The notes beneath the pieces were generated by a model. It was given only the letters and a program-made list of their open reading frames with translations. It did not search any database and had not been told where the DNA came from. DNA of 64,000 bases from Nonlabens marinus S1-08 (GTDB lineage: Bacteria; Bacteroidota; Bacteroidia; Flavobacteriales; Flavobacteriaceae). Made by a program: the position numbers and the translations under genes. Within the stretch, counting starts at the first letter, position 1. Every line of letters starts with the position of its first letter. Of the stretch, positions 1 through 64,000 are shown one piece after another. The stretch covers positions 930,001-994,000 of the forward strand of contig NZ_AP014548.1 in NCBI RefSeq assembly GCF_000831385.1, in the 5' to 3' direction.

Positions 1-2
1 TG

Positions 3-611
3 TACTGGAAGATGAGCGTGGACATGTCGCGACCGCTCATACCGCGTATGGGTGCTCATGACCCGCTGGAAGGTTTGCTATGCGCTTTGCAGGCCAGAGA
101 GCTTTCGTTTTCCTATGATGCAGAATTTGACGGTTACATCAATAAATTAAAGAGACTCTGTGCCAGCTCAGATTGGGGCACAGATGACGCGCTGGGAATA
201 GGAGGACTGCTTTTAAATGTGGTAAGAGCGGCAGAACTACAGGAAAAAATAGAGTTGCCAGACTCCATAAAACCTGAACGGTTATTAAGGGACGCGCAAC
301 AAGGATTGGCAGCATTTCGCCGGCTTTATAAAGCTAATGAATCTGCAAATTACCGATTGGCGTTTCGGGAGTGCGGGCTTTCATTAGGACTGCGATGTTT
401 AGAAGGTAATCTGGAATTCCTGAAAGATCATAATTTAAAACCAAGCATACCTGACAAATCCTACGTACTTGCTGAAGAAATTGAAAGTTTCTGGCTGCGG
501 GAAGAAAACAAGAAAGCAGCCACTTATACAGACCATCTGGACATCAATGAGGTAAGTATAGCCGCAAGTCTGCTTGCCATAGATCAACCTAAGATTTACA
601 CCAGACTTTGA
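3..611 (+). CDS. Hypothetical protein, 5' end cut by window edge
   Basis: The reading frame is open to the left edge (codons for Y, W and K precede the first Met at base 12), so the true start probably lies outside the window. About 200 residues are visible, rich in predicted helix, without signal peptide, membrane segment or a motif I recognise. The C-terminal half has several aromatic and acidic helices. It ends 23 bases before the ATG of the erythromycin-esterase-like gene on the same strand, so the two are probably co-transcribed. No function is proposed. Confidence is good that it is coding, because of its length and the tight downstream spacing. Confidence 0.6.
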   Translation, partial: YWKMSVDMSRPLIPRMGAHDPLEGLLCALQARELSFSYDAEFDGYINKLKRLCASSDWGTDDALGIGGLLLNVVRAAELQEKIELPDSIKPERLLRDAQQGLAAFRRLYKANESANYRLAFRECGLSLGLRCLEGNLEFLKDHNLKPSIPDKSYVLAEEIESFWLREENKKAATYTDHLDINEVSIAASLLAIDQPKIYTRL

Positions 612-634
612 ATGAATCACTTAAAAAAAGAACT

Positions 635-1933
635 ATGAAAGATTCCATCATAAAAGCAATTAAGGAAAACAGAAAAGATTTTACAGATAAAGAGGATCTA
701 CAACCCTTTATAGACTCTATAAAAGATAAAAAAGTAGTCATGATGGGAGAAGCTTCTCACGGTACGCATGAATATTACAACTGGCGCGCAAAAATATCCA
801 AAACACTAATGGAAGAACATGGATTCGATTTTGTCGCAGTTGAGGGCGACTGGCCTTCCTGTTATGAGCTCAACCGTCATGTAAAAAACTACCTAGACGA
901 AGAAAAAGACACCAAAACAGCGCTCAAAGAATTCAAGAGATGGCCTACCTGGATGTGGGCCAATTGGGAAGTACATGAATGGGCGCAGTGGCTCAAAGAA
1001 TTCAATAGCGAATTAGCGTCTAAAGAACAAAAAGGATTTTACGGTCTGGATGTCTATAGTTTATGGGAGTCCCTGGATGCAATTATGGGTTATTTAAAAA
1101 AGGAAGATCCCGCCGCCCTTGAAACTGCCAAGACTGCCATGCGCTGTTTTGAGCCTCACCGCGGTGGTGATGGGCAGCAGTACGCCTTGTCCACCAGGCT
1201 GGTTCCAGAGGGTTGCCGTGAAGAAGTAAACGATCTATTGAAGGAAATACGCAGTAAAGTTCCCACTTACAATTCTGATCCAGAACACGCCTTCAGTACC
1301 AAGCAAAATGCTATAGTGGCAAAGAATGCTGAAGAATACTACCGTGTCATGGCCTCTGGTAACGAGTCCACTTGGAATTTACGGGACCGCCACATGATGA
1401 ACACTTTAAATCGGCTGCTGGAATTTCATGGCAAAGATGCAAAGGGAATCGTCTGGGCGCACAATACTCACATAGGTGATGCCTCATTTACTGATATGGG
1501 TGACCAGGGCCTTTTCAATATAGGTGAATTAGCCCGTGATGAATATGAAAAGGAACATGTTTCCCTGATAGGTTTTGGCAGTTATAAGGGCAGTGTCCTT
1601 GCAGGAAAGTCGTGGGGGTCACCGGTTGAAACAATGAATCTACCTGAGGGTCGCGAGAACAGCTGGGAGGATTTATGCCACCAGGCGGGAAAACAGTTCC
1701 ACATAAATATGGAAGATCTTAAATCTAGCATAGAGATCGATACAAGAATCGCCCACAGGGCAGTTGGGGTAGTTTACAACCCACAGCATGAGCGTTTTGG
1801 AAATTATGTACCTACCACCATTCAGGATAGATATGACCATTTTCTCTTCTTTGATGAGACCCAGGCATTGAATCATATCGATATGGAGGCGGCAGATGCC
1901 CAAATTCCTGAAACCTATCCCTTTGGACTGTAG
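635..1933 (+). CDS. Erythromycin esterase family protein
   Basis: 432 residues. Near the N-terminus is GEASHGTHEYY (about residues 38-48), the signature of the erythromycin esterase / EreA-EreB fold, in which a Glu-His pair activates water; E39 and H42 are the equivalents. Later landmarks are AVEGDWPSCYELNRHV and WAHNTHIGDA, supplying the other conserved acidic and His residues. Most members of this family outside clinical strains do not hydrolyse macrolides and their substrate is unknown, so resistance should not be assumed. ATG at 635 is chosen over a TTG at 608 that would overlap the upstream stop; the family motif is intact in both cases. No signal peptide: cytoplasmic. Probably co-transcribed with the preceding gene. 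Confidence 0.85.
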   Translation: MKDSIIKAIKENRKDFTDKEDLQPFIDSIKDKKVVMMGEASHGTHEYYNWRAKISKTLMEEHGFDFVAVEGDWPSCYELNRHVKNYLDEEKDTKTALKEFKRWPTWMWANWEVHEWAQWLKEFNSELASKEQKGFYGLDVYSLWESLDAIMGYLKKEDPAALETAKTAMRCFEPHRGGDGQQYALSTRLVPEGCREEVNDLLKEIRSKVPTYNSDPEHAFSTKQNAIVAKNAEEYYRVMASGNESTWNLRDRHMMNTLNRLLEFHGKDAKGIVWAHNTHIGDASFTDMGDQGLFNIGELARDEYEKEHVSLIGFGSYKGSVLAGKSWGSPVETMNLPEGRENSWEDLCHQAGKQFHINMEDLKSSIEIDTRIAHRAVGVVYNPQHERFGNYVPTTIQDRYDHFLFFDETQALNHIDMEAADAQIPETYPFGL

Positions 1934-1967
1934 TTTCCTATATTTTTGAAAAAAAATTAGGGGTTTT

Positions 1968-1987
1968 TTCGCTTTCGCGAAAGCGAA
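1968..1987. repeat. Dispersed palindrome, full 20 bp copy
   Basis: Perfect self-complementary TTCGCTTTCGCGAAAGCGAA between the esterase-like gene and the 3' end of hemB. It is the first of 22 copies in the window. It could fold into an 8-bp stem with a CGCG loop. Confidence 0.95.
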
Positions 1988-2167
1988 TTAATGTTCTTGA
2001 ATATTGCTTAAAATGAGCATGGTCTCAGTCAATTGATTTTTGCACCGGTTTGCGGTTTTTTTAATACCCTGAAATTGTGTTTCAATAGCACAGGCGTGAG
2101 TATTTTGTTTTTTTAACTACTGGATTTGACGACCAACTAATTTATGGTCTAAAGAATGGAAGAAACA

Positions 2168-2189
2168 CTCTTAATCAGTTGATTAAGAG
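2168..2189 (-). terminator. Possible terminator hairpin behind hemB
   Basis: Two perfect 10-base arms (CTCTTAATCA and TGATTAAGAG) separated by two bases lie 22 bases beyond the hemB stop. The run after it on the minus strand is only weakly T-rich (TGTTTCTT), so a terminator role is uncertain. Confidence 0.35.
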
Positions 2190-2211
2190 AGCTATTGATC
2201 CAGTGGTTTCC

Positions 2212-3186
2212 CTATGAAATCAAATTCACCACATCCTTAGCAAAATAACTAGCGATTAAATTCGCCCCAGCGCGTTTGATGGCAGTGACTTGCTCCATCA
2301 TGACGGCATCGTGGTCCAGCCAGCCTTTTTCAGCGGCTGCCTTGAGCATGGCGTATTCACCACTCACTTGATAAACCGCAATTGGTAATTCGATCTCGTT
2401 ACGTAAGTCACGAACTATATCTAGGTAACATAACCCTGGTTTTACCATAAGAATATCGGCACCTTCATCAATATCCATTAAGGATTCTTTGATCGCTTCG
2501 GCACGGTTCGCAGGGTCCATCTGGTAGGTTTTCTTGTCGCCAAAACCTGGCGCGCTATCCAGCGCATCTCTAAACGGGGCATAGAAAGCACTCGCATACT
2601 TGGCACTATAGCTCATAATGCCAGTGTCGGTAAATCCGTTTTCTTCTAGAGCTTCTCTAATGTAAAGAATACGACCATCCATCATATCGCTGGGTGCAAC
2701 CATATCTGCTCCCGACTGTGCGTGGGAAACGCTCATTTGGGCAAGAACTTCGCTAGTTGCGTCATTGATGATCTTGCCATCCTCCACAATCCCATCATGA
2801 CCGTAGCTGGAATAAGGATCCAGCGCAACGTCTGTCATAACATACATATCTGGTGCGGCATCTTTTACCGTTTTAATGGCGCGTTGCATCAAACCGTCTT
2901 TATTCAAGGCTTCTGTTCCTTTGTTGTCTTTGAGGTTGTAGGGCACTTTGACAAAAAGCAATACACTTTTCAGTCCCATTTTCCAAAGTCCTTTCACTTC
3001 CACGGACAGCAAATCCAGGCTGAATCGGTAATAGTCTGGCATGCTGGCGATTTCTTCCTTAATACCATAGCCTTCTACTATAAATAGGGGCACGATAAAG
3101 TCGCTGGGCGTGATGGTCGTTTCCTGAACTAGGGAACGTATGGAAGCGTTGGTACGCAGTCGTCTATTTCTTCTCAGTGGATACAT
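2212..3186 (-). CDS. hemB: Porphobilinogen synthase (delta-aminolevulinic acid dehydratase)
   Basis: Condenses two 5-aminolevulinate molecules to porphobilinogen, the second common step of heme synthesis, in the cytoplasm. 324 residues, the usual length. The two active-site lysines are visible as K196 (SYSAKYAS) and K249 (LMVKPGLCYLD). The metal-site loop reads DVALDPYSSYGHDG, with Asp/Ala where zinc enzymes have cysteines, so this is a magnesium/potassium-type enzyme as in Pseudomonas rather than the E. coli zinc type. The start is the Met before YPLRRNRRLR, the normal family N-terminus; the upstream extension would lie inside the neighbouring gene. It overlaps the 3' end of the preceding lipoprotein gene by 23 bases, suggesting translational coupling. 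hemA and hemC are about 16 kb away. Confidence 0.97.
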   Translation of the reverse strand: MYPLRRNRRLRTNASIRSLVQETTITPSDFIVPLFIVEGYGIKEEIASMPDYYRFSLDLLSVEVKGLWKMGLKSVLLFVKVPYNLKDNKGTEALNKDGLMQRAIKTVKDAAPDMYVMTDVALDPYSSYGHDGIVEDGKIINDATSEVLAQMSVSHAQSGADMVAPSDMMDGRILYIREALEENGFTDTGIMSYSAKYASAFYAPFRDALDSAPGFGDKKTYQMDPANRAEAIKESLMDIDEGADILMVKPGLCYLDIVRDLRNEIELPIAVYQVSGEYAMLKAAAEKGWLDHDAVMMEQVTAIKRAGANLIASYFAKDVVNLIS

Positions 3187-3622
3187 AAGGCAATTCAAGT
3201 TTTGAAAGTAATTCTTGAAAAGATGCAGTAGCATCTGGTGTGGTAAGAGTTACTTTTTTAGTGTCGTTATAAATTTCAATCCGGCTATGGTTTTGACTCC
3301 GCTCAGTCATCGCTGGATTTACAGCGTCAACTTGGGGTTGAAATCTGATTTTATCTTCTGAAGCGCGGTAGCGATTCTGAACAAAGGTATTGATCAATCG
3401 AACATCATCATAGGAAAGTTCTCGCCGAACCGTTTCTGTTGGACTGAAAAATGCCATTTCGTTATTGAGAAACCCCATTCGGTATTCGCTTCCATTTTCC
3501 AGCGTAAATCGGATTTGAAAATCTTGAGTCTCAAATATGGAATTGATGTTTGCAGCACTGGGATCCAATTCCTGCTGGCAGGAGGTGGTTAGGATCAAAA
3601 TCAGGATAAGAATCTTTTTCAT
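3164..3622 (-). CDS. Small lipoprotein of unknown function upstream of hemB
   Basis: 152 residues. The N-terminus is a short hydrophobic signal (ILILILILTTSC) ending in a lipobox, with C15 as the likely lipidated cysteine, so it should be anchored in the envelope. The mature part contains alternating polar and aromatic residues and no domain I recognise. Its last 23 bases overlap the start of hemB in another frame, placing both in one transcript; a function connected with heme cannot be inferred from that alone. ATG start has no competing upstream codon. Confidence 0.75.
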   Translation of the reverse strand: MKKILILILILTTSCQQELDPSAANINSIFETQDFQIRFTLENGSEYRMGFLNNEMAFFSPTETVRRELSYDDVRLINTFVQNRYRASEDKIRFQPQVDAVNPAMTERSQNHSRIEIYNDTKKVTLTTPDATASFQELLSKLELPYVSTEKK

Positions 3623-3741
3623 AGACTTTTTTTAATGTTAGGTCGAAACCTCTATTTAAAGATGGTGCCGTTGAGGTAGCTCTCGACTACGCTAGAGTAA
3701 GCATTTTTAATCAACACATCATCAAATCAGCACATTAGTAA

Positions 3742-4491
3742 TCAATCCTTTTTCAAAACAGTAGAGCTGGCCTGTGCGGTACACATGACGGTCAAGTCTG
3801 CAATATTGACATGTGGGGGTCTGGTAATAGCAAACAAAATGACATCGGCCACATCTTCTGGTTCTAGGGGTTGGTATCCTTGGTACACTTTTTCTGCTCT
3901 GTCACTATCTCCCTTAAAGCGCACCTCGCTGAAGTTGGTATGTACCAATCCTGGGTTCACAGCCCCTACTCGTATGGAATATGGATTCAAGTCCAGTCGC
4001 ATTCCTGTTGTGATGGCATCTACCGCGTGCTTACTCCCGCAATACACATTCCCGTTAGGATAAACTTCTTTACCAGCAGTGGATCCAATATTGATGATGT
4101 GACCGGACTTACGTTCTCTCATTTGTGGTATGACCGCATGACTCACATAAAGCAATCCCTTCACGTTGATGTCCATCATCGCATCCCAATCTTCCAGACT
4201 TCCTTTATCAATAGGATCCAGACCGTGCGCATTTCCCGCGTTATTTATCAAAACATCTATTTGCTTAAAATCGGCTGGCAGGCTCTGAATCTTTTCAGAA
4301 ACTACTTTTTTATCTCTCACGTCAAATTCTAATGTGTAGATGTTAGTTTGATTGCCTAATTGCTGCTTTAATTCTACTAGTTTCTCCGTATTTCGGCCAC
4401 ACAGGATTAATTTATAAGATTCCGTTGCAAGCATTTTGGCAGTAGCAAGCCCGATGCCACTAGTCGCACCAGTAATTAAGACAGTCTTCAT
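3742..4491 (-). CDS. Short-chain dehydrogenase/reductase (YdfG-like)
   Basis: 249 residues, NAD(P)-dependent oxidoreductase of the classical SDR family. Visible: the cofactor motif TGATSGIG at residues 7-14, NNAG at 83-86, and the catalytic S137, Y150 and K154 (YCGSK). The tail resembles the NADP-dependent 3-hydroxy acid dehydrogenase / malonic semialdehyde reductase YdfG, but substrate assignment from sequence is weak. The start at MKTVLITG is preferred over a Met 14 codons upstream because the Rossmann fold begins directly there. Transcribed alone, toward the hemB cluster, 119 bases before the lipoprotein gene. Confidence 0.9.
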   Translation of the reverse strand: MKTVLITGATSGIGLATAKMLATESYKLILCGRNTEKLVELKQQLGNQTNIYTLEFDVRDKKVVSEKIQSLPADFKQIDVLINNAGNAHGLDPIDKGSLEDWDAMMDINVKGLLYVSHAVIPQMRERKSGHIINIGSTAGKEVYPNGNVYCGSKHAVDAITTGMRLDLNPYSIRVGAVNPGLVHTNFSEVRFKGDSDRAEKVYQGYQPLEPEDVADVILFAITRPPHVNIADLTVMCTAQASSTVLKKD

Positions 4492-4604
4492 AGGTTCTTT
4501 TTTGTAAAGATAAAGAGATAGGACTGGAGTCATTCCGTATTAAACTTTTGGCATGATTTTTTGTCGAAAAACGATGTGAGTGAGGTGTGATGATGTTTTT
4601 AGTG

Positions 4605-4626
4605 TTTCGCTTTCGCGAAAGCGAAA
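4605..4626. repeat. Dispersed palindrome, full copy extended to 22 bp
   Basis: The standard 20-bp palindrome with an extra matching T/A pair at the ends. It stands between the divergent SDR and moxR genes, about 160 bases before moxR. The rest of this 297-base spacer shows no gene and no clear promoter box. Confidence 0.95.
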
Positions 4627-4788
4627 TTCCAACCAGTATCTTGCAAGTTCACGCAGTGCATAGGAAAAGACTTCATTTGTAGGTTGGTAGATCTATAGAT
4701 GGTTTTTAATTTTATGCGAAAATTGGGGCTTTGCCCGCACAAGAAAAAGTATTTTTAGGAGTTACAAACGCGTACAAAATTAGAATCT

Positions 4789-5793
4789 ATGAATCAGGAG
4801 CATACGGCGGTAGATATTGCCAGTATCAATGACAAAGTTCAAGCAGAAAGTGCTTTTATCGATCAGCTGCAAAGCGAGATGAATAAAGTAATTGTAGGAC
4901 AACAACACATGGTCGATCGTTTGTTGATAGGTCTTTTAGGCCGTGGTCACATTTTGCTGGAAGGGGTTCCAGGTCTTGCTAAAACTCTAGCGATTACCAC
5001 ACTTTCACAAGCGGTAAGCGCCAGTTTTTCTAGGATCCAGTTTACTCCAGACTTGCTACCGGCTGATGTTGTGGGTACCTTGATTTATAACATGAAAGAT
5101 GCCGACTTTGCCATACGCAAAGGACCGATTTTTGCCAACTTTGTTTTAGCAGACGAGATCAACCGTGCACCGGCTAAAGTGCAGTCTGCACTATTAGAAG
5201 CCATGCAGGAAAAGCAAGTGACTATTGGTGATACAACTTTCCCACTAGAGCGACCATTTTTAGTAATGGCGACTCAAAACCCAGTGGATCAAGAAGGAAC
5301 TTATCCATTGCCTGAAGCGCAAATGGACCGTTTCATGTTAAAAACGGTCATTGATTACCCAACGATCGCTGATGAGCAATTCATCATGCGAGCCAACCTT
5401 AAAAAGGAATTTCCAAAACCCAACCCTGTAGTATCACCAGCTCAAATTTTACGAGCTCAGGATGCGGTGGAATTGGTGTACATGGATGAAAAGATTGAGA
5501 AATACATTTTGGACATCGTGTTTGCCACTAGATATCCAGAAAAATATAATCTTCCTGATTTGAAGCCGTTGATCAGCTTTGGAGCCTCCCCACGTGGATC
5601 GATCAACCTGGCTAAAGCGGCTAAATGTTATGCCTTCATCAAACGTCGTGGTTACGTGATCCCAGAAGACGTACGCGCAGTGGTGCTGGATGTGCTACGC
5701 CACCGTATCGGTATCACCTATGAAGCGGAGGCAGAGAACTACACCACGGAAGATATCGTGAATAAGATCGTTAATACGATTGAGGTTCCTTAA
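4789..5793 (+). CDS. MoxR-family AAA+ ATPase, first gene of the Bat operon
   Basis: 334 residues. MoxR ATPases act as chaperone-like partners of von Willebrand factor A proteins. Walker A is GVPGLAKT (59-66), Walker B VLADE (119-123), sensor 1 ATQNP (161-165), and the arginine-containing lid lies near SFGASPRGS. Length and motifs are typical. It heads a same-strand series running to batE, in the order known in Bacteroidota (moxR, DUF58, BatD-like, batA, batB, batC, batD, batE). Unusually, a 430-base repeat-bearing spacer separates it from the DUF58 gene, so the downstream genes may need readthrough or a second promoter. Confidence 0.95.
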   Translation: MNQEHTAVDIASINDKVQAESAFIDQLQSEMNKVIVGQQHMVDRLLIGLLGRGHILLEGVPGLAKTLAITTLSQAVSASFSRIQFTPDLLPADVVGTLIYNMKDADFAIRKGPIFANFVLADEINRAPAKVQSALLEAMQEKQVTIGDTTFPLERPFLVMATQNPVDQEGTYPLPEAQMDRFMLKTVIDYPTIADEQFIMRANLKKEFPKPNPVVSPAQILRAQDAVELVYMDEKIEKYILDIVFATRYPEKYNLPDLKPLISFGASPRGSINLAKAAKCYAFIKRRGYVIPEDVRAVVLDVLRHRIGITYEAEAENYTTEDIVNKIVNTIEVP

Positions 5794-5868
5794 ACTAGTT
5801 ATGAGTTCAGAGTTAGGAGTTATGAGTTTTAGAACTTGTGTTTTTAATGATGAATTGGTAATAGCAAT

Positions 5869-5896
5869 GTCAGTTCGAGCGCAGTCGAGAACAGTT
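5869..5896. repeat. Dispersed repeat family 2 (TTCGAGCGCAGTCGAGAAC), copy 1
   Basis: The block beginning GTCAGTTCGAGCGCAGTCGA is repeated almost exactly at 9797, with one extra G, and its core recurs at 5951 and, inverted, at 59513. The arms TTCGA and TCGAGAA are roughly complementary, so a short hairpin is possible. Confidence 0.75.
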
Positions 5897-5950
5897 CGCT
5901 AGTGAAAATCCAAGTTCTAAATCTCAAATCCCAATGAGCTTATAGCCAGT

Positions 5951-5970
5951 TTCGAGCGACAGTCGAGAAA
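5951..5970. repeat. Dispersed repeat family 2, copy 2
   Basis: TTCGAGCGACAGTCGAGAAA, a variant of the copy about 80 bases upstream. Its core is closest, in inverted form, to the copy behind the TPP riboswitch. Confidence 0.7.
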
Positions 5971-6035
5971 TGGTTTTTTCAAAAGCTAAAAATTAAATTG
6001 AAAATCTCAATAAACATTACGTAAAACAACAACCG

Positions 6036-6056
6036 ATTCCGCAATAAATGCGGAAT
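6036..6056. repeat. Inverted repeat ATTCCGCA / TGCGGAAT
   Basis: Perfect 8-base arms around a 5-base loop (ATAAA). A related arm, ATTCCGCA with partner TGCGGGAT, recurs at 6093-6137, which suggests a small repeat family rather than a terminator; no T-run follows. Confidence 0.7.
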
Positions 6057-6092
6057 GACAAACAAGAAAGATTAGGACAAATTGAAAAACAG

Positions 6093-6137
6093 ATTCCGCA
6101 TCACTTCGACAAACTCAGCGCGGCGCAAGTGCGGGAT
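6093..6137. repeat. Imperfect inverted repeat related to 6036
   Basis: Arms ATTCCGCA and TGCGGGAT flank a 29-base middle. Same arm sequence as the preceding element. Confidence 0.55.
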
Positions 6138-6223
6138 AGTAAAATCTGCGAAGTGAAGCAAGCAGCAAAGAGTCTTAATACTTTGTACTAAATACTAACT
6201 ACTGCGAGAGTAACGAGCAAAAC

Positions 6224-7087
6224 ATGGACACAAAAGAACTCCTTAAAAAAGTACGCAAGATCGAGATCAAGACTCGGCGGTTGAGCGATGCCGTTTTTGG
6301 AGGGGAATACCACAGTGCTTTCAAGGGGCGTGGGATGACCTTTAGCGAGGTGCGACAGTATCAGTATGGTGATGATGTGCGCAATATTGATTGGAATGTG
6401 ACTGCTAGATATTCAGAGCCTTTTATCAAGGTGTTTGAAGAAGAGCGAGAACTGACCTTAATGCTGGTAGCAGATGTGAGCGGTTCCACATTGTTCGGTA
6501 CACAGGAACAAATGAAACGGGAGATCATTACTGAAATAAGTGCCACACTTGCGTTTAGTGCTTTGCAAAATAATGACAAGGTTGGACTGCTATTATTCTC
6601 TGACCAAGTGGAATTATTCGTTCCTCCTAAAAAAGGAAAGTTTCACATTTTGAGAATCATCCGGGAGCTTTTGGAATTTGAGCCTCAACATAAAACCACA
6701 GACATGGCTGCGGCTATGGAATACCTAGGCGGCGTGCTTAAGAAGAAAGCCATTGTTTTTGTGATGTCTGACTTTATGAGCGCCAACTATCAAAAGGCCT
6801 TACAAATTGTAGGACGCAAACATGATGTGACTGGAATACGAGTGTATGATCACCGGGAGGAAGAACTACCAGCGATGGGGTTAGTTCCTTTTGTAGATCA
6901 AGAAACCGGTAAGCAGCGCATTATCAATACCAGCTCGCGGTCCGTACGAACTAAATATGCAGCGCATTTTAAAGAAAATGCCGCTTACTTCAAAACCGCC
7001 TTTACTAAAGCTGATGCGGGTGCGATTGATTTAGAAACAAGAGATAATTACACAACAAAATTATTAGGATACTTTAAAAGACGATGA
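6224..7087 (+). CDS. DUF58 domain protein of the Bat operon
   Basis: 287 residues, cytoplasmic, typical length. The DUF58 landmark YGDDVRNIDWNVTAR (48-62) is followed by a von Willebrand-like metal-site motif DVSGS (84-88). In known operons DUF58 proteins are encoded right after MoxR and are thought to work with it on the membrane VWA proteins; the exact activity is not established. It overlaps the next gene by ATGA, indicating coupling. The repeat-rich spacer upstream is the odd point. Confidence 0.93.
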   Translation: MDTKELLKKVRKIEIKTRRLSDAVFGGEYHSAFKGRGMTFSEVRQYQYGDDVRNIDWNVTARYSEPFIKVFEEERELTLMLVADVSGSTLFGTQEQMKREIITEISATLAFSALQNNDKVGLLLFSDQVELFVPPKKGKFHILRIIRELLEFEPQHKTTDMAAAMEYLGGVLKKKAIVFVMSDFMSANYQKALQIVGRKHDVTGIRVYDHREEELPAMGLVPFVDQETGKQRIINTSSRSVRTKYAAHFKENAAYFKTAFTKADAGAIDLETRDNYTTKLLGYFKRR

Positions 7088-8724
7088 TCAGACAACTGTC
7101 CTACATTTTAATTTTTCTAGCTGGTATGCCTGCCATAGCGCAAACGGCGAGCCGCGTTGCGACTAAGATTGATCGAGATTCCATCATGATGGGCGAGGAA
7201 ATCAAACTCCAGCTTACCGTGGAAGCCACGGCGGAGGATTTGGTGGTATTTCCAGTCCAGCAAGCTATGGGAGCCTTAGAGGTTATAGAGTTCTATCCGG
7301 TTGACACCATCAGGGAGAACGACAAGATGCGTTTGTTCAAGCAATACGGTATCACACAGTTTGATAGCGGTGATTACTACATCCCACGCTTAAAAGTTCT
7401 ATTTAATAACAAAGAGCTGTTTTCAGACAGTTTGCTCGTCAAAGTACGGGAAGTACAAACCGATACTACCGTCCAGGGAATGTATGACATCAAACCCGTC
7501 ATTGAGAACGAGTACCAAAAGCCCTTCAATTGGATGGGGCTGCTATGGTTATTGCTTTGGATTCCATTGGGAGTATTGTTTTGGTGGCTTTCGCGAAAGC
7601 GAACTTTCAAAACCTATGAGCAAACACTGCCACCCTATGAGTGGACAAAATATCGTTTGAACAAGTTGGCTGAAAGTGGACTTGCCGAAGATCGTGCTTG
7701 GAAAGCGTATTATACTGAACTCACCTACATTGTACGTCGCTATATTGATACAAAAGTGTACGGTCAAGCGCTAGAAAGCACTACAGATCAGCTGATTCAA
7801 AATATAGAAACCGAAACTGCCGCAAAAGGCGTTTCCATTACAGATAAAACTAAAGAACGCCTACAATCCCTGCTTCAAAAAGCAGATCTGATCAAATTTG
7901 CAGGAGTTATGGGTGATGGAATTTCTGCTAAAGAAGACCGTCAAACCGCGACAGATATTATTTACAACATTCATCAAGTACTGCCGCCGCCTAGTGAGGA
8001 GGAGCTGTTGCTGGACGTTAAATACCGTAAGTCGCAAGAGCGCAAGCGCAAAATCAAAAAGATCTTGATTTATATCGCTGGTGCCATTATCGGGCTAGCC
8101 ATTGCGATAGGTGCATGGGTTGCGGTGGTAGGCTGGGACAATGTAAAGGATCAACTTTTTGGGAATCAGTTGCGCGAGTATTATGAAGGCACGCAATACA
8201 CCAGTAGTTATGGAGTTCCTGAAGTTACCTTGACTACCCCAGAGATTCTAGAGCGCCGTCTAGACTTACCATTAAGCGAGGAGTTTATGAAAGCTGTTTC
8301 TAGTGTGGATGCCTTTGTGTTGAACAGCATTGATGAAGACTTATTTGTAACGGTTACTACCTTCCAGGCGAAAGGAGAAGGATTGAAAGAAGACGAGCAA
8401 TTGCCTAAAGAGGTGTTTACTGAACCTGTGTATCAAAGTTTTGAAAAGCAAGGCGCCACTAATATTTTAATGCTGGATGAACCTGCAGAGCGTAATGGCT
8501 TGAAGGGATTAAAGCTGGAAGGAAGTTTTGATTACGACGGTAACAATTTTGAATATATAGGCTATATGTTTGTCAATGGCGCTAGTGTTCAGCAAGTAAT
8601 TGTAGCGCACAAAAAAGATGAGACTGAAGATGTCGATAAGCAATACGGTAGATTGATCAGCGAGCAGATCATTGCTTCTATGCAATTCACTAAGCCACAA
8701 CCACCTAAAGACGATGCCGAATGA
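7084..8724 (+). CDS. BatD-like membrane protein of the Bat operon
   Basis: 546 residues. A signal peptide (to about AQ20) leads to a beta-rich periplasmic region (21-145), a membrane segment (150-168), a helical cytoplasmic stretch (175-300) resembling the C-terminal region of BatD-type proteins, a second membrane segment (about 327-349) and a C-terminal mixed domain. It starts by a 4-base overlap with the DUF58 gene and overlaps batA in the same way. In Bacteroidota this slot usually holds an unnamed protein; here the second membrane segment and extra C-terminal domain make it longer than a plain BatD-like protein. A palindrome copy encodes LSRK just after the first membrane segment. Confidence 0.8.
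   Translation: MIRQLSYILIFLAGMPAIAQTASRVATKIDRDSIMMGEEIKLQLTVEATAEDLVVFPVQQAMGALEVIEFYPVDTIRENDKMRLFKQYGITQFDSGDYYIPRLKVLFNNKELFSDSLLVKVREVQTDTTVQGMYDIKPVIENEYQKPFNWMGLLWLLLWIPLGVLFWWLSRKRTFKTYEQTLPPYEWTKYRLNKLAESGLAEDRAWKAYYTELTYIVRRYIDTKVYGQALESTTDQLIQNIETETAAKGVSITDKTKERLQSLLQKADLIKFAGVMGDGISAKEDRQTATDIIYNIHQVLPPPSEEELLLDVKYRKSQERKRKIKKILIYIAGAIIGLAIAIGAWVAVVGWDNVKDQLFGNQLREYYEGTQYTSSYGVPEVTLTTPEILERRLDLPLSEEFMKAVSSVDAFVLNSIDEDLFVTVTTFQAKGEGLKEDEQLPKEVFTEPVYQSFEKQGATNILMLDEPAERNGLKGLKLEGSFDYDGNNFEYIGYMFVNGASVQQVIVAHKKDETEDVDKQYGRLISEQIIASMQFTKPQPPKDDAE
7587..7600. repeat. Dispersed palindrome core, inside the BatD-like gene
   Basis: 14-bp core GCTTTCGCGAAAGC, read as L169-S-R-K172 directly after a membrane helix, where positive residues are tolerated. 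It is the only copy in this reading phase. Confidence 0.9.
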
Positions 8725-9734
8725 TACAGTGGTGGAACAGAATGGAGTTTGTAGATCCAGAATTTTTCTGGCTGCTCTTGCTATTGCCGCTTATTGTCGC
8801 CTATTATATTTGGCAAGGCAAAAAGCAAAATGCGGATGTTTGCATTTCTACCTTAAAAGGATTTGAGGGGTCGGATTCACTTTTAGCGCGTTTGCGTCCG
8901 CTCTTATTAGTATTGCGTTTGCTCGCCCTTGCTTTTATCATTGTAGGTTTGGCTCGACCTCAATCTACAGACGTCAACACAAAAACCAGCACCACAGAAG
9001 GTATCGACATTGTTCTTGCCGTGGATGTAAGTGCGAGCATGCTGGCTCAAGATTTCAAACCAGACCGGCTTGAGGCAACTAAACGTGTGGCACTGGATTT
9101 TATAGAAGGAAGACCCAGCGACCGTATAGGAGTCGTGGTTTATGCAGCAGAAAGCTATACCAAAACTCCCATTACCACAGATCAAAGCATCACCTTAAGA
9201 GCCGTGGAAGGCATTGAATACAGTAGCGTGTTAGAAAATGGTACTGCCATTGGTATGGGACTTGCCACCTCCGTCAACAGATTAAAAGAAAGCAACTCTG
9301 AAAGTAAAGTCATCATTTTAATGACCGATGGGGTGAATAACGCTGGTTTCATTGACCCTAAAATTGCTTCAGAATTGGCAGTAGAATTTGGTATTAAAGT
9401 ATATACGATAGGAATAGGAACTAACGGCAATGCACCATCACCAGTGGCGCAGCGCGGTGACGGCAGTTTCCGTTTTGCGATGGCTCCAGTAGAGATCGAT
9501 GAAGCCCTGATGAAACAAATCGCTGCCGACACTGGTGGGAAATATTACCGAGCAACGAATAATAGCAAGCTGAAAGAAATCTATGAAGAGATTGACCAGC
9601 TAGAAACGACCGAGATTGAAGAGTTTAAGTTTTATAATGTACAAGAAGGATTTCGAGTGCTAGTGTTGATTGCGTTAGGGCTTTTAGGATTGGAGATGTT
9701 GTTGCGGTATACGTTGTTTAGGACAGCGGCTTGA
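8721..9734 (+). CDS. batA: BatA, membrane VWA-domain protein
   Basis: 337 residues. Two N-terminal membrane helices (about 15-31 and 58-77), a von Willebrand factor A domain with the MIDAS motif DVSAS (102-106) and downstream MTDG, and a C-terminal membrane helix near 310-330. Part of the Bat aerotolerance complex, in which BatA and BatB form the membrane pair. The ATG overlapping the previous stop is used; an ATG seven codons later (MEFVDPEFF) fits the family N-terminus and could be the real start. batB normally follows immediately, but here about 1 kb carrying another gene intervenes. Confidence 0.93.
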   Translation: MIQWWNRMEFVDPEFFWLLLLLPLIVAYYIWQGKKQNADVCISTLKGFEGSDSLLARLRPLLLVLRLLALAFIIVGLARPQSTDVNTKTSTTEGIDIVLAVDVSASMLAQDFKPDRLEATKRVALDFIEGRPSDRIGVVVYAAESYTKTPITTDQSITLRAVEGIEYSSVLENGTAIGMGLATSVNRLKESNSESKVIILMTDGVNNAGFIDPKIASELAVEFGIKVYTIGIGTNGNAPSPVAQRGDGSFRFAMAPVEIDEALMKQIAADTGGKYYRATNNSKLKEIYEEIDQLETTEIEEFKFYNVQEGFRVLVLIALGLLGLEMLLRYTLFRTAA

Positions 9735-9796
9735 TGGAGAAACAAGAGGCGAGAGTCAAGAATCAAGTGGAAAGAAAAAAATGAAGGAAGTTATAA

Positions 9797-9827
9797 TGTC
9801 AGTTCGAGCGGCAGTCGAGAACAGTTC
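9797..9827. repeat. Dispersed repeat family 2, copy 3
   Basis: Almost the same as the copy at 5869, with one extra G. It lies in the 147-base gap between batA and the AT-rich inserted gene, near the probable left edge of the insertion. Confidence 0.75.
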
Positions 9828-9881
9828 ATTAAGAAGGAATGTTTTTATAGTATAAATTACAAAAGAGAGAATAGTTCAAAT

Positions 9882-10775
9882 ATGAATCCATCCACTAAGC
9901 CAAAAAAATTCTGTTTTGTATTAATGCCATTTACAGATGACTTTGATGATATCTATAAGTTTGGTATTAAAGAAAGTTGTGCAGAAGTCGGAGCTTATTG
10001 TGAGAGAGTTGACGAACAACTTTTTACTGAATCAATATTGGAAAGAGTTTACAATCAAATTTCCAAAGCTGATTTCATCATTGCCGACATGACTAATAGA
10101 AACCCTAATGTTTTCTATGAAGTAGGTTACGCACATGCCCTTGGAAAGAGAACAATACTTCTAACACAAAATGTTGAAGACATACCATTTGATTTAAAAC
10201 ATTATCCTCATATAATTTATCAGAATAAGATTTCAAAATTAAAAGAGGACTTAATTCCTAGATTGAAATGGTTCGTAGAAAATTCAGAAAAAGAAGATCT
10301 GTCTCAAAATGTTGACATTGAAATTTTTATAGGAGAAAAAAGTTTAGCTAATAAAGGTACAGTTGTAACTTTTAACGAAAAGAGCATTCCAAAATTGGAA
10401 TTTACAATATACAACAAGTCTTTCAAGTTATTTAATCCTGGTGATTATCGGTTAGGAATAATTACTGATCAGAATTATAAAAGATTGAGAACACATAATC
10501 CCAGCTTAAGTGGTATCAAAACTACTAGATTACCAGATGGGAGAAACTTACATATGTGTAGGATTATGGACGATATCTTATACCCTAATTCATATACCAG
10601 TTTGGTAGCTTATTTGGAACCAAAAACGATAAGCGAAAACACTGATAATGAATCAGTAAGAACTTTCAGATATAGAGAAGAACAAGAAATTATCGTGAGA
10701 GTATTCACACCTACCGGAACTAGAGATTTTTTTCTCAATGTTAGTCCTTTACATGATGATCAAAAATTGAACTAA
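9882..10775 (+). CDS. Nucleoside-deoxyribosyltransferase/TIR-like domain protein inserted in bat operon
   Basis: 297 residues. The first 130 form a Rossmann-like domain: CFVLMPF (11-17), a conserved DE after a short helix, ADFIIADMT (63-71) and NPNVFYEVGYAHALGK (74-89). This pattern is shared by nucleoside 2-deoxyribosyltransferase-like and TIR-like NAD/nucleotide-processing domains, with E80 the probable catalytic glutamate. Residues 145-290 are beta-rich and unrecognised. It separates batA from batB, ends 4 bases before batB, and is much more AT-rich than its neighbours (two sampled 60-base rows give 28% G+C against 53% in a batB row), which suggests acquisition. Related domains serve as NAD-consuming effectors in phage defence, so a defence or stress-signalling role is possible but unproven. 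Confidence 0.8.
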   Translation: MNPSTKPKKFCFVLMPFTDDFDDIYKFGIKESCAEVGAYCERVDEQLFTESILERVYNQISKADFIIADMTNRNPNVFYEVGYAHALGKRTILLTQNVEDIPFDLKHYPHIIYQNKISKLKEDLIPRLKWFVENSEKEDLSQNVDIEIFIGEKSLANKGTVVTFNEKSIPKLEFTIYNKSFKLFNPGDYRLGIITDQNYKRLRTHNPSLSGIKTTRLPDGRNLHMCRIMDDILYPNSYTSLVAYLEPKTISENTDNESVRTFRYREEQEIIVRVFTPTGTRDFFLNVSPLHDDQKLN

Positions 10776-10779
10776 TTAA

Positions 10780-11808
10780 ATGATACTAGAAGAAAAAATA
10801 TATTTCTGGCTGCTGCTTGCGATTCCTGTGATCGTAGTGCTGTTCTTGGGGCTTTCGTTCTGGAGGTTTCGTGCGCAGCGCAAGTTTGCGACAGTGGAAA
10901 TGTTGAAGCATTTGATTCCAGATCGCTCCTGGTTCAAGCCTATTTTGAAATTGGTAACCATTTGTGTGGCAATTGTTTTTATCGTGATCGCTCTAGTGAA
11001 CCCTAAAGCTGGAACTAAGCTAGAAACCGTAGATCGGGAAGGTGTCGACATCGTTTTTGCAGTCGATATATCAAAGTCTATGCTGGCGGAGGATATTGCT
11101 CCCAACCGTTTGCAAAAGTCCCAACAGCTGGTGACCCAAATCATCAACAATCTGGCAAGCGATCGCATCGGGTTGATTGCTTATGCCGGTAGTGCAGTCC
11201 CACAATTGCCCATCACAACCGATTATGGTAGTGCCAAAATGTTCCTTCAAGCGCTTAATACAGATCTGGTTTCCAGTCAAGGAACCGCCATTGCCGAGGC
11301 CATCCAACTGGCCGAAAGCTATTACAGCGACGACAGTCAAGCCTCAAAAGTATTGGTCATCATCAGCGATGGGGAAGACCATGAAGGCGAGGCCATCAGC
11401 ATGGCTGAGGATGCGGCAGATGAAGGCGTGCGCATCATCACCATAGGCGTGGGAACTGAAAAAGGAGGCACCATTCCAGTAAAACGCAATGGCATCACCC
11501 AATCCTTCAAAAAAGACAATGAAGGCAATACGGTCATTACAAAACTGAATACCGAGACACTTAAAGAAATTGCAGATGCGGGAAATGGCGTTTACATAGA
11601 TGGTACGATTACTGCAAATGCTATAGAGGAACTGCAAGACGACCTCTCCGGGATCGATAAAGTCGCTTTTGAATCCCAACAGTATGCTGATTTTGCCTCG
11701 CAGTTTCAATGGTTTTTGGGTATTGGGCTATTTTTCTTGGTATTGGAACTGTTCTATACTAATCGTAAAACGGGCTGGATTAAAAAATTAAACTTGTTTA
11801 ATGAATAA
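10780..11808 (+). CDS. batB: BatB, membrane VWA-domain protein
   Basis: 342 residues with the same plan as BatA: two N-terminal membrane helices (about 8-26 and 54-73), a VWA domain with MIDAS motif DISKS (96-100) and ISDGEDHEGE, and a C-terminal helix near 309-325. It overlaps batC by 8 bases. BatB pairs with BatA in the Bat complex. Its translation start is only 4 bases from the stop of the inserted AT-rich gene, so its expression now depends on transcription through that gene unless the insertion carries a promoter. Confidence 0.95.
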   Translation: MILEEKIYFWLLLAIPVIVVLFLGLSFWRFRAQRKFATVEMLKHLIPDRSWFKPILKLVTICVAIVFIVIALVNPKAGTKLETVDREGVDIVFAVDISKSMLAEDIAPNRLQKSQQLVTQIINNLASDRIGLIAYAGSAVPQLPITTDYGSAKMFLQALNTDLVSSQGTAIAEAIQLAESYYSDDSQASKVLVIISDGEDHEGEAISMAEDAADEGVRIITIGVGTEKGGTIPVKRNGITQSFKKDNEGNTVITKLNTETLKEIADAGNGVYIDGTITANAIEELQDDLSGIDKVAFESQQYADFASQFQWFLGIGLFFLVLELFYTNRKTGWIKKLNLFNE

Positions 11809-12637
11809 TAGAGTGCAACATATTTTAGTGATGGTCATGGTTTGTGGAGTTTTCGCTTTCGCGAAAGCGCAATCCCCACAGCCCGACAACAAAGCCTATG
11901 AATCTGCTATGGCTCAAGGATTGGACTATGCTGCAGACAGCAACTTCCCAAAAGCGGAAGCCGCTTATCGTAAGGCAAAAGCGGTGAATCCGCAGTCTGT
12001 AGAAGCACCATACAATCTTGGGAATTTATATTACGAGAATAAAAAAGGCTACAATGCGATAGAAAACTATACCGCAGCCGCTACAAAAAGCACCTCCAAG
12101 GCAGAGAAACACAAAGCGTTCCATAATCTAGGCAACACTTTTATGGAAGCTAAGCAGTTTTCGCAAGCGGTAGAAGCTTATAAAAACGCCCTGCGCAACG
12201 ACCCTACAGACGATGAAACTCGTTACAACCTAGCACTTGCCAAGCAAGAAAAAGAAAAGCAAGGCGGTGGCGGCGGTGGCGATGATAAGCCTGATAAAGG
12301 AGACAATAAAGACGAGAATAAGAATAAAGATGGTGATCAAGACGAGAAGTCGGGTGGCGATAATAAAGGGGAGAACGAGAAAGAAGGCAAGGATAAAGAA
12401 GGCGATAAGGGCGATGACAAGAACGATCCTAAAGGAGAAAACCAAGAAGGAAAAGATGGAGACGGCAAACCTAATGAGCAAAAAGATCAACAACAAAAAA
12501 GGGTAGAAGGACAAATGACACCGCAACAAATACGTCAAATTCTGGAAGCCATGAACAATGAGGAGCAGAAGATTCAAGATAAAATCAATGCTCAAAAAGT
12601 AAAAGGACGTAAAAAAACAACTGAAAAAGACTGGTAA
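11801..12637 (+). CDS. batC: BatC, TPR protein with charged low-complexity tail
   Basis: 278 residues. Signal peptide (about 1-24), then tetratricopeptide repeats (about 30-155) for protein-protein contacts in the periplasm, then a long Lys/Asp/Gly/Glu-rich region (about 155-235) and a helical end with MTPQQIRQILEAMNNEE. The low-complexity tail is typical of flavobacterial BatC. A palindrome copy encodes FAFAKA (18-23), the end of the signal peptide, and the result still gives an acceptable AKA-Q cleavage site. Confidence 0.93.
   Translation: MNNRVQHILVMVMVCGVFAFAKAQSPQPDNKAYESAMAQGLDYAADSNFPKAEAAYRKAKAVNPQSVEAPYNLGNLYYENKKGYNAIENYTAAATKSTSKAEKHKAFHNLGNTFMEAKQFSQAVEAYKNALRNDPTDDETRYNLALAKQEKEKQGGGGGGDDKPDKGDNKDENKNKDGDQDEKSGGDNKGENEKEGKDKEGDKGDDKNDPKGENQEGKDGDGKPNEQKDQQQKRVEGQMTPQQIRQILEAMNNEEQKIQDKINAQKVKGRKKTTEKDW
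11852..11869. repeat. Dispersed palindrome in batC signal peptide
   Basis: Left arm complete, right arm stops at GCG. Read in the AFAKA phase across the hydrophobic end and cleavage site of the signal peptide. Confidence 0.92.
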
Positions 12638-12638
12638 C

Positions 12639-14384
12639 ATGAAGTGGATAGGAGTATTCTTCTTATGCATTACAGCTGCAATAGCACAGGCACAGGTTTC
12701 CTTTACTGCCAGCGCTACTCGCGATGGTATCGCTTTGAACGAGCGCTTGCGGGTGGAGTTCAAGATGGATGTGGATGGTGATAACTTCTTACCGCCTAAT
12801 TTCAATGGTTTTCAAGTGGTAAGCGGCCCAGTAACCAGTGTACAGCAACGTTATGTGAATGGTGTAGGCAGCTTTGCAAAATCCTATACCTATATACTGG
12901 CTCCACAAAGTACGGGCTCTAAAACCATAGGCCAGGCTACCATGAATTATAAAGGTCAAGAATATCGAACTTCACCTTTCAGTGTTCAAATTACTAAGGC
13001 GATTGAGGAGCCCAGAGAAACTGCAGGTGATGAGCCCGTGCGAGAGATCGCTGACCAAAATATCCACCTGGTCGCTGAAGTTTCTAATGCATCTCCTTAC
13101 TTAAATGAAGCGATTCGTGTCACTTACAAACTCTACGTTTCTAACAACGCAGGGATCAATGGCTGGACAGAGACTAACAGTCCTAAGTATGCTGACTTTT
13201 GGTCGGAAAACATAGATAACCGCGATCAACAAGTACGAGTAGGAACTTATCAAGGCAAGCAATACCGATATCTGGTGCTACGTGAAGCTATTTTATACCC
13301 GCAAAAGACCGGTAAATTAACGATCGAGCCTCTAGAACTAGATGTAAATGTTCAAGTACCTTCTGGAAGGACAGACTTTTTTGGCAGGAGTTTTATGACT
13401 ACGGAAAAATTGCGAGTCACCGCAGGCGGTAGAGCTATCAATGTAAAGGACTTACCGCAAGAAGGACGACCAGCGAGCTTTACGGGTGCGGTAGGCCAAT
13501 TTGATTTTGCTGTAAACTTGACTAAACCGCAATTAGAAGCAGGTGAAAGCCTTACGGCAAGTGTAGTTGCTAAGGGAACTGGAAACCTTCAATTGATGCA
13601 GTTACCTAAACTGGAAGTTCCCAATCGGTTGGAAACCTATGAGCCAGAACGTGTGGACAATACCAATACCACCTACAACGGCATACGCGGTAGTATTCAG
13701 GATAATTATACGATTGTGCCGCAATATGGCGGTACGTACACCTTGCCATCTGTAGAGTTCAGTTACTTTGATCCTGCAGCTAGAACTTATAAAACCATCA
13801 CTAGCGGCGAGTCGCAAATTGAGGTTACCGGCGACGCGTTTATGCCACAAACCAGTGGGACAAACGTGCTGGAGGCAGACGAGACTTTTGCGTTTATCAA
13901 AACAACAACAGATTTAGAGTCGGCTGATGCTGATCGATTCTTTGACACTCTGCTGTATTGGTGCACTCTGGGAGGTTTATTCCTGCTGATTCCTATCTTC
14001 CTTTTAGTGAGAAAACGACAGGAAGTGGTAGCATCTGATGTTCAAGGTAGAAAAATCAAAACAGCCAATAAGCTGAGTAAGAAGTACCTGAGCGAGGCGC
14101 GCAAAAACATGGGTAATTCTGATACGTTCTATGAAAGTCTGGAACGTGCATTGCACAATTTCTTAAAATCAAAACTGCGCATTACAACGTCAGAAATGTC
14201 AAAACAACGTGTCGATGAACTCTTGCAGCAACGTTACGTGCAGCAACAAGTACGTCTAGAATTTCTAGGATTGCTAGCCACTGCAGAGCGTGCTAGATAC
14301 GCTCCGTCCACAGCTACAGACATGCAACAAGATTATGAAAAGGCCAGCCGTGTCATCAATCAACTGGATAAACAATTAAACTAA
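12639..14384 (+). CDS. batD: BatD, oxygen-tolerance protein
   Basis: 581 residues. Signal peptide ending near AQAQ (about 19), a long periplasmic beta-rich region made of Ig-like units, one membrane helix (about 445-463, LLYWCTLGGLFLLIPIFLLV) and a helical cytoplasmic tail with YESLERALHNFLKSKL. This is the BatD / oxygen tolerance (PF13584-like) architecture. It begins one base after the batC stop and is followed after 5 bases by batE. Its C-terminal helical region resembles that of the BatD-like protein upstream of batA. Confidence 0.93.
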   Translation: MKWIGVFFLCITAAIAQAQVSFTASATRDGIALNERLRVEFKMDVDGDNFLPPNFNGFQVVSGPVTSVQQRYVNGVGSFAKSYTYILAPQSTGSKTIGQATMNYKGQEYRTSPFSVQITKAIEEPRETAGDEPVREIADQNIHLVAEVSNASPYLNEAIRVTYKLYVSNNAGINGWTETNSPKYADFWSENIDNRDQQVRVGTYQGKQYRYLVLREAILYPQKTGKLTIEPLELDVNVQVPSGRTDFFGRSFMTTEKLRVTAGGRAINVKDLPQEGRPASFTGAVGQFDFAVNLTKPQLEAGESLTASVVAKGTGNLQLMQLPKLEVPNRLETYEPERVDNTNTTYNGIRGSIQDNYTIVPQYGGTYTLPSVEFSYFDPAARTYKTITSGESQIEVTGDAFMPQTSGTNVLEADETFAFIKTTTDLESADADRFFDTLLYWCTLGGLFLLIPIFLLVRKRQEVVASDVQGRKIKTANKLSKKYLSEARKNMGNSDTFYESLERALHNFLKSKLRITTSEMSKQRVDELLQQRYVQQQVRLEFLGLLATAERARYAPSTATDMQQDYEKASRVINQLDKQLN

Positions 14385-14389
14385 CGACC

Positions 14390-15148
14390 ATGAAACTCTG
14401 GATATGTACTGCCTTCTTTTCAATGGTTGCGTTTGCTATAGCGCAGAATGACGCTGGGTATTCCGCTTTCGCGAAAGCGAATACTGCTTACACAAACGGC
14501 GATTATCAAGAAGCTATTAATTCTTACAACAGTATTTTGCAATCCGGCCTACAAAGTGCTGAGGTGTATTTTAACCTAGGGAATGCGTATTACAAGCAAA
14601 ATGAAGTAGGACCAGCCATTTTCAATTATGAAAAGGCACTGCAGCTGGATCCTGGGAATAAAGAGGTTAAAAATAATTTGAGATTTGCACAACAGTTGCG
14701 GATAGATGCCATACAACCACTAGCTGAAAACCCTATAGAAAAGTTCTTAAAAGATACCGCAACATCTACAACAGTAGATAACTGGGCATACATAAGTATT
14801 ATACTGGCGCTTATTGCGGTTTTAATGTTTTTGCTATATCATTATGCAAAGACTACGGGAAAAAAGAGATTGTTCTTTACACTATCACTAATTCTGTTCT
14901 TACTAGTGGTGCTGTCAATTGTTGCGGCATCCTATGCTCATAATTTGAATAATAGCAGTAATCAAGCTATTGTCTTTAGTCAAGAAACAGTTACTCGAGC
15001 AGAACCTAAGTCCAATGCAGACCCTAGTTTTGCGGTTCATGAAGGCACAAAGGTGTCCATTCTAGAAGAGTATCAAAACTGGGCTCACATTCAGTTAGCA
15101 AACGGATCTGAAGCCTGGATGCCACTTGCTGATTTGAAAAAACTTTAA
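14390..15148 (+). CDS. batE: BatE, TPR and SH3-domain membrane protein
   Basis: 252 residues. Signal peptide (about 1-18), two to three TPR units (about 25-100, SAEVYFNLGNAYYKQNE typical), two membrane helices (about 134-152 and 159-181) and a C-terminal bacterial SH3-like domain (about 196-252, VTRAEPKSNADPSFAVHEG). It is the last gene of the bat operon. A palindrome copy encodes AFAKA at 26-30, at the beginning of the first TPR. Confidence 0.93.
   Translation: MKLWICTAFFSMVAFAIAQNDAGYSAFAKANTAYTNGDYQEAINSYNSILQSGLQSAEVYFNLGNAYYKQNEVGPAIFNYEKALQLDPGNKEVKNNLRFAQQLRIDAIQPLAENPIEKFLKDTATSTTVDNWAYISIILALIAVLMFLLYHYAKTTGKKRLFFTLSLILFLLVVLSIVAASYAHNLNNSSNQAIVFSQETVTRAEPKSNADPSFAVHEGTKVSILEEYQNWAHIQLANGSEAWMPLADLKKL
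14465..14478. repeat. Dispersed palindrome core in batE
   Basis: Core GCTTTCGCGAAAGC with right arm continuing to GAA. AFAKA phase, about 25 codons after the start. Confidence 0.9.
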
Positions 15149-15233
15149 TCATTTTCTTACCATATTTATTAAACTTAAACTACTTTTAAGGTAAACGTTA
15201 ATAGTAATACTATTACTATCTAAAATTGACTTT

Positions 15234-16826
15234 ATGTTTAAGCATTTGAATAAGGACATTCCTGCAAGTATTGTAGTATTCTTTGTAGCACTCCCATTAT
15301 GTCTCGGTATTGCGGTTGCGAGTGATGCACCACCATTTGCCGGGCTTATTGCTGGAATCATCGGAGGAATTGTTGTGGGTGCAATAAGTGGATCTCAAGT
15401 AGGTGTAAGTGGACCTGCTGCTGGACTTGCTGCTATAGTTTTAGCTGCCATAGCTTCTCTAGGTTATGAGAAGTTCTTAGTAGCTGTTGTTTTAGGTGGT
15501 GTGATCCAACTGGTATTTGGAATTGCTCGCGCTGGAGTCATAGGATATTATTTTCCCTCCAGTGTTATTAAAGGCATGCTTACAGGTATCGGGATCATCA
15601 TTATTTTGAAACAAATCCCTCACTTTTTTGGGGTGGATAAAGATCCTGAAGGCGATTTTAGATACTTTCAAGTAGATGGTGAAAACACGTTTTCTGAGAT
15701 ATTTAATATAGCAGATAGCATAGGTTGGGGTAGTACAATAATCGCATTTATAGGTTTGGCCATATTGATTCTATGGTCTAATGTACTTTCTAAAAAGGGT
15801 AAACTATTTACACTCATACAAGGGCCGTTGGTGGCTGTGGTAGCTGGAATCATTTTTTATGCGATTACAGTGGGAACAGAATTGGAAATTTTGGGCTCTC
15901 ATTTAGTCAGTGTTCCAGTGCCAGAAGGCTTTGAGTCGTTTATTGGACAATTCACTTTCCCTGACTTTAGTGCCATTTATGCGCCAGAGGTTTGGATTAC
16001 TGCCTTCACCATCGCTTTGGTAGCTAGCTTAGAAACCTTATTATGTGTAGAGGCGACGGATAAGCTAGACCCAGAAAAACGAATCACCCCTACTAATAGA
16101 GAGTTATATGCTCAAGGTACTGGTAATATTCTTTCGGGACTTATAGGGGGAATTCCTATCACTCAAGTGATTGTTAGAAGTAGTGCTAATATCCAGTCAG
16201 GAGGAAAAACAAAAATGAGCGCCATCATTCATGGGTTTTTGTTGCTTATTTCGGTGCTACTGATTCCTGTAGTTTTGAATATGATTCCATTGTCTGTTCT
16301 TGCTGCGGTACTTTTTGTAGTAGGGTATAAGCTAGCTAAACCATCCACGTTTAAAGCCATGTGGAATGCAGGATTGAAACAGTTTGTTCCATTCATTGTA
16401 ACGGTTATCGTTATTGTATTTAAAGATCTACTGTGGGGAATAGGGATCGGTTTGGTCTTAGGTATCATCATCACTTTATACCAGAGTTACCGTAACAGTC
16501 ACTTCTTGCATAAAGAAGATCCAGATGATGGAGGTCCTAGAGTAAAAATGACCCTTGCCGAAGAAGTTACTTTCTTCAATAAAGCTGCTATCAAACGAGA
16601 GCTGGACGAGCTTCCAGAGGGAACACAATTAGAACTAGACGTGACCAAGACTACCTTCATGGATTTTGACATTATAGAGATCTTAGATGAGTTTAAAATC
16701 AAGGCTAAAAGCCGGAATATAAATATCACTCTGATTTCGCAACGCGGGACTGAAAAGAATCCAGACAGTTACATGTCCTTTTTTCAACAAGAGAAAATAT
16801 ACCCACGGAAGAAAAGCGTATCTTAA
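15234..16826 (+). CDS. SulP-family anion transporter with STAS domain (1)
   Basis: 530 residues with 11-14 hydrophobic segments (about 10-420). The SulP core signature is visible as SGSQVGVSGPAAGL near residue 55, and a cytoplasmic STAS domain follows (about 440-525). SulP proteins carry sulfate, bicarbonate or other anions; the substrate cannot be read from the sequence. The N-terminus (FKHLNKDIPASIVVFFVALP) is typical of Bacteroidota members, some of which are encoded beside carbonic anhydrase; none is present here. The gene follows batE after 85 bases and precedes a second SulP gene by 49 bases. Confidence 0.9.
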   Translation: MFKHLNKDIPASIVVFFVALPLCLGIAVASDAPPFAGLIAGIIGGIVVGAISGSQVGVSGPAAGLAAIVLAAIASLGYEKFLVAVVLGGVIQLVFGIARAGVIGYYFPSSVIKGMLTGIGIIIILKQIPHFFGVDKDPEGDFRYFQVDGENTFSEIFNIADSIGWGSTIIAFIGLAILILWSNVLSKKGKLFTLIQGPLVAVVAGIIFYAITVGTELEILGSHLVSVPVPEGFESFIGQFTFPDFSAIYAPEVWITAFTIALVASLETLLCVEATDKLDPEKRITPTNRELYAQGTGNILSGLIGGIPITQVIVRSSANIQSGGKTKMSAIIHGFLLLISVLLIPVVLNMIPLSVLAAVLFVVGYKLAKPSTFKAMWNAGLKQFVPFIVTVIVIVFKDLLWGIGIGLVLGIIITLYQSYRNSHFLHKEDPDDGGPRVKMTLAEEVTFFNKAAIKRELDELPEGTQLELDVTKTTFMDFDIIEILDEFKIKAKSRNINITLISQRGTEKNPDSYMSFFQQEKIYPRKKSVS

Positions 16827-16875
16827 ATAATAGATCATAGCTCTTGGAGCTACTTTAACTTATAAAATCGATACT

Positions 16876-18738
16876 ATGGCCGCATTTTTTAAGCATTTAA
16901 AAGGAGATTTATTCGGAGGTTTAACAGCTGGAATTGTGGCGCTGCCGTTAGCGCTAGCTTTTGGGGTGCAGTCTGGTATGGGAGCCGTTGCTGGTTTGTA
17001 TGGAGCCATTTTTATTGGGTTTTTTGCCTCTCTTTTTGGAGGGACTAACACTCAGATTTCTGGACCTACTGCCCCAATGACAGCGGTGAGCATGGTGGTT
17101 ATAGCAGGGATCGTTCAGCTCAATGAAGGCTCGTTAGAAAATGCTTTACCGGCAATTCTTGCTGTCTTTCTAATGGCGGGCTTGTTCCAAATAAGTTTAG
17201 GAGCCTTTCAACTAGGGAAGTATATTAAATACATTCCTTATCCAGTAGTTTCTGGTTTTATGACGGGTATAGGTGTCATTATTCTTATTACTCAAATTCT
17301 ACCAGCAATCGGTTACGTTCCTGCAAATGATCCTGAATTTGTCAAAACTTTTGAAATCCAAGCACAGGAAGTGATCCTGAAGAATATTTTGAGTGAGGAG
17401 GCAGATAATGAAGTGTTGGTATTGGAAAATTTTGAGCAAACTTTTCAACGTGGACAAGAAATTACTCAAGAACAAATAGAAGCAGAGGCTAAAACCTTAG
17501 CCAAAAGCTACAGCAGTGGAGTAGTGGGGACTATCAAGACATTACCGCAGGCGATTAACAATATAAACATCACAGAATTATTGCTAGCGCTAGCTACCAT
17601 ACTCATCATCTTTGGATTCAAGAGAATTACGACAGCCATTCCGTCTACACTTGTCGCCTTAGTTGCCGTTACGCTTGTGGTGTTTTTTGTAGACATTGAT
17701 GCTCGTAAATTAGGTGAGATCCCGACTGGATTTCCAATGCCTAATTTTGAGATCATCACAGGATTTAGCTTTGGACAAATTTCTCCTTATATCTTCACGG
17801 CTTTGACTCTGGCGCTGTTAGGATCTATTGACTCTTTATTGACAAGTATTGTTGCAGATAACATGACTAAGACTAGGCATAACCCGAATAAAGAATTGGT
17901 TGGTCAGGGAATAGGTAATAGTGTAGCGTCTCTTTTTGGTGGAATTCCGGGAGCTGGTGCGACCATTCGTACTGTTGTCAACATCAACTCAGGTGGAAAG
18001 ACTAGGTTGTCTGGAATGATAGCCGCAGTGTTACTACTAGTTGTCGTAGTAGCTTTAGGAAGTTATGCCAGTGAGATCCCTAGCGCTGTACTTGCTGGAA
18101 TACTGATAACTGTAGGTATTGGAGTAATGGACTACAAAGGATTGAAAGCTTTACGATCCATCCCAAAAAGTGATGTGCTCATCATGTTTACGGTATTGAT
18201 ACTCACGGTAACTTGGGATTTAGTGTATGCAGTAGGGATAGGCTTAGTGATCGCGAGTTTGATTTTCATGAAAAAAATGGGCGATGTAAACACTGAGAAA
18301 TCTGGAATCCGCAATCTAGAAGATTTAAATGATGAGGACCACGCTGACTACTCAAGAATACCGAAAAAATTGAGAGAAGAGGTTTATATCAAGGAATTGA
18401 ATGGGCCACTATTTTTTGGGTATACTAGCGAATTCCAAAGCATGTCTAGTGATATCCCACCCCAAGCGACTCATGCGGTCATCCGCATGGAAAAGGTTCC
18501 TTTTATGGATCAATCTGGATTGTTTGCTTTTGAAGATGTATTTCAATCCTTAATCGCTCAAGGAGTAACACCACTGATTGTGGGATTACAAGAACAACCA
18601 CGTTATCGCATGGAGGCGATTGATATAGTTCCTGATTTGGTGTCTGAAGGACAACTGTTCGATACCTACAGTGACTGTTTGCAATGGATAGTTGCAAACG
18701 TTGAAGATGTTGTGGGACCTGACGGGAAGCCGGTTTAG
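16876..18738 (+). CDS. SulP-family anion transporter with STAS domain (2)
   Basis: 620 residues. SulP core with GTNTQISGPTAPMT near residue 56 and a terminal STAS domain (about 500-605). Compared with the first copy it has a hydrophilic insertion of about 60 residues (roughly 155-215, acidic and Gln-rich) between membrane segments. Overall similarity to cyanobacterial BicA-type bicarbonate carriers is plausible but not decisive. It is probably co-transcribed with the first SulP gene. It ends 4 bases from the convergent cvpA-like gene, with no terminator hairpin between. Confidence 0.9.
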   Translation: MAAFFKHLKGDLFGGLTAGIVALPLALAFGVQSGMGAVAGLYGAIFIGFFASLFGGTNTQISGPTAPMTAVSMVVIAGIVQLNEGSLENALPAILAVFLMAGLFQISLGAFQLGKYIKYIPYPVVSGFMTGIGVIILITQILPAIGYVPANDPEFVKTFEIQAQEVILKNILSEEADNEVLVLENFEQTFQRGQEITQEQIEAEAKTLAKSYSSGVVGTIKTLPQAINNINITELLLALATILIIFGFKRITTAIPSTLVALVAVTLVVFFVDIDARKLGEIPTGFPMPNFEIITGFSFGQISPYIFTALTLALLGSIDSLLTSIVADNMTKTRHNPNKELVGQGIGNSVASLFGGIPGAGATIRTVVNINSGGKTRLSGMIAAVLLLVVVVALGSYASEIPSAVLAGILITVGIGVMDYKGLKALRSIPKSDVLIMFTVLILTVTWDLVYAVGIGLVIASLIFMKKMGDVNTEKSGIRNLEDLNDEDHADYSRIPKKLREEVYIKELNGPLFFGYTSEFQSMSSDIPPQATHAVIRMEKVPFMDQSGLFAFEDVFQSLIAQGVTPLIVGLQEQPRYRMEAIDIVPDLVSEGQLFDTYSDCLQWIVANVEDVVGPDGKPV

Positions 18739-18742
18739 AGAC

Positions 18743-19303
18743 TTAGTTTATTGTATTATCCGTACCCTTCTCTAATTGTATTTCTTCCTCTTCACCACGT
18801 ATGTGGCGGTCTAGATTATCTGCCTCTTCTAATATTTTAGGAAGCAGGTAAGGTGCCACAGGTTCCACAAATGGATAGAGCAAACTATTTTCTCTAGTCT
18901 CGGATTTTACAATTTCAATCTCACCAGCAGCAGAATTCAGGAACATCAAAAGGACACTGGCAATAAAAGCAAGCTTGAGAAGTCCAAAAACGCCACCAGC
19001 AATTTTATTCAAGAAGCTTAATTGAACGGTTTTAACCAGTTTAGTAACCAGTCTTCCCGCATAAGTGATGACTAGAATTATGATTAAAAACGTAATAACA
19101 AAACTCGCAATGGTAATGGTAGAATCTTCCCATTCTGTATGGGACATGAGCCAGTCACCTGCATAATTGGAAAAGTGAATCGATCCATAAATTGCGGCCA
19201 CGAGCGCCACGAGAGAGGTCAATTCTACAAAAAAACCATTCAAAAACCCTTTCCAGAACCCTATCAACAGCAGGATCAATAATGCAATGTCTAACCAATT
19301 CAT
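18743..19303 (-). CDS. CvpA family membrane protein
   Basis: 186 residues with four membrane segments in the first 130. The N-terminus NWLDIALLILLLIGFWKGF matches the colicin V production protein CvpA family, found in many bacteria and linked to envelope homeostasis; molecular activity is unknown. The C-terminus is acidic and cytoplasmic. It is transcribed in the same direction as hemC and hemA but 127 bases away. Confidence 0.88.
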   Translation of the reverse strand: MNWLDIALLILLLIGFWKGFLNGFFVELTSLVALVAAIYGSIHFSNYAGDWLMSHTEWEDSTITIASFVITFLIIILVITYAGRLVTKLVKTVQLSFLNKIAGGVFGLLKLAFIASVLLMFLNSAAGEIEIVKSETRENSLLYPFVEPVAPYLLPKILEEADNLDRHIRGEEEEIQLEKGTDNTIN

Positions 19304-19430
19304 AGTGCTAATATATCACTATGGTTTTGAAACGTACATAATAGATTGGAGGAGAAAATATAATCGATAATAAATAGTTGCCTCGTTTCAAGAGTTATAA
19401 CAAAATGGGAGGACAAAAATTTTGAAAGGA

Positions 19431-20375
19431 CTATTTCAAACTTTCTTTAATGCTAGCCATAAGCTTCAACCCATCGTTGTCTAATATGTGTTCCGCTTTC
19501 GCGAAAGCGAACTCCTCTAACGCTTTCCATTCTAGGCTTTCACAGACACCAGTAGTCTGTATGCGCTGTTTGCCATCAAGTGATAACAGGCACCCTTGAA
19601 AATGCAAACGTCCTTGACGTATGCTGGCGTGAGCACCTATGGGAGCCGTACAGCCGCCTTCTAAGCGTCGCAGGAATAATCGTTCTACATCTACACACTT
19701 TTGTGTGCTTAAATGATTGAGCTGGCTTACAGCATCCACCACGGTGGTATTCTGCTCCATGGCTGCGATCATCATGGCGCCTTGTGCTGGTGCAGGTACA
19801 AAACTGTCCAGATGTGAATACTCAAGACCGTAAGAACCTCGTAGATTTTTGAGAATATTAATGCGTTCCAGTCCTGCTTTGGCAAAAATAGCCGCATTCC
19901 AATCCTCATTATTTTGAAGCTTTGCGAGTCTCGTGTTCACGTTGCCTCGCAAGTCCACCACATTGTGTAATGGATACATATTCAGCCACTGCGATTTGCG
20001 GCGTAAACTACCAGTCGCAATGGTCATTTGATCGTCTGGATTGAAACTGGATTTATAAACCAGTATATCCCGATGGTCTGCTCGTTCCATCACGGCTGCC
20101 TGGATCATACCTTTTGGCAACTGGGTAGGAACATCCTTTAAACTGTGGACGGCAATATCAATCTCATCTTTCACCAGTGCCACGTCCAGTGTTTTAGTGA
20201 AAATACCAGTGATTCCCATTTCATACAACGGCTCGTCTAGATTCAGGTCGCCTTGAGATTTGACGGGTACGAGTAAGGTTTGATGGCCTAAGGCTTCTAG
20301 CGCATTTTGAACCGTGCGTGCTTGCCACATAGCCAGTTCACTGTCCCGGGTTCCAATGCGTATTTGTTTAGTCAT
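19431..20375 (-). CDS. hemC: Hydroxymethylbilane synthase (porphobilinogen deaminase)
   Basis: Polymerises four porphobilinogens to hydroxymethylbilane in heme synthesis. 314 residues. Landmarks: RIGTRDSELAMWQA at the N-terminus, catalytic D81 in HSLKDVPT, the arginines of GSLRRKSQW, and C242 in LEGGCTAPIGAHA, which carries the dipyrromethane cofactor. It overlaps the end of hemA by 8 bases, so the two are translated from one message. A palindrome copy encodes AFAKAE (290-295) in a C-terminal helix. Confidence 0.97.
   Translation of the reverse strand: MTKQIRIGTRDSELAMWQARTVQNALEALGHQTLLVPVKSQGDLNLDEPLYEMGITGIFTKTLDVALVKDEIDIAVHSLKDVPTQLPKGMIQAAVMERADHRDILVYKSSFNPDDQMTIATGSLRRKSQWLNMYPLHNVVDLRGNVNTRLAKLQNNEDWNAAIFAKAGLERINILKNLRGSYGLEYSHLDSFVPAPAQGAMMIAAMEQNTTVVDAVSQLNHLSTQKCVDVERLFLRRLEGGCTAPIGAHASIRQGRLHFQGCLLSLDGKQRIQTTGVCESLEWKALEEFAFAKAEHILDNDGLKLMASIKESLK
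19495..19508. repeat. Dispersed palindrome core in hemC
   Basis: Core with one full arm. Read on the minus strand in the AFAKA phase, in a variable C-terminal helix of HemC. Confidence 0.9.
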
Positions 20376-21633
20376 GTAGTATGGAATACTGGCTTTCTAG
20401 TTTGAAGATCTTGTTGAGCAGTTCAATGGCTTCTTGAGTATTCTCGTCTTCATCCCGCAAATGGTTTGCAAAATGACCTGCAATCTTTTGAATGATGCGG
20501 TCTGCAATCACATCTGCTTGTTCTTGATTGAAGTTATCGATTTTGGTACGGTTGCTTTTGATTTCAGCTTCCTTGAGAGCGGCAAGCTTAGATTTTAAAG
20601 CAAACATGGTAGGCGCAAACTTGCGAGATTCCTGCCATAAACCGAATTCAGAAATGATAGACTCAATAATTTGTTCTGCTTGTGGTACGAACTGTTCCCG
20701 GTTTTGCAAAGCCTTATCTGTCATTCTAGACAATTCATCCAGGTGAATGAGTTTTACGTTATCCAATTCGCTCACATCCAGATCTACGTTACGCGGTATG
20801 GAAAGATCCAGAATAAGTAAAGGCCTATTAGTTACGATCAAGTTCTTAGAAACCGTTGGGTTTTGAGCACCTGTTGCGACGATCATGATATCCGTACTAG
20901 CGATCTCCTCCTCTAATTCTGCATAATCTTTAACGACCAGGTCAAATTTACCAGCGATACGTTCCGCACGATTTTTTGTACGATTGATAAGCGTGATTTG
21001 TTTGTTCTGGGTGTGCTTAATGAGGTTTTCACAGGTGTTACGACCTATCTTTCCAGTACCGAAAAGCAAAATGCGCTTTTCATTGCCACGCTCTACTTCA
21101 TTCAAAATATATTGAACACTCGCAAAGGATACTGATGTAGCGCCACTACTCAATTGAGTTTCTGTCTTAATGCGCTTACTGGCCTGGATCACGGCATTGA
21201 TCAATCGCTCCATGTAAGGATTGAGCATCCCTATTTTCTTAGATCTTTTAAAGGCGATTTTCAATTGTCCTATGATCTCAAAGTCACCCAAAATCTGACT
21301 GTCCAGTCCAGTTCCCACTTGGAACAAATGACGGTTAGCTGCATCATCTTCATGAACGTAACCTACTTGCTCAAATTCTTCAACAGTACCGTGGGAATGC
21401 TCACATATCAAGCGAATCAAGTGATTAGCACTAGGCGCACAACCATAAAGCTCTGTACGATTACAGGTAGAAATGGCGGCAAGTGATGGGATTCCAGATT
21501 CTTTGGCTTGTTGAATCAGGTTTTGAATGGCGGTCTCGCTCAATGCAAATAAACCACGCATTTCGGCATCTGCTTTTTTATAGCTGATCCCGATGCTGTA
21601 GAATGTTGTCAAGTTGCTTGAAGCTTTCGCCAT
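20368..21633 (-). CDS. hemA: Glutamyl-tRNA reductase
   Basis: Reduces glutamyl-tRNA to glutamate-1-semialdehyde, the committed step of C5 heme synthesis. About 421 residues from the chosen ATG. Catalytic C57 lies in AAISTCNRTELYG; an NADPH-binding region follows (LLFGTGKIGRNTCENL), then a helical dimerisation domain. Another ATG three codons upstream (MQFMAKA) is possible. The 8-base overlap with hemC shows an operon. An AraC-type regulator is divergent across a 190-base spacer that holds a palindrome copy. The next pathway enzyme, hemL, is not in the window. Confidence 0.96.
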   Translation of the reverse strand: MAKASSNLTTFYSIGISYKKADAEMRGLFALSETAIQNLIQQAKESGIPSLAAISTCNRTELYGCAPSANHLIRLICEHSHGTVEEFEQVGYVHEDDAANRHLFQVGTGLDSQILGDFEIIGQLKIAFKRSKKIGMLNPYMERLINAVIQASKRIKTETQLSSGATSVSFASVQYILNEVERGNEKRILLFGTGKIGRNTCENLIKHTQNKQITLINRTKNRAERIAGKFDLVVKDYAELEEEIASTDIMIVATGAQNPTVSKNLIVTNRPLLILDLSIPRNVDLDVSELDNVKLIHLDELSRMTDKALQNREQFVPQAEQIIESIISEFGLWQESRKFAPTMFALKSKLAALKEAEIKSNRTKIDNFNQEQADVIADRIIQKIAGHFANHLRDEDENTQEAIELLNKIFKLESQYSILHD

Positions 21634-21772
21634 GAATTGCATTTGCAATAAGTCGCAAAATTAGCTGGTGCATTTCGTTAAAAATAACGCTAGAGGTTTC
21701 ATTTTCGTCGCAATGTGCTACATTTATACTAATAAAAGATAACCTCTAGTAAAATAGGGTGTTGTGAAGGAG

Positions 21773-21792
21773 TTCGCTTTCGCGAAAGCGAA
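21773..21792. repeat. Dispersed palindrome, full copy between hemA and the AraC gene
   Basis: Full 20 bp, extended by a matching G/C pair on each side, 31 bases before the AraC-family start codon. Its position in a divergent promoter region makes regulator binding conceivable, but the same sequence occurs at many non-promoter sites. Confidence 0.95.
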
Positions 21793-21823
21793 CTATTTAT
21801 AATGATTAAAAATAAGAAAGGAT

Positions 21824-22699
21824 ATGTTAAATACCGCTACAAGTGCTGTAGAAGTAACGCACATAGAAGAGGGATTTCAAGTGGTACGCATTAAGAACGA
21901 AACTGCTGAAAAAGAGCAGTTTGAGCATGCAGTAGACCATAGTTTTATACAATTTCATTTCTGTCTTAAAGGCAGTGTGCAGTTGGCTTTTAACGAGGGG
22001 AGCTATCAGTTGCCCTTACAAGAGCAAAATTCTTATTTGTTGTACAACCCTACACGTGATTTACCGGTGAACCTCAATGTAGCACCCAACAGTTGGGTTG
22101 TCGTGGTGCTGGTTTCTATCAAAAAATTCCATTCTTTGTTCTCCCCAGACGCAGATCATGTGAGCTTTTTAAGTACGGAGAATCGGGATAAAAAATACTA
22201 TGTAGACGGGAAAGTATCACCGTCTATGGCGGTTGCTTTGCATCAATTGATGAATTATAACTTGAACGATGCCATCAAGCGACTTTATTTTAAGGGTAAA
22301 GCCTATGAATTATTGTCACTGTATTTTAATACTAAAGATGATCCAGATGTGGAGGCCTGTCCTTTCTTAGTAGACGAGAAAAATATGGCTAAAATAAAAA
22401 TGGCCAAAGACATTATCATCGAACGCATGACAGACCCACCATCTCTTGCAGATCTTGCTACTGAAATCGCATTACCACTCAAAAAGCTGAAAGAAGGTTT
22501 TAAAGAGGTGTATGGAGATACCGTTTACGGGTTCTTGTTAGAACATAAACTCGAATACGCTCGCCAATTATTAGATAGCGGCCAACATAATGTAAACGAG
22601 GTGGGTTTGAAAGTAGGTTACAGTACCGGCAGCCACTTTATCAGCGCCTTCAAGAAAAAGTATGGTACGACGCCTAAAAAATACATCACGCAGAATTAA
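21824..22699 (+). CDS. AraC-family transcriptional regulator
   Basis: 291 residues. The N-terminal half (about 1-180) is a cupin-like sensing domain; the C-terminal 95 residues contain the two helix-turn-helix units of AraC proteins (SLADLATEIALPLKKLKEGF and NVNEVGLKVGYSTGSHFISA, ending FKKKYGTTPKKY). The spacing resembles PchR/YqhC-like regulators. Divergent from hemA, so control of heme synthesis in response to iron or a metabolite is a fair guess. It abuts the convergent ABC ATPase gene with no gap. Confidence 0.9.
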   Translation: MLNTATSAVEVTHIEEGFQVVRIKNETAEKEQFEHAVDHSFIQFHFCLKGSVQLAFNEGSYQLPLQEQNSYLLYNPTRDLPVNLNVAPNSWVVVVLVSIKKFHSLFSPDADHVSFLSTENRDKKYYVDGKVSPSMAVALHQLMNYNLNDAIKRLYFKGKAYELLSLYFNTKDDPDVEACPFLVDEKNMAKIKMAKDIIIERMTDPPSLADLATEIALPLKKLKEGFKEVYGDTVYGFLLEHKLEYARQLLDSGQHNVNEVGLKVGYSTGSHFISAFKKKYGTTPKKYITQN

Positions 22700-23359
22700 T
22701 CAGACATTGCTGTAGGCCGCATGAACAGCTTCAGCAGCTATTGCTTTTAGTTTGCCATGGCGCAACATCCAGTTGTGATGACTTAGTTGTAGCACATTAT
22801 CAAAATAATGATCTGAAATGAGAATTCCTTTGTGTTTCCCTTTTTCTAGAATCAACTCTTGAGTTCTTTGTAATTGTAAGGGTGCCAGTCCAGAAAAGGG
22901 CTCATCGAGTAATAGCAATCGTTGAGGCAAGTAGAAAACCAAAAGAAACTCAAGAAAACGTCGTTCTCCCATAGAAAGCACCCCTACTTTTTTGTGATGC
23001 ATGGGGTGTATCATGGGTTCATATAGAATATTGTCCTGATCCTCAGGGTCAGGAAACCAATACTGCACAACGTCAGTCACATTAAGACCTTTCATTAAAA
23101 ACGGATCTTGGGGTAAATAGCTGATAAGCTGATTTTCTGGCTGAAGGATATTTTGTGGAAGTCCATTCAAATAAGCGTTGAAGCGTGCTTTTTTGATGCT
23201 TCCAAACAGACTTTGCATTAACGAGGATTTTCCTGCGCCATTTCTACCCAGCAATCCGTAGATTTTACCAGTTTCCAACTCTAGATCAATGCCGTTCAAA
23301 ATCGTGAGATTGCCATAGGCCAATTGTAAATCGCTGATATGTAGGTTCAACTTATCCAT
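22700..23359 (-). CDS. ABC transporter ATP-binding protein, stand-alone
   Basis: 219 residues, single nucleotide-binding domain. Walker A GRNGAGKSS (38-46), Q-loop YLPQDP, a slightly unusual signature LSMGERR, Walker B LLLLDEPFSGL and H-loop ISDHYF. Some resemblance to LptB/LivF-type ATPases. The only gene likely coupled to it is the 95-residue membrane protein it overlaps by 8 bases; no normal permease is adjacent, so it may serve a permease encoded elsewhere or a non-transport role. Confidence 0.88.
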   Translation of the reverse strand: MDKLNLHISDLQLAYGNLTILNGIDLELETGKIYGLLGRNGAGKSSLMQSLFGSIKKARFNAYLNGLPQNILQPENQLISYLPQDPFLMKGLNVTDVVQYWFPDPEDQDNILYEPMIHPMHHKKVGVLSMGERRFLEFLLVFYLPQRLLLLDEPFSGLAPLQLQRTQELILEKGKHKGILISDHYFDNVLQLSHHNWMLRHGKLKAIAAEAVHAAYSNV

Positions 23360-23639
23360 TGATCCACCAATTCATAAGAAACATGGGAATAGAGACGATC
23401 CAGATAAATAAGGTAGCAAATAGGTAAAGTTCTCGTTTCTTAATCCCAACATTTAGGAAGACGAAACGCTCTTGTTTGTAGAAATAGTGATATACCAGAA
23501 TTCCTACTGGAACTCCTATACTAGCAAAAGTTATAATGGTAATTTCTGGGCGGCCGCTAGCTAATGTTGGGAACGAAATTGCAGCAGAGAAAAACGCAAC
23601 TCGCATCGCAAACCATAATTTGAGTCCTGAATATCTCAC
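23352..23639 (-). CDS. Small membrane protein coupled to ABC ATPase
   Basis: 95 residues with three hydrophobic segments (about 13-28, 33-52 and 71-90) and basic loops. No recognised domain. Its 3' end overlaps the start of the ABC ATPase gene by 8 bases, a sign of translational coupling. It is too short for an ordinary ABC permease. It may be a partner or simply a neighbour. Confidence 0.65.
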   Translation of the reverse strand: MRYSGLKLWFAMRVAFFSAAISFPTLASGRPEITIITFASIGVPVGILVYHYFYKQERFVFLNVGIKKRELYLFATLFIWIVSIPMFLMNWWING

Positions 23640-23658
23640 TCGTTAAAAATAGACAAAA

Positions 23659-24207
23659 CTACTTTTGCAGTTTCGTCAATAATTCTTGGTAGGTAAGGGT
23701 GTTTTCTGGATGCTCTCTTAAATAACGGTAGACTTTGTCCTTAACAGTTTCTGAGGCTCCTAGTTCATTGAAAAGTTGAACGTCCTTAGACCAGGTTGTA
23801 ATATTTGCTTGTCGTTCTGCAAGCTGCTGGCTTATTTGCGTAAGGCTCTTGAGTTTTTGGAAATTCTCAGTTTCTTTCATGCGCTTGATGTTGGTAATCA
23901 AATCGCCATATGTCAAAAACTCTAATCGTTTTTCCTTGGTCATTTTCTTGAGCAAAGAGGACAACGCATCAATAGTTCCAAAAAACCGAACGTCATAATC
24001 ATCGATGCCACACGCTTTCAATTTTTCCATCTCTAACGCCACTACACGGTCGCTCTGCAGGGATCCGTCTGAAAGGAACGTCATTTTTTGTTTAGCTAGT
24101 GCTGCACAATCTTCATTATCAACGATGCTCATCGATACTCGGTTTTGAGCGTTCACGCTTATCAACGAGGTTATTAGGAATCCAAAAATTAAAATTAAAA
24201 ATTTCAT
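23659..24207 (-). CDS. Secreted hypothetical protein, helical
   Basis: 182 residues from the Met before KFLILIFGFLITSL; a longer frame reaches 28 codons further upstream but the signal peptide sets the start. Signal peptide about 1-21 (ISVNAQ), then helical sequence with KMTKEKRLEFLTYGDLITNI. No lipobox and no domain recognised. It stands alone on the minus strand, divergent from the next membrane-protein gene. Confidence 0.7.
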   Translation of the reverse strand: MKFLILIFGFLITSLISVNAQNRVSMSIVDNEDCAALAKQKMTFLSDGSLQSDRVVALEMEKLKACGIDDYDVRFFGTIDALSSLLKKMTKEKRLEFLTYGDLITNIKRMKETENFQKLKSLTQISQQLAERQANITTWSKDVQLFNELGASETVKDKVYRYLREHPENTLTYQELLTKLQK

Positions 24208-24333
24208 AAGGGTGTAAAGATAAGTACTGGATAATTTCAATAAGGGTGCCAATTTTAAACGACGAGAGTTCTCGCTTATTTGACGATTCAAAAAAATAAG
24301 GCTATGTTTAGGTAATCAACTAAAAACTTTATA

Positions 24334-24765
24334 ATGAGATCAACAAAAATAAAACCGCCTGTTTGGTTCTGGATAGTGGCTGTGATTCTATTGCTTTGGA
24401 ATCTTATAGGGCTCATCGCATTTGGAACAGAGGTCGCAATGCCAGAAGCGCTAACAGCTGGATTCAATGAGCAACAGATGGAGATGTACAACAATCGCCC
24501 ATCCTGGTATATGTTCAACTTTGCGATTGCTGTAATATCTGGTACCCTATCCTGTATTTTACTACTTGCTCGCAAAAAGTTTGCGGTCACCCTTGCTGTG
24601 GTGTCTTTGATTTCTATTTTAATCAGCTCAGCACAAACTGTATATTCTGGAGCTTTAGAATTGGTTGGCACTGTAGATCAAACTCTGTTTTATCTAGTGA
24701 TGTTACTGGATGTAGTTTTGGTGTTGTTTGCCATTCACGCCTCTAGAAAACGCTGGATCAGTTAA
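24334..24765 (+). CDS. Four-helix membrane protein of unknown function
   Basis: 143 residues with four predicted membrane helices (about 10-28, 58-79, 84-103 and 116-134). The motif PPVWFWIVAVILLLWNLIG at the N-terminus recurs in small Bacteroidota membrane proteins. Its last 8 bases overlap the convergent deacetylase gene. Function unknown. Confidence 0.75.
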   Translation: MRSTKIKPPVWFWIVAVILLLWNLIGLIAFGTEVAMPEALTAGFNEQQMEMYNNRPSWYMFNFAIAVISGTLSCILLLARKKFAVTLAVVSLISILISSAQTVYSGALELVGTVDQTLFYLVMLLDVVLVLFAIHASRKRWIS

Positions 24766-25681
24766 AAATATCTCTTGCTACCCGGTAAGTATTGGCATGA
24801 GCATCGATGATATGTCGTATGTCTGGCGAGTAACCGCCTCCCATACTGCATTGTACTGGTATGAAAGATTTTGAGGTGTGTTTCGCTTTCGCGAAAGCGG
24901 AAAAACTATACGCATCTCGCTGCTTACATCCTTCCAGGGTCATTCCTAACCTGCCTAATTTATCGCTAGAGAGCACATCAACGCCAGCTAAATAAAATAT
25001 AAAATCTGGTTTTTCTTGCGCAATCAGGTCTGGAAGATGCTGTTTTAATTCATCCAAAAATGTGGCATCATCTGTCCCATCAGGTAACGCAATATCTAAA
25101 TCAGACTTCTCTTTTTTAAAGGGGTAGTTTCCGGCTCCGTGCATGGAAAATGTGAAAACGCTGTCGTCATTTTGAAAGATTTCAGCGGTACCATTTCCTT
25201 GATGCACGTCTAGATCTACAATCAAAATCTTCTCTGCATGATTATGATGTTGCAAGTATCGAGACGCAATGGCTTGATCATTTAACAAGCAAAAGGCTTC
25301 TCCATGATCTGTATAAGCGTGGTGTGTCCCACCAGCAATATTCATTGCCACTTTATGCTGCATGGCTTTTAGGCAACCTTCAATGGTGCCTTGAGCGATG
25401 CGCAATTCTCTTTCTACCAGCTGTCCACTTAATGGAAAGCCTAGTTTACGTGCGGCCCGTTTGTCTAGCGTCAAGTTTTTCAAGCTTTCCAGATACTCGC
25501 CGTTATGAACTCGCAACACGTCTTCATCACTACACAATTTGCTAGGTTCAAAAAAATCTGCTTGTCGTGCAATTCCTTCATGTAGCAACTGTTGTGGCAA
25601 CAATTCGTATTTAATCATAGGGAATCGATGGCCTTCTGGCAAAGGGTGTTTGTAAATAGGATGGAAGGCAATGGGGAACAT
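24758..25681 (-). CDS. Histone-deacetylase-family (AcuC-like) hydrolase
   Basis: 307 residues, zinc-dependent arginase/deacetylase fold. Active-site residues visible: the His pair in AGGTHHAY (120-121), the zinc ligands D156 and H160 in DLDVHQGNGT, D235 in LAGVDVL, and the GGGYS loop (281-285). Bacterial members remove acetyl groups from polyamines, acetoin-pathway proteins or unknown small molecules; the substrate here is unknown. A palindrome copy encodes AFAKAK (262-267) in a surface helix. It overlaps the 3' end of the convergent membrane-protein gene by 8 bases. Confidence 0.92.
   Translation of the reverse strand: MFPIAFHPIYKHPLPEGHRFPMIKYELLPQQLLHEGIARQADFFEPSKLCSDEDVLRVHNGEYLESLKNLTLDKRAARKLGFPLSGQLVERELRIAQGTIEGCLKAMQHKVAMNIAGGTHHAYTDHGEAFCLLNDQAIASRYLQHHNHAEKILIVDLDVHQGNGTAEIFQNDDSVFTFSMHGAGNYPFKKEKSDLDIALPDGTDDATFLDELKQHLPDLIAQEKPDFIFYLAGVDVLSSDKLGRLGMTLEGCKQRDAYSFSAFAKAKHTSKSFIPVQCSMGGGYSPDIRHIIDAHANTYRVARDIFN
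24882..24899. repeat. Dispersed palindrome in the deacetylase gene
   Basis: Palindrome with one complete arm. AFAKA phase on the minus strand. Confidence 0.92.
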
Positions 25682-25910
25682 CTATAGCTGTTTACAGAAT
25701 ACCAAACATAATAGGAAATCTGCTTTTATAAACAATGGTCGTTGAATCGATTGTATATCAACAAACGATGCTAGGTATATTTGCAGCTTTAGCTGCTTGA
25801 AGCTGTATGGATTTAAGTTTTTATTAAGCGGCAAGCTTTTTTAACATTTGCAACATTTTGTTAACGAGCACCTTATTTTCAAGATGCTTTAGTAATTTGA
25901 TCAAACAATT

Positions 25911-26366
25911 ATGGAAAAGTATACCATACATCTGCTGCTTATCTGTGTGTTGCTGCTTTCTTGTAAGCAGGAAAAGGCAGATCCTACTTCTGCTAGAATC
26001 GAAGCTTTTGAAAATTTGACTGAGAAAACCATTGAAACCCACGATGAGGTTATGGCAGACATGGGAACCTTGATGGATTTAAGTATGGCTATTGATGAGC
26101 ACTTAAGAAAAGAAAATGTTCCAAAGTCCACTGCTGCTCAATTGACAGAAGCTAAAACGCAGTTGGATGAAGCTCATGCTGCAATGATGGACTGGATGAA
26201 AGACTATTCCACTAAATTCCCTTATGAGGCGAAAGCTCCAACCACTGAAGAGGATCTTGACGAAAAAATGCCAATACTTCAGGAATCCTATGAAGGAATC
26301 CAGGCAGTAAAAGAACAAACTTATGAGGCTATAGCTATCGCAGAACAACTATTGAGCGACGCTTAA
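25911..26366 (+). CDS. Helical lipoprotein of unknown function
   Basis: 151 residues. Lipoprotein signal ending LLLSC (C18), followed by an almost entirely helical, acidic and Met-rich mature part. The gap before it (25682-25910) shows no gene. It is followed by a large inverted repeat and then hflX. Confidence 0.8.
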   Translation: MEKYTIHLLLICVLLLSCKQEKADPTSARIEAFENLTEKTIETHDEVMADMGTLMDLSMAIDEHLRKENVPKSTAAQLTEAKTQLDEAHAAMMDWMKDYSTKFPYEAKAPTTEEDLDEKMPILQESYEGIQAVKEQTYEAIAIAEQLLSDA

Positions 26367-26388
26367 GAATAACCTCACAAATCTTAAC

Positions 26389-26441
26389 CTTATCTCAAAG
26401 ATACCCGTGTCGCTTGCATTAAAAGGTATCTTTGAGATAAG
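26389..26441. promoter_or_regulatory. 17-bp perfect inverted repeat upstream of hflX
   Basis: Arms beginning CTTATCTCAAAG (26389-26405) and ending TTTGAGATAAG (26425-26441) are fully complementary across a 19-base loop. The right arm contains TATCTTTG (26427-26434), a match to the Bacteroidota -7 box TAnnTTTG, and the left arm holds the mirror image. The structure can act as terminator for the lipoprotein gene, as an operator, or both. It ends 11 bases before the hflX start codon; no -33 TTG at the expected distance was found. Confidence 0.6.
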
Positions 26442-26452
26442 TTGTTTTATAT

Positions 26453-27667
26453 ATGCTAGAAACTGATAATCACGAGTACGAAAAGGCCATACTCATAGGA
26501 GTGATCACGCAATCACAAGATGAGGAAAAGCTCAATGAATATATGGACGAGTTGGAATTCCTTGCCTTCACGGCTGGCGCAACCGTTCACAAAAGGTTCA
26601 GCCAAAAAATGGCAAAGCCTAATCCTAAAACTTTTATCGGGACAGGTAAGATGGAAGAAATCCATGCTTATGTTAAAGCCCATGATATTGATACCATCAT
26701 TTTTGATGATGAATTATCGCCTGCCCAGCAACGCAATATTGAAAAAGTGCTGGAAGCAAAAATCATTGATAGAACGTATTTGATCCTGGACATTTTTGCG
26801 CAGCGCGCTCAAACCAGCTATGCAAGAACTCAAGTAGAATTAGCGCAGTATGAATACTTATTGCCGCGGTTGGTTGGGTTATGGACACACTTGGAACGCC
26901 AAAAAGGGGGTATCGGTATGCGTGGACCCGGAGAGACAGAAATTGAGACGGACAGAAGGATTGTACGCGATAGAATCACCCTTCTCAAAGCAAAACTGAT
27001 AAAAATTGACAAGCAGATGGCCACCCAACGTGGCAATCGTGGGCAATTGGTCCGTGTCGCATTAGTAGGTTATACAAATGTGGGTAAAAGTACCCTGATG
27101 AACGTAGTTTCTAAAAGCGATGTGTTTGCTGAAAACAAACTCTTTGCAACGCTGGACACCACCGTTCGTAAAGTAGTGGTAGGAAACCTTCCTTTTTTAC
27201 TGACTGACACCGTAGGATTTATACGAAAGTTACCTACACAATTGGTAGAGTCCTTTAAATCAACACTGGATGAAGTGAGAGAATCAGATTTGTTGCTTCA
27301 CGTGGTAGATATTTCTCATGAATCGTTTGAAGATCATATTGCTTCAGTAAACAAAATCTTAGATGAAATTGATGCGATAGACAAACCTACCATCATGGTT
27401 TTTAATAAGATTGATCAATATAAAGCGGAGGAATATGATGAGTCCGATCTAATGACAGACCGCTCTTCAGTGCACTACTCGCTGGAAGAGTGGAAGAAAA
27501 CCTGGATGTCTCGTATGGGGGACGACGTTATATTCATTAGTGCGATTGAAAAGGAAAACATGGACGAGTTTCGTAAGAAAGTCTATGATAAAGTTCGTGA
27601 AATTCATGTCTCTAGGTTTCCATACAATGCTTTCTTATATCCAGATGTTATGGGTGAGGAGGAATAG
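26453..27667 (+). CDS. hflX: GTPase HflX
   Basis: 404 residues, ribosome-associated GTPase that splits stalled ribosomes in stress. N-terminal HflX domain with the glycine-rich linker RGPGETEIETDRR (157-169), then the G domain: G1 GYTNVGKS (206-213), G3 DTVGF (252-256), G4 NKID (318-321) and SAIEKEN as G5. Length is normal. The large inverted repeat directly upstream may control its expression. Confidence 0.96.
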   Translation: MLETDNHEYEKAILIGVITQSQDEEKLNEYMDELEFLAFTAGATVHKRFSQKMAKPNPKTFIGTGKMEEIHAYVKAHDIDTIIFDDELSPAQQRNIEKVLEAKIIDRTYLILDIFAQRAQTSYARTQVELAQYEYLLPRLVGLWTHLERQKGGIGMRGPGETEIETDRRIVRDRITLLKAKLIKIDKQMATQRGNRGQLVRVALVGYTNVGKSTLMNVVSKSDVFAENKLFATLDTTVRKVVVGNLPFLLTDTVGFIRKLPTQLVESFKSTLDEVRESDLLLHVVDISHESFEDHIASVNKILDEIDAIDKPTIMVFNKIDQYKAEEYDESDLMTDRSSVHYSLEEWKKTWMSRMGDDVIFISAIEKENMDEFRKKVYDKVREIHVSRFPYNAFLYPDVMGEEE

Positions 27668-27709
27668 AAATACACTACTTTTTATTAGGCCTTGCGTCAC
27701 TCACTGACC

Positions 27710-29254
27710 ATGAAAAAAACTCTGTTCTACATTTTTTTAGGGTTGCTGCTTCTTGCAGTAAGTGGTTATTTCTATGCCAATCATTTGGTTAAAACTAAAG
27801 TTGAAAACTTTCTTGCAGAGCAACTATCACCGCAGGTAGACTTAACTTATGGGGATCTGTACATGAGCACCTTCACTGGTACTATTTCTATTGAGGGTAT
27901 AGATTTAAGCATTCACAATCAAACAGATACCGTTATTCATACCAGAGCTACCATCGATAAGTTGCGACTGTCTGGTTTTGGTTATTATGAGTTTTTCTTT
28001 AATGAAGAAATTGAATTTGATCAAATTGATATTGATAAAAACAACATCGTCTACTTCAAAGAACGCTTCGTCAGTGCTTCTAAGACAGATAGTATTGATC
28101 AAGACCCGTTAGCTACCGTTGATAAAACCATCTTGATCAAAGCACTGAATATAGAGGATACTTCATTGACTATTTATGATGAGAGTAAAGACTCTGTAGT
28201 TCTCAACATTTCAAAAGCTTCTCTTGCCGTAAAAGACATCAGGACTGATGCTTCAAGAATCAAGAAGCGTATTCCTATTATCTATGAGCATGTGTTGTTG
28301 CAAAGTGATTCCATGTTTATGAAAATAAGCCCTTATGAGGATCTGACTGTGAAAAACCTCAAGCTAGAAGATCATGATATTTACTTGAAAGACCTTTCTA
28401 TTAAGCCTAAATATTCCAAGCAGCAATACGCTAGAATGATCCCAACAGAACGAGACTATACCATACTAGAAGTTCCTTCAGCATCTATTTTGAACTACGA
28501 TTTTGGATTCACAAATGGAAAACTATTTGCCAAAGCAAAACAACTCCACATAGATCAGCCGAATCTTTCTATTTACAGGGATAAATTAGTAGCGGATGAT
28601 ACGTCTTTCAAACCCCTGTATAGTAAGATGTTAAGAGACTTGAAGATGGAATTAATGGTAGACAGCATTCAAGTTTCAAAAGCCCATATCGTTTATGAGG
28701 AAAAAGCTAAGGCAGATCAACCTGCAGGAAGTATCGAGTTTACGGAAATGGATATTGACCTTTCCAGAGTAGGTAATACGCAGGCAAAAGGGGAAAAGAC
28801 TACAATAGTTGTTGACGGCAAATTCCAGCAAAGTAAGCTGCATGTAGATTGGACTTTTGATGTACATAATACCAGCGACGTCTTCCGTTTTAGTGGTCGA
28901 TTGGGAAAATTACCAGCTCAAAACATCAATTCCTTTGTACAACCTAATCTCAACGTGGGATTTGAAGGAACCTTAGACGAGGTTTATTTTGACATCTCAG
29001 GAGATAACAGCCATTCTCAGACCTCCATCAAGATGAAATACGAGGATTTTAAAGTCATTGTAATGCGTAAAAACGGCAAAGGGAAGAATAAGTTAGTATC
29101 AGGCATCGTCAACTTATTTGTGGCTAAAAACAGCGAGAAAGATGGCAATCATTACCGAGAAGGAAGTGGTGATTCAGATCGCAACAAGACTAAATCTATA
29201 TTCAATTTCGTTTGGGTCAGTATCTTGTCAGGATTGCTTAAAACCTTGACGTAG
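27710..29254 (+). CDS. AsmA/DUF748-like envelope protein
   Basis: 514 residues. One N-terminal membrane helix (about 4-24) and a long, repetitive beta-rich periplasmic part with alternating hydrophobic residues, as in AsmA-like lipid-transfer or DUF748 proteins. The start is the ATG before KKTLFYIF; an in-frame TTG six codons upstream is less likely. It follows hflX after 42 bases and ends facing a palindrome and the convergent DUF3078 gene. Exact function not assigned. Confidence 0.75.
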   Translation: MKKTLFYIFLGLLLLAVSGYFYANHLVKTKVENFLAEQLSPQVDLTYGDLYMSTFTGTISIEGIDLSIHNQTDTVIHTRATIDKLRLSGFGYYEFFFNEEIEFDQIDIDKNNIVYFKERFVSASKTDSIDQDPLATVDKTILIKALNIEDTSLTIYDESKDSVVLNISKASLAVKDIRTDASRIKKRIPIIYEHVLLQSDSMFMKISPYEDLTVKNLKLEDHDIYLKDLSIKPKYSKQQYARMIPTERDYTILEVPSASILNYDFGFTNGKLFAKAKQLHIDQPNLSIYRDKLVADDTSFKPLYSKMLRDLKMELMVDSIQVSKAHIVYEEKAKADQPAGSIEFTEMDIDLSRVGNTQAKGEKTTIVVDGKFQQSKLHVDWTFDVHNTSDVFRFSGRLGKLPAQNINSFVQPNLNVGFEGTLDEVYFDISGDNSHSQTSIKMKYEDFKVIVMRKNGKGKNKLVSGIVNLFVAKNSEKDGNHYREGSGDSDRNKTKSIFNFVWVSILSGLLKTLT

Positions 29255-29271
29255 CGATTTTTTGGAACTAT

Positions 29272-29291
29272 TTCGCTTTCGCGAAAGCGAA
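29272..29291. repeat. Dispersed palindrome, full copy between convergent genes
   Basis: 20 bp with an extra T/A pair at the ends, in the 52-base gap between the AsmA-like and first DUF3078 genes. It could work as a hairpin terminator here, but lacks a following T-run. Confidence 0.95.
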
Positions 29292-29306
29292 ATTACCCAA
29301 GCCCTT

Positions 29307-30209
29307 CTACAACGTATAGCTCAAGCCAAGTCCAGAAACCTCTCTGATCTGAAAAGCTCCCACCGCATTGTCATCATAAATGGCTTGGAAAATAAATTTA
29401 GCACTCACCCAGTCATTGACTTTCATCTTAATATGTGCTAGGTAGTTGATATCCACATTCCCGGGTTGATCTAAATAATTGGAGTACAGCAATAATTTAT
29501 TGTCCATTGTAATGTTCTCCAATAGGGTAAGTTTATAGAAAGCATTTAAGGAAGCTCCCAGCTCATAGCGACGCTCTTCTCCAGATGCTACTCCAAAGTA
29601 GCTGCGGTCCACATAGTCTGTACCACTGGTAAATTTATCGTCTACCATAATTATTCGTGCCGTTGATGGAGCTAGATTGATGCTTAAAAAGCTTCCTTTT
29701 TTGTACAAATATCCAGGTCCTGCTTGTAAATATCCAGGAGAGAAAAAGTTAGTGCGCTCTGTTCTAATGGTATTTCCTAAGCTATCTTTTTTAAAGGTAT
29801 ACCCTTTAGTTGCTTGTGTCATAGCATTAATGAAAAAGGAGTAGTAGGCTGTGTCATCATCCTTATTTACTTCATATCCATAAACGCTATTGATTTCTAT
29901 ACGGTCATTGGTTTTACGAGTAAATGGGTCGGTATCTTGTTTAGTCAAGCCATATTCAAGGATGATATCATTTTCCCAGGTCACGCGATCTTTAGTATAA
30001 TTAAACTCTATGTTTGCGTTCAAATTACCCGCTATACTAGAAGTCCCACCGCCGGTCCAGTCCTTATTAAATGCTGATTGATTAAATAAAAACTGAAAGT
30101 TCCCTTGATTGTTCCAGCCGTCAACCAGCTGATCCTCATCGCCAGCATCTTGAGCGCTGACAGTTAAAACTAAGGTGAAAAGTGTGCCCAGAGACATCCA
30201 AAATTTCAT
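29307..30209 (-). CDS. DUF3078 outer-membrane-type protein (1)
   Basis: 300 residues. Signal peptide about 1-19 (LTVSAQ), then a beta-strand-rich barrel-like sequence with NQSAFNKDWTGGGTSSIAGN near the mature N-terminus and a C-terminal aromatic strand ending GLSYTL. DUF3078 proteins are common in Bacteroidota and uncharacterised. It is paralogous to the next gene along almost its whole length. Its own promoter-like box lies upstream. Confidence 0.88.
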   Translation of the reverse strand: MKFWMSLGTLFTLVLTVSAQDAGDEDQLVDGWNNQGNFQFLFNQSAFNKDWTGGGTSSIAGNLNANIEFNYTKDRVTWENDIILEYGLTKQDTDPFTRKTNDRIEINSVYGYEVNKDDDTAYYSFFINAMTQATKGYTFKKDSLGNTIRTERTNFFSPGYLQAGPGYLYKKGSFLSINLAPSTARIIMVDDKFTSGTDYVDRSYFGVASGEERRYELGASLNAFYKLTLLENITMDNKLLLYSNYLDQPGNVDINYLAHIKMKVNDWVSAKFIFQAIYDDNAVGAFQIREVSGLGLSYTL

Positions 30210-30235
30210 AAGCTATGGGTATAGTAGTGATTTTA

Positions 30236-30264
30236 CAAATATAAAAACCTATTGAGAGTTTCAA
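30236..30264 (-). promoter_or_regulatory. Putative promoter of first DUF3078 gene
   Basis: On the minus strand TTG (30262-30264), 18 bases, then TATATTTG (30236-30243), close to the Bacteroidota TTG-N19-TAnnTTTG pattern. It lies about 27 bases before the start codon. Confidence 0.5.
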
Positions 30265-30294
30265 AACCTTGTATTAAGATGCCTTTGATTCAAT

Positions 30295-30325
30295 AAAAAA
30301 TCCACTCTTCTATGAGTGGATTTTT
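30295..30325 (-). terminator. Intrinsic terminator behind second DUF3078 gene
   Basis: Stem AATCCACTC / GAGTGGATT with loop TTCTAT, flanked by A-run and T-run so that it can work on either strand. It sits 20 bases beyond the stop of the gene at 30345. Confidence 0.8.
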
Positions 30326-30344
30326 AATCATATATGAAGTAGAC

Positions 30345-31244
30345 CTACAACTTGTAATTAAGTCCTAAACCAAAAACTTCACGTATCTGAAAGGCACCGA
30401 CGGCGTTGTCATCATAAATAGCTTGAAAAATTAAGTTGGCACTTAACCATTCATTCACCTTCATGTTCACCGCTGCGGAGTAGTTGATATCTACATTTCC
30501 TGGTTTGTCTAAATAATTGGAATAAAGCAGCAGTACATTGTCCATAGTAATGTTTTCTGCCAATTCCAACTTGTACAGCGCATTTACTGAAGCACCGAAT
30601 TCGAACCTAGAACTCGCTCCCGCATCCACTCCAAAATAATCTCCATCTACATAGCCTGCAGTAGATGTGAATTGGTCATCTACTAAAATCAAGCGTGCGG
30701 TTGCTGGAGCAATGTTGACAGATAAGCTTTCTCCTTTCTTGTACAACATACCTGGACCCGCTTGAAAATATCCAGGAGATAGGATGTGAGTGCGTTCAGT
30801 ACGTATGGTTTCACCTGTATCAGGATCTTCACTAAAGGTGTACCCTTTAGCAAATTGAGTCAACGCATTTAAGAAGAAGGAATACGACCAACGGCTATCA
30901 TCAGATATTTTATACCCGTAAACCGAGTTGAACTCTAGCCTATCGTTTGTTTTGCGTATGAATTCATCACCATCTTGTTTAGTAATACCATATTCAGCAA
31001 TAAATTTGTTATCCCAGGTAGTACGACCTTCTAAGTAATTGAAATCATAATTGATTCCCGCATTTCCAGCTATGCTAGAAGTACCACCTCCAGTCCACTC
31101 TGCATTAAAAGCAGATTGATTGAACAGTAATTGGAAGGTACCTCCTTTAGTCCAGCCTTGTTTAGGCTCTTTGGAATCGTCTTCTTGTGCTTGGGCTACT
31201 GTGATTGAGGATACCAGTAAAGCAGATAGTAAAAACTTTTTCAT
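30345..31244 (-). CDS. DUF3078 outer-membrane-type protein (2)
   Basis: 299 residues, same plan as the neighbouring paralogue: signal peptide about 1-19 (VAQAQ), NQSAFNAEWTGGGTSSIAGN, and the shared block NITMDNVLLLYSNYLDKPGN before a C-terminal beta-strand. A terminator hairpin separates the two, so they are separate transcription units derived by tandem duplication. TAATTTTG at 31269-31276 on the minus strand may be its -7 box. Function unknown. Confidence 0.88.
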   Translation of the reverse strand: MKKFLLSALLVSSITVAQAQEDDSKEPKQGWTKGGTFQLLFNQSAFNAEWTGGGTSSIAGNAGINYDFNYLEGRTTWDNKFIAEYGITKQDGDEFIRKTNDRLEFNSVYGYKISDDSRWSYSFFLNALTQFAKGYTFSEDPDTGETIRTERTHILSPGYFQAGPGMLYKKGESLSVNIAPATARLILVDDQFTSTAGYVDGDYFGVDAGASSRFEFGASVNALYKLELAENITMDNVLLLYSNYLDKPGNVDINYSAAVNMKVNEWLSANLIFQAIYDDNAVGAFQIREVFGLGLNYKL

Positions 31245-31335
31245 GTCTAATTAAAGTTTGATCAGACACAAAATTAAGTCGTTTAGCTATAAAGCTTGTA
31301 GGAATTGGTTGTTTTTACTGGGGAAGTAAGAGAAT

Positions 31336-31851
31336 TTATAAACTCTTTTTCTTTTTGAATACAGGAACTGAGGAGCACGCCTCGCCATACATCACGCTGC
31401 TTGCTACTTGTTGTAGTTTTTCTGTAATCATCATGTAAGCAGCTACTGGTACAGGTTTTTTAGAGCAACCCTTTACAATAACTGGTAAATTTTCAAACAT
31501 GGAAACATCAAGATCTTCAATAATCCTTCGGTAGATCAAGGTTTCTAGATCTTCTAGAGAACCTTGAACAACAGTTGTCGCTATGCCTGAAAGTTCTGCT
31601 TGTAATAACATCCACGACCATGCTGGGATGATGGCATCAGTAGAGCAGTGCAGTGCCACATGGTGATTTTTATATGCAGTGAAATCTGTTGTTTTTACGC
31701 TTTCGCGAAAGCGGGATTCCACAAGCACCAATCCTTCCATGAGCCATTGGGAAATATCAATGGAGCTGCGAGTGCCTGGCGCATAAAAGTCCTCCAGATC
31801 AAAGTTCTTAAGTTTAGAACTAGCTACTCTATTGATGATTTCTTCTCTCAC
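31336..31851 (-). CDS. DUF2480 family protein
   Basis: 171 residues, soluble. DUF2480 proteins of Bacteroidota are regularly encoded at the end of SUF operons, as here; no activity is known. Cysteines in VIVKGCSKKPVPV and YGEACSSVP might bind metal or a cluster, which is speculation. A palindrome copy encodes RFRES (47-51). Last gene of the minus-strand suf series, 13 bases behind sufT. Confidence 0.85.
   Translation of the reverse strand: MREEIINRVASSKLKNFDLEDFYAPGTRSSIDISQWLMEGLVLVESRFRESVKTTDFTAYKNHHVALHCSTDAIIPAWSWMLLQAELSGIATTVVQGSLEDLETLIYRRIIEDLDVSMFENLPVIVKGCSKKPVPVAAYMMITEKLQQVASSVMYGEACSSVPVFKKKKSL
31699..31712. repeat. Dispersed palindrome core in the DUF2480 gene
   Basis: Core with CG on both sides, read in the rarer RFRES phase. 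Confidence 0.9.
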
Positions 31852-31864
31852 AGTTGGGTTTGAT

Positions 31865-32185
31865 TTAGAGCATTCCTAGCTCTAGTTTTGCTTCTTCACT
31901 CATTAAATCTTTGTTCCATGGCGGGTCAAAGGTGATCTCGACCTCAGCATCCTTCACTTCTTTAAGAGACTTTATTTTTTCTTCTACTTCCGCAGGCAGC
32001 GACTCGGCTACCGGGCAGTTAGGGGATGTCAAGGTCATGAGCACTTTTACTTCAGCCTCTTCACTTACCATAACGTCATAGATCAAACCTAGCTCGTAGA
32101 TGTCTACTGGAATTTCAGGGTCATAAATGGTTTTTATGACACGTATGACTTTTTCTCCTAGTTCTTGTCCGTTTATTGCTTCCAT
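31865..32185 (-). CDS. sufT: SufT-like DUF59 (MIP18) Fe-S assembly factor
   Basis: 106 residues. The DUF59 signature is YDPEIPVDIYELGLIYD followed by MTLTSPNCPVAE, whose cysteine is conserved, and FDPPWNKDLMS. SufT/MIP18 proteins help maturation of Fe-S proteins. It lies 3 bases from sufE in the suf series. Length is the family minimum and no paaD-type context is present. Confidence 0.92.
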   Translation of the reverse strand: MEAINGQELGEKVIRVIKTIYDPEIPVDIYELGLIYDVMVSEEAEVKVLMTLTSPNCPVAESLPAEVEEKIKSLKEVKDAEVEITFDPPWNKDLMSEEAKLELGML

Positions 32186-32188
32186 AGC

Positions 32189-32614
32189 TTAGTTCAATTG
32201 AGATTGATACGCCACAGCGTACATTTTAAGTTGTTTGATCATTGATACAAGACCATTAGCCCGGGTAGGAGACAAGTGTTCTTTAAGGCCTATCTCATCG
32301 ATGAAGCTGGTATCTGCATTTAAGATATCTTGAGGTTTTTGATTGGACCAGGCGCGTATGAGAATGGCGATGATGCCTTTAGTGATAATCGCATCGCTAT
32401 CGGCAGTAAAGATGACTTTGTCGTCCATTAAACCCGCATGCACCCATACTTTAGATTGACAACCTTTGATAATATGATCTTCGTCCTTGTATTGCTCATC
32501 AATAATTGGTAGGCTTTTGCCTAAGTCAATCATATACTCATATCTCTGCATCCAGTCGTCAAACATGGCAAACTCATCAATGATTTCTTCTTGTATTTCC
32601 TTTATGTTACTCAT
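32189..32614 (-). CDS. sufE: SufE sulfur-transfer protein
   Basis: 141 residues. SufE accepts persulfide sulfur from SufS. The acceptor is C52 in IIKGCQSKVWVHAG, the family motif. Length normal. It overlaps the META lipoprotein gene by 8 bases on its 5' side. Confidence 0.95.
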   Translation of the reverse strand: MSNIKEIQEEIIDEFAMFDDWMQRYEYMIDLGKSLPIIDEQYKDEDHIIKGCQSKVWVHAGLMDDKVIFTADSDAIITKGIIAILIRAWSNQKPQDILNADTSFIDEIGLKEHLSPTRANGLVSMIKQLKMYAVAYQSQLN

Positions 32615-33011
32615 CCACTCTTTTTGCTTTAATCAACACATTTCCATCTTCATCCATCAACCTCAAATAGTTTTTCTTTAACTCTGCTTTCTTAACAAGG
32701 GCAAGTTGGGTCATGTATTTTTTCTCAATTTGTGCCTTTTCAACACAGTAAATCTTAGTTCCCATCATAGGTCCCATATCTACCTCATTACCCTCAGGGT
32801 TCTTAAAGTTCCCGCTGTATTGATTACAACTGTTGTTTCCAGAAATGCTGTTGCCTTTTTCAGACATATCGATGTTGATCGTGATACCTTCCCCAGTCAT
32901 GTCCTGACCGTCTACAGTAACTACCTCATAAGAACCATTAATATCTTCCAATTCCTGACAGCTAACAAAAGCTAGAGCCATCAAACTAAAAAATAAAATA
33001 CGTGCTTTCAT
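32607..33011 (-). CDS. META-domain lipoprotein
   Basis: 134 residues. Lipobox ALAFVSC (C18), then a META/HslJ-like domain with ISGNNSCNQYSGNF and MMGTKIYCVEKAQIEKKYM. HslJ-type proteins are envelope stress proteins. It sits between sufS and sufE, overlapping sufE by 8 bases, an envelope gene inside a cytosolic pathway operon. Confidence 0.85.
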   Translation of the reverse strand: MKARILFFSLMALAFVSCQELEDINGSYEVVTVDGQDMTGEGITINIDMSEKGNSISGNNSCNQYSGNFKNPEGNEVDMGPMMGTKIYCVEKAQIEKKYMTQLALVKKAELKKNYLRLMDEDGNVLIKAKRVDE

Positions 33012-33041
33012 AAATCTTTCATTTAAGGTTAGTTACTGTCG

Positions 33042-34256
33042 TTAAGATAACATGTTTACAGCACGTTGCAAAGCCTGTACCATAACATCAATCTCTTCTT
33101 TAGTATTATAAAAGGCAAAACTTGCTCTTATGGTTCCTGCAATCTGATAGCGGTCCATTACGGGTTGTGCGCAATGATGTCCAGTGCGCACCGCAATTCC
33201 AAGCTTATCAATGATAGTTCCTAGGTCGTAAGGGTGCAATCCTTCTACATTGAAAGAAATTACCGCCGCTTTGTCAGTGACATCTCCATAAATCACCGCT
33301 CCAGGTATAGATTTGATTTGCTCTGTACCGTAAACTAGCAGTTCATTCTCATAGGCAGCAATGTTGTCCATACCTACTTCATTCAGATAATCCACCGCAG
33401 CGCCTAAAGCGATACCGCCAGCAATGTTAGGCGTTCCTGCTTCAAACTTATGAGGTAAGCCAGCATAAGTAGTGTGTTCAAAGGTTACCTGGTCGATCAT
33501 TTCACCACCACCTTGATATGGAGGCAACTCATTCAAAGCTTCTTCCGTTCCATACAATAAACCTATTCCTGTAGGCCCGCACATTTTGTGACCTGCCATG
33601 GTATAGAAATCTGCATTGATGTCTTGTACATCAACTTTCATATGTCCACAGGACTGAGCGCCATCTATGAGAACTTTTGCTTGATACTTATGTGCTCCTG
33701 CAACGATCTCTTTCACAGGGTTGGTCACTCCTAGTGCATTTGAGATGTGATTCACGACCACAAAAGCCGTTTTAGGATTCAATAGCTCGTGATATGCTTT
33801 CATATCCAACTGACCGTTGTCCAATACTGGAATCACTCTTAAATGTGCTCCCACACGCTCGCACAACATTTGCCACGGAACAATATTCGAGTGATGCTCC
33901 ACTGCGCTAACAATAACCTCATCTCCTTTTTTCACAAAAACGTGAGCACCGCTTGCCACCGCATTGATACTGTGCGTATTTCCTGAAGTGAAAATACACT
34001 GCCTAGCTGTTGGGATATTAAAAAAAGCACGGCATTTTTCACGTGAAGCCTCAAATAGATCTGTAGCCTCTTGACTTAAAGCGTGGACACCACGGTGGAT
34101 GTTAGCATTGTACATCGTGTAATATTCCACAATCTTGTCAATGACTTGCGAAGGCTTTTGTGAAGTCGCTGCATTGTCAAAATAAACTAAAGGATGACCA
34201 TTCACCTCACGGTTCAGAATCGGAAAGTCGGCTCGTATTTTTTTGATATCTAGCAT
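33042..34256 (-). CDS. sufS: Cysteine desulfurase SufS
   Basis: 404 residues, PLP enzyme releasing sulfur from cysteine for Fe-S assembly. PLP lysine K224 in AGHKMCGPTG and catalytic C362 in RTGHHCAQP identify the group II SufS type. The start is MLDIKKIRADFP; a longer frame upstream crosses the promoter-like box. A terminator-like hairpin and a TACCTTTG box lie between it and sufD. Confidence 0.96.
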   Translation of the reverse strand: MLDIKKIRADFPILNREVNGHPLVYFDNAATSQKPSQVIDKIVEYYTMYNANIHRGVHALSQEATDLFEASREKCRAFFNIPTARQCIFTSGNTHSINAVASGAHVFVKKGDEVIVSAVEHHSNIVPWQMLCERVGAHLRVIPVLDNGQLDMKAYHELLNPKTAFVVVNHISNALGVTNPVKEIVAGAHKYQAKVLIDGAQSCGHMKVDVQDINADFYTMAGHKMCGPTGIGLLYGTEEALNELPPYQGGGEMIDQVTFEHTTYAGLPHKFEAGTPNIAGGIALGAAVDYLNEVGMDNIAAYENELLVYGTEQIKSIPGAVIYGDVTDKAAVISFNVEGLHPYDLGTIIDKLGIAVRTGHHCAQPVMDRYQIAGTIRASFAFYNTKEEIDVMVQALQRAVNMLS

Positions 34257-34261
34257 GAATA

Positions 34262-34269
34262 CAAAGGTA
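34262..34269 (-). promoter_or_regulatory. Possible internal promoter -7 box for sufS
   Basis: TACCTTTG on the minus strand, 5 bases before the sufS start codon, fits TAnnTTTG. No -33 TTG at standard spacing was found. With the hairpin upstream it suggests sufS can be transcribed separately. Confidence 0.35.
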
Positions 34270-34300
34270 CGATGCAGCACCTTGATTTCCTTAAAAAGAG

Positions 34301-34324
34301 AAGCCCGATCAACGGATCGGGCTT
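34301..34324 (-). terminator. Terminator-like hairpin between sufD and sufS
   Basis: Perfect 10-base stem AAGCCCGATC / GATCGGGCTT with loop AACG. On the minus strand it is followed by CTCTTTTTAAGG. It lies 22 bases beyond the sufD stop and could end or attenuate transcription into sufS. Confidence 0.7.
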
Positions 34325-34346
34325 TTAAATTTACAGGAATATGATT

Positions 34347-35660
34347 CTACAAATCAAAACCAATCTCAACGCCTAATTTCATAGCGATGAGTTTCGTGAT
34401 GCGAGATTTAATCTCTGGGATTTTTACGCTTTCTAAAACAGAATTTGCAAAAGCAAACATCAATAATGCTCTGGCCTCCTTTTTACCTATACCACGAGAT
34501 TGCATGTAGAACAACGCTTCTTCATCCAGTTGACCGATGGTACAGCCGTGCGAGCAGCGCACATCATCTGCAAAAATCTCTAGTTGCGGCTTTGCATTGA
34601 TCGTCGCTTTGTCACTTACTAGAATGTTGTTGTTTTGCTGGAAAGCGTTGATTTTTTGAGCAATTTTATCTACCAATACTTTTCCATTAAATACACCAAC
34701 TGACCTATCGTCAAATATTTGCTTGTATTCCTGATAGCTCTCACAATTGAGAGCCGTGTGATGCACAAGGGTGGAGTGGTCTACATGTTGTTTCCCTTCA
34801 ATGATGGTGACTCCATTCAAAATGGAATTACAGTGTTCACCACGCTGGTAAAACTTCACGTTATTTCTAGTCAATGAACCACCGAATGAGAAGGTGTGCA
34901 AGCGCACTTCAGTGTTTGCTTGTTGCTCGACACTCGTATGATCGATAAGGGAAGCACTATCTAAATCATTCTGGATTTTATAAAAATCGATCATGGATCG
35001 TTTGTCTGCAAAAATCTCAGTAACACTATTTGTAAGAACAGGATTGTCTGATAAGCTTTGCTGGCGTTCAATGATTTGCACCTGAGCGTTTTCACCTACA
35101 ACGATAAGATTTCTAGGTTGCACCATCAATGCTGCCTCATTCCCGGTAGAGAAATTAACGATCTCAATAGGTTTCTCCACCTGAATATTTTTTGGAATAT
35201 GGATGTAAGCACCTTCTCTTGCAAAGGCTGTATTCAAAGAGGTTAAGCTATCATCACCAGCCAGTGTATTGTAATATTTCTCAATGACAGGAGCATACTT
35301 CGGATTATTCAGCGTGCTGGACATTAAACACACGTCAAACTTATCATGCGTGGTTTGTGATAAGTGCGAGCTGTAAATACCGTCAATAAAAATGACCCGG
35401 TACGCATCGATTTGATGCACCAGGTATTTCTTGATATCTGCATAAGAAATGGCAGATTCTTTTTTAGCAAACAGGCTGTAATCCTTGTTAAAAAGAGATT
35501 TCAGCGAGGTGTATTTATAAGCCTCGTCCTTACGAGCAGGTATTCCTTTTTCTTCAAAGCTGCTCAACGCCTTGTTGCGCAACTCGTGCACATAGCTGTC
35601 CGTGTCGACCTCGTTTTCAAGGGCTAGGAAGGATGATAATATATTTTCTTTAAAACTCAT
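34347..35660 (-). CDS. sufD: SufD, Fe-S scaffold subunit
   Basis: 437 residues, beta-helix scaffold protein partnering SufB in the SufBCD complex. The C-terminal landmark DDVRCSHGCTIGQLDEEALFYMQSRG is characteristic. Cytoplasmic. 116 bases with a palindrome copy separate it from sufC. Confidence 0.95.
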   Translation of the reverse strand: MSFKENILSSFLALENEVDTDSYVHELRNKALSSFEEKGIPARKDEAYKYTSLKSLFNKDYSLFAKKESAISYADIKKYLVHQIDAYRVIFIDGIYSSHLSQTTHDKFDVCLMSSTLNNPKYAPVIEKYYNTLAGDDSLTSLNTAFAREGAYIHIPKNIQVEKPIEIVNFSTGNEAALMVQPRNLIVVGENAQVQIIERQQSLSDNPVLTNSVTEIFADKRSMIDFYKIQNDLDSASLIDHTSVEQQANTEVRLHTFSFGGSLTRNNVKFYQRGEHCNSILNGVTIIEGKQHVDHSTLVHHTALNCESYQEYKQIFDDRSVGVFNGKVLVDKIAQKINAFQQNNNILVSDKATINAKPQLEIFADDVRCSHGCTIGQLDEEALFYMQSRGIGKKEARALLMFAFANSVLESVKIPEIKSRITKLIAMKLGVEIGFDL

Positions 35661-35731
35661 TTCAATTGTTTTTGAAGTGGTGATAGATTAGGCTTTGATA
35701 CCGCATCTTGTGCGGGATAAACTTTATTTAG

Positions 35732-35751
35732 TTCGCTTTCGCGAAAGCGAA
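35732..35751. repeat. Dispersed palindrome, full copy between sufC and sufD
   Basis: Full 20 bp in an otherwise tight operon, inside the 116-base gap. Confidence 0.95.
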
Positions 35752-35776
35752 AAAATAGATGTTCTATTGCACTAGC

Positions 35777-36529
35777 CTAAGCCTCTACTTCTTCTTTGAT
35801 CCAATCATACCCGCGCTCTTCTAGCTGGTGCGCTAGTTCTTTACCACCAGATTTCACGATGCGACCGTTGTACAATACATGCACATAGTCAGGAACGATA
35901 TAATCCAATAAACGCTGGTAGTGTGTAATAACTACAGTAGCATTGTCCTTAGTGCGCAGTTTGTTGACTCCATTTGCCACAATGCGCAAGGCATCAATGT
36001 CAAGACCAGAATCTGTCTCATCCAGAATCGCTAGTTTAGGTTCTAACATCGCCATCTGGAAAATCTCGTTACGTTTCTTTTCACCACCAGAGAACCCTTC
36101 ATTTAAGGAACGGGATAGAAATTTGCGATCGATTTCTAACATCTCTGACTTATCACGGATCATTTTAAGCATATCCTTAGCCGGCATATCGTCTTTTCCT
36201 TGAGCCTTGCGGGTCTCATTGATCGCGGTCTTCATGAAGTTTGTCACGCTCACGCCTGGAATCTCTACTGGGTACTGAAAGGATAAGAAAATCCCGCGGT
36301 GTGCGCGTTCTTCTGGATCCAAGTCTGTGATATCAGCACTGTCCATTGTAATTTCACCTTCGGTCATTTCGTATTCCTCACGACCTGCAATTACATTTGC
36401 TAGAGTGGATTTACCAGAACCGTTAGGTCCCATGATGGCATGAACCTCGCCAGCTTTCACCTCTAGATTAATTCCTCTTAAAATCTCCTTGTCGTCAATA
36501 GACGCGTGTAAATTTTTTATTTTTAACAT
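35777..36529 (-). CDS. sufC: SufC ATPase of the SufBCD complex
   Basis: 250 residues. Walker A GPNGSGKST (34-42), signature FSGGEKKRNE, Walker B LAILDETDSGLD and H-loop VITHYQRL. Provides ATP-driven motion to the SufB/SufD scaffold. Its 5' neighbour is a lipoprotein gene 5 bases away. Confidence 0.97.
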   Translation of the reverse strand: MLKIKNLHASIDDKEILRGINLEVKAGEVHAIMGPNGSGKSTLANVIAGREEYEMTEGEITMDSADITDLDPEERAHRGIFLSFQYPVEIPGVSVTNFMKTAINETRKAQGKDDMPAKDMLKMIRDKSEMLEIDRKFLSRSLNEGFSGGEKKRNEIFQMAMLEPKLAILDETDSGLDIDALRIVANGVNKLRTKDNATVVITHYQRLLDYIVPDYVHVLYNGRIVKSGGKELAHQLEERGYDWIKEEVEA

Positions 36530-36534
36530 AGTTG

Positions 36535-36942
36535 TTAGTTGTCTTCTTGGTTTGGTACGGGCGCCTGCATCACGCTAGATGATGAAGATTTGCGTACTTC
36601 AATAATTTTATCAATCAGGAGCATTTCATCCCAGCCCTCACCAGTTTCTTTCTTGCGAGGATTAGGAATTAACTCTCCTGTTACTACTACTTGCACCATA
36701 TCGTATGGGGTGCGCATAAATTCTTCGGCTCTTTGATCTAGTTCTCCAGCGCGATCATCAATCTCTACGGCATAAATCGCATCTTCTGTACTCAATACAG
36801 CAGCGTCACCTATATGGATGTAATCACCTTTATAAGCAACCTCGCCAGGAGCTAATGTTACTGCTGGATCTTCCACTGTTTCTTGATCCTTGCAACTGGT
36901 GGCTAGGGTCAAGAATAACAGGCTTATTAAAACGTATTTCAT
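36535..36942 (-). CDS. Lipoprotein of unknown function in suf operon
   Basis: 135 residues. Lipobox TLATSC (C17), then a region resembling a small OB-type fold (YKGDYIHIGDAAVLSTEDAIYAVE, VVVTGELI). The C-terminus is Ser/Gln-rich. It shares one base with the metallo-beta-lactamase gene upstream and lies 5 bases before sufC, so it is co-transcribed. Why an envelope lipoprotein is carried here is unclear. Confidence 0.75.
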   Translation of the reverse strand: MKYVLISLLFLTLATSCKDQETVEDPAVTLAPGEVAYKGDYIHIGDAAVLSTEDAIYAVEIDDRAGELDQRAEEFMRTPYDMVQVVVTGELIPNPRKKETGEGWDEMLLIDKIIEVRKSSSSSVMQAPVPNQEDN

Positions 36943-37838
36943 TACTTCATTGGGTTTTTAGTCATGGAAGCCTTAAAGTCTTTTGGATCATGTTGAATGA
37001 TGACCTTAGCATTTGTTTTTGCAGCAAAATCCTCAAATTCTTTAATGCTTTCTCTGCTTTCTTCCATGTCGTAGTTGAATTGTGGTACCACAGCATCCTC
37101 ACGATTTTGCTGGAAATGGTAGGTGTCTCCAGAAAGTAATACTGGTCCTGATTCCTTTAAAGTCAAGTATAATGCTTGGTGTCCTGCGGTATGACCTGGA
37201 AAGAATTTGATCATCACGCTGCTGTCACCGAAAACATCAACATCGCCCTCAATAACCTCAGTATTTGTCAATTTGCTAAACGAGTCTGGTGCATAAAATG
37301 CATTGTCTTTAATAGCATCACTTTTGATAAAGTCCATTTCGGTTTGTTGTACCAACCATTTGGCATTTGGAAAGTTGTTTGCTGCTCCCGTATGGTCAAA
37401 ATGCACGTGAGAAAACGCGATCATGTCAACATCTGCTGGAGTTAAACCCACTTTAGCCAATTGGTCCACAATTTTTTCCTGACGTGAAATAGTAAATGCA
37501 TCACCTTCTGGTGTAACATCGCCTTGACCTACAAGCCCTTCAGGAAGACCTGTGTCCCATAAAAGAATACCGTCTGGGTGTTTAATGATGTAAAAAGGAC
37601 TTGCTAATTCTTGTGTTTCTCCTGCATATTTATCTCCTGCAGAGAACATTTGTTTTTGCTTGGCTAATATACTGCCACCGTCAAAGATGTGAAGTTCAAC
37701 TTCTGGCATCGCAGCTAGGCTGTCTTGTTTGGCAGCTTCTGCCTCCGCTTGAGCCATTCCATCTTCATAGCCTTTTTTGAAATCTTCACAAGAGATCAAT
37801 AAAAGAGCAGTAGCAAAAATGTAAATAATCTGTTTCAT
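36942..37838 (-). CDS. Metallo-beta-lactamase-fold lipoprotein (lactonase-like)
   Basis: 298 residues. Lipobox LLLISC (C17), an acidic/Ala-rich linker, then a metallo-beta-lactamase fold with HVHFDH (144-149), FPGHTAGHQ, SGDTYHF and a late HDP; all zinc ligands appear present. The order resembles the AHL lactonase/AiiA-like branch, but that activity is not proven. It would sit at the outer surface of a membrane. Located between sufB and sufC, 30 bases from sufB. Confidence 0.85.
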   Translation of the reverse strand: MKQIIYIFATALLLISCEDFKKGYEDGMAQAEAEAAKQDSLAAMPEVELHIFDGGSILAKQKQMFSAGDKYAGETQELASPFYIIKHPDGILLWDTGLPEGLVGQGDVTPEGDAFTISRQEKIVDQLAKVGLTPADVDMIAFSHVHFDHTGAANNFPNAKWLVQQTEMDFIKSDAIKDNAFYAPDSFSKLTNTEVIEGDVDVFGDSSVMIKFFPGHTAGHQALYLTLKESGPVLLSGDTYHFQQNREDAVVPQFNYDMEESRESIKEFEDFAAKTNAKVIIQHDPKDFKASMTKNPMK

Positions 37839-37868
37839 GTTTGTTTTTGATTGGGTGTTGAAATTTTG

Positions 37869-39317
37869 TTATCCTACGGAACCTTCCAAACTAATTTCTA
37901 GAAGTTTTTGAGCTTCCACTGCAAATTCCATAGGAAGCTTGTTCAAGACTTCTTTAGAGAATCCATTCACGATAAGCGCAATGGCTTTTTCAGTATCGAT
38001 ACCACGCTGGTTACAATAGAAAATTTGATCTTCACCTATTTTACTTGTGGTCGCCTCGTGCTCTACTTTGGCACTGTTATTTTTAGTTTCAATATATGGG
38101 AATGTGTGCGCTCCACACTCATTACCCATCAACAAACTATCACACTGTGAGAAGTTACGAGCATTTGTTGCTCTAGAGTTGATTTGAACTAAACCTCTAT
38201 AGGAGTTCTGTGATTTCCCGGCGCTGATCCCTTTAGAAATAATGGTAGACTTAGTGTTTTTACCTATGTGAACCATTTTAGTTCCCGTATCTGCCTGCTG
38301 AAAGTTGTTGGTCACGGCGATAGAATAGAATTCACCAACGCTGTTGTCCCCTTTCAAAATACAACTAGGGTACTTCCAGGTAATGGCACTACCAGTTTCT
38401 ACTTGTGTCCAAGAGATTTTAGCATCTTTCTCACAGATACCGCGCTTCGTCACAAAGTTATAAACCCCACCTTTTCCTTCTTTATTTCCAGGATACCAGT
38501 TTTGAACTGTAGAGTATTTAATCTCAGCACCATCAAGTGCAACTAGTTCTACACAAGCAGCGTGCAATTGATTCTCATCACGTGATGGAGCCGTACATCC
38601 TTCTAGGTAACTTACGTAACTTCCCTCGTCTGCCACCACCAGTGTTCTTTCAAACTGACCGGTTCCTGCTTGATTGATACGGAAGTAGGTGCTTAGTTCC
38701 ATAGGGCAACGTACACCTTTAGGAATATAACAAAAGGATCCATCAGAAAATACCGCTGCATTTAAAGTCGCATAATAATTATCCCGTTGTGGAATTACTG
38801 TTCCAAGATATTTTCTTACCAATTCTGGATGCTCTTGAATAGCCTCAGATATCGAACAGAAAATAATTCCTTTCTCTGCTAATGTCTTTTTAAAAGTCGT
38901 TGCTACTGAAACGGAGTCCATCACGATATCCACAGCAACACCAGTTAGTTTCTTTTGCTCGTCGATTGAAATTCCTAATTTCTTGAAAGTCTCTAACAAC
39001 TCAGGATCTACCTCATCCAGGCTTTCATACTTTGGCTTCTTGCTAGGAGCAGAATAATAGGAAATGTCTTGAAGCTTAGGTTTCTCATAAGTAACATTTG
39101 CCCACTCAGGCTCGTGCATGGAAACAAAGTGGCGGTACGCCTCTAGTCTCCATTCTGTCATCCATTGTGGTTCATTCTTTTTGGCACTTATCATACGTAC
39201 CACATCTTCACTAAGTCCTATGGGGATAGTGTCAGATTCAATATCTGTGTAGAATCCATATTCGTACTCTTTAGTCTCAAGTTCTTTCTGTAATTCTTCT
39301 TCTGTATATTTTGCCAT
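37869..39317 (-). CDS. sufB: SufB, Fe-S scaffold subunit
   Basis: 482 residues, the core scaffold for cluster assembly. Highly conserved blocks visible: [57 protein letters not shown] and [19 protein letters not shown], whose cysteines and Glu take part in cluster or sulfur handling. 121 bases including a palindrome separate it from sufA. Confidence 0.97.
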
Positions 39318-39402
39318 AACTAGTTTTCGTTTTTGAAACCCCAGTGGTTAAAAACTGGAACTTTACTGCTATTCAATTATAAGCCCGATAGCTGGAGGCT
39401 TG

Positions 39403-39422
39403 TTCGCTTTCGCGAAAGCGAA
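39403..39422. repeat. Dispersed palindrome, full copy between sufA and sufB
   Basis: Full 20 bp, 16 bases beyond the sufA stop. Together with the copy between sufD and sufC, it marks two of the looser joints of the suf series. Confidence 0.95.
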
Positions 39423-39438
39423 ATTCTTATCATTTTGC

Positions 39439-39768
39439 TTACAACGAGAAGCTCTCACCACACCCACAAGTTCGCTGGGCATTAGGATTATTAAAAACAA
39501 AACCCTTCCCATTTAAACCACCACTAAATTCTAGGGTAGTACCCACCAAATAAAGAAAGCTGCGTTTGTCCACAACAATGCGCACCTGATTATCTTCAAA
39601 TACCTTGTCAGTTTCCACCGTGTTTTTATCAAAAGTCAAATCATAGGAAAGACCGCTGCAGCCGCCGCTTTTAACGCCTACACGAACAAAATCCTGATCT
39701 ATAGAATAACCTTCCTCACTCATGAGCGAGGTCAGCTTGTTTTTTGCTGTTTCTGAAACATTAATCAT
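39439..39768 (-). CDS. sufA: SufA/IscA-type Fe-S carrier
   Basis: 109 residues of the HesB/IscA family. Cluster-binding cysteines C37 (GVKSGGCSGLSY), C101 and C103 (TCGCGESFS) are all present. It delivers clusters to apoproteins. First gene of the minus-strand suf series, preceded by a TATCTTTG box. Confidence 0.94.
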   Translation of the reverse strand: MINVSETAKNKLTSLMSEEGYSIDQDFVRVGVKSGGCSGLSYDLTFDKNTVETDKVFEDNQVRIVVDKRSFLYLVGTTLEFSGGLNGKGFVFNNPNAQRTCGCGESFSL

Positions 39769-39795
39769 AGGGTCAATCGATTAAATAAATGTGTA

Positions 39796-39803
39796 CAAAG
39801 ATA
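39796..39803 (-). promoter_or_regulatory. Putative -7 box of the suf operon
   Basis: TATCTTTG on the minus strand, 27 bases before the sufA start, fits TAnnTTTG. No clear -33 TTG at 19 bases. Confidence 0.45.
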
Positions 39804-39919
39804 CAATACAAACCGCGGTAAGGACGAGGATGCCATGAGAATCTCATATAGGCTTATGTGCAAAGACTATACCTATTAAGGCATGTGACAGATAGTTAGT
39901 GCATCACAAATCATAGTCG

Positions 39920-39927
39920 TAATTTTG
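39920..39927 (+). promoter_or_regulatory. Putative -7 box of thiL
   Basis: TAATTTTG only 4 bases before the thiL start codon; if active, the transcript would be nearly leaderless. No TTG at the expected upstream distance. Confidence 0.3.
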
Positions 39928-39931
39928 TAGG

Positions 39932-40975
39932 ATGATTGAAGATAAAAATCCATTAAGAACTCCGGTAGAACAGTTGGGCGAATTCGGCCTGATAGATCAT
40001 ATTACCAAATCCTTTGAAATTCAAAATACCAGTACGGTCAAGGCCATAGGCGATGATGCAGCTGTGGTAAAGTTTGAAAACCACACGGTCGTCACGACAG
40101 ACATGCTAGTAGAAGGCATTCATTTTGACTTGAGTTATGTACCGTTGAAGCATTTAGGTTACAAATCTATTATGGTCAATCTGTCAGACGTGTATGCCAT
40201 GAACGCAGTTGCCACTCAAGTAACGGTATCGATAGCGATCTCTAATAGATTCCCTGTGGAAGCGGTGGAAGAGTTATATGAAGGCATACAACTTGCCTGT
40301 TCCAATTATGGCGTCGATTTGATAGGTGGAGATACTACAGCCAGTACGAGCGGCTTGATTATTTCAGTTACTGCTCTAGGTGAACAAGTGAAAGATAAGA
40401 TCGTTTACAGGTCAGGAGCTAAGGACACTGATTTGTTAGTTGTTTCAGGAGATGTAGGAGCGGCCTATATGGGGCTTCAAATTTTAGAAAGAGAAAAGGC
40501 AGTCTTTAAGGCAAATCCTAACAGCCAACCAGATATTGAAGCTTACAGTTATTTGATTGAGCGACAGTTAAAACCAGAAGCACGAAGGGATATTCCCAAA
40601 TTATTAGAAGAGCTGGATGTGCAACCTACCAGTATGATTGATGTTTCAGACGGTTTAAGTTCAGAAATTATTCATCTGTGCAAACAATCGGGTGTGGGAA
40701 TGAAACTCTATGAAGATAAATTGCCACTGGATCCAACGGTGATTAGTTCTTGTGAAGAATTTAATCTGGACAGTACTACAGTAGCTTTGAGTGGTGGTGA
40801 AGATTATGAATTACTCTTTACAATAAAGCAGGAAGATTTTCCTAAGATTAAAGCAAATCCTAGTCTTTCAATTATTGGTCATGTATTGCCGCAAAGCGAT
40901 GGCATCCATCTAGTTACCCGTGGGGGAGAACAGATTGCAATCAAGGCAATGGGATGGAATAGCTTTGAGAACTAA
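39932..40975 (+). CDS. thiL: Thiamine-monophosphate kinase
   Basis: 347 residues, phosphorylates thiamine monophosphate to the active cofactor TPP. Landmarks: AIGDDAAVV (39-47), DMLVEGIHFDL, GYKSIMVNLSDVYAMNA, LIGGDTTAS and SGGEDYELLFT. Length normal. It is divergent from the suf operon and overlaps the 3' end of a small convergent gene by 4 bases. No TPP aptamer precedes it, unlike the receptor gene near 59.6 kb. Confidence 0.95.
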   Translation: MIEDKNPLRTPVEQLGEFGLIDHITKSFEIQNTSTVKAIGDDAAVVKFENHTVVTTDMLVEGIHFDLSYVPLKHLGYKSIMVNLSDVYAMNAVATQVTVSIAISNRFPVEAVEELYEGIQLACSNYGVDLIGGDTTASTSGLIISVTALGEQVKDKIVYRSGAKDTDLLVVSGDVGAAYMGLQILEREKAVFKANPNSQPDIEAYSYLIERQLKPEARRDIPKLLEELDVQPTSMIDVSDGLSSEIIHLCKQSGVGMKLYEDKLPLDPTVISSCEEFNLDSTTVALSGGEDYELLFTIKQEDFPKIKANPSLSIIGHVLPQSDGIHLVTRGGEQIAIKAMGWNSFEN

Positions 40976-41220
40976 GCAGCTCTCGTACGCAGCAATCCTT
41001 TTTTACGAGCCAACTGTGCTAGGGAGCGGTTGATTCTTTCATATCTATCATTGAGCGGTACGATCTCGCCATAGATATTATTAGTCATTTGCTTACCACA
41101 ATTTTTGCAGCACAATTCATTCACGCGATCATTGACGACGTGAGAAATTTCCATTTGATGACCTGTTATGCTGCAAGTCAAAAATTTTAGGGGATGAATA
41201 AAAGGGGTAGGTTTTGCCAT
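40972..41220 (-). CDS. Small zinc-ribbon-like protein
   Basis: 82 residues. A CxxC pair in ELCCKNCGKQMTN plus C and H in FLTCSITGHQME could form a zinc site. Basic C-terminus (ARKKGLLRTRAA). Similar small proteins are common in Flavobacteriaceae and unnamed. Its stop overlaps the thiL stop by 4 bases. Confidence 0.7.
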   Translation of the reverse strand: MAKPTPFIHPLKFLTCSITGHQMEISHVVNDRVNELCCKNCGKQMTNNIYGEIVPLNDRYERINRSLAQLARKKGLLRTRAA

Positions 41221-41294
41221 AAACGAAAGCTATTAGTTCAAAAGTTCTGTTAAAATAGAAAAAGTTATTCACAAAACAACGTTTAACGATCTTT

Positions 41295-42047
41295 TTATTC
41301 GATTAAATGCATTTTATCTAGAATTTCATTGGGATGAGTGATGATACTCATGTGACCGGAATGGATCTGAAAGCTATTAGTTTTCAACAACTTTAACTCT
41401 ATCTGCACTAAGTCTGACGGAATGATCTCATCTGCATTACAATATATATAGGTGATTGGAAAATGTGATTGTCTCAATTCATCCAAATAATCATCTCGAT
41501 CGCGCATGGCCATGAGCGCATAAATAATGGAAGCATTAGAAATTTTTTGCGCTTGAGATTTTATGAGATCAATTTTAGCTTCAAATAGTTCCTTTTCAGC
41601 GGGCGTGAATAAGTTGCTGACTGCCATGCTGATGAATGCCTTAGGATATTTAGAAACTAGTTGGATAGAACGATCTCGTTGAGACTTACGCAAATCAGTA
41701 TCTGCTGCTGCGCAACTATTGATGAGGTGGAGAGACAAGAGTTGTTGAGGGTACGCTTTCGCGAAAGCGCAACCCACATAACCACCCATGCTGTGTCCTA
41801 CAAAGTGAACTCGCGCGATATTAAGATCTTGAAGTATTTGATGAATGGCACTCGCCACGTCGCTGAGGTTGTATGGATTTGGATCAGGGCTCTTTCCATG
41901 ACCTGGAAGCTCAATAAGTAACAACTGGTGCTTGCCTTTTAAATCATTCACGATGGGTTGCCACTGCTGTGCGCTACCTAAAAAACCGTGAAGGAGTAGC
42001 ACGGTGGCACCCGGTCCTTCCATTAGTGTATTTGAAAGTTCAAGCAT
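41295..42047 (-). CDS. Alpha/beta hydrolase
   Basis: 250 residues. Oxyanion-loop LLLHGFLGS (17-25), nucleophile S86 in VGHSMGG, a likely acid in YCNADEIIPSD and the catalytic His in HSGHMSIITHP. Esterase, MenH-like or similar; the substrate is unknown. The start is MLELSNTLMEG; an upstream extension of 61 codons looks non-coding and crosses a TATCTTTG box at 42064-42071. A palindrome copy encodes AFAKAY (94-99) just after the nucleophile elbow. Confidence 0.88.
   Translation of the reverse strand: MLELSNTLMEGPGATVLLLHGFLGSAQQWQPIVNDLKGKHQLLLIELPGHGKSPDPNPYNLSDVASAIHQILQDLNIARVHFVGHSMGGYVGCAFAKAYPQQLLSLHLINSCAAADTDLRKSQRDRSIQLVSKYPKAFISMAVSNLFTPAEKELFEAKIDLIKSQAQKISNASIIYALMAMRDRDDYLDELRQSHFPITYIYCNADEIIPSDLVQIELKLLKTNSFQIHSGHMSIITHPNEILDKMHLIE
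41755..41768. repeat. Dispersed palindrome core in alpha/beta hydrolase
   Basis: Core with CG on both sides, AFAKA phase. It lies in the helix behind the catalytic serine, where Ala-rich sequence is normal for the fold. Confidence 0.9.
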
Positions 42048-42231
42048 AGATTTCAATGTTACACAAAGATAGTTTGTAGTGGATTGGTACTTCTGTTTCC
42101 AATTTTTAGAGTTGTAGTCTGATTCATTTATGTAGTTTACTATAAGGGATAGGCCTGGAGTTAATGGGTTTTCAGTATTACTAGATCTTCCTGATCCTAA
42201 ATAATGATTAGCTTTGAGATAAATAAGCAAC

Positions 42232-43215
42232 GTGGCAGTTCCCTCACAATCTTTTGAACAATATACTATAGGGTTCTACAATCTTGAAAACCTTTTCGAT
42301 TTTCAAAACGACTCTCATATTTTAGACGATGATTTTACGAGACTAGGCCGTAATGAATGGAATAAAGCCCGTTACCTCAAGAAATTGCAAAAATTAAGTG
42401 ATGCTATTTCTAAAATTGGAACAGAATACACTGGAAAACCTCCTGCGGTATTAGGGGTAGCCGAGGTGGAAAACAAAAAGGTACTCAATGACCTGATCGA
42501 TCAGCCTAAACTCAAAGAATTTAATTACGATTACGTCCACTTTAATAGCCCAGATGAGCGCGGTATTGACGTCGCTTTGCTATATCGCAAGGATTTGTTT
42601 AAAGTAATCCAGGCCACACCTATCTCTTTATTACTCGAGGATGAGCTAGGAGTACGCGATACGACTCGGGATATTTTATATGTCAAAGGTGTTCTCTCCG
42701 GTACCACTATCCATCTATACGTGAATCACTGGCCGTCTAGACGTGATGGCTCTAAATCTACCAACTATAAGAGAGAAGCGGCAGCACGCCAACTTATTCA
42801 ACATATACAACAAGTGGATAAGGACGAGGATCGATTAAAAAAGAAAGATGCAGACAACACCTTTATCGTGATTATGGGCGACTTTAATGACGACCCAGAT
42901 AATGATAGTATTGCTCAAGGGATTTTACCATATGGGTTTGATAATGTCATTGGGCCGTTAAAAAAGGGTCATCGTGGCTCTTTGAACCATAAGTTCAAAT
43001 GGAATCTCTTTGATCAGATCATGGTCAGCCAAAACCTACACAACGACATTCCTGGAAGCCTGTTTTTACATAAGGCCGATATTTTTGACGATATCATGTT
43101 GCGCCAATGGAAAGGTAAATATCGTGGTCAACCGGCACGAACTTTTATTGGAAAGCGTTATGCTGGTGGCTACAGCGACCACTTTCCAGTGTACGCGGTG
43201 TTGCGTCGCAATTAA
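42232..43215 (+). CDS. Endonuclease/exonuclease/phosphatase family protein (1)
   Basis: 327 residues, starting with GTG; an in-frame stop lies 10 bases upstream and no ATG precedes the fold. EEP-fold motifs: FYNLENLFD, GVAEVENKKVL (metal-binding Glu), NHWPSRRDG, MGDFNDDPDN and GGYSDHFPVY (catalytic Asp-His). These enzymes cut nucleic acids or phosphate esters. No clear signal peptide, in contrast to its paralogue at 47707. A strong terminator follows. It lies beside a TonB receptor/DUF5689 pair, suggesting a shared substrate. Confidence 0.88.
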   Translation: MAVPSQSFEQYTIGFYNLENLFDFQNDSHILDDDFTRLGRNEWNKARYLKKLQKLSDAISKIGTEYTGKPPAVLGVAEVENKKVLNDLIDQPKLKEFNYDYVHFNSPDERGIDVALLYRKDLFKVIQATPISLLLEDELGVRDTTRDILYVKGVLSGTTIHLYVNHWPSRRDGSKSTNYKREAAARQLIQHIQQVDKDEDRLKKKDADNTFIVIMGDFNDDPDNDSIAQGILPYGFDNVIGPLKKGHRGSLNHKFKWNLFDQIMVSQNLHNDIPGSLFLHKADIFDDIMLRQWKGKYRGQPARTFIGKRYAGGYSDHFPVYAVLRRN

Positions 43216-43224
43216 CCATAAAAA

Positions 43225-43259
43225 AACCACTGCCAGTTGAGAGCAGTGGTTTTGTTTTT
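43225..43259 (+). terminator. Bidirectional intrinsic terminator
   Basis: Nine-base stem AACCACTGC / GCAGTGGTT, nine-base loop, T-rich tail (TTGTTTTTA); on the other strand an A/T-run also follows. It separates the convergent nuclease and DUF5689 genes. A palindrome copy follows at once. Confidence 0.85.
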
Positions 43260-43261
43260 AT

Positions 43262-43281
43262 TTCGCTTTCGCGAAAGCGAA
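43262..43281. repeat. Dispersed palindrome, full copy next to a terminator
   Basis: Full 20 bp starting two bases after the terminator tail. The site already has an efficient hairpin, which argues against termination as the palindrome's purpose. Confidence 0.95.
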
Positions 43282-43294
43282 CTTTCTTATAAGA

Positions 43295-44701
43295 TTAGTT
43301 GCTTGTAATTTTAACGTCGTCCAGCTCGTAAGTACCGTTTGCTCCACCGCTGCTACCGCCTCCATCAGCCTCACTACCTTGATATCTAAAAGCGATTGCT
43401 CCTATACCGTCTACACAATCTAGGGACACATTTCCAGAAGAAACGAAGTTTCTAAAGTTCTCACTGTTGGAAACGATAGTAGCATCTGCTACAGCGCTCC
43501 AGGTCGCAGTTTCTACACCAGCAGGTGTTCCATCCCAGTCGTTAGAGAACAGCACTTCCATAGAGGATTGATCTGCAAAACTGTTTGAAGTAAAGAAGTT
43601 AAGAACCTCGCCATCTTGTGCGTCAAAGTCAATTTGTGGGGTAATCAACCAGGCAATAGAACTAGCGTCACCAGAGTTGAAGTTGTTTGCACGTGTTCCA
43701 GGACTGTTTCTATCGCTGTTAAAATAGGTCGTCCAGCGAATGCTTCCTGCCTCAATATAATTAGTCCAACCAGCAGGTTCTGTAGGCTGATTATTAATGC
43801 CATTATTGAAATTTTCATCCAATAAGGTGATAGGTCCTGGTCCATTTGCTAGACCACATTGAACTACATTGAAATCACATCGTGTATTAGGGTCAAAGTT
43901 GATATCCTCAGGACTGTTTGAGTTCAGTACAAAAAAGTCATCTCTAAAATCTCTTGATACAATCGCAGTAACAGATCCACTGCCACCAGGTAGGCGTAAT
44001 GCTCTATAATCAGCAAATGTTGAAGTTTGATACACTATTGGAGCTGCAAAAAAGTCTGCACAAGATTGTAACAAACGATCTCCATCAAAAGTGTCACCTT
44101 GCTCTGAGGCAAAGGTTTTCCCTAGCTCTGTATTTGGGAATTGAACATCTACTACACGTACCCACTGGTTTTCTTGAGATTGTGAAATGTCAGAAACGTT
44201 CACTTCTATAGGAACGATGGTAACTGTCTCCTCATCACGCAGGATATATTCATCAAGTCTAGACTCTTGTATTCTATTGAAATCTTCTCCGAAACCTAAA
44301 GCATAAACACCATTTGCCTCTCCGAAAGTCAATCCATCTAACTTCACATACACCTTTCTTCCAAATTCAAATCTGGTAAACAATGGAGTAACATCCACTT
44401 TGATATTAACACCTGCTGTTGGATTTTCAGCTTTGTTTTGAATGATCAATTCTTTGAAAAAGTTCCCGCCTTCGTCACTAGAAATCACATAACCTTCAAT
44501 AAATCCAGCATTTTCACCGAAAGTGATAGGAGTGGAGTTGGTACGGTATTGATTCACGACAGCTTGTAAATCGATGGTTCCTGCAGGAGCATCGATTACT
44601 GCTTGACTCGTTTCTGGAACGGCAAAGTCATCATCCTCTACACAAGAAAAGGTCATCGCAACCACTGCTAGCAAAGCAAAGAGTTTGTTTATATTTTTCA
44701 T
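43295..44701 (-). CDS. DUF5689 lipoprotein with C-terminal jelly-roll-like domain
   Basis: 468 residues. Lipobox VVAMTFSC (C20). A DUF5689-type region (about 45-270: GFIEGYVISSDEGGNFFKEL and VVDVQFPNTELG) with OB-like character is followed by a choice-of-anchor-like domain (LLDENFNNG to ELDDVKITS). The start is MKNINK. Encoded 33 bases behind a TonB-dependent receptor, so it is probably its surface-exposed partner, in the manner of SusD-like lipoproteins. Confidence 0.85.
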   Translation of the reverse strand: MKNINKLFALLAVVAMTFSCVEDDDFAVPETSQAVIDAPAGTIDLQAVVNQYRTNSTPITFGENAGFIEGYVISSDEGGNFFKELIIQNKAENPTAGVNIKVDVTPLFTRFEFGRKVYVKLDGLTFGEANGVYALGFGEDFNRIQESRLDEYILRDEETVTIVPIEVNVSDISQSQENQWVRVVDVQFPNTELGKTFASEQGDTFDGDRLLQSCADFFAAPIVYQTSTFADYRALRLPGGSGSVTAIVSRDFRDDFFVLNSNSPEDINFDPNTRCDFNVVQCGLANGPGPITLLDENFNNGINNQPTEPAGWTNYIEAGSIRWTTYFNSDRNSPGTRANNFNSGDASSIAWLITPQIDFDAQDGEVLNFFTSNSFADQSSMEVLFSNDWDGTPAGVETATWSAVADATIVSNSENFRNFVSSGNVSLDCVDGIGAIAFRYQGSEADGGGSSGGANGTYELDDVKITSN

Positions 44702-44734
44702 TTTTCTGTTATTTATAAATTTCATTATAGCTTT

Positions 44735-47578
44735 TTAAAATCTTAGGTATACGTTTAGGTAATATGTGGTCCCATTACCAAAGAAGTATCGCGGTGCGAA
44801 AACTTCGGTCGGGTTGTTTTGATCTTCTCTTACTGATCTAAAATTGGAATTACGAGACTGCTCAAATCCGCCAGTTTTATATTCTGTATCAAATACGTTG
44901 TTGATAGTAGCAAAGAAACCGACATACTTATTATCAATTCTCCACGATTTACCACCTATTACATTCACAAGCATATAGTCATCAAATTGCTCTTGTTGTA
45001 ACAAGTCTCTTGCTACATCCTCATCATAATCAGTGAATGGTTGACCATCAAAATCTAACGCAAAGTTGTCTGACCTGCGCAAATTACTAATGTCTGAATA
45101 GCCGTTTGCGAAGTAGTTTGCGGTAACACCTATGTTCCAATAATCTGGATCGCGGTATTCGAATCCTACCTGTAAAGCCGTTTCAGGCCCTCCAGCTACA
45201 TGTAAATCTTTAAGTTTAGTAGTTCCATCACCAAAAGTCAATTGACGTCCAGCAAAATCATCACTAGTCAGATAAAGATTTGGGTTGTTCGTATATACGT
45301 TTTGACCTACTGCTGCCGCACCTTTTAAATTGATGGTAGGCGTCACTTGGTATTCAATACCTAATTCAAGACCAGCATTGCGGCGGTCAACATTAGTCAT
45401 TACTTCTTGAACAAAAGCGGATCCATCATCACTAGGTAATCCAGTTAAGTCTTCAGTAAAGTAGAAACCTATATCATTCTCATCTTTAAATTGTAGGTAA
45501 TAACCAGTCAGGCGCATCTTAACGATAGGCGAGCGATAGATGTAGCTCGCGTCTAGGCTATAGCTTTTGCTTGACTCAAGCCCATCTACAATTTCATTAT
45601 TTTGACGAGCATTGACGAATGTATTTCTTATGTAAGGCGCCTTAGTCAAATAAGCGGCATTAAAATCCAATAGGTTCAATCCATTGATCTTATAAGTACC
45701 TCCACCCTTGACGCCAAAGTCTATGAAATCTACCTTCTCACTTTTGCCGAAAGATGCAGCACCTGGAAAGTTCCCGTTCTCATATTTTCCATCTCGCTGG
45801 TATGCTGTTCTAGTAGCGCTACCCGCCACATAGAAATCAACCTTATTTGTCTTGAACTGTGTTTGCGCAAAGGCAGAAGCAACATCAGCATCAATGACAT
45901 AGTTATACTTGTAACGATCACCCTCACCTACAATACGGTTAGGATTTCTGATGTCTGATTGTGCCGCTTGATCTTGAGTTACCTGTGTTGTTTCTTCAGC
46001 AAAAAAGTCCACATCTAGAAATCCGGTACCACCTAACAAATCCTGAACCATAGCGTAGTTTTCGCTAGTGAGATTGCGGTAGTTCAAACCTGCCGTTAAT
46101 AGGATGTTGTCAGCAAGATCAGCTGTTAAAATACTACTTGCCTGGATCTGCCTGTCGTCAATACGATCTTCCTGGATAATGTAAATGGAGTTGCCGCCAT
46201 TGTTGCGTACAATTCTATTCGCATCATACAATTGTACCCAGTCTAACTGCCCATCGTTAACGAATTCTTGTTGAGCAAGGTAAGCTGAGGCTAAGTTTTG
46301 AGCATCAGTTCCATTTCTTAGGAAATAACTAGGTAAGTTCTGGTAGTAATCTGGATTTGGGTTAGTCGCACCACCTATATATGCATTTTGCCCATCTAAA
46401 GTTACTAATCTAGTTCCGCCATTATCAATTCGAGTGTTTCCTATTTTACCGAATTGGTAAGAAGCATTCGTATTCAATTTCACTTTTGGAGTAATGTCCC
46501 AATAGTGATTCAACATTAATATGGGTTCATCAATTTCCCGTATTCTGGAATTGCGTTGTGTGTCTTCTTGAATTCCCCAGAATGGGTTGTAGCTGATGCC
46601 TTTCAAATCTTTAATTTCTTGAGTAATCGCCGTTCTACGACCTACACGGTTGGAAGCGTATATACCTGTAAAATTTAAAGAATGACGTTCACTAATCTTT
46701 TTCTCAACATTTAAGCTGAAAGAATTCGCATCATATAAAGTACCATCAACAAACCCTTCTTCACCAGCACGACGGGAAGCAGTAACTGCATAAGCCCAAC
46801 CGCTGCTTAAGAGCCCACTCTTATAAGTAGCCATATATCTAGCGCGATAGCTTCTATTAGCAGACGCAAAAGAAATTTGTGATCCAGCGCGCTGCTGTGA
46901 TGCTCTCATATCAATGCTTTGCACACCACCATAACCTCCAAACGTGTTGTCAGCTGGCGTCAATCCCATAGTAAAGGTTTGGTTGCGTTGCAGGTCATTG
47001 ATTCCTCCCCAGTTGGACCATTGTGGTCTACCAGAGAATTGCTTGTTCATTTCTAGTCCGTTGATCAAGACTTTACCATCTTCACTATTTAGACCTCTAG
47101 GCCTGAAGAAAGTGGCGCTAAAGTCAAAAGCAGCTGCTCTCAAAAATTGATCTCTTGTAGCTTGTAACAAACCAGAAACGTTATTTGCCGCATTATCATC
47201 CTCTGCCAGGTCATTTTCTGTTAGGGAAACAATACCGATGGCTTGTTCTTGCTGTACATTATCAATTTGAAGATAGAGAGGATCTAGATTGACCGTTTCT
47301 CCTATGATGATAACAATAGGAATGTTGCGGGTAGAATACTCGTTTGATTCAATGATAAGCATTTGATCACCAGGCTCTAAGTCTCTTTCAAAGACAAAAT
47401 AACCTTGAGCATCGGTGGTAGTTCTATATTGCGAACCTCTTATAGTAACTATCGCTCCAGGGATGGGTTCCTCTGTTGTTTCGTCAATGACGCGACCTTT
47501 CAAAAGCTCCTGAGCCATACCCATTGTAGAAACCAGCATAAACGAAAAGAGCAAAAGCCTTGTGTAAAATTGATTCAT
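44735..47578 (-). CDS. TonB-dependent receptor with CarboxypepD_reg-like N-terminus
   Basis: 947 residues. Signal peptide about 1-22 (MGMAQ), carboxypeptidase-regulatory-like domain (about 24-105, LKGRVIDETTEEPIPGAIV), plug domain (about 125-260) and a beta-barrel to the C-terminal aromatic YYLNVYLRF. It imports a large or scarce substrate across the outer membrane. Its partner is the DUF5689 lipoprotein, and EEP-type nuclease genes lie on both sides. TAGTTTTG at 47617-47624 on the minus strand could be its -7 box. Confidence 0.93.
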   Translation of the reverse strand: MNQFYTRLLLFSFMLVSTMGMAQELLKGRVIDETTEEPIPGAIVTIRGSQYRTTTDAQGYFVFERDLEPGDQMLIIESNEYSTRNIPIVIIIGETVNLDPLYLQIDNVQQEQAIGIVSLTENDLAEDDNAANNVSGLLQATRDQFLRAAAFDFSATFFRPRGLNSEDGKVLINGLEMNKQFSGRPQWSNWGGINDLQRNQTFTMGLTPADNTFGGYGGVQSIDMRASQQRAGSQISFASANRSYRARYMATYKSGLLSSGWAYAVTASRRAGEEGFVDGTLYDANSFSLNVEKKISERHSLNFTGIYASNRVGRRTAITQEIKDLKGISYNPFWGIQEDTQRNSRIREIDEPILMLNHYWDITPKVKLNTNASYQFGKIGNTRIDNGGTRLVTLDGQNAYIGGATNPNPDYYQNLPSYFLRNGTDAQNLASAYLAQQEFVNDGQLDWVQLYDANRIVRNNGGNSIYIIQEDRIDDRQIQASSILTADLADNILLTAGLNYRNLTSENYAMVQDLLGGTGFLDVDFFAEETTQVTQDQAAQSDIRNPNRIVGEGDRYKYNYVIDADVASAFAQTQFKTNKVDFYVAGSATRTAYQRDGKYENGNFPGAASFGKSEKVDFIDFGVKGGGTYKINGLNLLDFNAAYLTKAPYIRNTFVNARQNNEIVDGLESSKSYSLDASYIYRSPIVKMRLTGYYLQFKDENDIGFYFTEDLTGLPSDDGSAFVQEVMTNVDRRNAGLELGIEYQVTPTINLKGAAAVGQNVYTNNPNLYLTSDDFAGRQLTFGDGTTKLKDLHVAGGPETALQVGFEYRDPDYWNIGVTANYFANGYSDISNLRRSDNFALDFDGQPFTDYDEDVARDLLQQEQFDDYMLVNVIGGKSWRIDNKYVGFFATINNVFDTEYKTGGFEQSRNSNFRSVREDQNNPTEVFAPRYFFGNGTTYYLNVYLRF

Positions 47579-47706
47579 TCGTTGTTAATATTATTATAAC
47601 GTTATCTGTGATCGCGCAAAACTACGTTTTTATATCGGCTAGCGTACCTTTGGCAAGTCGTTTGCAACAAATTTTACAATAACATAAACTTAGAATTATT
47701 TCTCAT

Positions 47707-48837
47707 ATGTTTAAATACATGATTGTCAGTGTGTTTTTCTATTTCGCTTTCGCGAAAGCGAGCCACGCACAAACTACAGAGGTGAAACAGTATAAGGTTC
47801 AGACAGTTGCCTTTTACAATCTTGAAAACTTATTTGATACCGAAGACGATACGAGCATCAACGATGAAGCCAGTCCGATGTTGGAAATGGACGCTGGAAT
47901 CCGTGAGGAAGTTTATGAAAAGAAGCTTTCAAATATGGCTCGGGTCATTCGTAAAATAGGAGCCGATAAAGCTCAAACCGCACCCACGATTTTAGGGGTG
48001 TGTGAGGTAGAAAACCGAAAAGTGTTGGAAGACCTTGTTAGCCACCCATTATTAAGAGAGTTTGATTACGGCATTGAGCATTTCAACTCTCCAGACCGTC
48101 GTGGCATTGATACAGGATTTCTGTATAAGAAAAAAGAGTTTAAAGTGTTGAACAGTGTTTCTAAGGAATTATTGATTTACGACTTAGAAGACGGTGATCG
48201 TGTGTATACCCGCGATCCTATAGTCGTTACAGGAGAGCTCAATGGCGACAAAATGACTTTTATTGTAAACCACTGGCCATCGCGCAGTGGTGGGGAGCAG
48301 AAAAGTAGAAGCAAGCGTAATGCAGCTGCCCAGTTGAATAAGTCCATTATCGATAGCTTGCACAGCATCGATGCGATGTCTAAGATTTTTGTAATGGGAG
48401 ATTTAAACGATGACCCTACAAATGAAAGTGTTAAAACGATATTGAATGCCCAGCTGGACAGAGAGACGGTGAAGCCTCAAATGATTTACAATCCTTATAT
48501 GCAAATGTTGAAGGATGGTTACAATACCCTATTGTATAGGGATTCTGGAAATATTTTTGACCAGATCATGTTCACTTACCCAATGCTAGCGGAAGCAAAT
48601 CAACCAGGTTATATATATTGGCAGGCTCACATTTACAATCCTAGTTTTTTGACAAATAAAACAGGATCTTACAAAGGGTATCCGTACCGCAGTTTTTTAG
48701 GCAACACATTTACTGGTGGTTACAGCGACCATTTTCCTGTATATGTATATTTAGTGAGAGAAATTACATCTGACGAAACGATGAACGCGGCTTTGAAAGA
48801 TGCCAAGCAATCCGTCAAAGAATTAAAGAAGAATTAA
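47707..48837 (+). CDS. Secreted endonuclease/exonuclease/phosphatase family protein (2)
   Basis: 376 residues, paralogue of the protein at 42232. Signal peptide about 1-22 (FAFAKASHAQ), then EEP motifs FYNLENLFDTEDD, GVCEVENRKVL, NHWPSRSGG, MGDLNDDPTN and GGYSDHFPVY. Divergent from the TonB receptor gene. Secretion plus nuclease fold suggests breakdown of extracellular nucleic acid or phosphate esters. Part of the signal peptide (residues 13-18) is encoded by a palindrome copy. Confidence 0.9.
   Translation: MFKYMIVSVFFYFAFAKASHAQTTEVKQYKVQTVAFYNLENLFDTEDDTSINDEASPMLEMDAGIREEVYEKKLSNMARVIRKIGADKAQTAPTILGVCEVENRKVLEDLVSHPLLREFDYGIEHFNSPDRRGIDTGFLYKKKEFKVLNSVSKELLIYDLEDGDRVYTRDPIVVTGELNGDKMTFIVNHWPSRSGGEQKSRSKRNAAAQLNKSIIDSLHSIDAMSKIFVMGDLNDDPTNESVKTILNAQLDRETVKPQMIYNPYMQMLKDGYNTLLYRDSGNIFDQIMFTYPMLAEANQPGYIYWQAHIYNPSFLTNKTGSYKGYPYRSFLGNTFTGGYSDHFPVYVYLVREITSDETMNAALKDAKQSVKELKKN
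47743..47760. repeat. Dispersed palindrome forming a signal peptide
   Basis: 18-bp perfect copy, read FAFAKA inside the signal peptide of the secreted nuclease, just before the cleavage region. Second such case after batC. Confidence 0.93.
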
Positions 48838-48861
48838 ATTCTGAAATTATAGAGTGCAGTT

Positions 48862-48892
48862 AAAATGCGTCTGGAAACAGACGCATTTTTTT
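48862..48892 (+). terminator. Strong bidirectional terminator
   Basis: Twelve-base stem AAAATGCGTCTG / CAGACGCATTTT with GAAA loop and seven or more T. It serves both the nuclease and the convergent yraN gene. Confidence 0.9.
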
Positions 48893-48893
48893 A

Positions 48894-49256
48894 TTAGAAA
48901 TGATAAAAGGCATCTTTCAGATGTTCTACTTGAGTACCTCGTTTATTTTTAATGATAGCAATGATGTCAAAACGTACTTCAACATCAACATCTTCTAGCT
49001 CATGTACAAAATGATCTGATGTGTCCACCAATCGTTTGATTTGGCCGGGCTTTAAAAAGTCTTGTGGATCACCAAAATCTGGAGTAGAGCGAGTCTTTAC
49101 TTCTACAATAACAACTGTGTTACCCATTCTTGCAATCACATCTATTTCACCTTTTAAATACACATAATTCCGTGCAAGTATTTGATAGCCAGATTTCAGC
49201 AAGTGGGCTACAGCAAGTTCTTCTCCAGCGGTTCCTAGATCATTGTGATCTGCCAT
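48894..49256 (-). CDS. yraN: YraN family (UPF0102) protein
   Basis: 120 residues, restriction-endonuclease-like fold. GEIDVIAR and VIVEVKTRS give the PD-(D/E)xK pattern typical of UPF0102; the biological role is unsettled. Length normal. Four bases behind the LD-carboxypeptidase gene, so co-transcribed. Confidence 0.92.
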   Translation of the reverse strand: MADHNDLGTAGEELAVAHLLKSGYQILARNYVYLKGEIDVIARMGNTVVIVEVKTRSTPDFGDPQDFLKPGQIKRLVDTSDHFVHELEDVDVEVRFDIIAIIKNKRGTQVEHLKDAFYHF

Positions 49257-49260
49257 GATT

Positions 49261-50163
49261 TTATTGTGATATGGTAACAGTAAGAGAACGGATATCTATG
49301 GTAATAGGCTTGCCTAAAACGAAACTATAATTATCAATAAGATGCCCAGCAGGAAAGTCAAAAATCACAGGATAACTCTTGCCTGCCGTATGTTCTTCAA
49401 TAATCTCTCGGGCATTTTTACCAAATGGTATCTCGTGATCCTTCATGTCAGTCATTCCACCTATGACTAATGCTTTTAAATCATCCAGCTTCCCTGAACG
49501 TTTAAGCGTCGTCATCATCCGGTCGATATGATATAGGTATTCGTCAAGATCTTCTATAAACAAGATGTGATCTTTCAAATCAGGAAAAGTTGGGGATGAT
49601 AGCATGCTCAATAGAACTGATAAATTCCCGCCTATCACTGGCGCAGTAATCACTTGCTCCTCTATTTCATTTGTATTTTCAAAAGTCAAAGATTGCGACT
49701 GTCCAGTAACAACCCGACTCCAGCTGCGCAACAATTCTTCTGATTTTTCAGGAAACTCTTGCGGCATGAAACAATGCACACTTTGCAATCCATGTCGCTG
49801 CCACAATCCATGCAAATTAGTAACGTCAGAATAGCCTAGCAACAACTTATTGCGACCTTCCAATATACTCAGGTCAATATCGTCTACAATCTTGATGCTT
49901 CCATAACCACCACGAGCGATCCAGATCGCATCAATGGCAGGATTTGCTAATGCTTCTTGAAAATCAGCAAGGCGTTCCTCGTTTGAGCCTCCATATTGAT
50001 GGTGTTTTTTACCTATCGTTTTTCCTAGACTTACTTGATACCCTTGTGATTTGAGCCAGCCTATCGCAGGGGCAAGTTTTTCTACACTCGCAATTCTAGC
50101 GGTGCAAAGAATACGGATGTGAGAGTTGGATTCGAGCGGTGAGAAAGACTGATAATAGGGCAT
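49261..50163 (-). CDS. LD-carboxypeptidase
   Basis: 300 residues, peptidase S66 type. Removes the terminal D-Ala from tetrapeptides in peptidoglycan recycling. ARGGYGS (83-89), nucleophile S112 in GYSDVTNLHG, Glu in FIEDLDEY and His in FDFPAGHLIDN are the expected landmarks. The start MPYYQSFSP is preferred because the upstream extension crosses a palindrome. It precedes yraN. Confidence 0.93.
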   Translation of the reverse strand: MPYYQSFSPLESNSHIRILCTARIASVEKLAPAIGWLKSQGYQVSLGKTIGKKHHQYGGSNEERLADFQEALANPAIDAIWIARGGYGSIKIVDDIDLSILEGRNKLLLGYSDVTNLHGLWQRHGLQSVHCFMPQEFPEKSEELLRSWSRVVTGQSQSLTFENTNEIEEQVITAPVIGGNLSVLLSMLSSPTFPDLKDHILFIEDLDEYLYHIDRMMTTLKRSGKLDDLKALVIGGMTDMKDHEIPFGKNAREIIEEHTAGKSYPVIFDFPAGHLIDNYSFVLGKPITIDIRSLTVTISQ

Positions 50164-50557
50164 TACTTGTTTTAGGGAATTTATTAAAAATACAATATAA
50201 ACCGCAGTTGTAAAATGAAAGCCCATGTGGCTTTGTGCTTGTGGGAAAGTTCGCTTTCGCGAAAGCGAAATACCCACCTCTTAAAATCTTTTAACAGACG
50301 AATTATTAAACCAGATCACCTATCAATTGTACCTGTATTATGATGACGACTCTGGGGGGCAAAACATCAAGGGACCGCCATAGGAGTTTTCAAAGACATT
50401 CTTACAAAGAACCTGAACCCTCGACAGCACCAGCACCTTTAACCCTAAGAGGTAAAAAAGTAAGGAATATTACTTCAACTGTAGGCACTAGGATCTTATA
50501 GCTACAGCATAAAAACTTCTACCAGAACAGGGTGTAAACTTTTTATTGTACCTAAAG
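50164..50557. other. Intergenic stretch, possible decayed coding sequence
   Basis: 394 bases containing one palindrome copy. From about 50320 to 50460 the plus strand can be read as short protein-like pieces (QLYLYYDDDSGGQNIKGPP, then TLDSTSTFNPKR after a stop and shift). This could be a relic of a gene, but is too short to identify. No RNA gene is recognisable. Confidence 0.3.
50250..50269. repeat. Dispersed palindrome, full copy
   Basis: Full 20 bp, upstream of the LD-carboxypeptidase start. Confidence 0.95.
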
Positions 50558-51145
50558 TTATTTTGTAGCAGGGCCGTTAGTAACAGGAATATCCATTTGA
50601 ACCCGGGTGATGTAAAGCTTGAGGTCTTTTGATTCAGGACTGGAAGAGTCAAAGCTATTATAACTGTAATATTCTGTTGGGATAAGATCTGATGTTGGAC
50701 GTACCGCAAAAGTTATTTTTTTATCGACCAGGTTGCCGTTATCAATTTTCACTTTACCAGGTAGGTCGTAGCCTAGACCGTAAAATTTAACGCTCGCACC
50801 GTTAGCTTCTACTAGCTTTGTGATAGGGTCGCCTACGGTTCCATAAGGCGTGGTCCATTGTCCAGACTTATACCAATAAAGCGTTTCCGGAGTATCGCCG
50901 TTGTAGATAATGACCAGCTCATCTTCGGTTTCTGGATATAAAGTTTTGACGGTACGCTCGGCATTGTATTCGTCTAGAAACTTAGTTTCAGTAGATATGT
51001 TGGCATCATTGTATTCTTTTTCCCAATTTGGACCTGCTGATATTAAACTGACCAATCGCTCTGCATCCCAAGGATCCACAGATTCTTGATCATCTTTACA
51101 GGCAATCAAAGTAATAGCAAGAAATAGAATCAAAAATCGTTTCAT
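50558..51145 (-). CDS. Lipoprotein, member of a paralogous pair (1)
   Basis: 195 residues. Lipobox ITLIAC (C16). The mature protein shares with the next gene the block around GDPITKLVEANGASVKFYGLGYDLPGKV and the final beta-strand ending in an ITRV-like sequence, so they are paralogues. No known domain. TATCTTTG at 51167-51174 (minus strand) is a likely -7 box 21 bases before the start. Confidence 0.78.
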   Translation of the reverse strand: MKRFLILFLAITLIACKDDQESVDPWDAERLVSLISAGPNWEKEYNDANISTETKFLDEYNAERTVKTLYPETEDELVIIYNGDTPETLYWYKSGQWTTPYGTVGDPITKLVEANGASVKFYGLGYDLPGKVKIDNGNLVDKKITFAVRPTSDLIPTEYYSYNSFDSSSPESKDLKLYITRVQMDIPVTNGPATK

Positions 51146-51183
51146 GGAATTGAATTTTTCAGTTCACAAAGATAACTGTGCTT

Positions 51184-51831
51184 TTAAAACTTATAGGTAA
51201 TGCTGGAAACGTATAAATGAAGTTTTTCAACATTTGCCGCGTCAGAATCAAAAAAAGTACTGCCCATAAACTCATATGCGTCCTCCTCATTGATGTCGTT
51301 ATAACTAGGCGATACAAAAATGGAATACCTATCCTCATTGATAGAACCTCCATTGAAACGTATAAGGCCGCTGTAATCCCAGCCAAATCCAGCAAATTGT
51401 ACTGCAGTTCCATTGATGTCATTCAGTTGCTTTATAGGCAGTCCTATATAAATAGGATGTCTAGTGCGCCAGCGTCCACGATCGCCATAAAGCATTTCAA
51501 AAGGTTTTCCATTCTCGTAAGAAACTAGGATTTGATCATCAGTCCCGCTATTGAAAATTTTGACAGGCCGCTCGATAGTCCCCTCACCGAAGAGCATCAC
51601 ATCTTCTTCCATAATCAAGTCAGGATAAGCGCTAGCCAGCCTATTTTCCCTAATCGCATCAGCTAGATTCTCGAGAGTCCAATAGGCAACTTCCTCTGGA
51701 GTATCCACTTTCATTTCGCTAGCTTCCACAGGGGACAAATCACTTGACCCGGCGTTGATAGGGGTGTCTCGAGATTCCTTTTTACAGCTTGCAAAACAGA
51801 CGAATAAAGCACAAAAGAGAATTATTTTCAT
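51184..51831 (-). CDS. Lipoprotein, member of a paralogous pair (2)
   Basis: 215 residues. Lipobox VCFASC (C16), Ser/Pro-rich linker, then a beta-rich domain paralogous to the neighbour (GLPIKQLNDINGTAVQFAGF). The second gene is 38 bases downstream and has its own -7-like box, so expression may be separate. Function unknown. Confidence 0.78.
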   Translation of the reverse strand: MKIILFCALFVCFASCKKESRDTPINAGSSDLSPVEASEMKVDTPEEVAYWTLENLADAIRENRLASAYPDLIMEEDVMLFGEGTIERPVKIFNSGTDDQILVSYENGKPFEMLYGDRGRWRTRHPIYIGLPIKQLNDINGTAVQFAGFGWDYSGLIRFNGGSINEDRYSIFVSPSYNDINEEDAYEFMGSTFFDSDAANVEKLHLYVSSITYKF

Positions 51832-51849
51832 GAGTGTAGTGGTATTTAC

Positions 51850-51863
51850 GCTTTCGCGAAAGC
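51850..51863. repeat. Dispersed palindrome core, arms degraded
   Basis: 14-bp core with AC and TT flanks instead of full arms, although intergenic. The remaining part of this 344-base spacer (51832-52175) shows no gene or recognisable element. Confidence 0.9.
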
Positions 51864-52175
51864 TTACAATTTACAGCTTTTACAGCTTTTTTAGGCTCAT
51901 CTTATCTACAGGAATAAATGACCATTGCTAAAAAAATGATCTAAAGTCCTTTCATGGCATCAATATCTAAGAATGGTAAATAGTAATAGGATGGATGGAA
52001 TGATGCTATAGAAGGTTGATGTGTATATTAATTTGAACGGAGATCCAATAATCTCATTTTCCTCTACCTTTTTACAACCTAAAGCCCTGTGTTTACGTAC
52101 CTAAGTTATTAAACACTATTAATCGCGACTGAAAAGAACTTAGTACGCCTTAAACAAAACGAAAATTCAAAAAAA

Positions 52176-53348
52176 ATGAAAAATTCAAAAAAATTATTGC
52201 TGACCTTGTTTTGTTTGCCTTTGGCATTCCTGAGCTGCGATTCTAATGACGATTTAGATGAAGCAAGTGAGCCGACCGTTGTAAATTCTAAAGTATACAC
52301 ATTAGGTTCTGTTAGCAATCCTTCCATATCGGGCACTGCTACATTTATAGAAAAAAGCGACGCTACTTTAAGTATAGAGCTTTCTCTTCAAAACACAAGC
52401 ACAGGCAATACACATCCAGCGCACATCCATATGAATACGGCTGCTGAAACTGGTAGCATTGTTCTTGATCTTGAGGCCGTTGATGGAGCCACTGGAAAAA
52501 GTACAACCACCTTTAGCACTCTTAAAGATGGAACGCCTATAACTTATCAAGGTCTGTTAGGGTTTGACGGTTACATTAATGTTCATGAAAGTGCTACTAA
52601 TCTGTCTACCCTGATTGCACAAGGCGATATAGGCCAGAACGAGTTGACAGGTGAAACTAAATCCTATACGCTCAATGCAACTGGTGGTTCAGGAATTAGT
52701 GGTAACGTGCAATTTGCTCAGCGTGTAAACGCTACAACACTTGTTACAGTTAATTTAAACGGTACTGCTAATGGTGCTAGTTATCCAGCTCACATTCATG
52801 AAAATGATATAGCGGCTACAGGTGCTATTATTGCTGGATTAAACCCAATCGACGGTACCACAGGAATAAGCAAGACTCAAATTTCTCAACTCGTTGGAGG
52901 AGCTGCCGTAACATATTCACAATTCCTAACTATTGACGCATATGTAAATATTCATTTGAGTGATAATACAGTAGTCGCACAAGCAAACATAGGGGCAAAT
53001 GAAGGGAATAATACGGGCAGTGCAGAGTCAAAAACGTTTAATGTGACTAATAATGGGGCGACTTCATATATATTTAATGGAGATGGACAGACAAATGCAG
53101 TCAATCCTAATTTCACATTTAAAAGAGGAGGCACCTATACTTTCAATTTAAATACTCCAGGACATCCATTTTTGATCAAAACAGTTCAGGGTACAGGACA
53201 AGCAAATACGTATACCAATGGAGTAACGAACAGCGGTGCAGTATCAGGAGCTTTGACCTTTACAGTTCCTATGGATGCACCCAACACCTTATTTTACAAC
53301 TGTGAATTTCACGGTTCAATGACAGGAACAATTACCATTACAGACTAG
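52176..53348 (+). CDS. Lipoprotein with two CHRD-like repeats and a cupredoxin-like domain
   Basis: 390 residues. Lipobox AFLSC (C21). Two CHRD-like units (about 35-155 and 160-270), each with a PAHIH motif and a later NVH or NIH triplet. The last 100 residues look like a blue-copper fold: TPGHPFLI supplies one His, and NCEFHGSMTG gives Cys, His and Met, the usual type 1 copper ligands. Expected at the cell surface, perhaps in electron transfer or metal handling. The combination is unusual; function is inferred only from domain likeness. Followed by a strong terminator. Confidence 0.8.
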   Translation: MKNSKKLLLTLFCLPLAFLSCDSNDDLDEASEPTVVNSKVYTLGSVSNPSISGTATFIEKSDATLSIELSLQNTSTGNTHPAHIHMNTAAETGSIVLDLEAVDGATGKSTTTFSTLKDGTPITYQGLLGFDGYINVHESATNLSTLIAQGDIGQNELTGETKSYTLNATGGSGISGNVQFAQRVNATTLVTVNLNGTANGASYPAHIHENDIAATGAIIAGLNPIDGTTGISKTQISQLVGGAAVTYSQFLTIDAYVNIHLSDNTVVAQANIGANEGNNTGSAESKTFNVTNNGATSYIFNGDGQTNAVNPNFTFKRGGTYTFNLNTPGHPFLIKTVQGTGQANTYTNGVTNSGAVSGALTFTVPMDAPNTLFYNCEFHGSMTGTITITD

Positions 53349-53366
53349 TTAGTTTAGTTTTCTATG

Positions 53367-53403
53367 AAACCGCAGTATGTCATTGACATGCTGCGGTTTT
53401 TTA
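53367..53403 (+). terminator. Intrinsic terminator behind CHRD-cupredoxin gene
   Basis: Stem of about 15 pairs built from AAACCGCAG / CTGCGGTTT and an inner TATGTC / GACATG (one G-U pair), loop ATT, then seven T. Confidence 0.9.
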
Positions 53404-53768
53404 TGCTTAAGCGGGTGGTCATTTTTAATTCCATAGCTCTTTTATCTGTAAGCGATATTAAACAACCTCTATCTTAAATATGTTAAAGGCACAAATTGAC
53501 ATCTATCTACTATCAGTGCAAATTTTATCAATTATACGCCCTTACTTTTTAATACCACAATAAACATTTTGGCTTCAATGCGACCTACGCCTTGTATACC
53601 AAAAGCAATCGTTAATACCTTTTACTTGTTATGTTGTGGGATAGTTTTTTCGCTTTCCTGTCTGCCGACAGGCAGGCGCGAAAGCGAACTAACGATAACC
53701 ATAACTGCTTTCATGAGCACATCAAAGCTGCTACAGTTATTGTAAATTTGTGGCTTTGATACGATTTC
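53404..53768. other. Intergenic, AT-rich, no gene seen
   Basis: Only the interrupted palindrome (53649-53688) is recognisable in this spacer before metG. Confidence 0.6.
53649..53688. repeat. Dispersed palindrome interrupted by a second palindrome
   Basis: TTCGCTTTC and GCGAAAGCGAA are the standard halves, but 20 bases, CTGTCTGCCGACAGGCAGGC, stand between them (53658-53677). The insert is itself an imperfect palindrome (CCTGTCTGCC / GACAGGCAGG) of a type that I recall as an intergenic repeat in flavobacteria. No host bases are lost. Confidence 0.9.
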
Positions 53769-55856
53769 ATGAGCAATCAACAACGATTTACGATTACCGC
53801 GGCATTGCCGTATACTAACGGACCGGTTCACATAGGTCACCTAGCAGGCGTTTACGTACCGGCAGATATTTATGCGCGTTACCAGCGATTAAAAGGTGCA
53901 GACGTTGCCTTTATTTGCGGGAGCGATGAGCATGGGGTGCCTATTACGCTTAAGGCCAAAAAAGAAGGCGTCTCACCACAGGAAATCGTGGATCGTTACC
54001 ATAAGATCATTGGAGATTCTTTTGAAGAATTTGGTATCTCGTTTGATAATTACAGCCGCACTAGTGCGCCTATTCATCATGAAACAGCAAGTAAATTCTT
54101 TACTAAATTATACGATGATGGCAAGTTTATCGAGCAAGTCACAGAACAACTCTATGATGCTGAGGCTAATCAGTTTCTAGCCGACCGTTTTGTCGTGGGA
54201 ACTTGTCCGAAATGCGGCAATCCAGAATCCTACGGCGATCAATGCGAGCGCTGTGGAACTTCTCACAACGCAACCGATTTGATCGAGCCCAAAAGCGCCA
54301 TCACTGGCAACGTTCCAGAATTGCGCGAGACCAAACACTGGTTCCTGCCACTGGACCAATATAGTGACTGGCTCAATGAGTGGATTGTGGAAGGCCATGC
54401 GGCTGATTGGAAAACTAACGTATTGGGCCAAGTAAAAGGTTGGGTGACCGACGGTCTCAAGCCACGCGCGGTAACCCGTGATCTGGATTGGGGAATTCCA
54501 GTTCCTGTAGAAGGTGCTGATGGCAAGGTGTTGTACGTTTGGTTTGATGCGCCTATAGGCTATATATCAGCTACTAAAGAATGGGCAGCAGATAATGACA
54601 AGAATTGGGAAGATTACTGGAAGGATAAAGACACAAAACTGCTTCATTTTATAGGCAAGGATAACATTGTTTTTCACTGCATCATTTTCCCAGCGATGTT
54701 GAAGGCGCACGGTGAATTTATTTTGCCAGACAACGTTCCAGCAAACGAGTTTTTAAACTTGGAAGACGACAAGATCTCGACCTCTAGAAATTGGGCGGTT
54801 TGGTTGCATGAATATTTACAGGACTTTCCTAATCAACAGGATGTGTTGCGATATGTATTGACTGCAAACGCTCCAGAAACTAAGGATAATAACTTTACCT
54901 GGAAGGATTTCCAGGCGCGTAACAATAATGAATTGGTGGCCGTGCTGGGGAACTTTATCAATCGCGCCCTGGTATTGACGCATAAATATTACGATGGAGT
55001 AGTGCCGCAGCCTGGCGAGTTTACGGCGGTCGATCAAGAAACGCTTGATGCCGTTAATGCATTTCCCAAAAGCATAGAAGATAGTCTGGAACGATATCGC
55101 TTTCGCGAAAGCGCAAACGAGTTCATGAATCTCGCACGACTAGGAAACAAATACCTAGCCGATGAAGAACCTTGGAAACTCATCAAAACCGATCCAGAAC
55201 GTGTCAAAACCATCATGTTTATTGGTCTACAAATTGCAGGAGCACTAGCCGTTCTTGCAGAACCATTCCTACCGCATACGGCTACGAAATTACAGGACAT
55301 GCTCAACATCGCGTCAAATCCTGCAGCGAGACTGCGTACAGATCTAGTCAAGATCGAATGGAACGACATTGCTGAGAAACAAGAACTATTGCACCACGGC
55401 TACAAAATCAATACAGCCGAATTGCTATTCTCAAAAATCGAGGACGAACAAATAGAAGCGCAGCTGCAAAAATTGGAAGCAACCAAAGCTGCCAACAAAT
55501 CCACAACACCTAATCTTATGCCACAGAAAGAAGAAACTAACTACGATGATTTCATGAAAATGGACCTGCGCGTTGCAGAAATCCTAACCGCAGAAAAATT
55601 GCCGAAGTCCAACAAATTGATGGTCATGACCGTAGATACGGGCATCGACAAAAGAACCATTGTTTCAGGAATAGCAAAGCACTACAGTGCAGAAGAATTA
55701 GTAGGCAGAAAAGTAACCGTTCTGGCGAACCTCGCACCCAGAAAATTGATGGGCGTAGAATCTCAAGGAATGATTTTATTAGCTGAAGATCCTGAAGGGA
55801 AACTGGTTTTTGTAAATCCGGATGATGCAATCGTGAATGGGGCGACCATAGCATAA
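53769..55856 (+). CDS. metG: Methionyl-tRNA synthetase
   Basis: 695 residues. Class I signatures HIGH (21-24) and KISTS (335-339, variant of KMSKS), a zinc knuckle with C146, C149, C159 and C162, and a C-terminal tRNA-binding domain (about 590-695, [11 protein letters not shown]). A palindrome copy encodes RFRES at 444-448 in the anticodon-binding domain; a similar YRFRE sequence may be ancestral in the family. A decayed second copy of the last codons lies 600 bases downstream, suggesting DNA exchange at the 3' end. Confidence 0.97.
55099..55112. repeat. Dispersed palindrome core in metG
   Basis: Core in the RFRES phase. It may have arisen by point changes from a naturally similar codon series rather than by insertion. 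Confidence 0.9.
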
Positions 55857-55866
55857 TGTAATTATT

Positions 55867-56343
55867 ATGAAAGAATTTTTGCCATACCTATCGATATTCA
55901 CTGTTTTTTTAGCTTCGTTTTTTGCTATAATGGGGGCTTATCTAAATGCGAAACAAAATGCAAGAAATAAATGGCTCGATGATTTTCGAAATGCTATTTC
56001 AAGTTATAGTTCATCTATACAACAATTTGAATTTTTTTCTGCAGAGGCAAGAATCGCTTTTCAATCTGGAAAGATAGAATTGGAGCAAATTGAAAAATAC
56101 AAGCTGACAATTCAATCAATAACCAAAAACAATCAGGATGTTATGTACTTATTATTACCAAATGATAAAACCCATCAGTCATTACAAACAGCACTAAATA
56201 ATCAGCAAATGCAAATAATTAGCTACGCGCAAACTGATTCAGAAGAATTGGATTTGAAAAGTGCCAGAATTTTTACCCTCGGAAAAACAATCTATCACAA
56301 AGTTCAAACTACTAATTATTTTAATCTGAGATCAACCCTATAA
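55867..56343 (+). CDS. Hypothetical protein with N-terminal membrane helix, in metG 3' insertion
   Basis: 158 residues. One membrane segment (about 5-25) followed by a helical, Gln/Asn-rich cytoplasmic region. It resembles small membrane-anchored accessory proteins but no family is recognised. It starts 10 bases after metG and lies between the intact metG end and a decayed extra metG end, so it probably arrived with transferred DNA. AT-rich codon use. Confidence 0.65.
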   Translation: MKEFLPYLSIFTVFLASFFAIMGAYLNAKQNARNKWLDDFRNAISSYSSSIQQFEFFSAEARIAFQSGKIELEQIEKYKLTIQSITKNNQDVMYLLLPNDKTHQSLQTALNNQQMQIISYAQTDSEELDLKSARIFTLGKTIYHKVQTTNYFNLRSTL

Positions 56344-56408
56344 TCTTGGTTTAATTGAACTTTTAAAACAATAGAGTTATAATTAAAATCAAAGTTCACT
56401 TTTGAAAG

Positions 56409-56474
56409 GAAAGGCGAAAATGTGGTTTTATAATTTTAGATGATGCTATAGTGAATGGAGCTACGATAGCATAA
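56409..56474 (+). pseudogene. Remnant of a second metG 3' end
   Basis: Codons 56439-56471 plus stop read [11 protein letters not shown], identical to the metG C-terminus at 55821-55856, while 5 of 36 bases differ, all at third positions. Upstream, GGCGAAAATGTGGTTTTA could encode GENVVL, similar to GKLVFV in metG, but a base is missing and the frame breaks. Purely synonymous change means this end once belonged to a working metG from a related strain. Confidence 0.8.
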
Positions 56475-56494
56475 CTTTAAATAAATTTTTAATT

Positions 56495-56938
56495 ATGAAT
56501 TTAAAAAGCGTAATGCTAATTGCTTCATTTGCCTTGTTGACTTCTTGTGCCTTGAAGCCTATTCCATCCCAGATGGAATATCAAAAAATTGAAAATGTTG
56601 AATTAGATCAGCTGGGCAACGGAAAGATTATGATATATAACGGCTCCAATGTTTTTCATAAAGCAGATAATACAGAAAGGCTCAATATTCACATAAACGA
56701 TAAAGCTTTAGGGCAATTACGTGGAAGTGAATATGTAATCATTAATCTAACTGATGGAGATTACAAGTTTGACGTATTGCATCTTGACTTAGTAAATATG
56801 CGAAGTTCCCATGATGTCACTGTTAATTCACAGACTAAGGTTATTATGATCAGGCCAAACATTACTTCAAACAAATTAGAAGTCACCAATGAGCTTCCAG
56901 AAAAATGGGAGAAATTCAAGTATGTAGAGCCAAGATAG
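56495..56938 (+). CDS. DUF2846-like lipoprotein
   Basis: 147 residues. Lipobox LLTSC (C18). The mature part (GKIMIYNGSNVFH, INDKALGQLRGSEYVIINLTDGDYKFDV) has the strand pattern of DUF2846-like or PEGA-like small envelope domains. It follows the metG remnant by 20 bases and ends before a very strong terminator. Assignment to DUF2846 is tentative. Confidence 0.75.
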   Translation: MNLKSVMLIASFALLTSCALKPIPSQMEYQKIENVELDQLGNGKIMIYNGSNVFHKADNTERLNIHINDKALGQLRGSEYVIINLTDGDYKFDVLHLDLVNMRSSHDVTVNSQTKVIMIRPNITSNKLEVTNELPEKWEKFKYVEPR

Positions 56939-56961
56939 TCTGCTTCTCATGTTAATTTCAT

Positions 56962-57001
56962 AACAGAAAAGGCGCAGAATTATTTCTGCGCCTTTTCTGT
57001 T
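56962..57001 (+). terminator. Very strong intrinsic terminator, 18-base stem
   Basis: Perfect arms AACAGAAAAGGCGCAGAA / TTCTGCGCCTTTTCTGTT with loop TTAT. It can terminate on either strand and lies between the lipoprotein and a small minus-strand gene. Confidence 0.92.
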
Positions 57002-57018
57002 TTCATATAGAAACTTAA

Positions 57019-57156
57019 CTACTCTTCCTCGCTACTATTCTTTGCAGCCTCACCTTTCTTGATGGAATCTGGTTGTAGATTATCGTCCTTAGCAATTCCT
57101 TTAGCGTGAGGTATTGGGTGTTTTCCTTTAGTTTCTTCGAAGTTTGGCGTTTTCAT
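57019..57156 (-). CDS. Small hydrophilic protein, 45 residues
   Basis: ATG at 57156, stop at 57019. The product starts MKTPNFEETKGKHPIPHAKG, continues with charged residues (IAKDDNLQPDSIKKGEAA) and ends NSSEEE. It has no hydrophobic segment. Evidence is the clean frame, an ATG preceded by A-rich sequence, a well-placed terminator, and amino acid use typical of small stress-related proteins; no homologue is recognised. Confidence 0.55.
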   Translation of the reverse strand: MKTPNFEETKGKHPIPHAKGIAKDDNLQPDSIKKGEAAKNSSEEE

Positions 57157-57280
57157 AGTTTTCTTTTTTAATTAGTTCATCGCTCTAAAGCGATTTCCTA
57201 CAAGTTAAAGAAAATGAGGTCAAGTTTTGTGGTTGCTAACATTACTTTACGATTTCTTGGGATTGAAATCGAATAAAATA

Positions 57281-57493
57281 TTATTGAAGTTCTCTAACCT
57301 TTTCTTTTTGCCATAGGGCTAGATAAAGTAGAATTCCAATTACCGGCGCAAGAACAACCACTAGAATATAGATTAATTTGTTGTCATCTTTTTTAAAGGT
57401 GCTCCGCGCGATGTCAACGATGCAATAAATCCATAATCCGATTAAGGAAAGAACTAATATTAAAATAAAGCTAGCAGGCAAGAAACTGTCCAT
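57281..57493 (-). CDS. PLDc_N-type small membrane protein
   Basis: 70 residues with two membrane helices (about 7-27 and 42-60). The pattern WIYCIVDIARS and KLIYILVVVLAPVIGILLYL matches the phospholipase-D nuclease N-terminal (PLDc_N) family, here without the enzymatic part; such stand-alone forms are common. Starts at the ATG, not at a TTG two codons earlier. Confidence 0.8.
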   Translation of the reverse strand: MDSFLPASFILILVLSLIGLWIYCIVDIARSTFKKDDNKLIYILVVVLAPVIGILLYLALWQKEKVRELQ

Positions 57494-57539
57494 TTTCAAG
57501 AATTTATTAAAAATACAAGTATTTCTTGAATATTATAAG

Positions 57540-58415
57540 TTATTCCGGCAACGCCACATAAGTATCATCATTTTCCATCATAGGGAAAGTCTTGTCTTTC
57601 CAGGCTTCTTTAGCCGCTTCAATCTTGTCTTTAGAATGGCTTACAAAGTTCCAGTAGATATGCCGCTCTTCTGGGAACGGCTCACCGCCAAAAATCAGTA
57701 TGTGGCTGCCGGCTTTGATGGTTATGTCGCAGACATCTTCGGTTTTACTGACCAGCATATTTCCTGCTTCAATCACGTCACCGCAAGCGGTAACACTTCC
57801 TGTGACGATGGTGATGCCTATTTCACCAGATAGATTTCCGGCGGCTTTGAATTGATAATCGGTTGTGGTTTTGATGTCAATCATGAAAAGCTCTGAATGC
57901 ACAGGTACGGGTGATTCCTTACCATATCCTTTTCCAGCGACTAGTTTGAAGTCTGCGCCACGATCTTGCCATGCGGGCAACGCATCGGCTTCTATGTGGT
58001 AAAATTCGGGTTCGATATCTTCCAGTTCTTTTGGAAGTGCGACCCAAATTTGATAGCCGTGCATGGTAAATTCGGTATTGGAGGCGCGTAGGTGTTGAGG
58101 CGTGCGTTCGGTATGTGTGACTCCTTTTCCGGCTACCATCCAGTTGACTGATCCAGGTAAAATGGTTTGGTTGGTCCCAATTCCATCTAGGTGTTGCAAC
58201 TCGCCTTCCATCAAATAAGTTAAAGTGGATAACCCGATGTGCGGGTGTTGATCCACATCCATGTATTTCTCTGGACCTAACGCTTCAGGTCCCATATGAT
58301 CAATAAAAATAAATGGACCTACCATGCGCTTCTTACGGAAAGGAATCAATCTTCCCACTAGAAAGTCGCCTATATCGCGACTGCGCTCTTCAATAATTAA
58401 ACCCGTGTTGGACAT
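57540..58415 (-). CDS. Pirin family protein
   Basis: 291 residues, bicupin. The N-terminal cupin has all four iron ligands of pirins: H57 and H59 (QHPHIGLST), H101 and E103 (VTHTERTPQH). Bacterial pirins act as quercetinases or redox-dependent regulators; which applies here is unknown. Length typical. 10 bases behind the upstream membrane-protein gene. Confidence 0.93.
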   Translation of the reverse strand: MSNTGLIIEERSRDIGDFLVGRLIPFRKKRMVGPFIFIDHMGPEALGPEKYMDVDQHPHIGLSTLTYLMEGELQHLDGIGTNQTILPGSVNWMVAGKGVTHTERTPQHLRASNTEFTMHGYQIWVALPKELEDIEPEFYHIEADALPAWQDRGADFKLVAGKGYGKESPVPVHSELFMIDIKTTTDYQFKAAGNLSGEIGITIVTGSVTACGDVIEAGNMLVSKTEDVCDITIKAGSHILIFGGEPFPEERHIYWNFVSHSKDKIEAAKEAWKDKTFPMMENDDTYVALPE

Positions 58416-58425
58416 CTTTGGAAGT

Positions 58426-59301
58426 TTAGTTCATTGAGTTTGAGATTTTTCTTCTAAATGTAAAAAGAAAAAATATGCTAAATAATACTATAAAGGCGAT
58501 CCCATAATCAAAGATTGATCTACCCAAATCAAAATGGTGCGAACGCTTCCTAGGTATAAGAATCAACGAATCTTCTCCCGCATCAATATTGCAAGCAGAT
58601 AATGCATCGATATATGGTTTTTTGTCAACTGGAGCAACAACCTTTTCAAAATATGCGAACTCCTGAAAGTCTTGTTTGGTAAATGCCAGTCTCGATTCAT
58701 TCAAAAATACCGCTACCTCCTCATTCTGTTTTTCATATTTTTTAATATTATTTAACTGGTCCTGATAATGAACGCCAAAATAAATGGTTTCTTGACCCTC
58801 AAAACGTCCAGCAAAGTTTAGATAGATTTTCGCATTATTGCCTCCTCTCATTCCTCTAATATTTATAGAGAGCAATGTGTCTTCGCAGGTCAATTTTTTT
58901 TCCAATCCGAATCTATTAATCCGAAAATAGCGTTCTTCAGGATAGTTTTTAATGGTAGCGGGTACCTGAACTGTGATGATTTCAAAAGCTGCTTTATGTA
59001 AGTTAAACTGACTTATGATTAGAGGTAAGGAGATAAGAAAAGCACAGAGAAAAGGAATCGTACGGCGCAGCTTGTCATGTCTGTAGTCAAGCAAGTTCAA
59101 TTTTTTTCTATACCAAATAAATATTGGTATCCAAGGAAAGAAAAAAGGGATCCAGAAATTCCAAGCCCATTTTGGTAAAGTGACCCATCCAAGTTCAAAA
59201 TCTAATAGCCATCTTAAGATATTGTAGCTAAAAAATGAACCTATCAATAAGGCGATAAATGGCAGGTATATCTTTTGCCATTTCGTCGAAAACTTGAACA
59301 T
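58426..59301 (-). CDS. Multi-pass membrane protein of unknown function
   Basis: 291 residues from MFKFSTKWQ (an ATG seven codons upstream is possible). Three hydrophobic segments near the N-terminus (about 11-31, 45-65 and 80-97), a soluble mixed domain (100-255) and a C-terminal helix (about 263-283) followed by basic residues. No family recognised. Its start is 43 bases from a palindrome copy. Confidence 0.7.
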   Translation of the reverse strand: MFKFSTKWQKIYLPFIALLIGSFFSYNILRWLLDFELGWVTLPKWAWNFWIPFFFPWIPIFIWYRKKLNLLDYRHDKLRRTIPFLCAFLISLPLIISQFNLHKAAFEIITVQVPATIKNYPEERYFRINRFGLEKKLTCEDTLLSINIRGMRGGNNAKIYLNFAGRFEGQETIYFGVHYQDQLNNIKKYEKQNEEVAVFLNESRLAFTKQDFQEFAYFEKVVAPVDKKPYIDALSACNIDAGEDSLILIPRKRSHHFDLGRSIFDYGIAFIVLFSIFFLFTFRRKISNSMN

Positions 59302-59343
59302 GTATATGCTTAAAAAGTTCAATTTAAGGATAATGTATATTCC

Positions 59344-59357
59344 GCTTTCGCGAAAGC
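59344..59357. repeat. Dispersed palindrome, one arm shortened
   Basis: Core with complete right arm and CC at the left, upstream of the TPP riboswitch. Confidence 0.9.
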
Positions 59358-59423
59358 GAAATAAACCTTAAAATTATTTTTGATTTTACTTTCGATTCTG
59401 ATTTTACACTGTACTTTTGCGGC

Positions 59424-59500
59424 ATCTCAAGGGGTGCTTTTTTAACCGAAGGCTGAGATTATACCCGAGGAACCTGGGCAGGTAATGCTGCCAAGGGATT
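59424..59500 (+). promoter_or_regulatory. TPP riboswitch (THI element) aptamer
   Basis: Conserved THI-box strings in the right order: GGGGTGC (59431), GGCTGAGATTATACCC (59451), GAACCTG (59470) and GGTAATGCTGCCAAGGGA. A P1 stem can be formed by ATCTC (59424-59428) with GGGAT (59495-59499). It precedes a TonB-dependent receptor, a known type of TPP-controlled gene in Bacteroidota, so the receptor is probably repressed when thiamine pyrophosphate is plentiful. Confidence 0.92.
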
Positions 59501-59506
59501 TGATAA

Positions 59507-59540
59507 CAAGCCATTCTCGACTGTCGCTCGAATCGGCTTG
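59507..59540 (+). repeat. Family 2 repeat hairpin next to the TPP aptamer
   Basis: CAAGCC and GGCTTG arms with inner ATTC/GAAT enclose CTCGACTGTCGCTCGAA, the inverse of the repeat at 5951. It is placed 7 bases after the aptamer but lacks a T-run. Confidence 0.7.
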
Positions 59541-59608
59541 CCATCAATAAACGAGAATCCTCTCAAACATTTTATTTTAACCAAGACCGAATAAATGCCC
59601 CTTTTATT

Positions 59609-59626
59609 TGAACTAATTTAAGTTCA
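59609..59626 (+). promoter_or_regulatory. Start-adjacent hairpin, possible riboswitch expression platform
   Basis: TGAACT and AGTTCA form a 6-base stem around AATTTA, ending one base before the ATG of the receptor. It may hide the initiation region; this is inferred from position only. Confidence 0.45.
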
Positions 59627-59627
59627 T

Positions 59628-61817
59628 ATGAAACATTTTTCTGTCGCTGTACTAGCCGTTGCATTAACACTATCGAGCACGGTATCAGCACAAAACAAAC
59701 AACCACAAGACACCACCAAAACAGAACAACTGGGTGAAGTACTTGTAAAAGCCGTAAGGGTAGATGCTAAATCACCCATTACCCACAGCAATGTGTCCAA
59801 GGAAGAACTTGCCAAACGTAACCTGGGGCAAGACATTCCTATGTTGCTCAATTTTTTACCATCTGTAGTGACTACCAGTGATGCTGGTGCAGGAATTGGC
59901 TATACAGGCCTGAGGGTGCGCGGTGTAAGTTCGCAGTCTACTAATGTCACCATCAACGGTATTCCTTATTCTGACGCAGAATCCCTAGGAACCTTTTGGG
60001 TGAACCTGGGTGACTTTGCATCCTCCGTCGAGAGTTTGCAATTGCAACGTGGTGTGGGAACCAGTGTGAATGGTAGTGGCGCCTTTGGCGCGAGTATCAA
60101 TATATTGACTGATGTGGTCAATGAGGATGCCAGCGGAGAAATCTCCAATTCATTTGGAAGTTTCAATAGCCGAAAACACACGGTCAAATTCTCCACAGGA
60201 CTGATGAACGATCATTTTGAAATTGCAGGGCGCCTGTCTAATATTGCCTCTGACGGTTACATTGATCGCGCCTCAACTGATTTAAAATCCTACTTTTTAC
60301 AAGGATCCTATGTGGATGATAATACGTTGATCAAGGCCGTCACTTTTGGCGGTAGCGAGGTCACTTATCAGTCTTGGTTTGGTATAGATAAAGAAACCTT
60401 AGAAAACGACCGCACCTTCAATCCTGCTGGTCAATATGAAGATGAGAATGGTGTTACCAGATTTTATGACAATGAAGTGGATGATTATAAACAGGATCAC
60501 TATCAGTTGCACTGGAATCAGCGATATGATGGGAATTGGTCTACTAACATTGGTTTGAATTATACCTATGGACGTGGCTTCTTTGAACAGTATAGAGAAG
60601 ATGATGATTTTGACACCTACGGTTTTAACCCATTAGTAGTGAATGGTCAGCTCGTAAACTCTACTGACTTAGTGCGTCGCAGGTGGTTGGACAATGATTA
60701 TTATGTAATCAATGCAAATGCCAATTATAAGACTAATGAACTCGACCTGATTTTTGGAACATCGTATAGTCATTATGATGGAGACCATTTTGGCGAAGTG
60801 ATCTGGGCACGATTTGCCAGCCAGAGCAATATTAGAGATCGCTATTATGATGGAAATGGGAAGAAAGATGATTTTTCCGCTTTCGCGAAAGCTACTTTCA
60901 AACTTAATGATAGGGTGCAATTATATGGCGATCTTCAAGTGAGGAATGTGGATTATAGTACTTCAGGAATTAATTCTGATCTTTCGAATTTTGTGGTGGA
61001 CGAGAATTTTACCTTCTTCAATCCTAAAGCAGGTATCACCTATGAATTGAATGAGATAAACGACTTGTATTTCTCATATGCTAGAGCAAATCGCGAACCT
61101 AACAGGAACGATTTTGAAAGCGACCCAAACATCAATCCAGAACAATTGAATGATTTTGAATTGGGATGGAGACATAAGAAAGGTAATTTCAGCTTTAATG
61201 CAAACAGTTACTTGATGCTCTACGACGAGCAGCTGGTACTGAGTGGTGAGATCAATGATGTAGGAGCACCCTTAAGAACCAATAGTGGGCAAAGTTACCG
61301 CCTTGGTTTAGAGCTGGAAGCAGTAATCCCTGTAACGCCTCAACTCACCTTACAACCTAATCTTGCGTTGAGCAGCAATAAGAATACGGAAACTATCCGT
61401 TCATTTGATGGCGAGATCCAAAATCTGGGAAGTACGGAGATTGCGTTCTCGCCTAGTGTGGTAGGAGCAAATGCTATCGTTTTCCAGCCGGTAAAGAATT
61501 TTCAAGTTTCGTTGCTTAGTAAATTTGTTGGTGAGCAATTCATGAGCAATACGGAGGCGCCAGCTTCAAAATTGGATAGTTATTTCACTAACGACATCAA
61601 CTTGATTTATACCATAGAACCCAAGTCTATTTTTGAAACCATCACTTTTACTGGTCTAGTCAATAATATTTTTGATGAAAAGTATGTGTCTAATGGATAC
61701 TATTTCACATTTGATGATGATTTTAGTAATCCGGGAATTGTAAATACGGTGGAAGGCGCTGGTTTTTACCCACAGGCAGGAATTAATTTCTTAGCAGGAA
61801 TGACACTTAGTTTTTAG
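59628..61817 (+). CDS. TonB-dependent receptor, thiamine-regulated
   Basis: 729 residues. Signal peptide about 1-21 (TVSAQ), plug domain (about 45-160, VRGVSSQSTNVTINGIPYSDAESLG and NGSGAFGASINI), and a beta-barrel ending GINFLAGMTLSF. The TPP riboswitch upstream points to uptake of thiamine or a precursor. A palindrome copy encodes AFAKA (418-422) in a barrel strand. No transporter for the inner membrane is adjacent. The downstream hairpin ends the transcript. Confidence 0.92.
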   Translation: MKHFSVAVLAVALTLSSTVSAQNKQPQDTTKTEQLGEVLVKAVRVDAKSPITHSNVSKEELAKRNLGQDIPMLLNFLPSVVTTSDAGAGIGYTGLRVRGVSSQSTNVTINGIPYSDAESLGTFWVNLGDFASSVESLQLQRGVGTSVNGSGAFGASINILTDVVNEDASGEISNSFGSFNSRKHTVKFSTGLMNDHFEIAGRLSNIASDGYIDRASTDLKSYFLQGSYVDDNTLIKAVTFGGSEVTYQSWFGIDKETLENDRTFNPAGQYEDENGVTRFYDNEVDDYKQDHYQLHWNQRYDGNWSTNIGLNYTYGRGFFEQYREDDDFDTYGFNPLVVNGQLVNSTDLVRRRWLDNDYYVINANANYKTNELDLIFGTSYSHYDGDHFGEVIWARFASQSNIRDRYYDGNGKKDDFSAFAKATFKLNDRVQLYGDLQVRNVDYSTSGINSDLSNFVVDENFTFFNPKAGITYELNEINDLYFSYARANREPNRNDFESDPNINPEQLNDFELGWRHKKGNFSFNANSYLMLYDEQLVLSGEINDVGAPLRTNSGQSYRLGLELEAVIPVTPQLTLQPNLALSSNKNTETIRSFDGEIQNLGSTEIAFSPSVVGANAIVFQPVKNFQVSLLSKFVGEQFMSNTEAPASKLDSYFTNDINLIYTIEPKSIFETITFTGLVNNIFDEKYVSNGYYFTFDDDFSNPGIVNTVEGAGFYPQAGINFLAGMTLSF
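60879..60892. repeat. Dispersed palindrome core in thiamine receptor gene
   Basis: 14-bp core, AFAKA phase, inside a beta-barrel strand segment (SAFAKATFKLN). Confidence 0.9.
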
Positions 61818-61849
61818 AAATAATTGCAGAGTGTAATACTTTGAGTCAG

Positions 61850-61881
61850 AAAAAACCCGAAAGTTGACTTTCGGGTTTTTT
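61850..61881 (+). terminator. Bidirectional intrinsic terminator
   Basis: Stem AAAAAACCCGAAAG / CTTTCGGGTTTTTT with loop TTGA, between the convergent receptor and PRC-barrel genes. Confidence 0.92.
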
Positions 61882-61897
61882 GGATTTGAAGAAATTT

Positions 61898-62401
61898 TTA
61901 GCGTTTGAATTCTTCTCGCTCATAAAAGGTATCATCCTGCGGATAATCCGTTTTATTTTCTGAACGCACATAAGTATCTAAAATAATGACCTCATAATCT
62001 CTATCAATACGAGTACCTTTTTTCACTCTCTTAGTTCGTGAAAAAGTATCGTGATTTATTTTAGTCGTGGAGACAGTTTCATTGTCTAAGTCTAAGTGAG
62101 CCATTCCTATGGGAATAATCACGTGGTTTTCGCCATCTTTATTAATGAAATTGTGTACGCCGTCTTTAGCCCTTGAACTGTAAGGTTGATAATTATTATC
62201 AATAACGGATTTATCTAATTCTACATCTAGATATACCACACGCTCTGTATTTTTATTGACTAAGAGGTTATCCACCTTTCCAATATTTCTATTGTCATTG
62301 TCCATGACTTCCCAGCCACGAACATCCTTATCGTCGTCAGCGACTTTGTAATTACTTAATTCTTCTAAATAATATAAGTTCTTTTTATTATCTGTATTCA
62401 T
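61898..62401 (-). CDS. PRC-barrel domain protein
   Basis: 167 residues, no signal peptide. A PRC-barrel-type region (about 25-100: VRGWEVMDNDNRNIGKVDNLLVNK, RVVYLDVEL, HVIIPIGMAHLD) is followed by a charged C-terminus. Such proteins are often stress-induced and of unclear role. 14 bases behind the next upstream gene, so probably co-transcribed. Confidence 0.85.
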   Translation of the reverse strand: MNTDNKKNLYYLEELSNYKVADDDKDVRGWEVMDNDNRNIGKVDNLLVNKNTERVVYLDVELDKSVIDNNYQPYSSRAKDGVHNFINKDGENHVIIPIGMAHLDLDNETVSTTKINHDTFSRTKRVKKGTRIDRDYEVIILDTYVRSENKTDYPQDDTFYEREEFKR

Positions 62402-62415
62402 GATTAATGAGTTTT

Positions 62416-63036
62416 TTATTTCATTTTTAAAAGCAAAGATTCAGCTGCTTTAAAAAATGTATTAACGTCAGTTTTTTGATTCAAAGTTTTTTCACTTTTT
62501 ATAATGTCGGCGAGATTTTGCTCTACTGCTGACAGTTCATTAGTAAGATTCGGGAACTTTTCTTTTTGCAATGTGGAAAGTGCACGAGTGATAATACCAC
62601 CAGATTGTTTTATCAAATCTGCATGATTCACTTTATATGGATTTTCCATGATTTGTTTAGCACTCTCTCTAGCCTCTCTAAGATCAGCTGTAACTTCCAC
62701 ATCATGAACATCTGCTTTTGCTTGTACGGCATCAATGAGTAATAGTAGAGCCCCATTACTATATTCATGGTCAATGCTCATTTGGCCAGTATCACCTATA
62801 TAAGTAGAGTAGTTTTCCAATGCAGTTTCAAATTGGGAAATTGCTGCAGTATTTAGGTCATCACTTTGATCATCCATCCCATCACCTTCCATGACTTGTT
62901 CTGTTAGAACTTCATCGTCCATATCGTCTTCGTCATTTGCATATACAAAAAAGTAAATAATTGCTGCTAGGACTAGGATCGCTAGAAGTATCCAGGGCCA
63001 AACTGGTTTTTTCTTTTCAATTTTAATTTCTGCCAT
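62416..63036 (-). CDS. Membrane-anchored helical protein
   Basis: 206 residues. Short basic N-terminus, one membrane helix (about 13-32, WPWILLAILVLAAIIYFFVY), acidic linker rich in D and M, then helices (about 70-206) with regular heptad-like spacing. No family recognised. Its partnership with the PRC-barrel gene suggests an envelope stress pair. The ATG is preceded by A-rich sequence. Confidence 0.7.
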   Translation of the reverse strand: MAEIKIEKKKPVWPWILLAILVLAAIIYFFVYANDEDDMDDEVLTEQVMEGDGMDDQSDDLNTAAISQFETALENYSTYIGDTGQMSIDHEYSNGALLLLIDAVQAKADVHDVEVTADLREARESAKQIMENPYKVNHADLIKQSGGIITRALSTLQKEKFPNLTNELSAVEQNLADIIKSEKTLNQKTDVNTFFKAAESLLLKMK

Positions 63037-63338
63037 GATAATTCAGTTTTTAAGGTTAATAGTTGTGTTTAAGCTTTACTTGTCAATAAGTGAGTAGGTA
63101 ATTTAAGTAGGAATCTACTTTATTTATGGAGTTTAGCATTACAAAATTATTATAAAATTCAAATAAATGGTTGGTATACAAGGGTCTAAGGATACCCCCT
63201 GTTTTCAATAGCTATATAAAAAGCAGATTGCCCAATTATCAATGAAGATTCACCTCTATTATTCAAACCAATGAAATATCAGTTCATTTAACGAGTATAC
63301 TTTTGGAACAATTCAAACGAAGACTTAAGCATGAGATG
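63037..63338. other. AT-rich intergenic stretch
   Basis: 302 bases with no credible gene. A small hairpin AAGTAG-GAAT-CTACTT (63105-63120) lies about 70 bases before the membrane-anchored gene; nothing else is recognised. Confidence 0.5.
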
Positions 63339-63767
63339 CTAGTTAGACACAACGATAGTGCTCCCGCTACGATTGACTCGATAGGCTTTCATGCCATATT
63401 CTCCACTACCAGATTTAGGCTGGCCGAAGGTGATATCATAAGAATTTGAATCCTCTGGACAGGGACAAGTGGCAGTAAGGCCGCTTACTGTCATAGTGCT
63501 GCATGAATTAGGAGCATGATTGGGATCACTCAACTCAAAAGCGCTGTACTGATTATTACCCAGACTGTAAATTACAAAACCACGTATGCCTTGATTTCTA
63601 ACAATCACGCTATTTCCAGCAAAATTAAGGCTAGAATATTGTGGCAAATCAGTGTTCAAACTGGCTTGAAATGAGATGTCAATCAGGAAAGGATTGCCAC
63701 GGCGCCCGTCATCACTTTCACAAGAGAGCATTACTAGGGCAGCGAATAGAAACAAAATCTTTTTCAT
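63339..63767 (-). CDS. Small lipoprotein, Rieske-like without clear ligands
   Basis: 142 residues. Lipobox VMLSC (C16). Sequence such as GNSVIVRNQGIRGFVIYSLG, DPNHAPNSCSTM, TCPCPEDSNSYDI and GMKAYRVNRSGS follows the order of strands in Rieske-like domains, but the standard CxH and CxxH pairs are not clear, so a cluster is doubtful. Divergent from greA. Confidence 0.7.
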   Translation of the reverse strand: MKKILFLFAALVMLSCESDDGRRGNPFLIDISFQASLNTDLPQYSSLNFAGNSVIVRNQGIRGFVIYSLGNNQYSAFELSDPNHAPNSCSTMTVSGLTATCPCPEDSNSYDITFGQPKSGSGEYGMKAYRVNRSGSTIVVSN

Positions 63768-63815
63768 GGGAGTTCTCTAAGAGGTTAAAAGTATAACGAT
63801 ACTATTCATATTTCG

Positions 63816-63823
63816 TATATTTG
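63816..63823 (+). promoter_or_regulatory. Putative -7 box of greA
   Basis: TATATTTG fits TAnnTTTG. The leader would be about 130 bases and would include a palindrome copy. No -33 TTG at the usual distance. Confidence 0.4.
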
Positions 63824-63899
63824 CCCTATAAATCCCGCAGCAATGATGGGATTTTGTGTTTTGTAGAGACCTGTGTGTTTTACGGGTTGTGTTAATGAG

Positions 63900-63917
63900 T
63901 TCGCTTTCGCGAAAGCG
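63900..63917. repeat. Dispersed palindrome, right arm altered, upstream of greA
   Basis: Left arm TTCGC intact, right arm GCGTAA. 34 bases before the greA ATG. Confidence 0.92.
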
Positions 63918-63951
63918 TAAACTCCACACCATTATCTAAACCATTTGAATC

Positions 63952-64000
63952 ATGAGTAACGTATCCTATTATACTGAAGAAGGCTTAAAAAAGCTCAAAG
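63952..64000 (+). CDS. greA: Transcription elongation factor GreA, 5' part
   Basis: Only 16 codons are inside the window: MSNVSYYTEEGLKKLK. This matches the usual Bacteroidota GreA N-terminus, which begins the coiled-coil finger reaching into RNA polymerase to rescue backtracked complexes. The assignment rests on that short stretch alone. Confidence 0.8.
   Translation, partial: MSNVSYYTEEGLKKLK

Follow-up and report, generated by a model that had tools for sequence, protein, structure and literature searches.

The palindromic 14-mer GCTTTCGCGAAAGC is iterated over the whole chromosome of Nonlabens marinus S1-08 and apparently characterises one clade of Flavobacteriaceae, where it is evenly spaced, strictly kept and flanked by arms of biased composition. 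The motif is very probably the recognition site of a putative clade-specific, two-fold symmetric DNA-binding protein and would be maintained through that reader chromosome-wide, not gene by gene. Such a reader may help the cell to recognise its own DNA during uptake or recombination, a role that we put forward tentatively as the likeliest one, with chromosome organisation as a close rival.

The motif in the 64 kb window

The window, i.e. the whole 64 kb stretch of DNA analysed, contains GCTTTCGCGAAAGC, a perfect palindrome, at 21 exact places (Table 1). Allowing up to two mismatches adds no further places (0.18 expected, 100 shuffles). The preferred form in the Nonlabens marinus S1-08 genome is the 20-mer TTCGCTTTCGCGAAAGCGAA, present in 8 exact copies in the window; the remaining 13 copies differ from it by 1-3 mismatches, all in the outer 6 bases. 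The first observation of a repeated palindrome, made in a sequence-only reading, is confirmed. Its wording as a 20 bp perfect palindrome occurring 22 times is too strong, given only 8 perfect 20-mers and 13 copies that are mismatched in the outer bases; what stands is 21 exact 14-mers plus one split copy. The places given there are real, with starts of 20-mers and 14-mers mixed and 4605 to be corrected to 4606, and the copy called interrupted at 53649 is indeed split by an insert of 20 nt. Gene identities in the window refer to 10 scanned ORFs. Scans of the window for Rfam families (gathering cut-off) and tRNAs give no match, and one 2.8 kb window gene has no match among plasmid records.

Table 1. 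Copies of the motif in the 64 kb window, with one example of a full site
Feature	Position	Remarks
Site 1	1971-1984	exact 14-mer; exact 20-mer at 1968-1987; intergenic
Site 2	4609-4622	exact 14-mer and exact 20-mer; divergent ORFs on either side
Site 3	7587-7600	within ORF 7084-8724(+)
Site 4	11855-11868	close to start of ORF 11801-12637(+); shared with genome G021
Site 5	14465-14478	within ORF 14390-15148(+)
Site 6	19495-19508	within ORF 19431-20375(-), encoding Ala-Phe-Ala-Lys-Ala
Site 7	21776-21789	intergenic, upstream of hemA; one mismatch in the G014 copy
Site 8	24885-24898	within ORF 24758-25681(-); shared by 10 Nonlabens genomes
Site 9	29275-29288	convergent ORFs on either side
Site 10	31699-31712	within ORF 31336-31851(-); one mismatch in the G014 copy
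Site 11	35735-35748	intergenic, upstream of sufD; shared by 6 genomes; missing in G001 and G008, with small length differences
Site 12	39406-39419	intergenic, upstream of sufB; also present in G007 and in one Dokdonia contig
Site 13	41755-41768	within ORF 41295-42230(-)
Site 14	43265-43278	convergent ORFs on either side
Site 15	47746-47759	close to start of ORF 47707-48837(+); one mismatch in the G003 copy
Site 16	50253-50266	close to start of ORF 49261-50277(-)
Site 17	51850-51863	intergenic
Interrupted copy	53649-53688	TTCGCTTTC + 20 nt palindromic insert (53658-53677) + GCGAAAGCGAA
Site 18	55099-55112	within metG (53769-55856, methionine--tRNA ligase)
Site 19	59344-59357	intergenic
Site 20	60879-60892	within ORF 59628-61817, which has weak TonB-dependent-receptor matches below curated cut-offs
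Site 21	63903-63916	outside all listed ORFs of at least 150 aa
Full-site example	1941-2014	14-mer with ~30 bp per side, poor in C in the 5' arm and in G in the 3' arm; arm limits taken from pooled sites, not from this single copy

Distribution among Flavobacteriaceae

The 2.92 Mb genome possesses 728 exact copies (reversed control: 0) and 129 more places with 1-2 mismatches (control: 18). The repeat is real and far above chance; the genome-wide count lies far from the base-composition expectation and the motif is not a feature of the window alone. It is present in 23 of 23 Nonlabens genomes (288-857 copies) and in 18 of 18 genomes of a Dokdonia-like genus, both genera together ranging from 288 to 905 copies, and a third genus possesses 408, which gives 42 motif genomes in total (23 + 18 + 1). 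The other genomes of the 397-genome family sample have 0-19 copies; in three low-count genomes outside the clade that were opened, the copies sit in metal-resistance islands. In a tree of hflX (104 rows) the motif genomes form one side of one branch (SH-aLRT 93), and the motif is apparently confined to a single clade, with a single origin. Copy number and genome size are not significantly linked in either of two genera tested (r=0.23 and 0.34). Genome G211 has about half the motif density, and the motif looks weakened there.

Spacing, positional conservation and origin of copies

Sites are more evenly spaced than random ones: the coefficient of variation (CV) is 0.61 vs a simulated mean of 0.99, with none of 20,000 simulations that low, and 4 gaps below 1 kb are observed vs 23 expected. 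The same evenness is found in G792 and G211, and gaps of 10-16 kb occur. Adding one-mismatch places makes the spacing no more even (CV 0.63 to 0.65); 7 of 8 such places fall in gaps above the mean, but long gaps would catch chance places too.

In 43 of 52 alignable look-ups in relatives the exact motif occurs at the same position, and reverse look-ups give 46 of 48; lengths differ in 4 of the 52 and 1 of the 48, respectively. Core identity among aligned relatives is 649/672 (96.6%), whereas arms and flanks are 74-78% identical. The sites are still under constraint, mostly at the same orthologous places. Faster-evolving surroundings are not seen, identity being 76.4% near sites vs 76.0%, and unaligned sequence makes up 8% around sites vs 13%.

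The coding copies examined came by substitution: at 31699 and 19495 the motif-free relatives have swapped codons and no gap, in nearly all rows. Site 6 (19495) is found in four relatives, G002 having other codons without a gap, and site 10 (31699) has identical codons in Nonlabens, G227 and G211, i.e. in three genera. Among 119 sampled copies, 69 are located in ORFs and 50 are intergenic, with a site density of 0.95 per kb in intergenic regions vs 0.17 per kb. Convergent gene ends make up 10 of 46 site junctions vs 34 of 212 junctions; junction types show no strong bias, and a promoter or terminator role was rejected. The densest cluster met, 10 sites in 20 kb, lies among trp/his biosynthesis genes and contains no candidate reader gene.

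The arms and the complete site

The whole site is dyad-symmetric and ~75 bp long, consisting of the strict core and two composition-biased arms of ~30 bp, in which G is depleted 3' and C is depleted 5' of the core, so that each strand is G/T-rich ahead of the core and A/C-rich behind it. The composition of the arms, not their sequence, is kept across relatives: the avoided base accounts for 70 of 523 substitutions in the arms and 460 of 1,931 further out. We know of no precedent for such a strand-specific composition constraint. The earlier reading had overlooked the arms. Helical phasing was rejected, the A peaks in the arms (positions 3, 7, 10 and 13) looking three-periodic, as was a cruciform or longer inverted repeat, since arm complementarity is not beyond chance; for mirrored complementarity at arm positions 5-15, three of four genomes fall under the shuffled mean, and G211 lies slightly above it. 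The distribution of mismatches along the core shows no clear preference between double-strand and hairpin recognition, which lowers confidence in the DNA-binding-protein reading.

Gaps, islands and phages

The two large site-free gaps examined hold a restriction-modification island and a ribosomal-protein operon. Two Nonlabens phages have no sites; they have ERF and YqaJ-type recombination genes of their own and no annotated integrase. By contrast, 9 of 12 phage contigs carry sites, one per 4-8 kb and some of them inside head, terminase or primase ORFs, and integrase or transposase genes occur in 4 of the 12. Acquired DNA gives a mixed picture: one restriction-modification island is site-free, yet phage contigs carry sites.

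Possible functions of the site

To our knowledge, few genome-wide signals are evenly spaced and strictly kept (DUS, USS, HIP1, Chi, KOPS), and each of them opened a field. The shortlist of the sequence-only reading, uptake sequences, HIP1 and nucleoid or segregation sites, was well chosen, and its members remain the lead rivals for a signal that is genome-wide, clade-wide, even and kept in position.

Recognition of self-DNA would work as follows. Site-bearing DNA would preferentially be taken up or recombined back; sites would then build up until each useful fragment of 3-4 kb had about one. They would remain fixed in core genes, as well as in phages long resident in the clade, while newcomer DNA would be without sites. 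The strand-specific bias of the arms may, speculatively, point to strand separation while the site is used. The motif shares with the DUS of Neisseriaceae and the USS of Pasteurellaceae its hundreds of copies, the strong enrichment within a single clade, even spacing and conserved positions in the core genome, and may share their depletion in acquired DNA, for which the evidence is mixed. The full USS, too, is longer than its core, measuring 31 bp according to the account in PMC7811141. Also consistent with uptake are the constraint on core and arms, a copy number without significant link to genome size, and the site-free restriction-modification and ribosomal-operon gaps and Nonlabens phages. 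Several features argue against it. The motif is two-fold symmetric, ~75 bp long and has strand-biased arms, whereas known uptake sequences are not palindromes, as far as PMC1939737 describes them. With 119 exact to 10 one-mismatch copies in G000 it is several-fold stricter than DUS, for which PMC2397512 gives a ratio of ~2.4, and its surroundings do not evolve faster, unlike the neighbourhoods of DUS as described in the same source. Its presence on phage contigs agrees no less well with a chromosomal function. comEC is not discriminating, because it is present in 18 of 18 tested genomes, with and without the motif, and was rejected as a marker of the clade. A reader protein was not found, there being no ParB-family excess in 18 genomes and no candidate in the densest cluster. 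Taken as a whole, and more tentatively than its parts, the motif might be a Bacteroidota self-DNA signal, a two-fold symmetric ~75 bp site whose single strands are kept poor in C ahead of the core and in G behind it. It would serve in uptake or recombination, and the integrating phages of the clade would have adopted it. If true, a signal of the uptake type would exist beyond Pasteurellaceae and Neisseriaceae, and it would be palindromic.

The close rival, somewhat unlikely in itself, is a nucleoid, segregation or condensin-loading protein that, by a logic like that of Noc or MatP, would bind every 3-4 kb and anchor the chromosome, integrating phages adapting to it. Noc, ParB, MatP and SlmA sites are likewise palindromic and scattered over the chromosome, but number tens per genome where the motif numbers hundreds, and the half-site spacing of parS/NBS differs. 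The palindromic, strict and even sites with few gaps below 1 kb agree with such an organiser, as do the sites on integrating-phage contigs together with their lack in the two Nonlabens phages without annotated integrase, and ~75 bp, a length of seven helical turns, could be wound around a protein. Points against it are the missing significant link between copy number and genome size, the toleration of 10-16 kb gaps and of about half the density in G211, the arms without clear helical phasing, and a strand bias along the entire arm, which is odd for double-strand wrapping. ParB-family genes (1-3 matches per genome in 18 genomes) show no excess in the motif clade, and a ParB-family paralogue was rejected as reader.

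A bidirectional Chi-like hotspot, at which a repair helicase-nuclease would be switched by the palindrome and RecA would load onto the strand that is G/T-rich 5' of the core, is improbable. Known Chi sites are short and asymmetric, and the helicase-nucleases that read them are widespread, whereas the motif is found in one clade only; for a strict 14 bp core with 30 bp arms we know of no Chi precedent. In its favour are a density of about one per 4 kb, similar to that of E. coli Chi (GCTGGTGG; 1,008 copies in 4.64 Mb, as given in PMC1939737), the G/T-rich sequence 5' of the core on each strand, and the ERF and YqaJ-type genes of the two site-free phages.

Slightly less probable still is a HIP1-like role, in which methylation and mismatch repair centred on TCGCGA would use the site as a tool or leave it as a by-product. 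HIP1 of cyanobacteria (GCGATCGC) is likewise palindromic, iterated genome-wide in a clade and unsettled in function; it is a different sequence, 8 bp long, with orphan methylases acting on internal sequences (as described in PMC4390886), while the motif, from Flavobacteriaceae, has a core of 14-20 bp, far longer than a methylase site, long arms that methylation leaves unexplained, and a lower density. The spacing is what would follow if each repair tract needed no more than one site, an argument made for HIP1 in PMC4390886. The methylation or cleavage link suggested earlier for TCGCGA agrees with 3 of 8 listed one-mismatch copies, which are central CpG transitions; it has no direct support, and TCGCGA outside the motif (40 in 392 kb vs 56 expected from base composition) speaks against it, as do C>T changes at position 6, which are rare among one-mismatch copies of four sampled genomes (0/10, 1/6, 1/20 and 3/16; 5/52 at most).

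An ordinary terminator hairpin, a REP/MITE-type mobile repeat or an assembly artefact is highly improbable: the motif is palindromic and partly intergenic (50/119), but 69 of 119 copies lie in ORFs, convergent ends are hardly preferred, codons are replaced without gaps, length differences are few, arms are not complementary above chance, symmetric two-mismatch copies, which free stem covariation would yield, number 0, 0, 0 and 3 in four samples, and 41 genomes of two genera carry the motif. The same symmetric double mutants (the 3 copies being from G227) led to the rejection of templated palindrome correction; GCTTTTGCAAAAGC is common only in G227, with 15 copies vs 0-5 in the other 20 genomes. 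Would-be loop bases give mixed evidence, with 6 of 52 one-mismatch copies at loop-equivalent positions (under an even share), 3 of 8 listed copies, and 4 of 4 one-mismatch orthologues altered at core positions 6 or 9, and are therefore not used as support for a hairpin.

With a single apparent origin, motif-free close relatives and a G211 that looks weakened, the signal lends itself to a study of its gain, spread and decay, and a comparison of a few dozen genomes can be used to look for the reader gene. The motif is a simple sequence tag for DNA long resident in the clade and marks islands that probably came from it.

Abundance and taxonomic range of the motif

The sequence-only reading had counted a 20-bp palindrome 22 times; what stands of this is 21 exact places of the 14-mer GCTTTCGCGAAAGC plus one split copy, while the exact 20-mer is present at only 8 of the 21 sites, the remaining 13 carrying one to three mismatches confined to the outer bases. 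A search of the window allowing one or two mismatches to the 14-mer gave no further place (0.18 matches expected, 100 shuffles). Abundance beyond the window, which the same reading had set as a check, is borne out: the genome, a single contig of 2,915,920 bp, contains 728 exact 14-mers against 0 of the reversed sequence, and 857 against 18 with up to two mismatches. The 14-mer is absent from all papers of the literature searched, and searches on palindromes in Nonlabens, Dokdonia and Flavobacteria returned no relevant report.

All 23 Nonlabens genomes examined possess 288-857 copies, and all 18 examined of the Dokdonia-like genus of G227 possess 369-905. In the family sample (397 genomes, 237 genera) only four Nonlabens genomes, G227 (857 copies) and G211 (408 copies; the sole genome examined of a third motif-rich genus) are motif-rich, the others having 0-19 copies each. 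In the phylum sample, which does not include G211 and G227, the 16-mer count is 0-2 in the other 394 genomes. Among the 80 named hflX loci listed, Nonlabens tegetincola is closest to the window's hflX (83%); its hflX is identical to that of G018, a genome in the window's genus. The motif occurs in two of the 80, N. tegetincola and an uncultured Dokdonia, with three copies each in 21 kb. In a tree of hflX (104 rows; a single gene and a quick method) a single branch (SH-aLRT 93) separates the 24 motif-bearing rows from all others.

Metal-resistance islands opened in three low-count genomes (G108, G357, G236; L255-L259) carry the motif every few kb. The scanned proteins comprise heavy-metal efflux pumps, P-type ATPases and, for G108 and G236, a multicopper oxidase. 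The simplest reading of these islands would be DNA exported from the motif clade. Within the family samples, five genera share a pair of motif copies spaced 933 bp from each other.

Anatomy of the site

A 464-kb portion of the window's genome contains 119 sites, 69 of them within ORFs (simple longest-ORF calls of at least 80 aa) and 50 between ORFs, at densities of 0.17 versus 0.95 per kb; 41 of the 69 coding copies are read as Ala-Phe-Ala-Lys-Ala. Base composition outside the core is skewed over about 30 bp per side, which makes the site a two-fold symmetric unit of about 75 bp rather than one of 20 bp. Right-arm positions 4 to 19 have a G content of only about 3-13% (689 arms pooled, four genomes); in the left arm C is depleted, and background is regained at about 30-35 bp. 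The skew appears in intergenic copies and in coding copies oriented to gene sense, strong in G000 (the window's genome), G004 and G227, with G211 showing it weakly. Mirror complementarity of the arms does not exceed chance.

Conservation and mutation

Sites were looked up in relatives for the window and one trp/his stretch, counting only those with 15 mapped bases on both sides. Of 52 look-ups, 43 were exact, four had one mismatch, one had four mismatches and four differed in length; in reverse, 46 of 48 were exact, one had seven mismatches and one a length difference. Over 48 site-pairs core identity is 649/672, compared with 74-78% in arms and flanks and 86% in the first three bases beside the core. 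The avoided base accounts for 70 of 523 arm substitutions, compared with 460 of 1931 in the zone 60-150 bp away; the composition of the arms is therefore still constrained.

At coding site 31699 the motif is common to three genera, and other Flavobacteriaceae have other codons there, gap-free. At 19495 the motif-free relative G002 is gap-free and one distant row has a gap; site 24885 has the motif in 10 of 10 aligned rows, hence no motif-free row for comparison.

One-mismatch per exact copies number 10 per 119 in G000, 6 per 81 in G004, 16 per 96 in G227 and 20 per 49 in G211, where the motif system looks to be in decay. When the 52 one-mismatch copies of these genomes are folded, 23 are changed at position 5, 15 at position 1 and six within the four central bases. 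Ordinary mutation erodes the centre as well, since it is changed in three of the eight one-mismatch copies listed for the window's genome and in all four one-mismatch orthologues. G227 has 15 copies of a symmetric variant core, GCTTTTGCAAAAGC, versus 0-5 in 20 other genomes, possibly the start of a second dialect.

Spacing and genomic place

The first 100 genome sites have a gap CV of 0.61 versus 0.99 at random (0 of 20,000 simulations as low), with four gaps below 1 kb against 23 expected; within the window the CV is 0.33. Spacing of the first 100 listed sites is also more even than random in G211 and in G792, another compared genome. Copy number is not significantly correlated with genome size in two genera (13 and 20 genomes with completeness of 90% or more; r=0.34 and 0.23). 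Among the large site-free gaps, two were inspected: a ribosomal-protein operon occupies one, and the genes of the other include HsdM- and HsdS-type restriction-modification genes; trp/his biosynthesis is the densest stretch of sites met. A site inside or at comEC is conserved across two genera (G792, G793, G211), exactly 74 bp before the start of the Pfam Competence domain.

Phages

The mutually related Nonlabens phages P12024S and P12024L (35.7 kb each), without annotated integrase and presumably lytic, contain neither a site nor TCGCGA, about 3.7 of the latter being expected by composition. Some IMG/VR contigs carry several sites. On nine of 12 hand-picked multi-site contigs the density is one site per 4-8 kb, and on nine of the 12 the 3'-arm G content is at most 0.09; the 12 are not independent, because at least three share one phage type, judged by ORF sizes. 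Among the matches listed, 29 of 140 IMG/VR pieces passed a GC and arm filter; chance probably explains most of the pieces with a single site. PHROG matches were found for 9/10, 2/10 and 10/10 of 30 contig proteins scanned in three sets. An integrase or transposase is present in four of the 12 contigs, and other families matched are portal, head, tape-measure, terminase, tail-sheath and primase. Sites lie within head-protease, portal-like and terminase ORFs, and within a primase ORF of an integrase-bearing contig. Three contigs, L128, L357 (IMGVR_UViG_3300040781_000495) and L110, form a tailed-phage type of GC 0.45-0.47 with the core at host density and a weaker arm bias, as in G211 (GC 0.455, weak arms); they are perhaps phages of a G211-like host.

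Possible nature of the site

To judge from the two-fold symmetry and the strict core, the predicted reader would be a dimeric DNA-binding protein; the mismatches do not clearly favour either the duplex or a hairpin as the form read. Instead of marking a small number of fixed positions, the arm bias extends along the whole arm on one strand, a hint that the strands would separate during use of the site. We rank first, tentatively and at somewhat less than even chances, a putative uptake or recombination-type self-recognition signal. Like DUS/USS, the sites are core-bound, position-stable and evenly spaced; at least one newcomer island lacks them, while phage contigs carry them. A role in chromosome organisation, placed a close second at somewhat lower odds, is favoured by the palindromic core, its strictness and the phages carrying sites. 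In a comparison of 18 genomes, ParB-family genes show no excess in the motif clade, and comEC, present in all 18 genomes tested, does not discriminate by motif. For published DUS, PMC2397512 gives 97% identity versus 85% background and an exact to one-mismatch ratio of about 2.4. The motif is not a member of DUS/USS, because it departs from them in core symmetry, nor is it a member of HIP1; it is filed among genome-wide iterated, maintained signals.

Interrupted copies

A 20-nt palindromic insert separates the two parts of the 22nd window copy (53649). Inserts of this type, short GC-rich palindromes that are variants of CCTGCCTGCCGGCAGGCAGG, sit in the core at one constant breakpoint, between GCTTTC and GCGAAAGC, in three genera.

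Inserts of the CCTGCCTGCCGGCAGGCAGG type within the core
Sequence	Position	Genome
Window	53658-53677	G000
L337	17717	
L279	4982	G227
L301	7204	G211

In one G211 copy with the insert, the right half of the core is slightly altered. The insert looks like a small mobile palindrome targeting palindrome centres. Palindromes of this type are found elsewhere in Flavobacteriaceae too, and twice in L286 of G211 (9157 and 9265), in a context resembling tRNA sequence.
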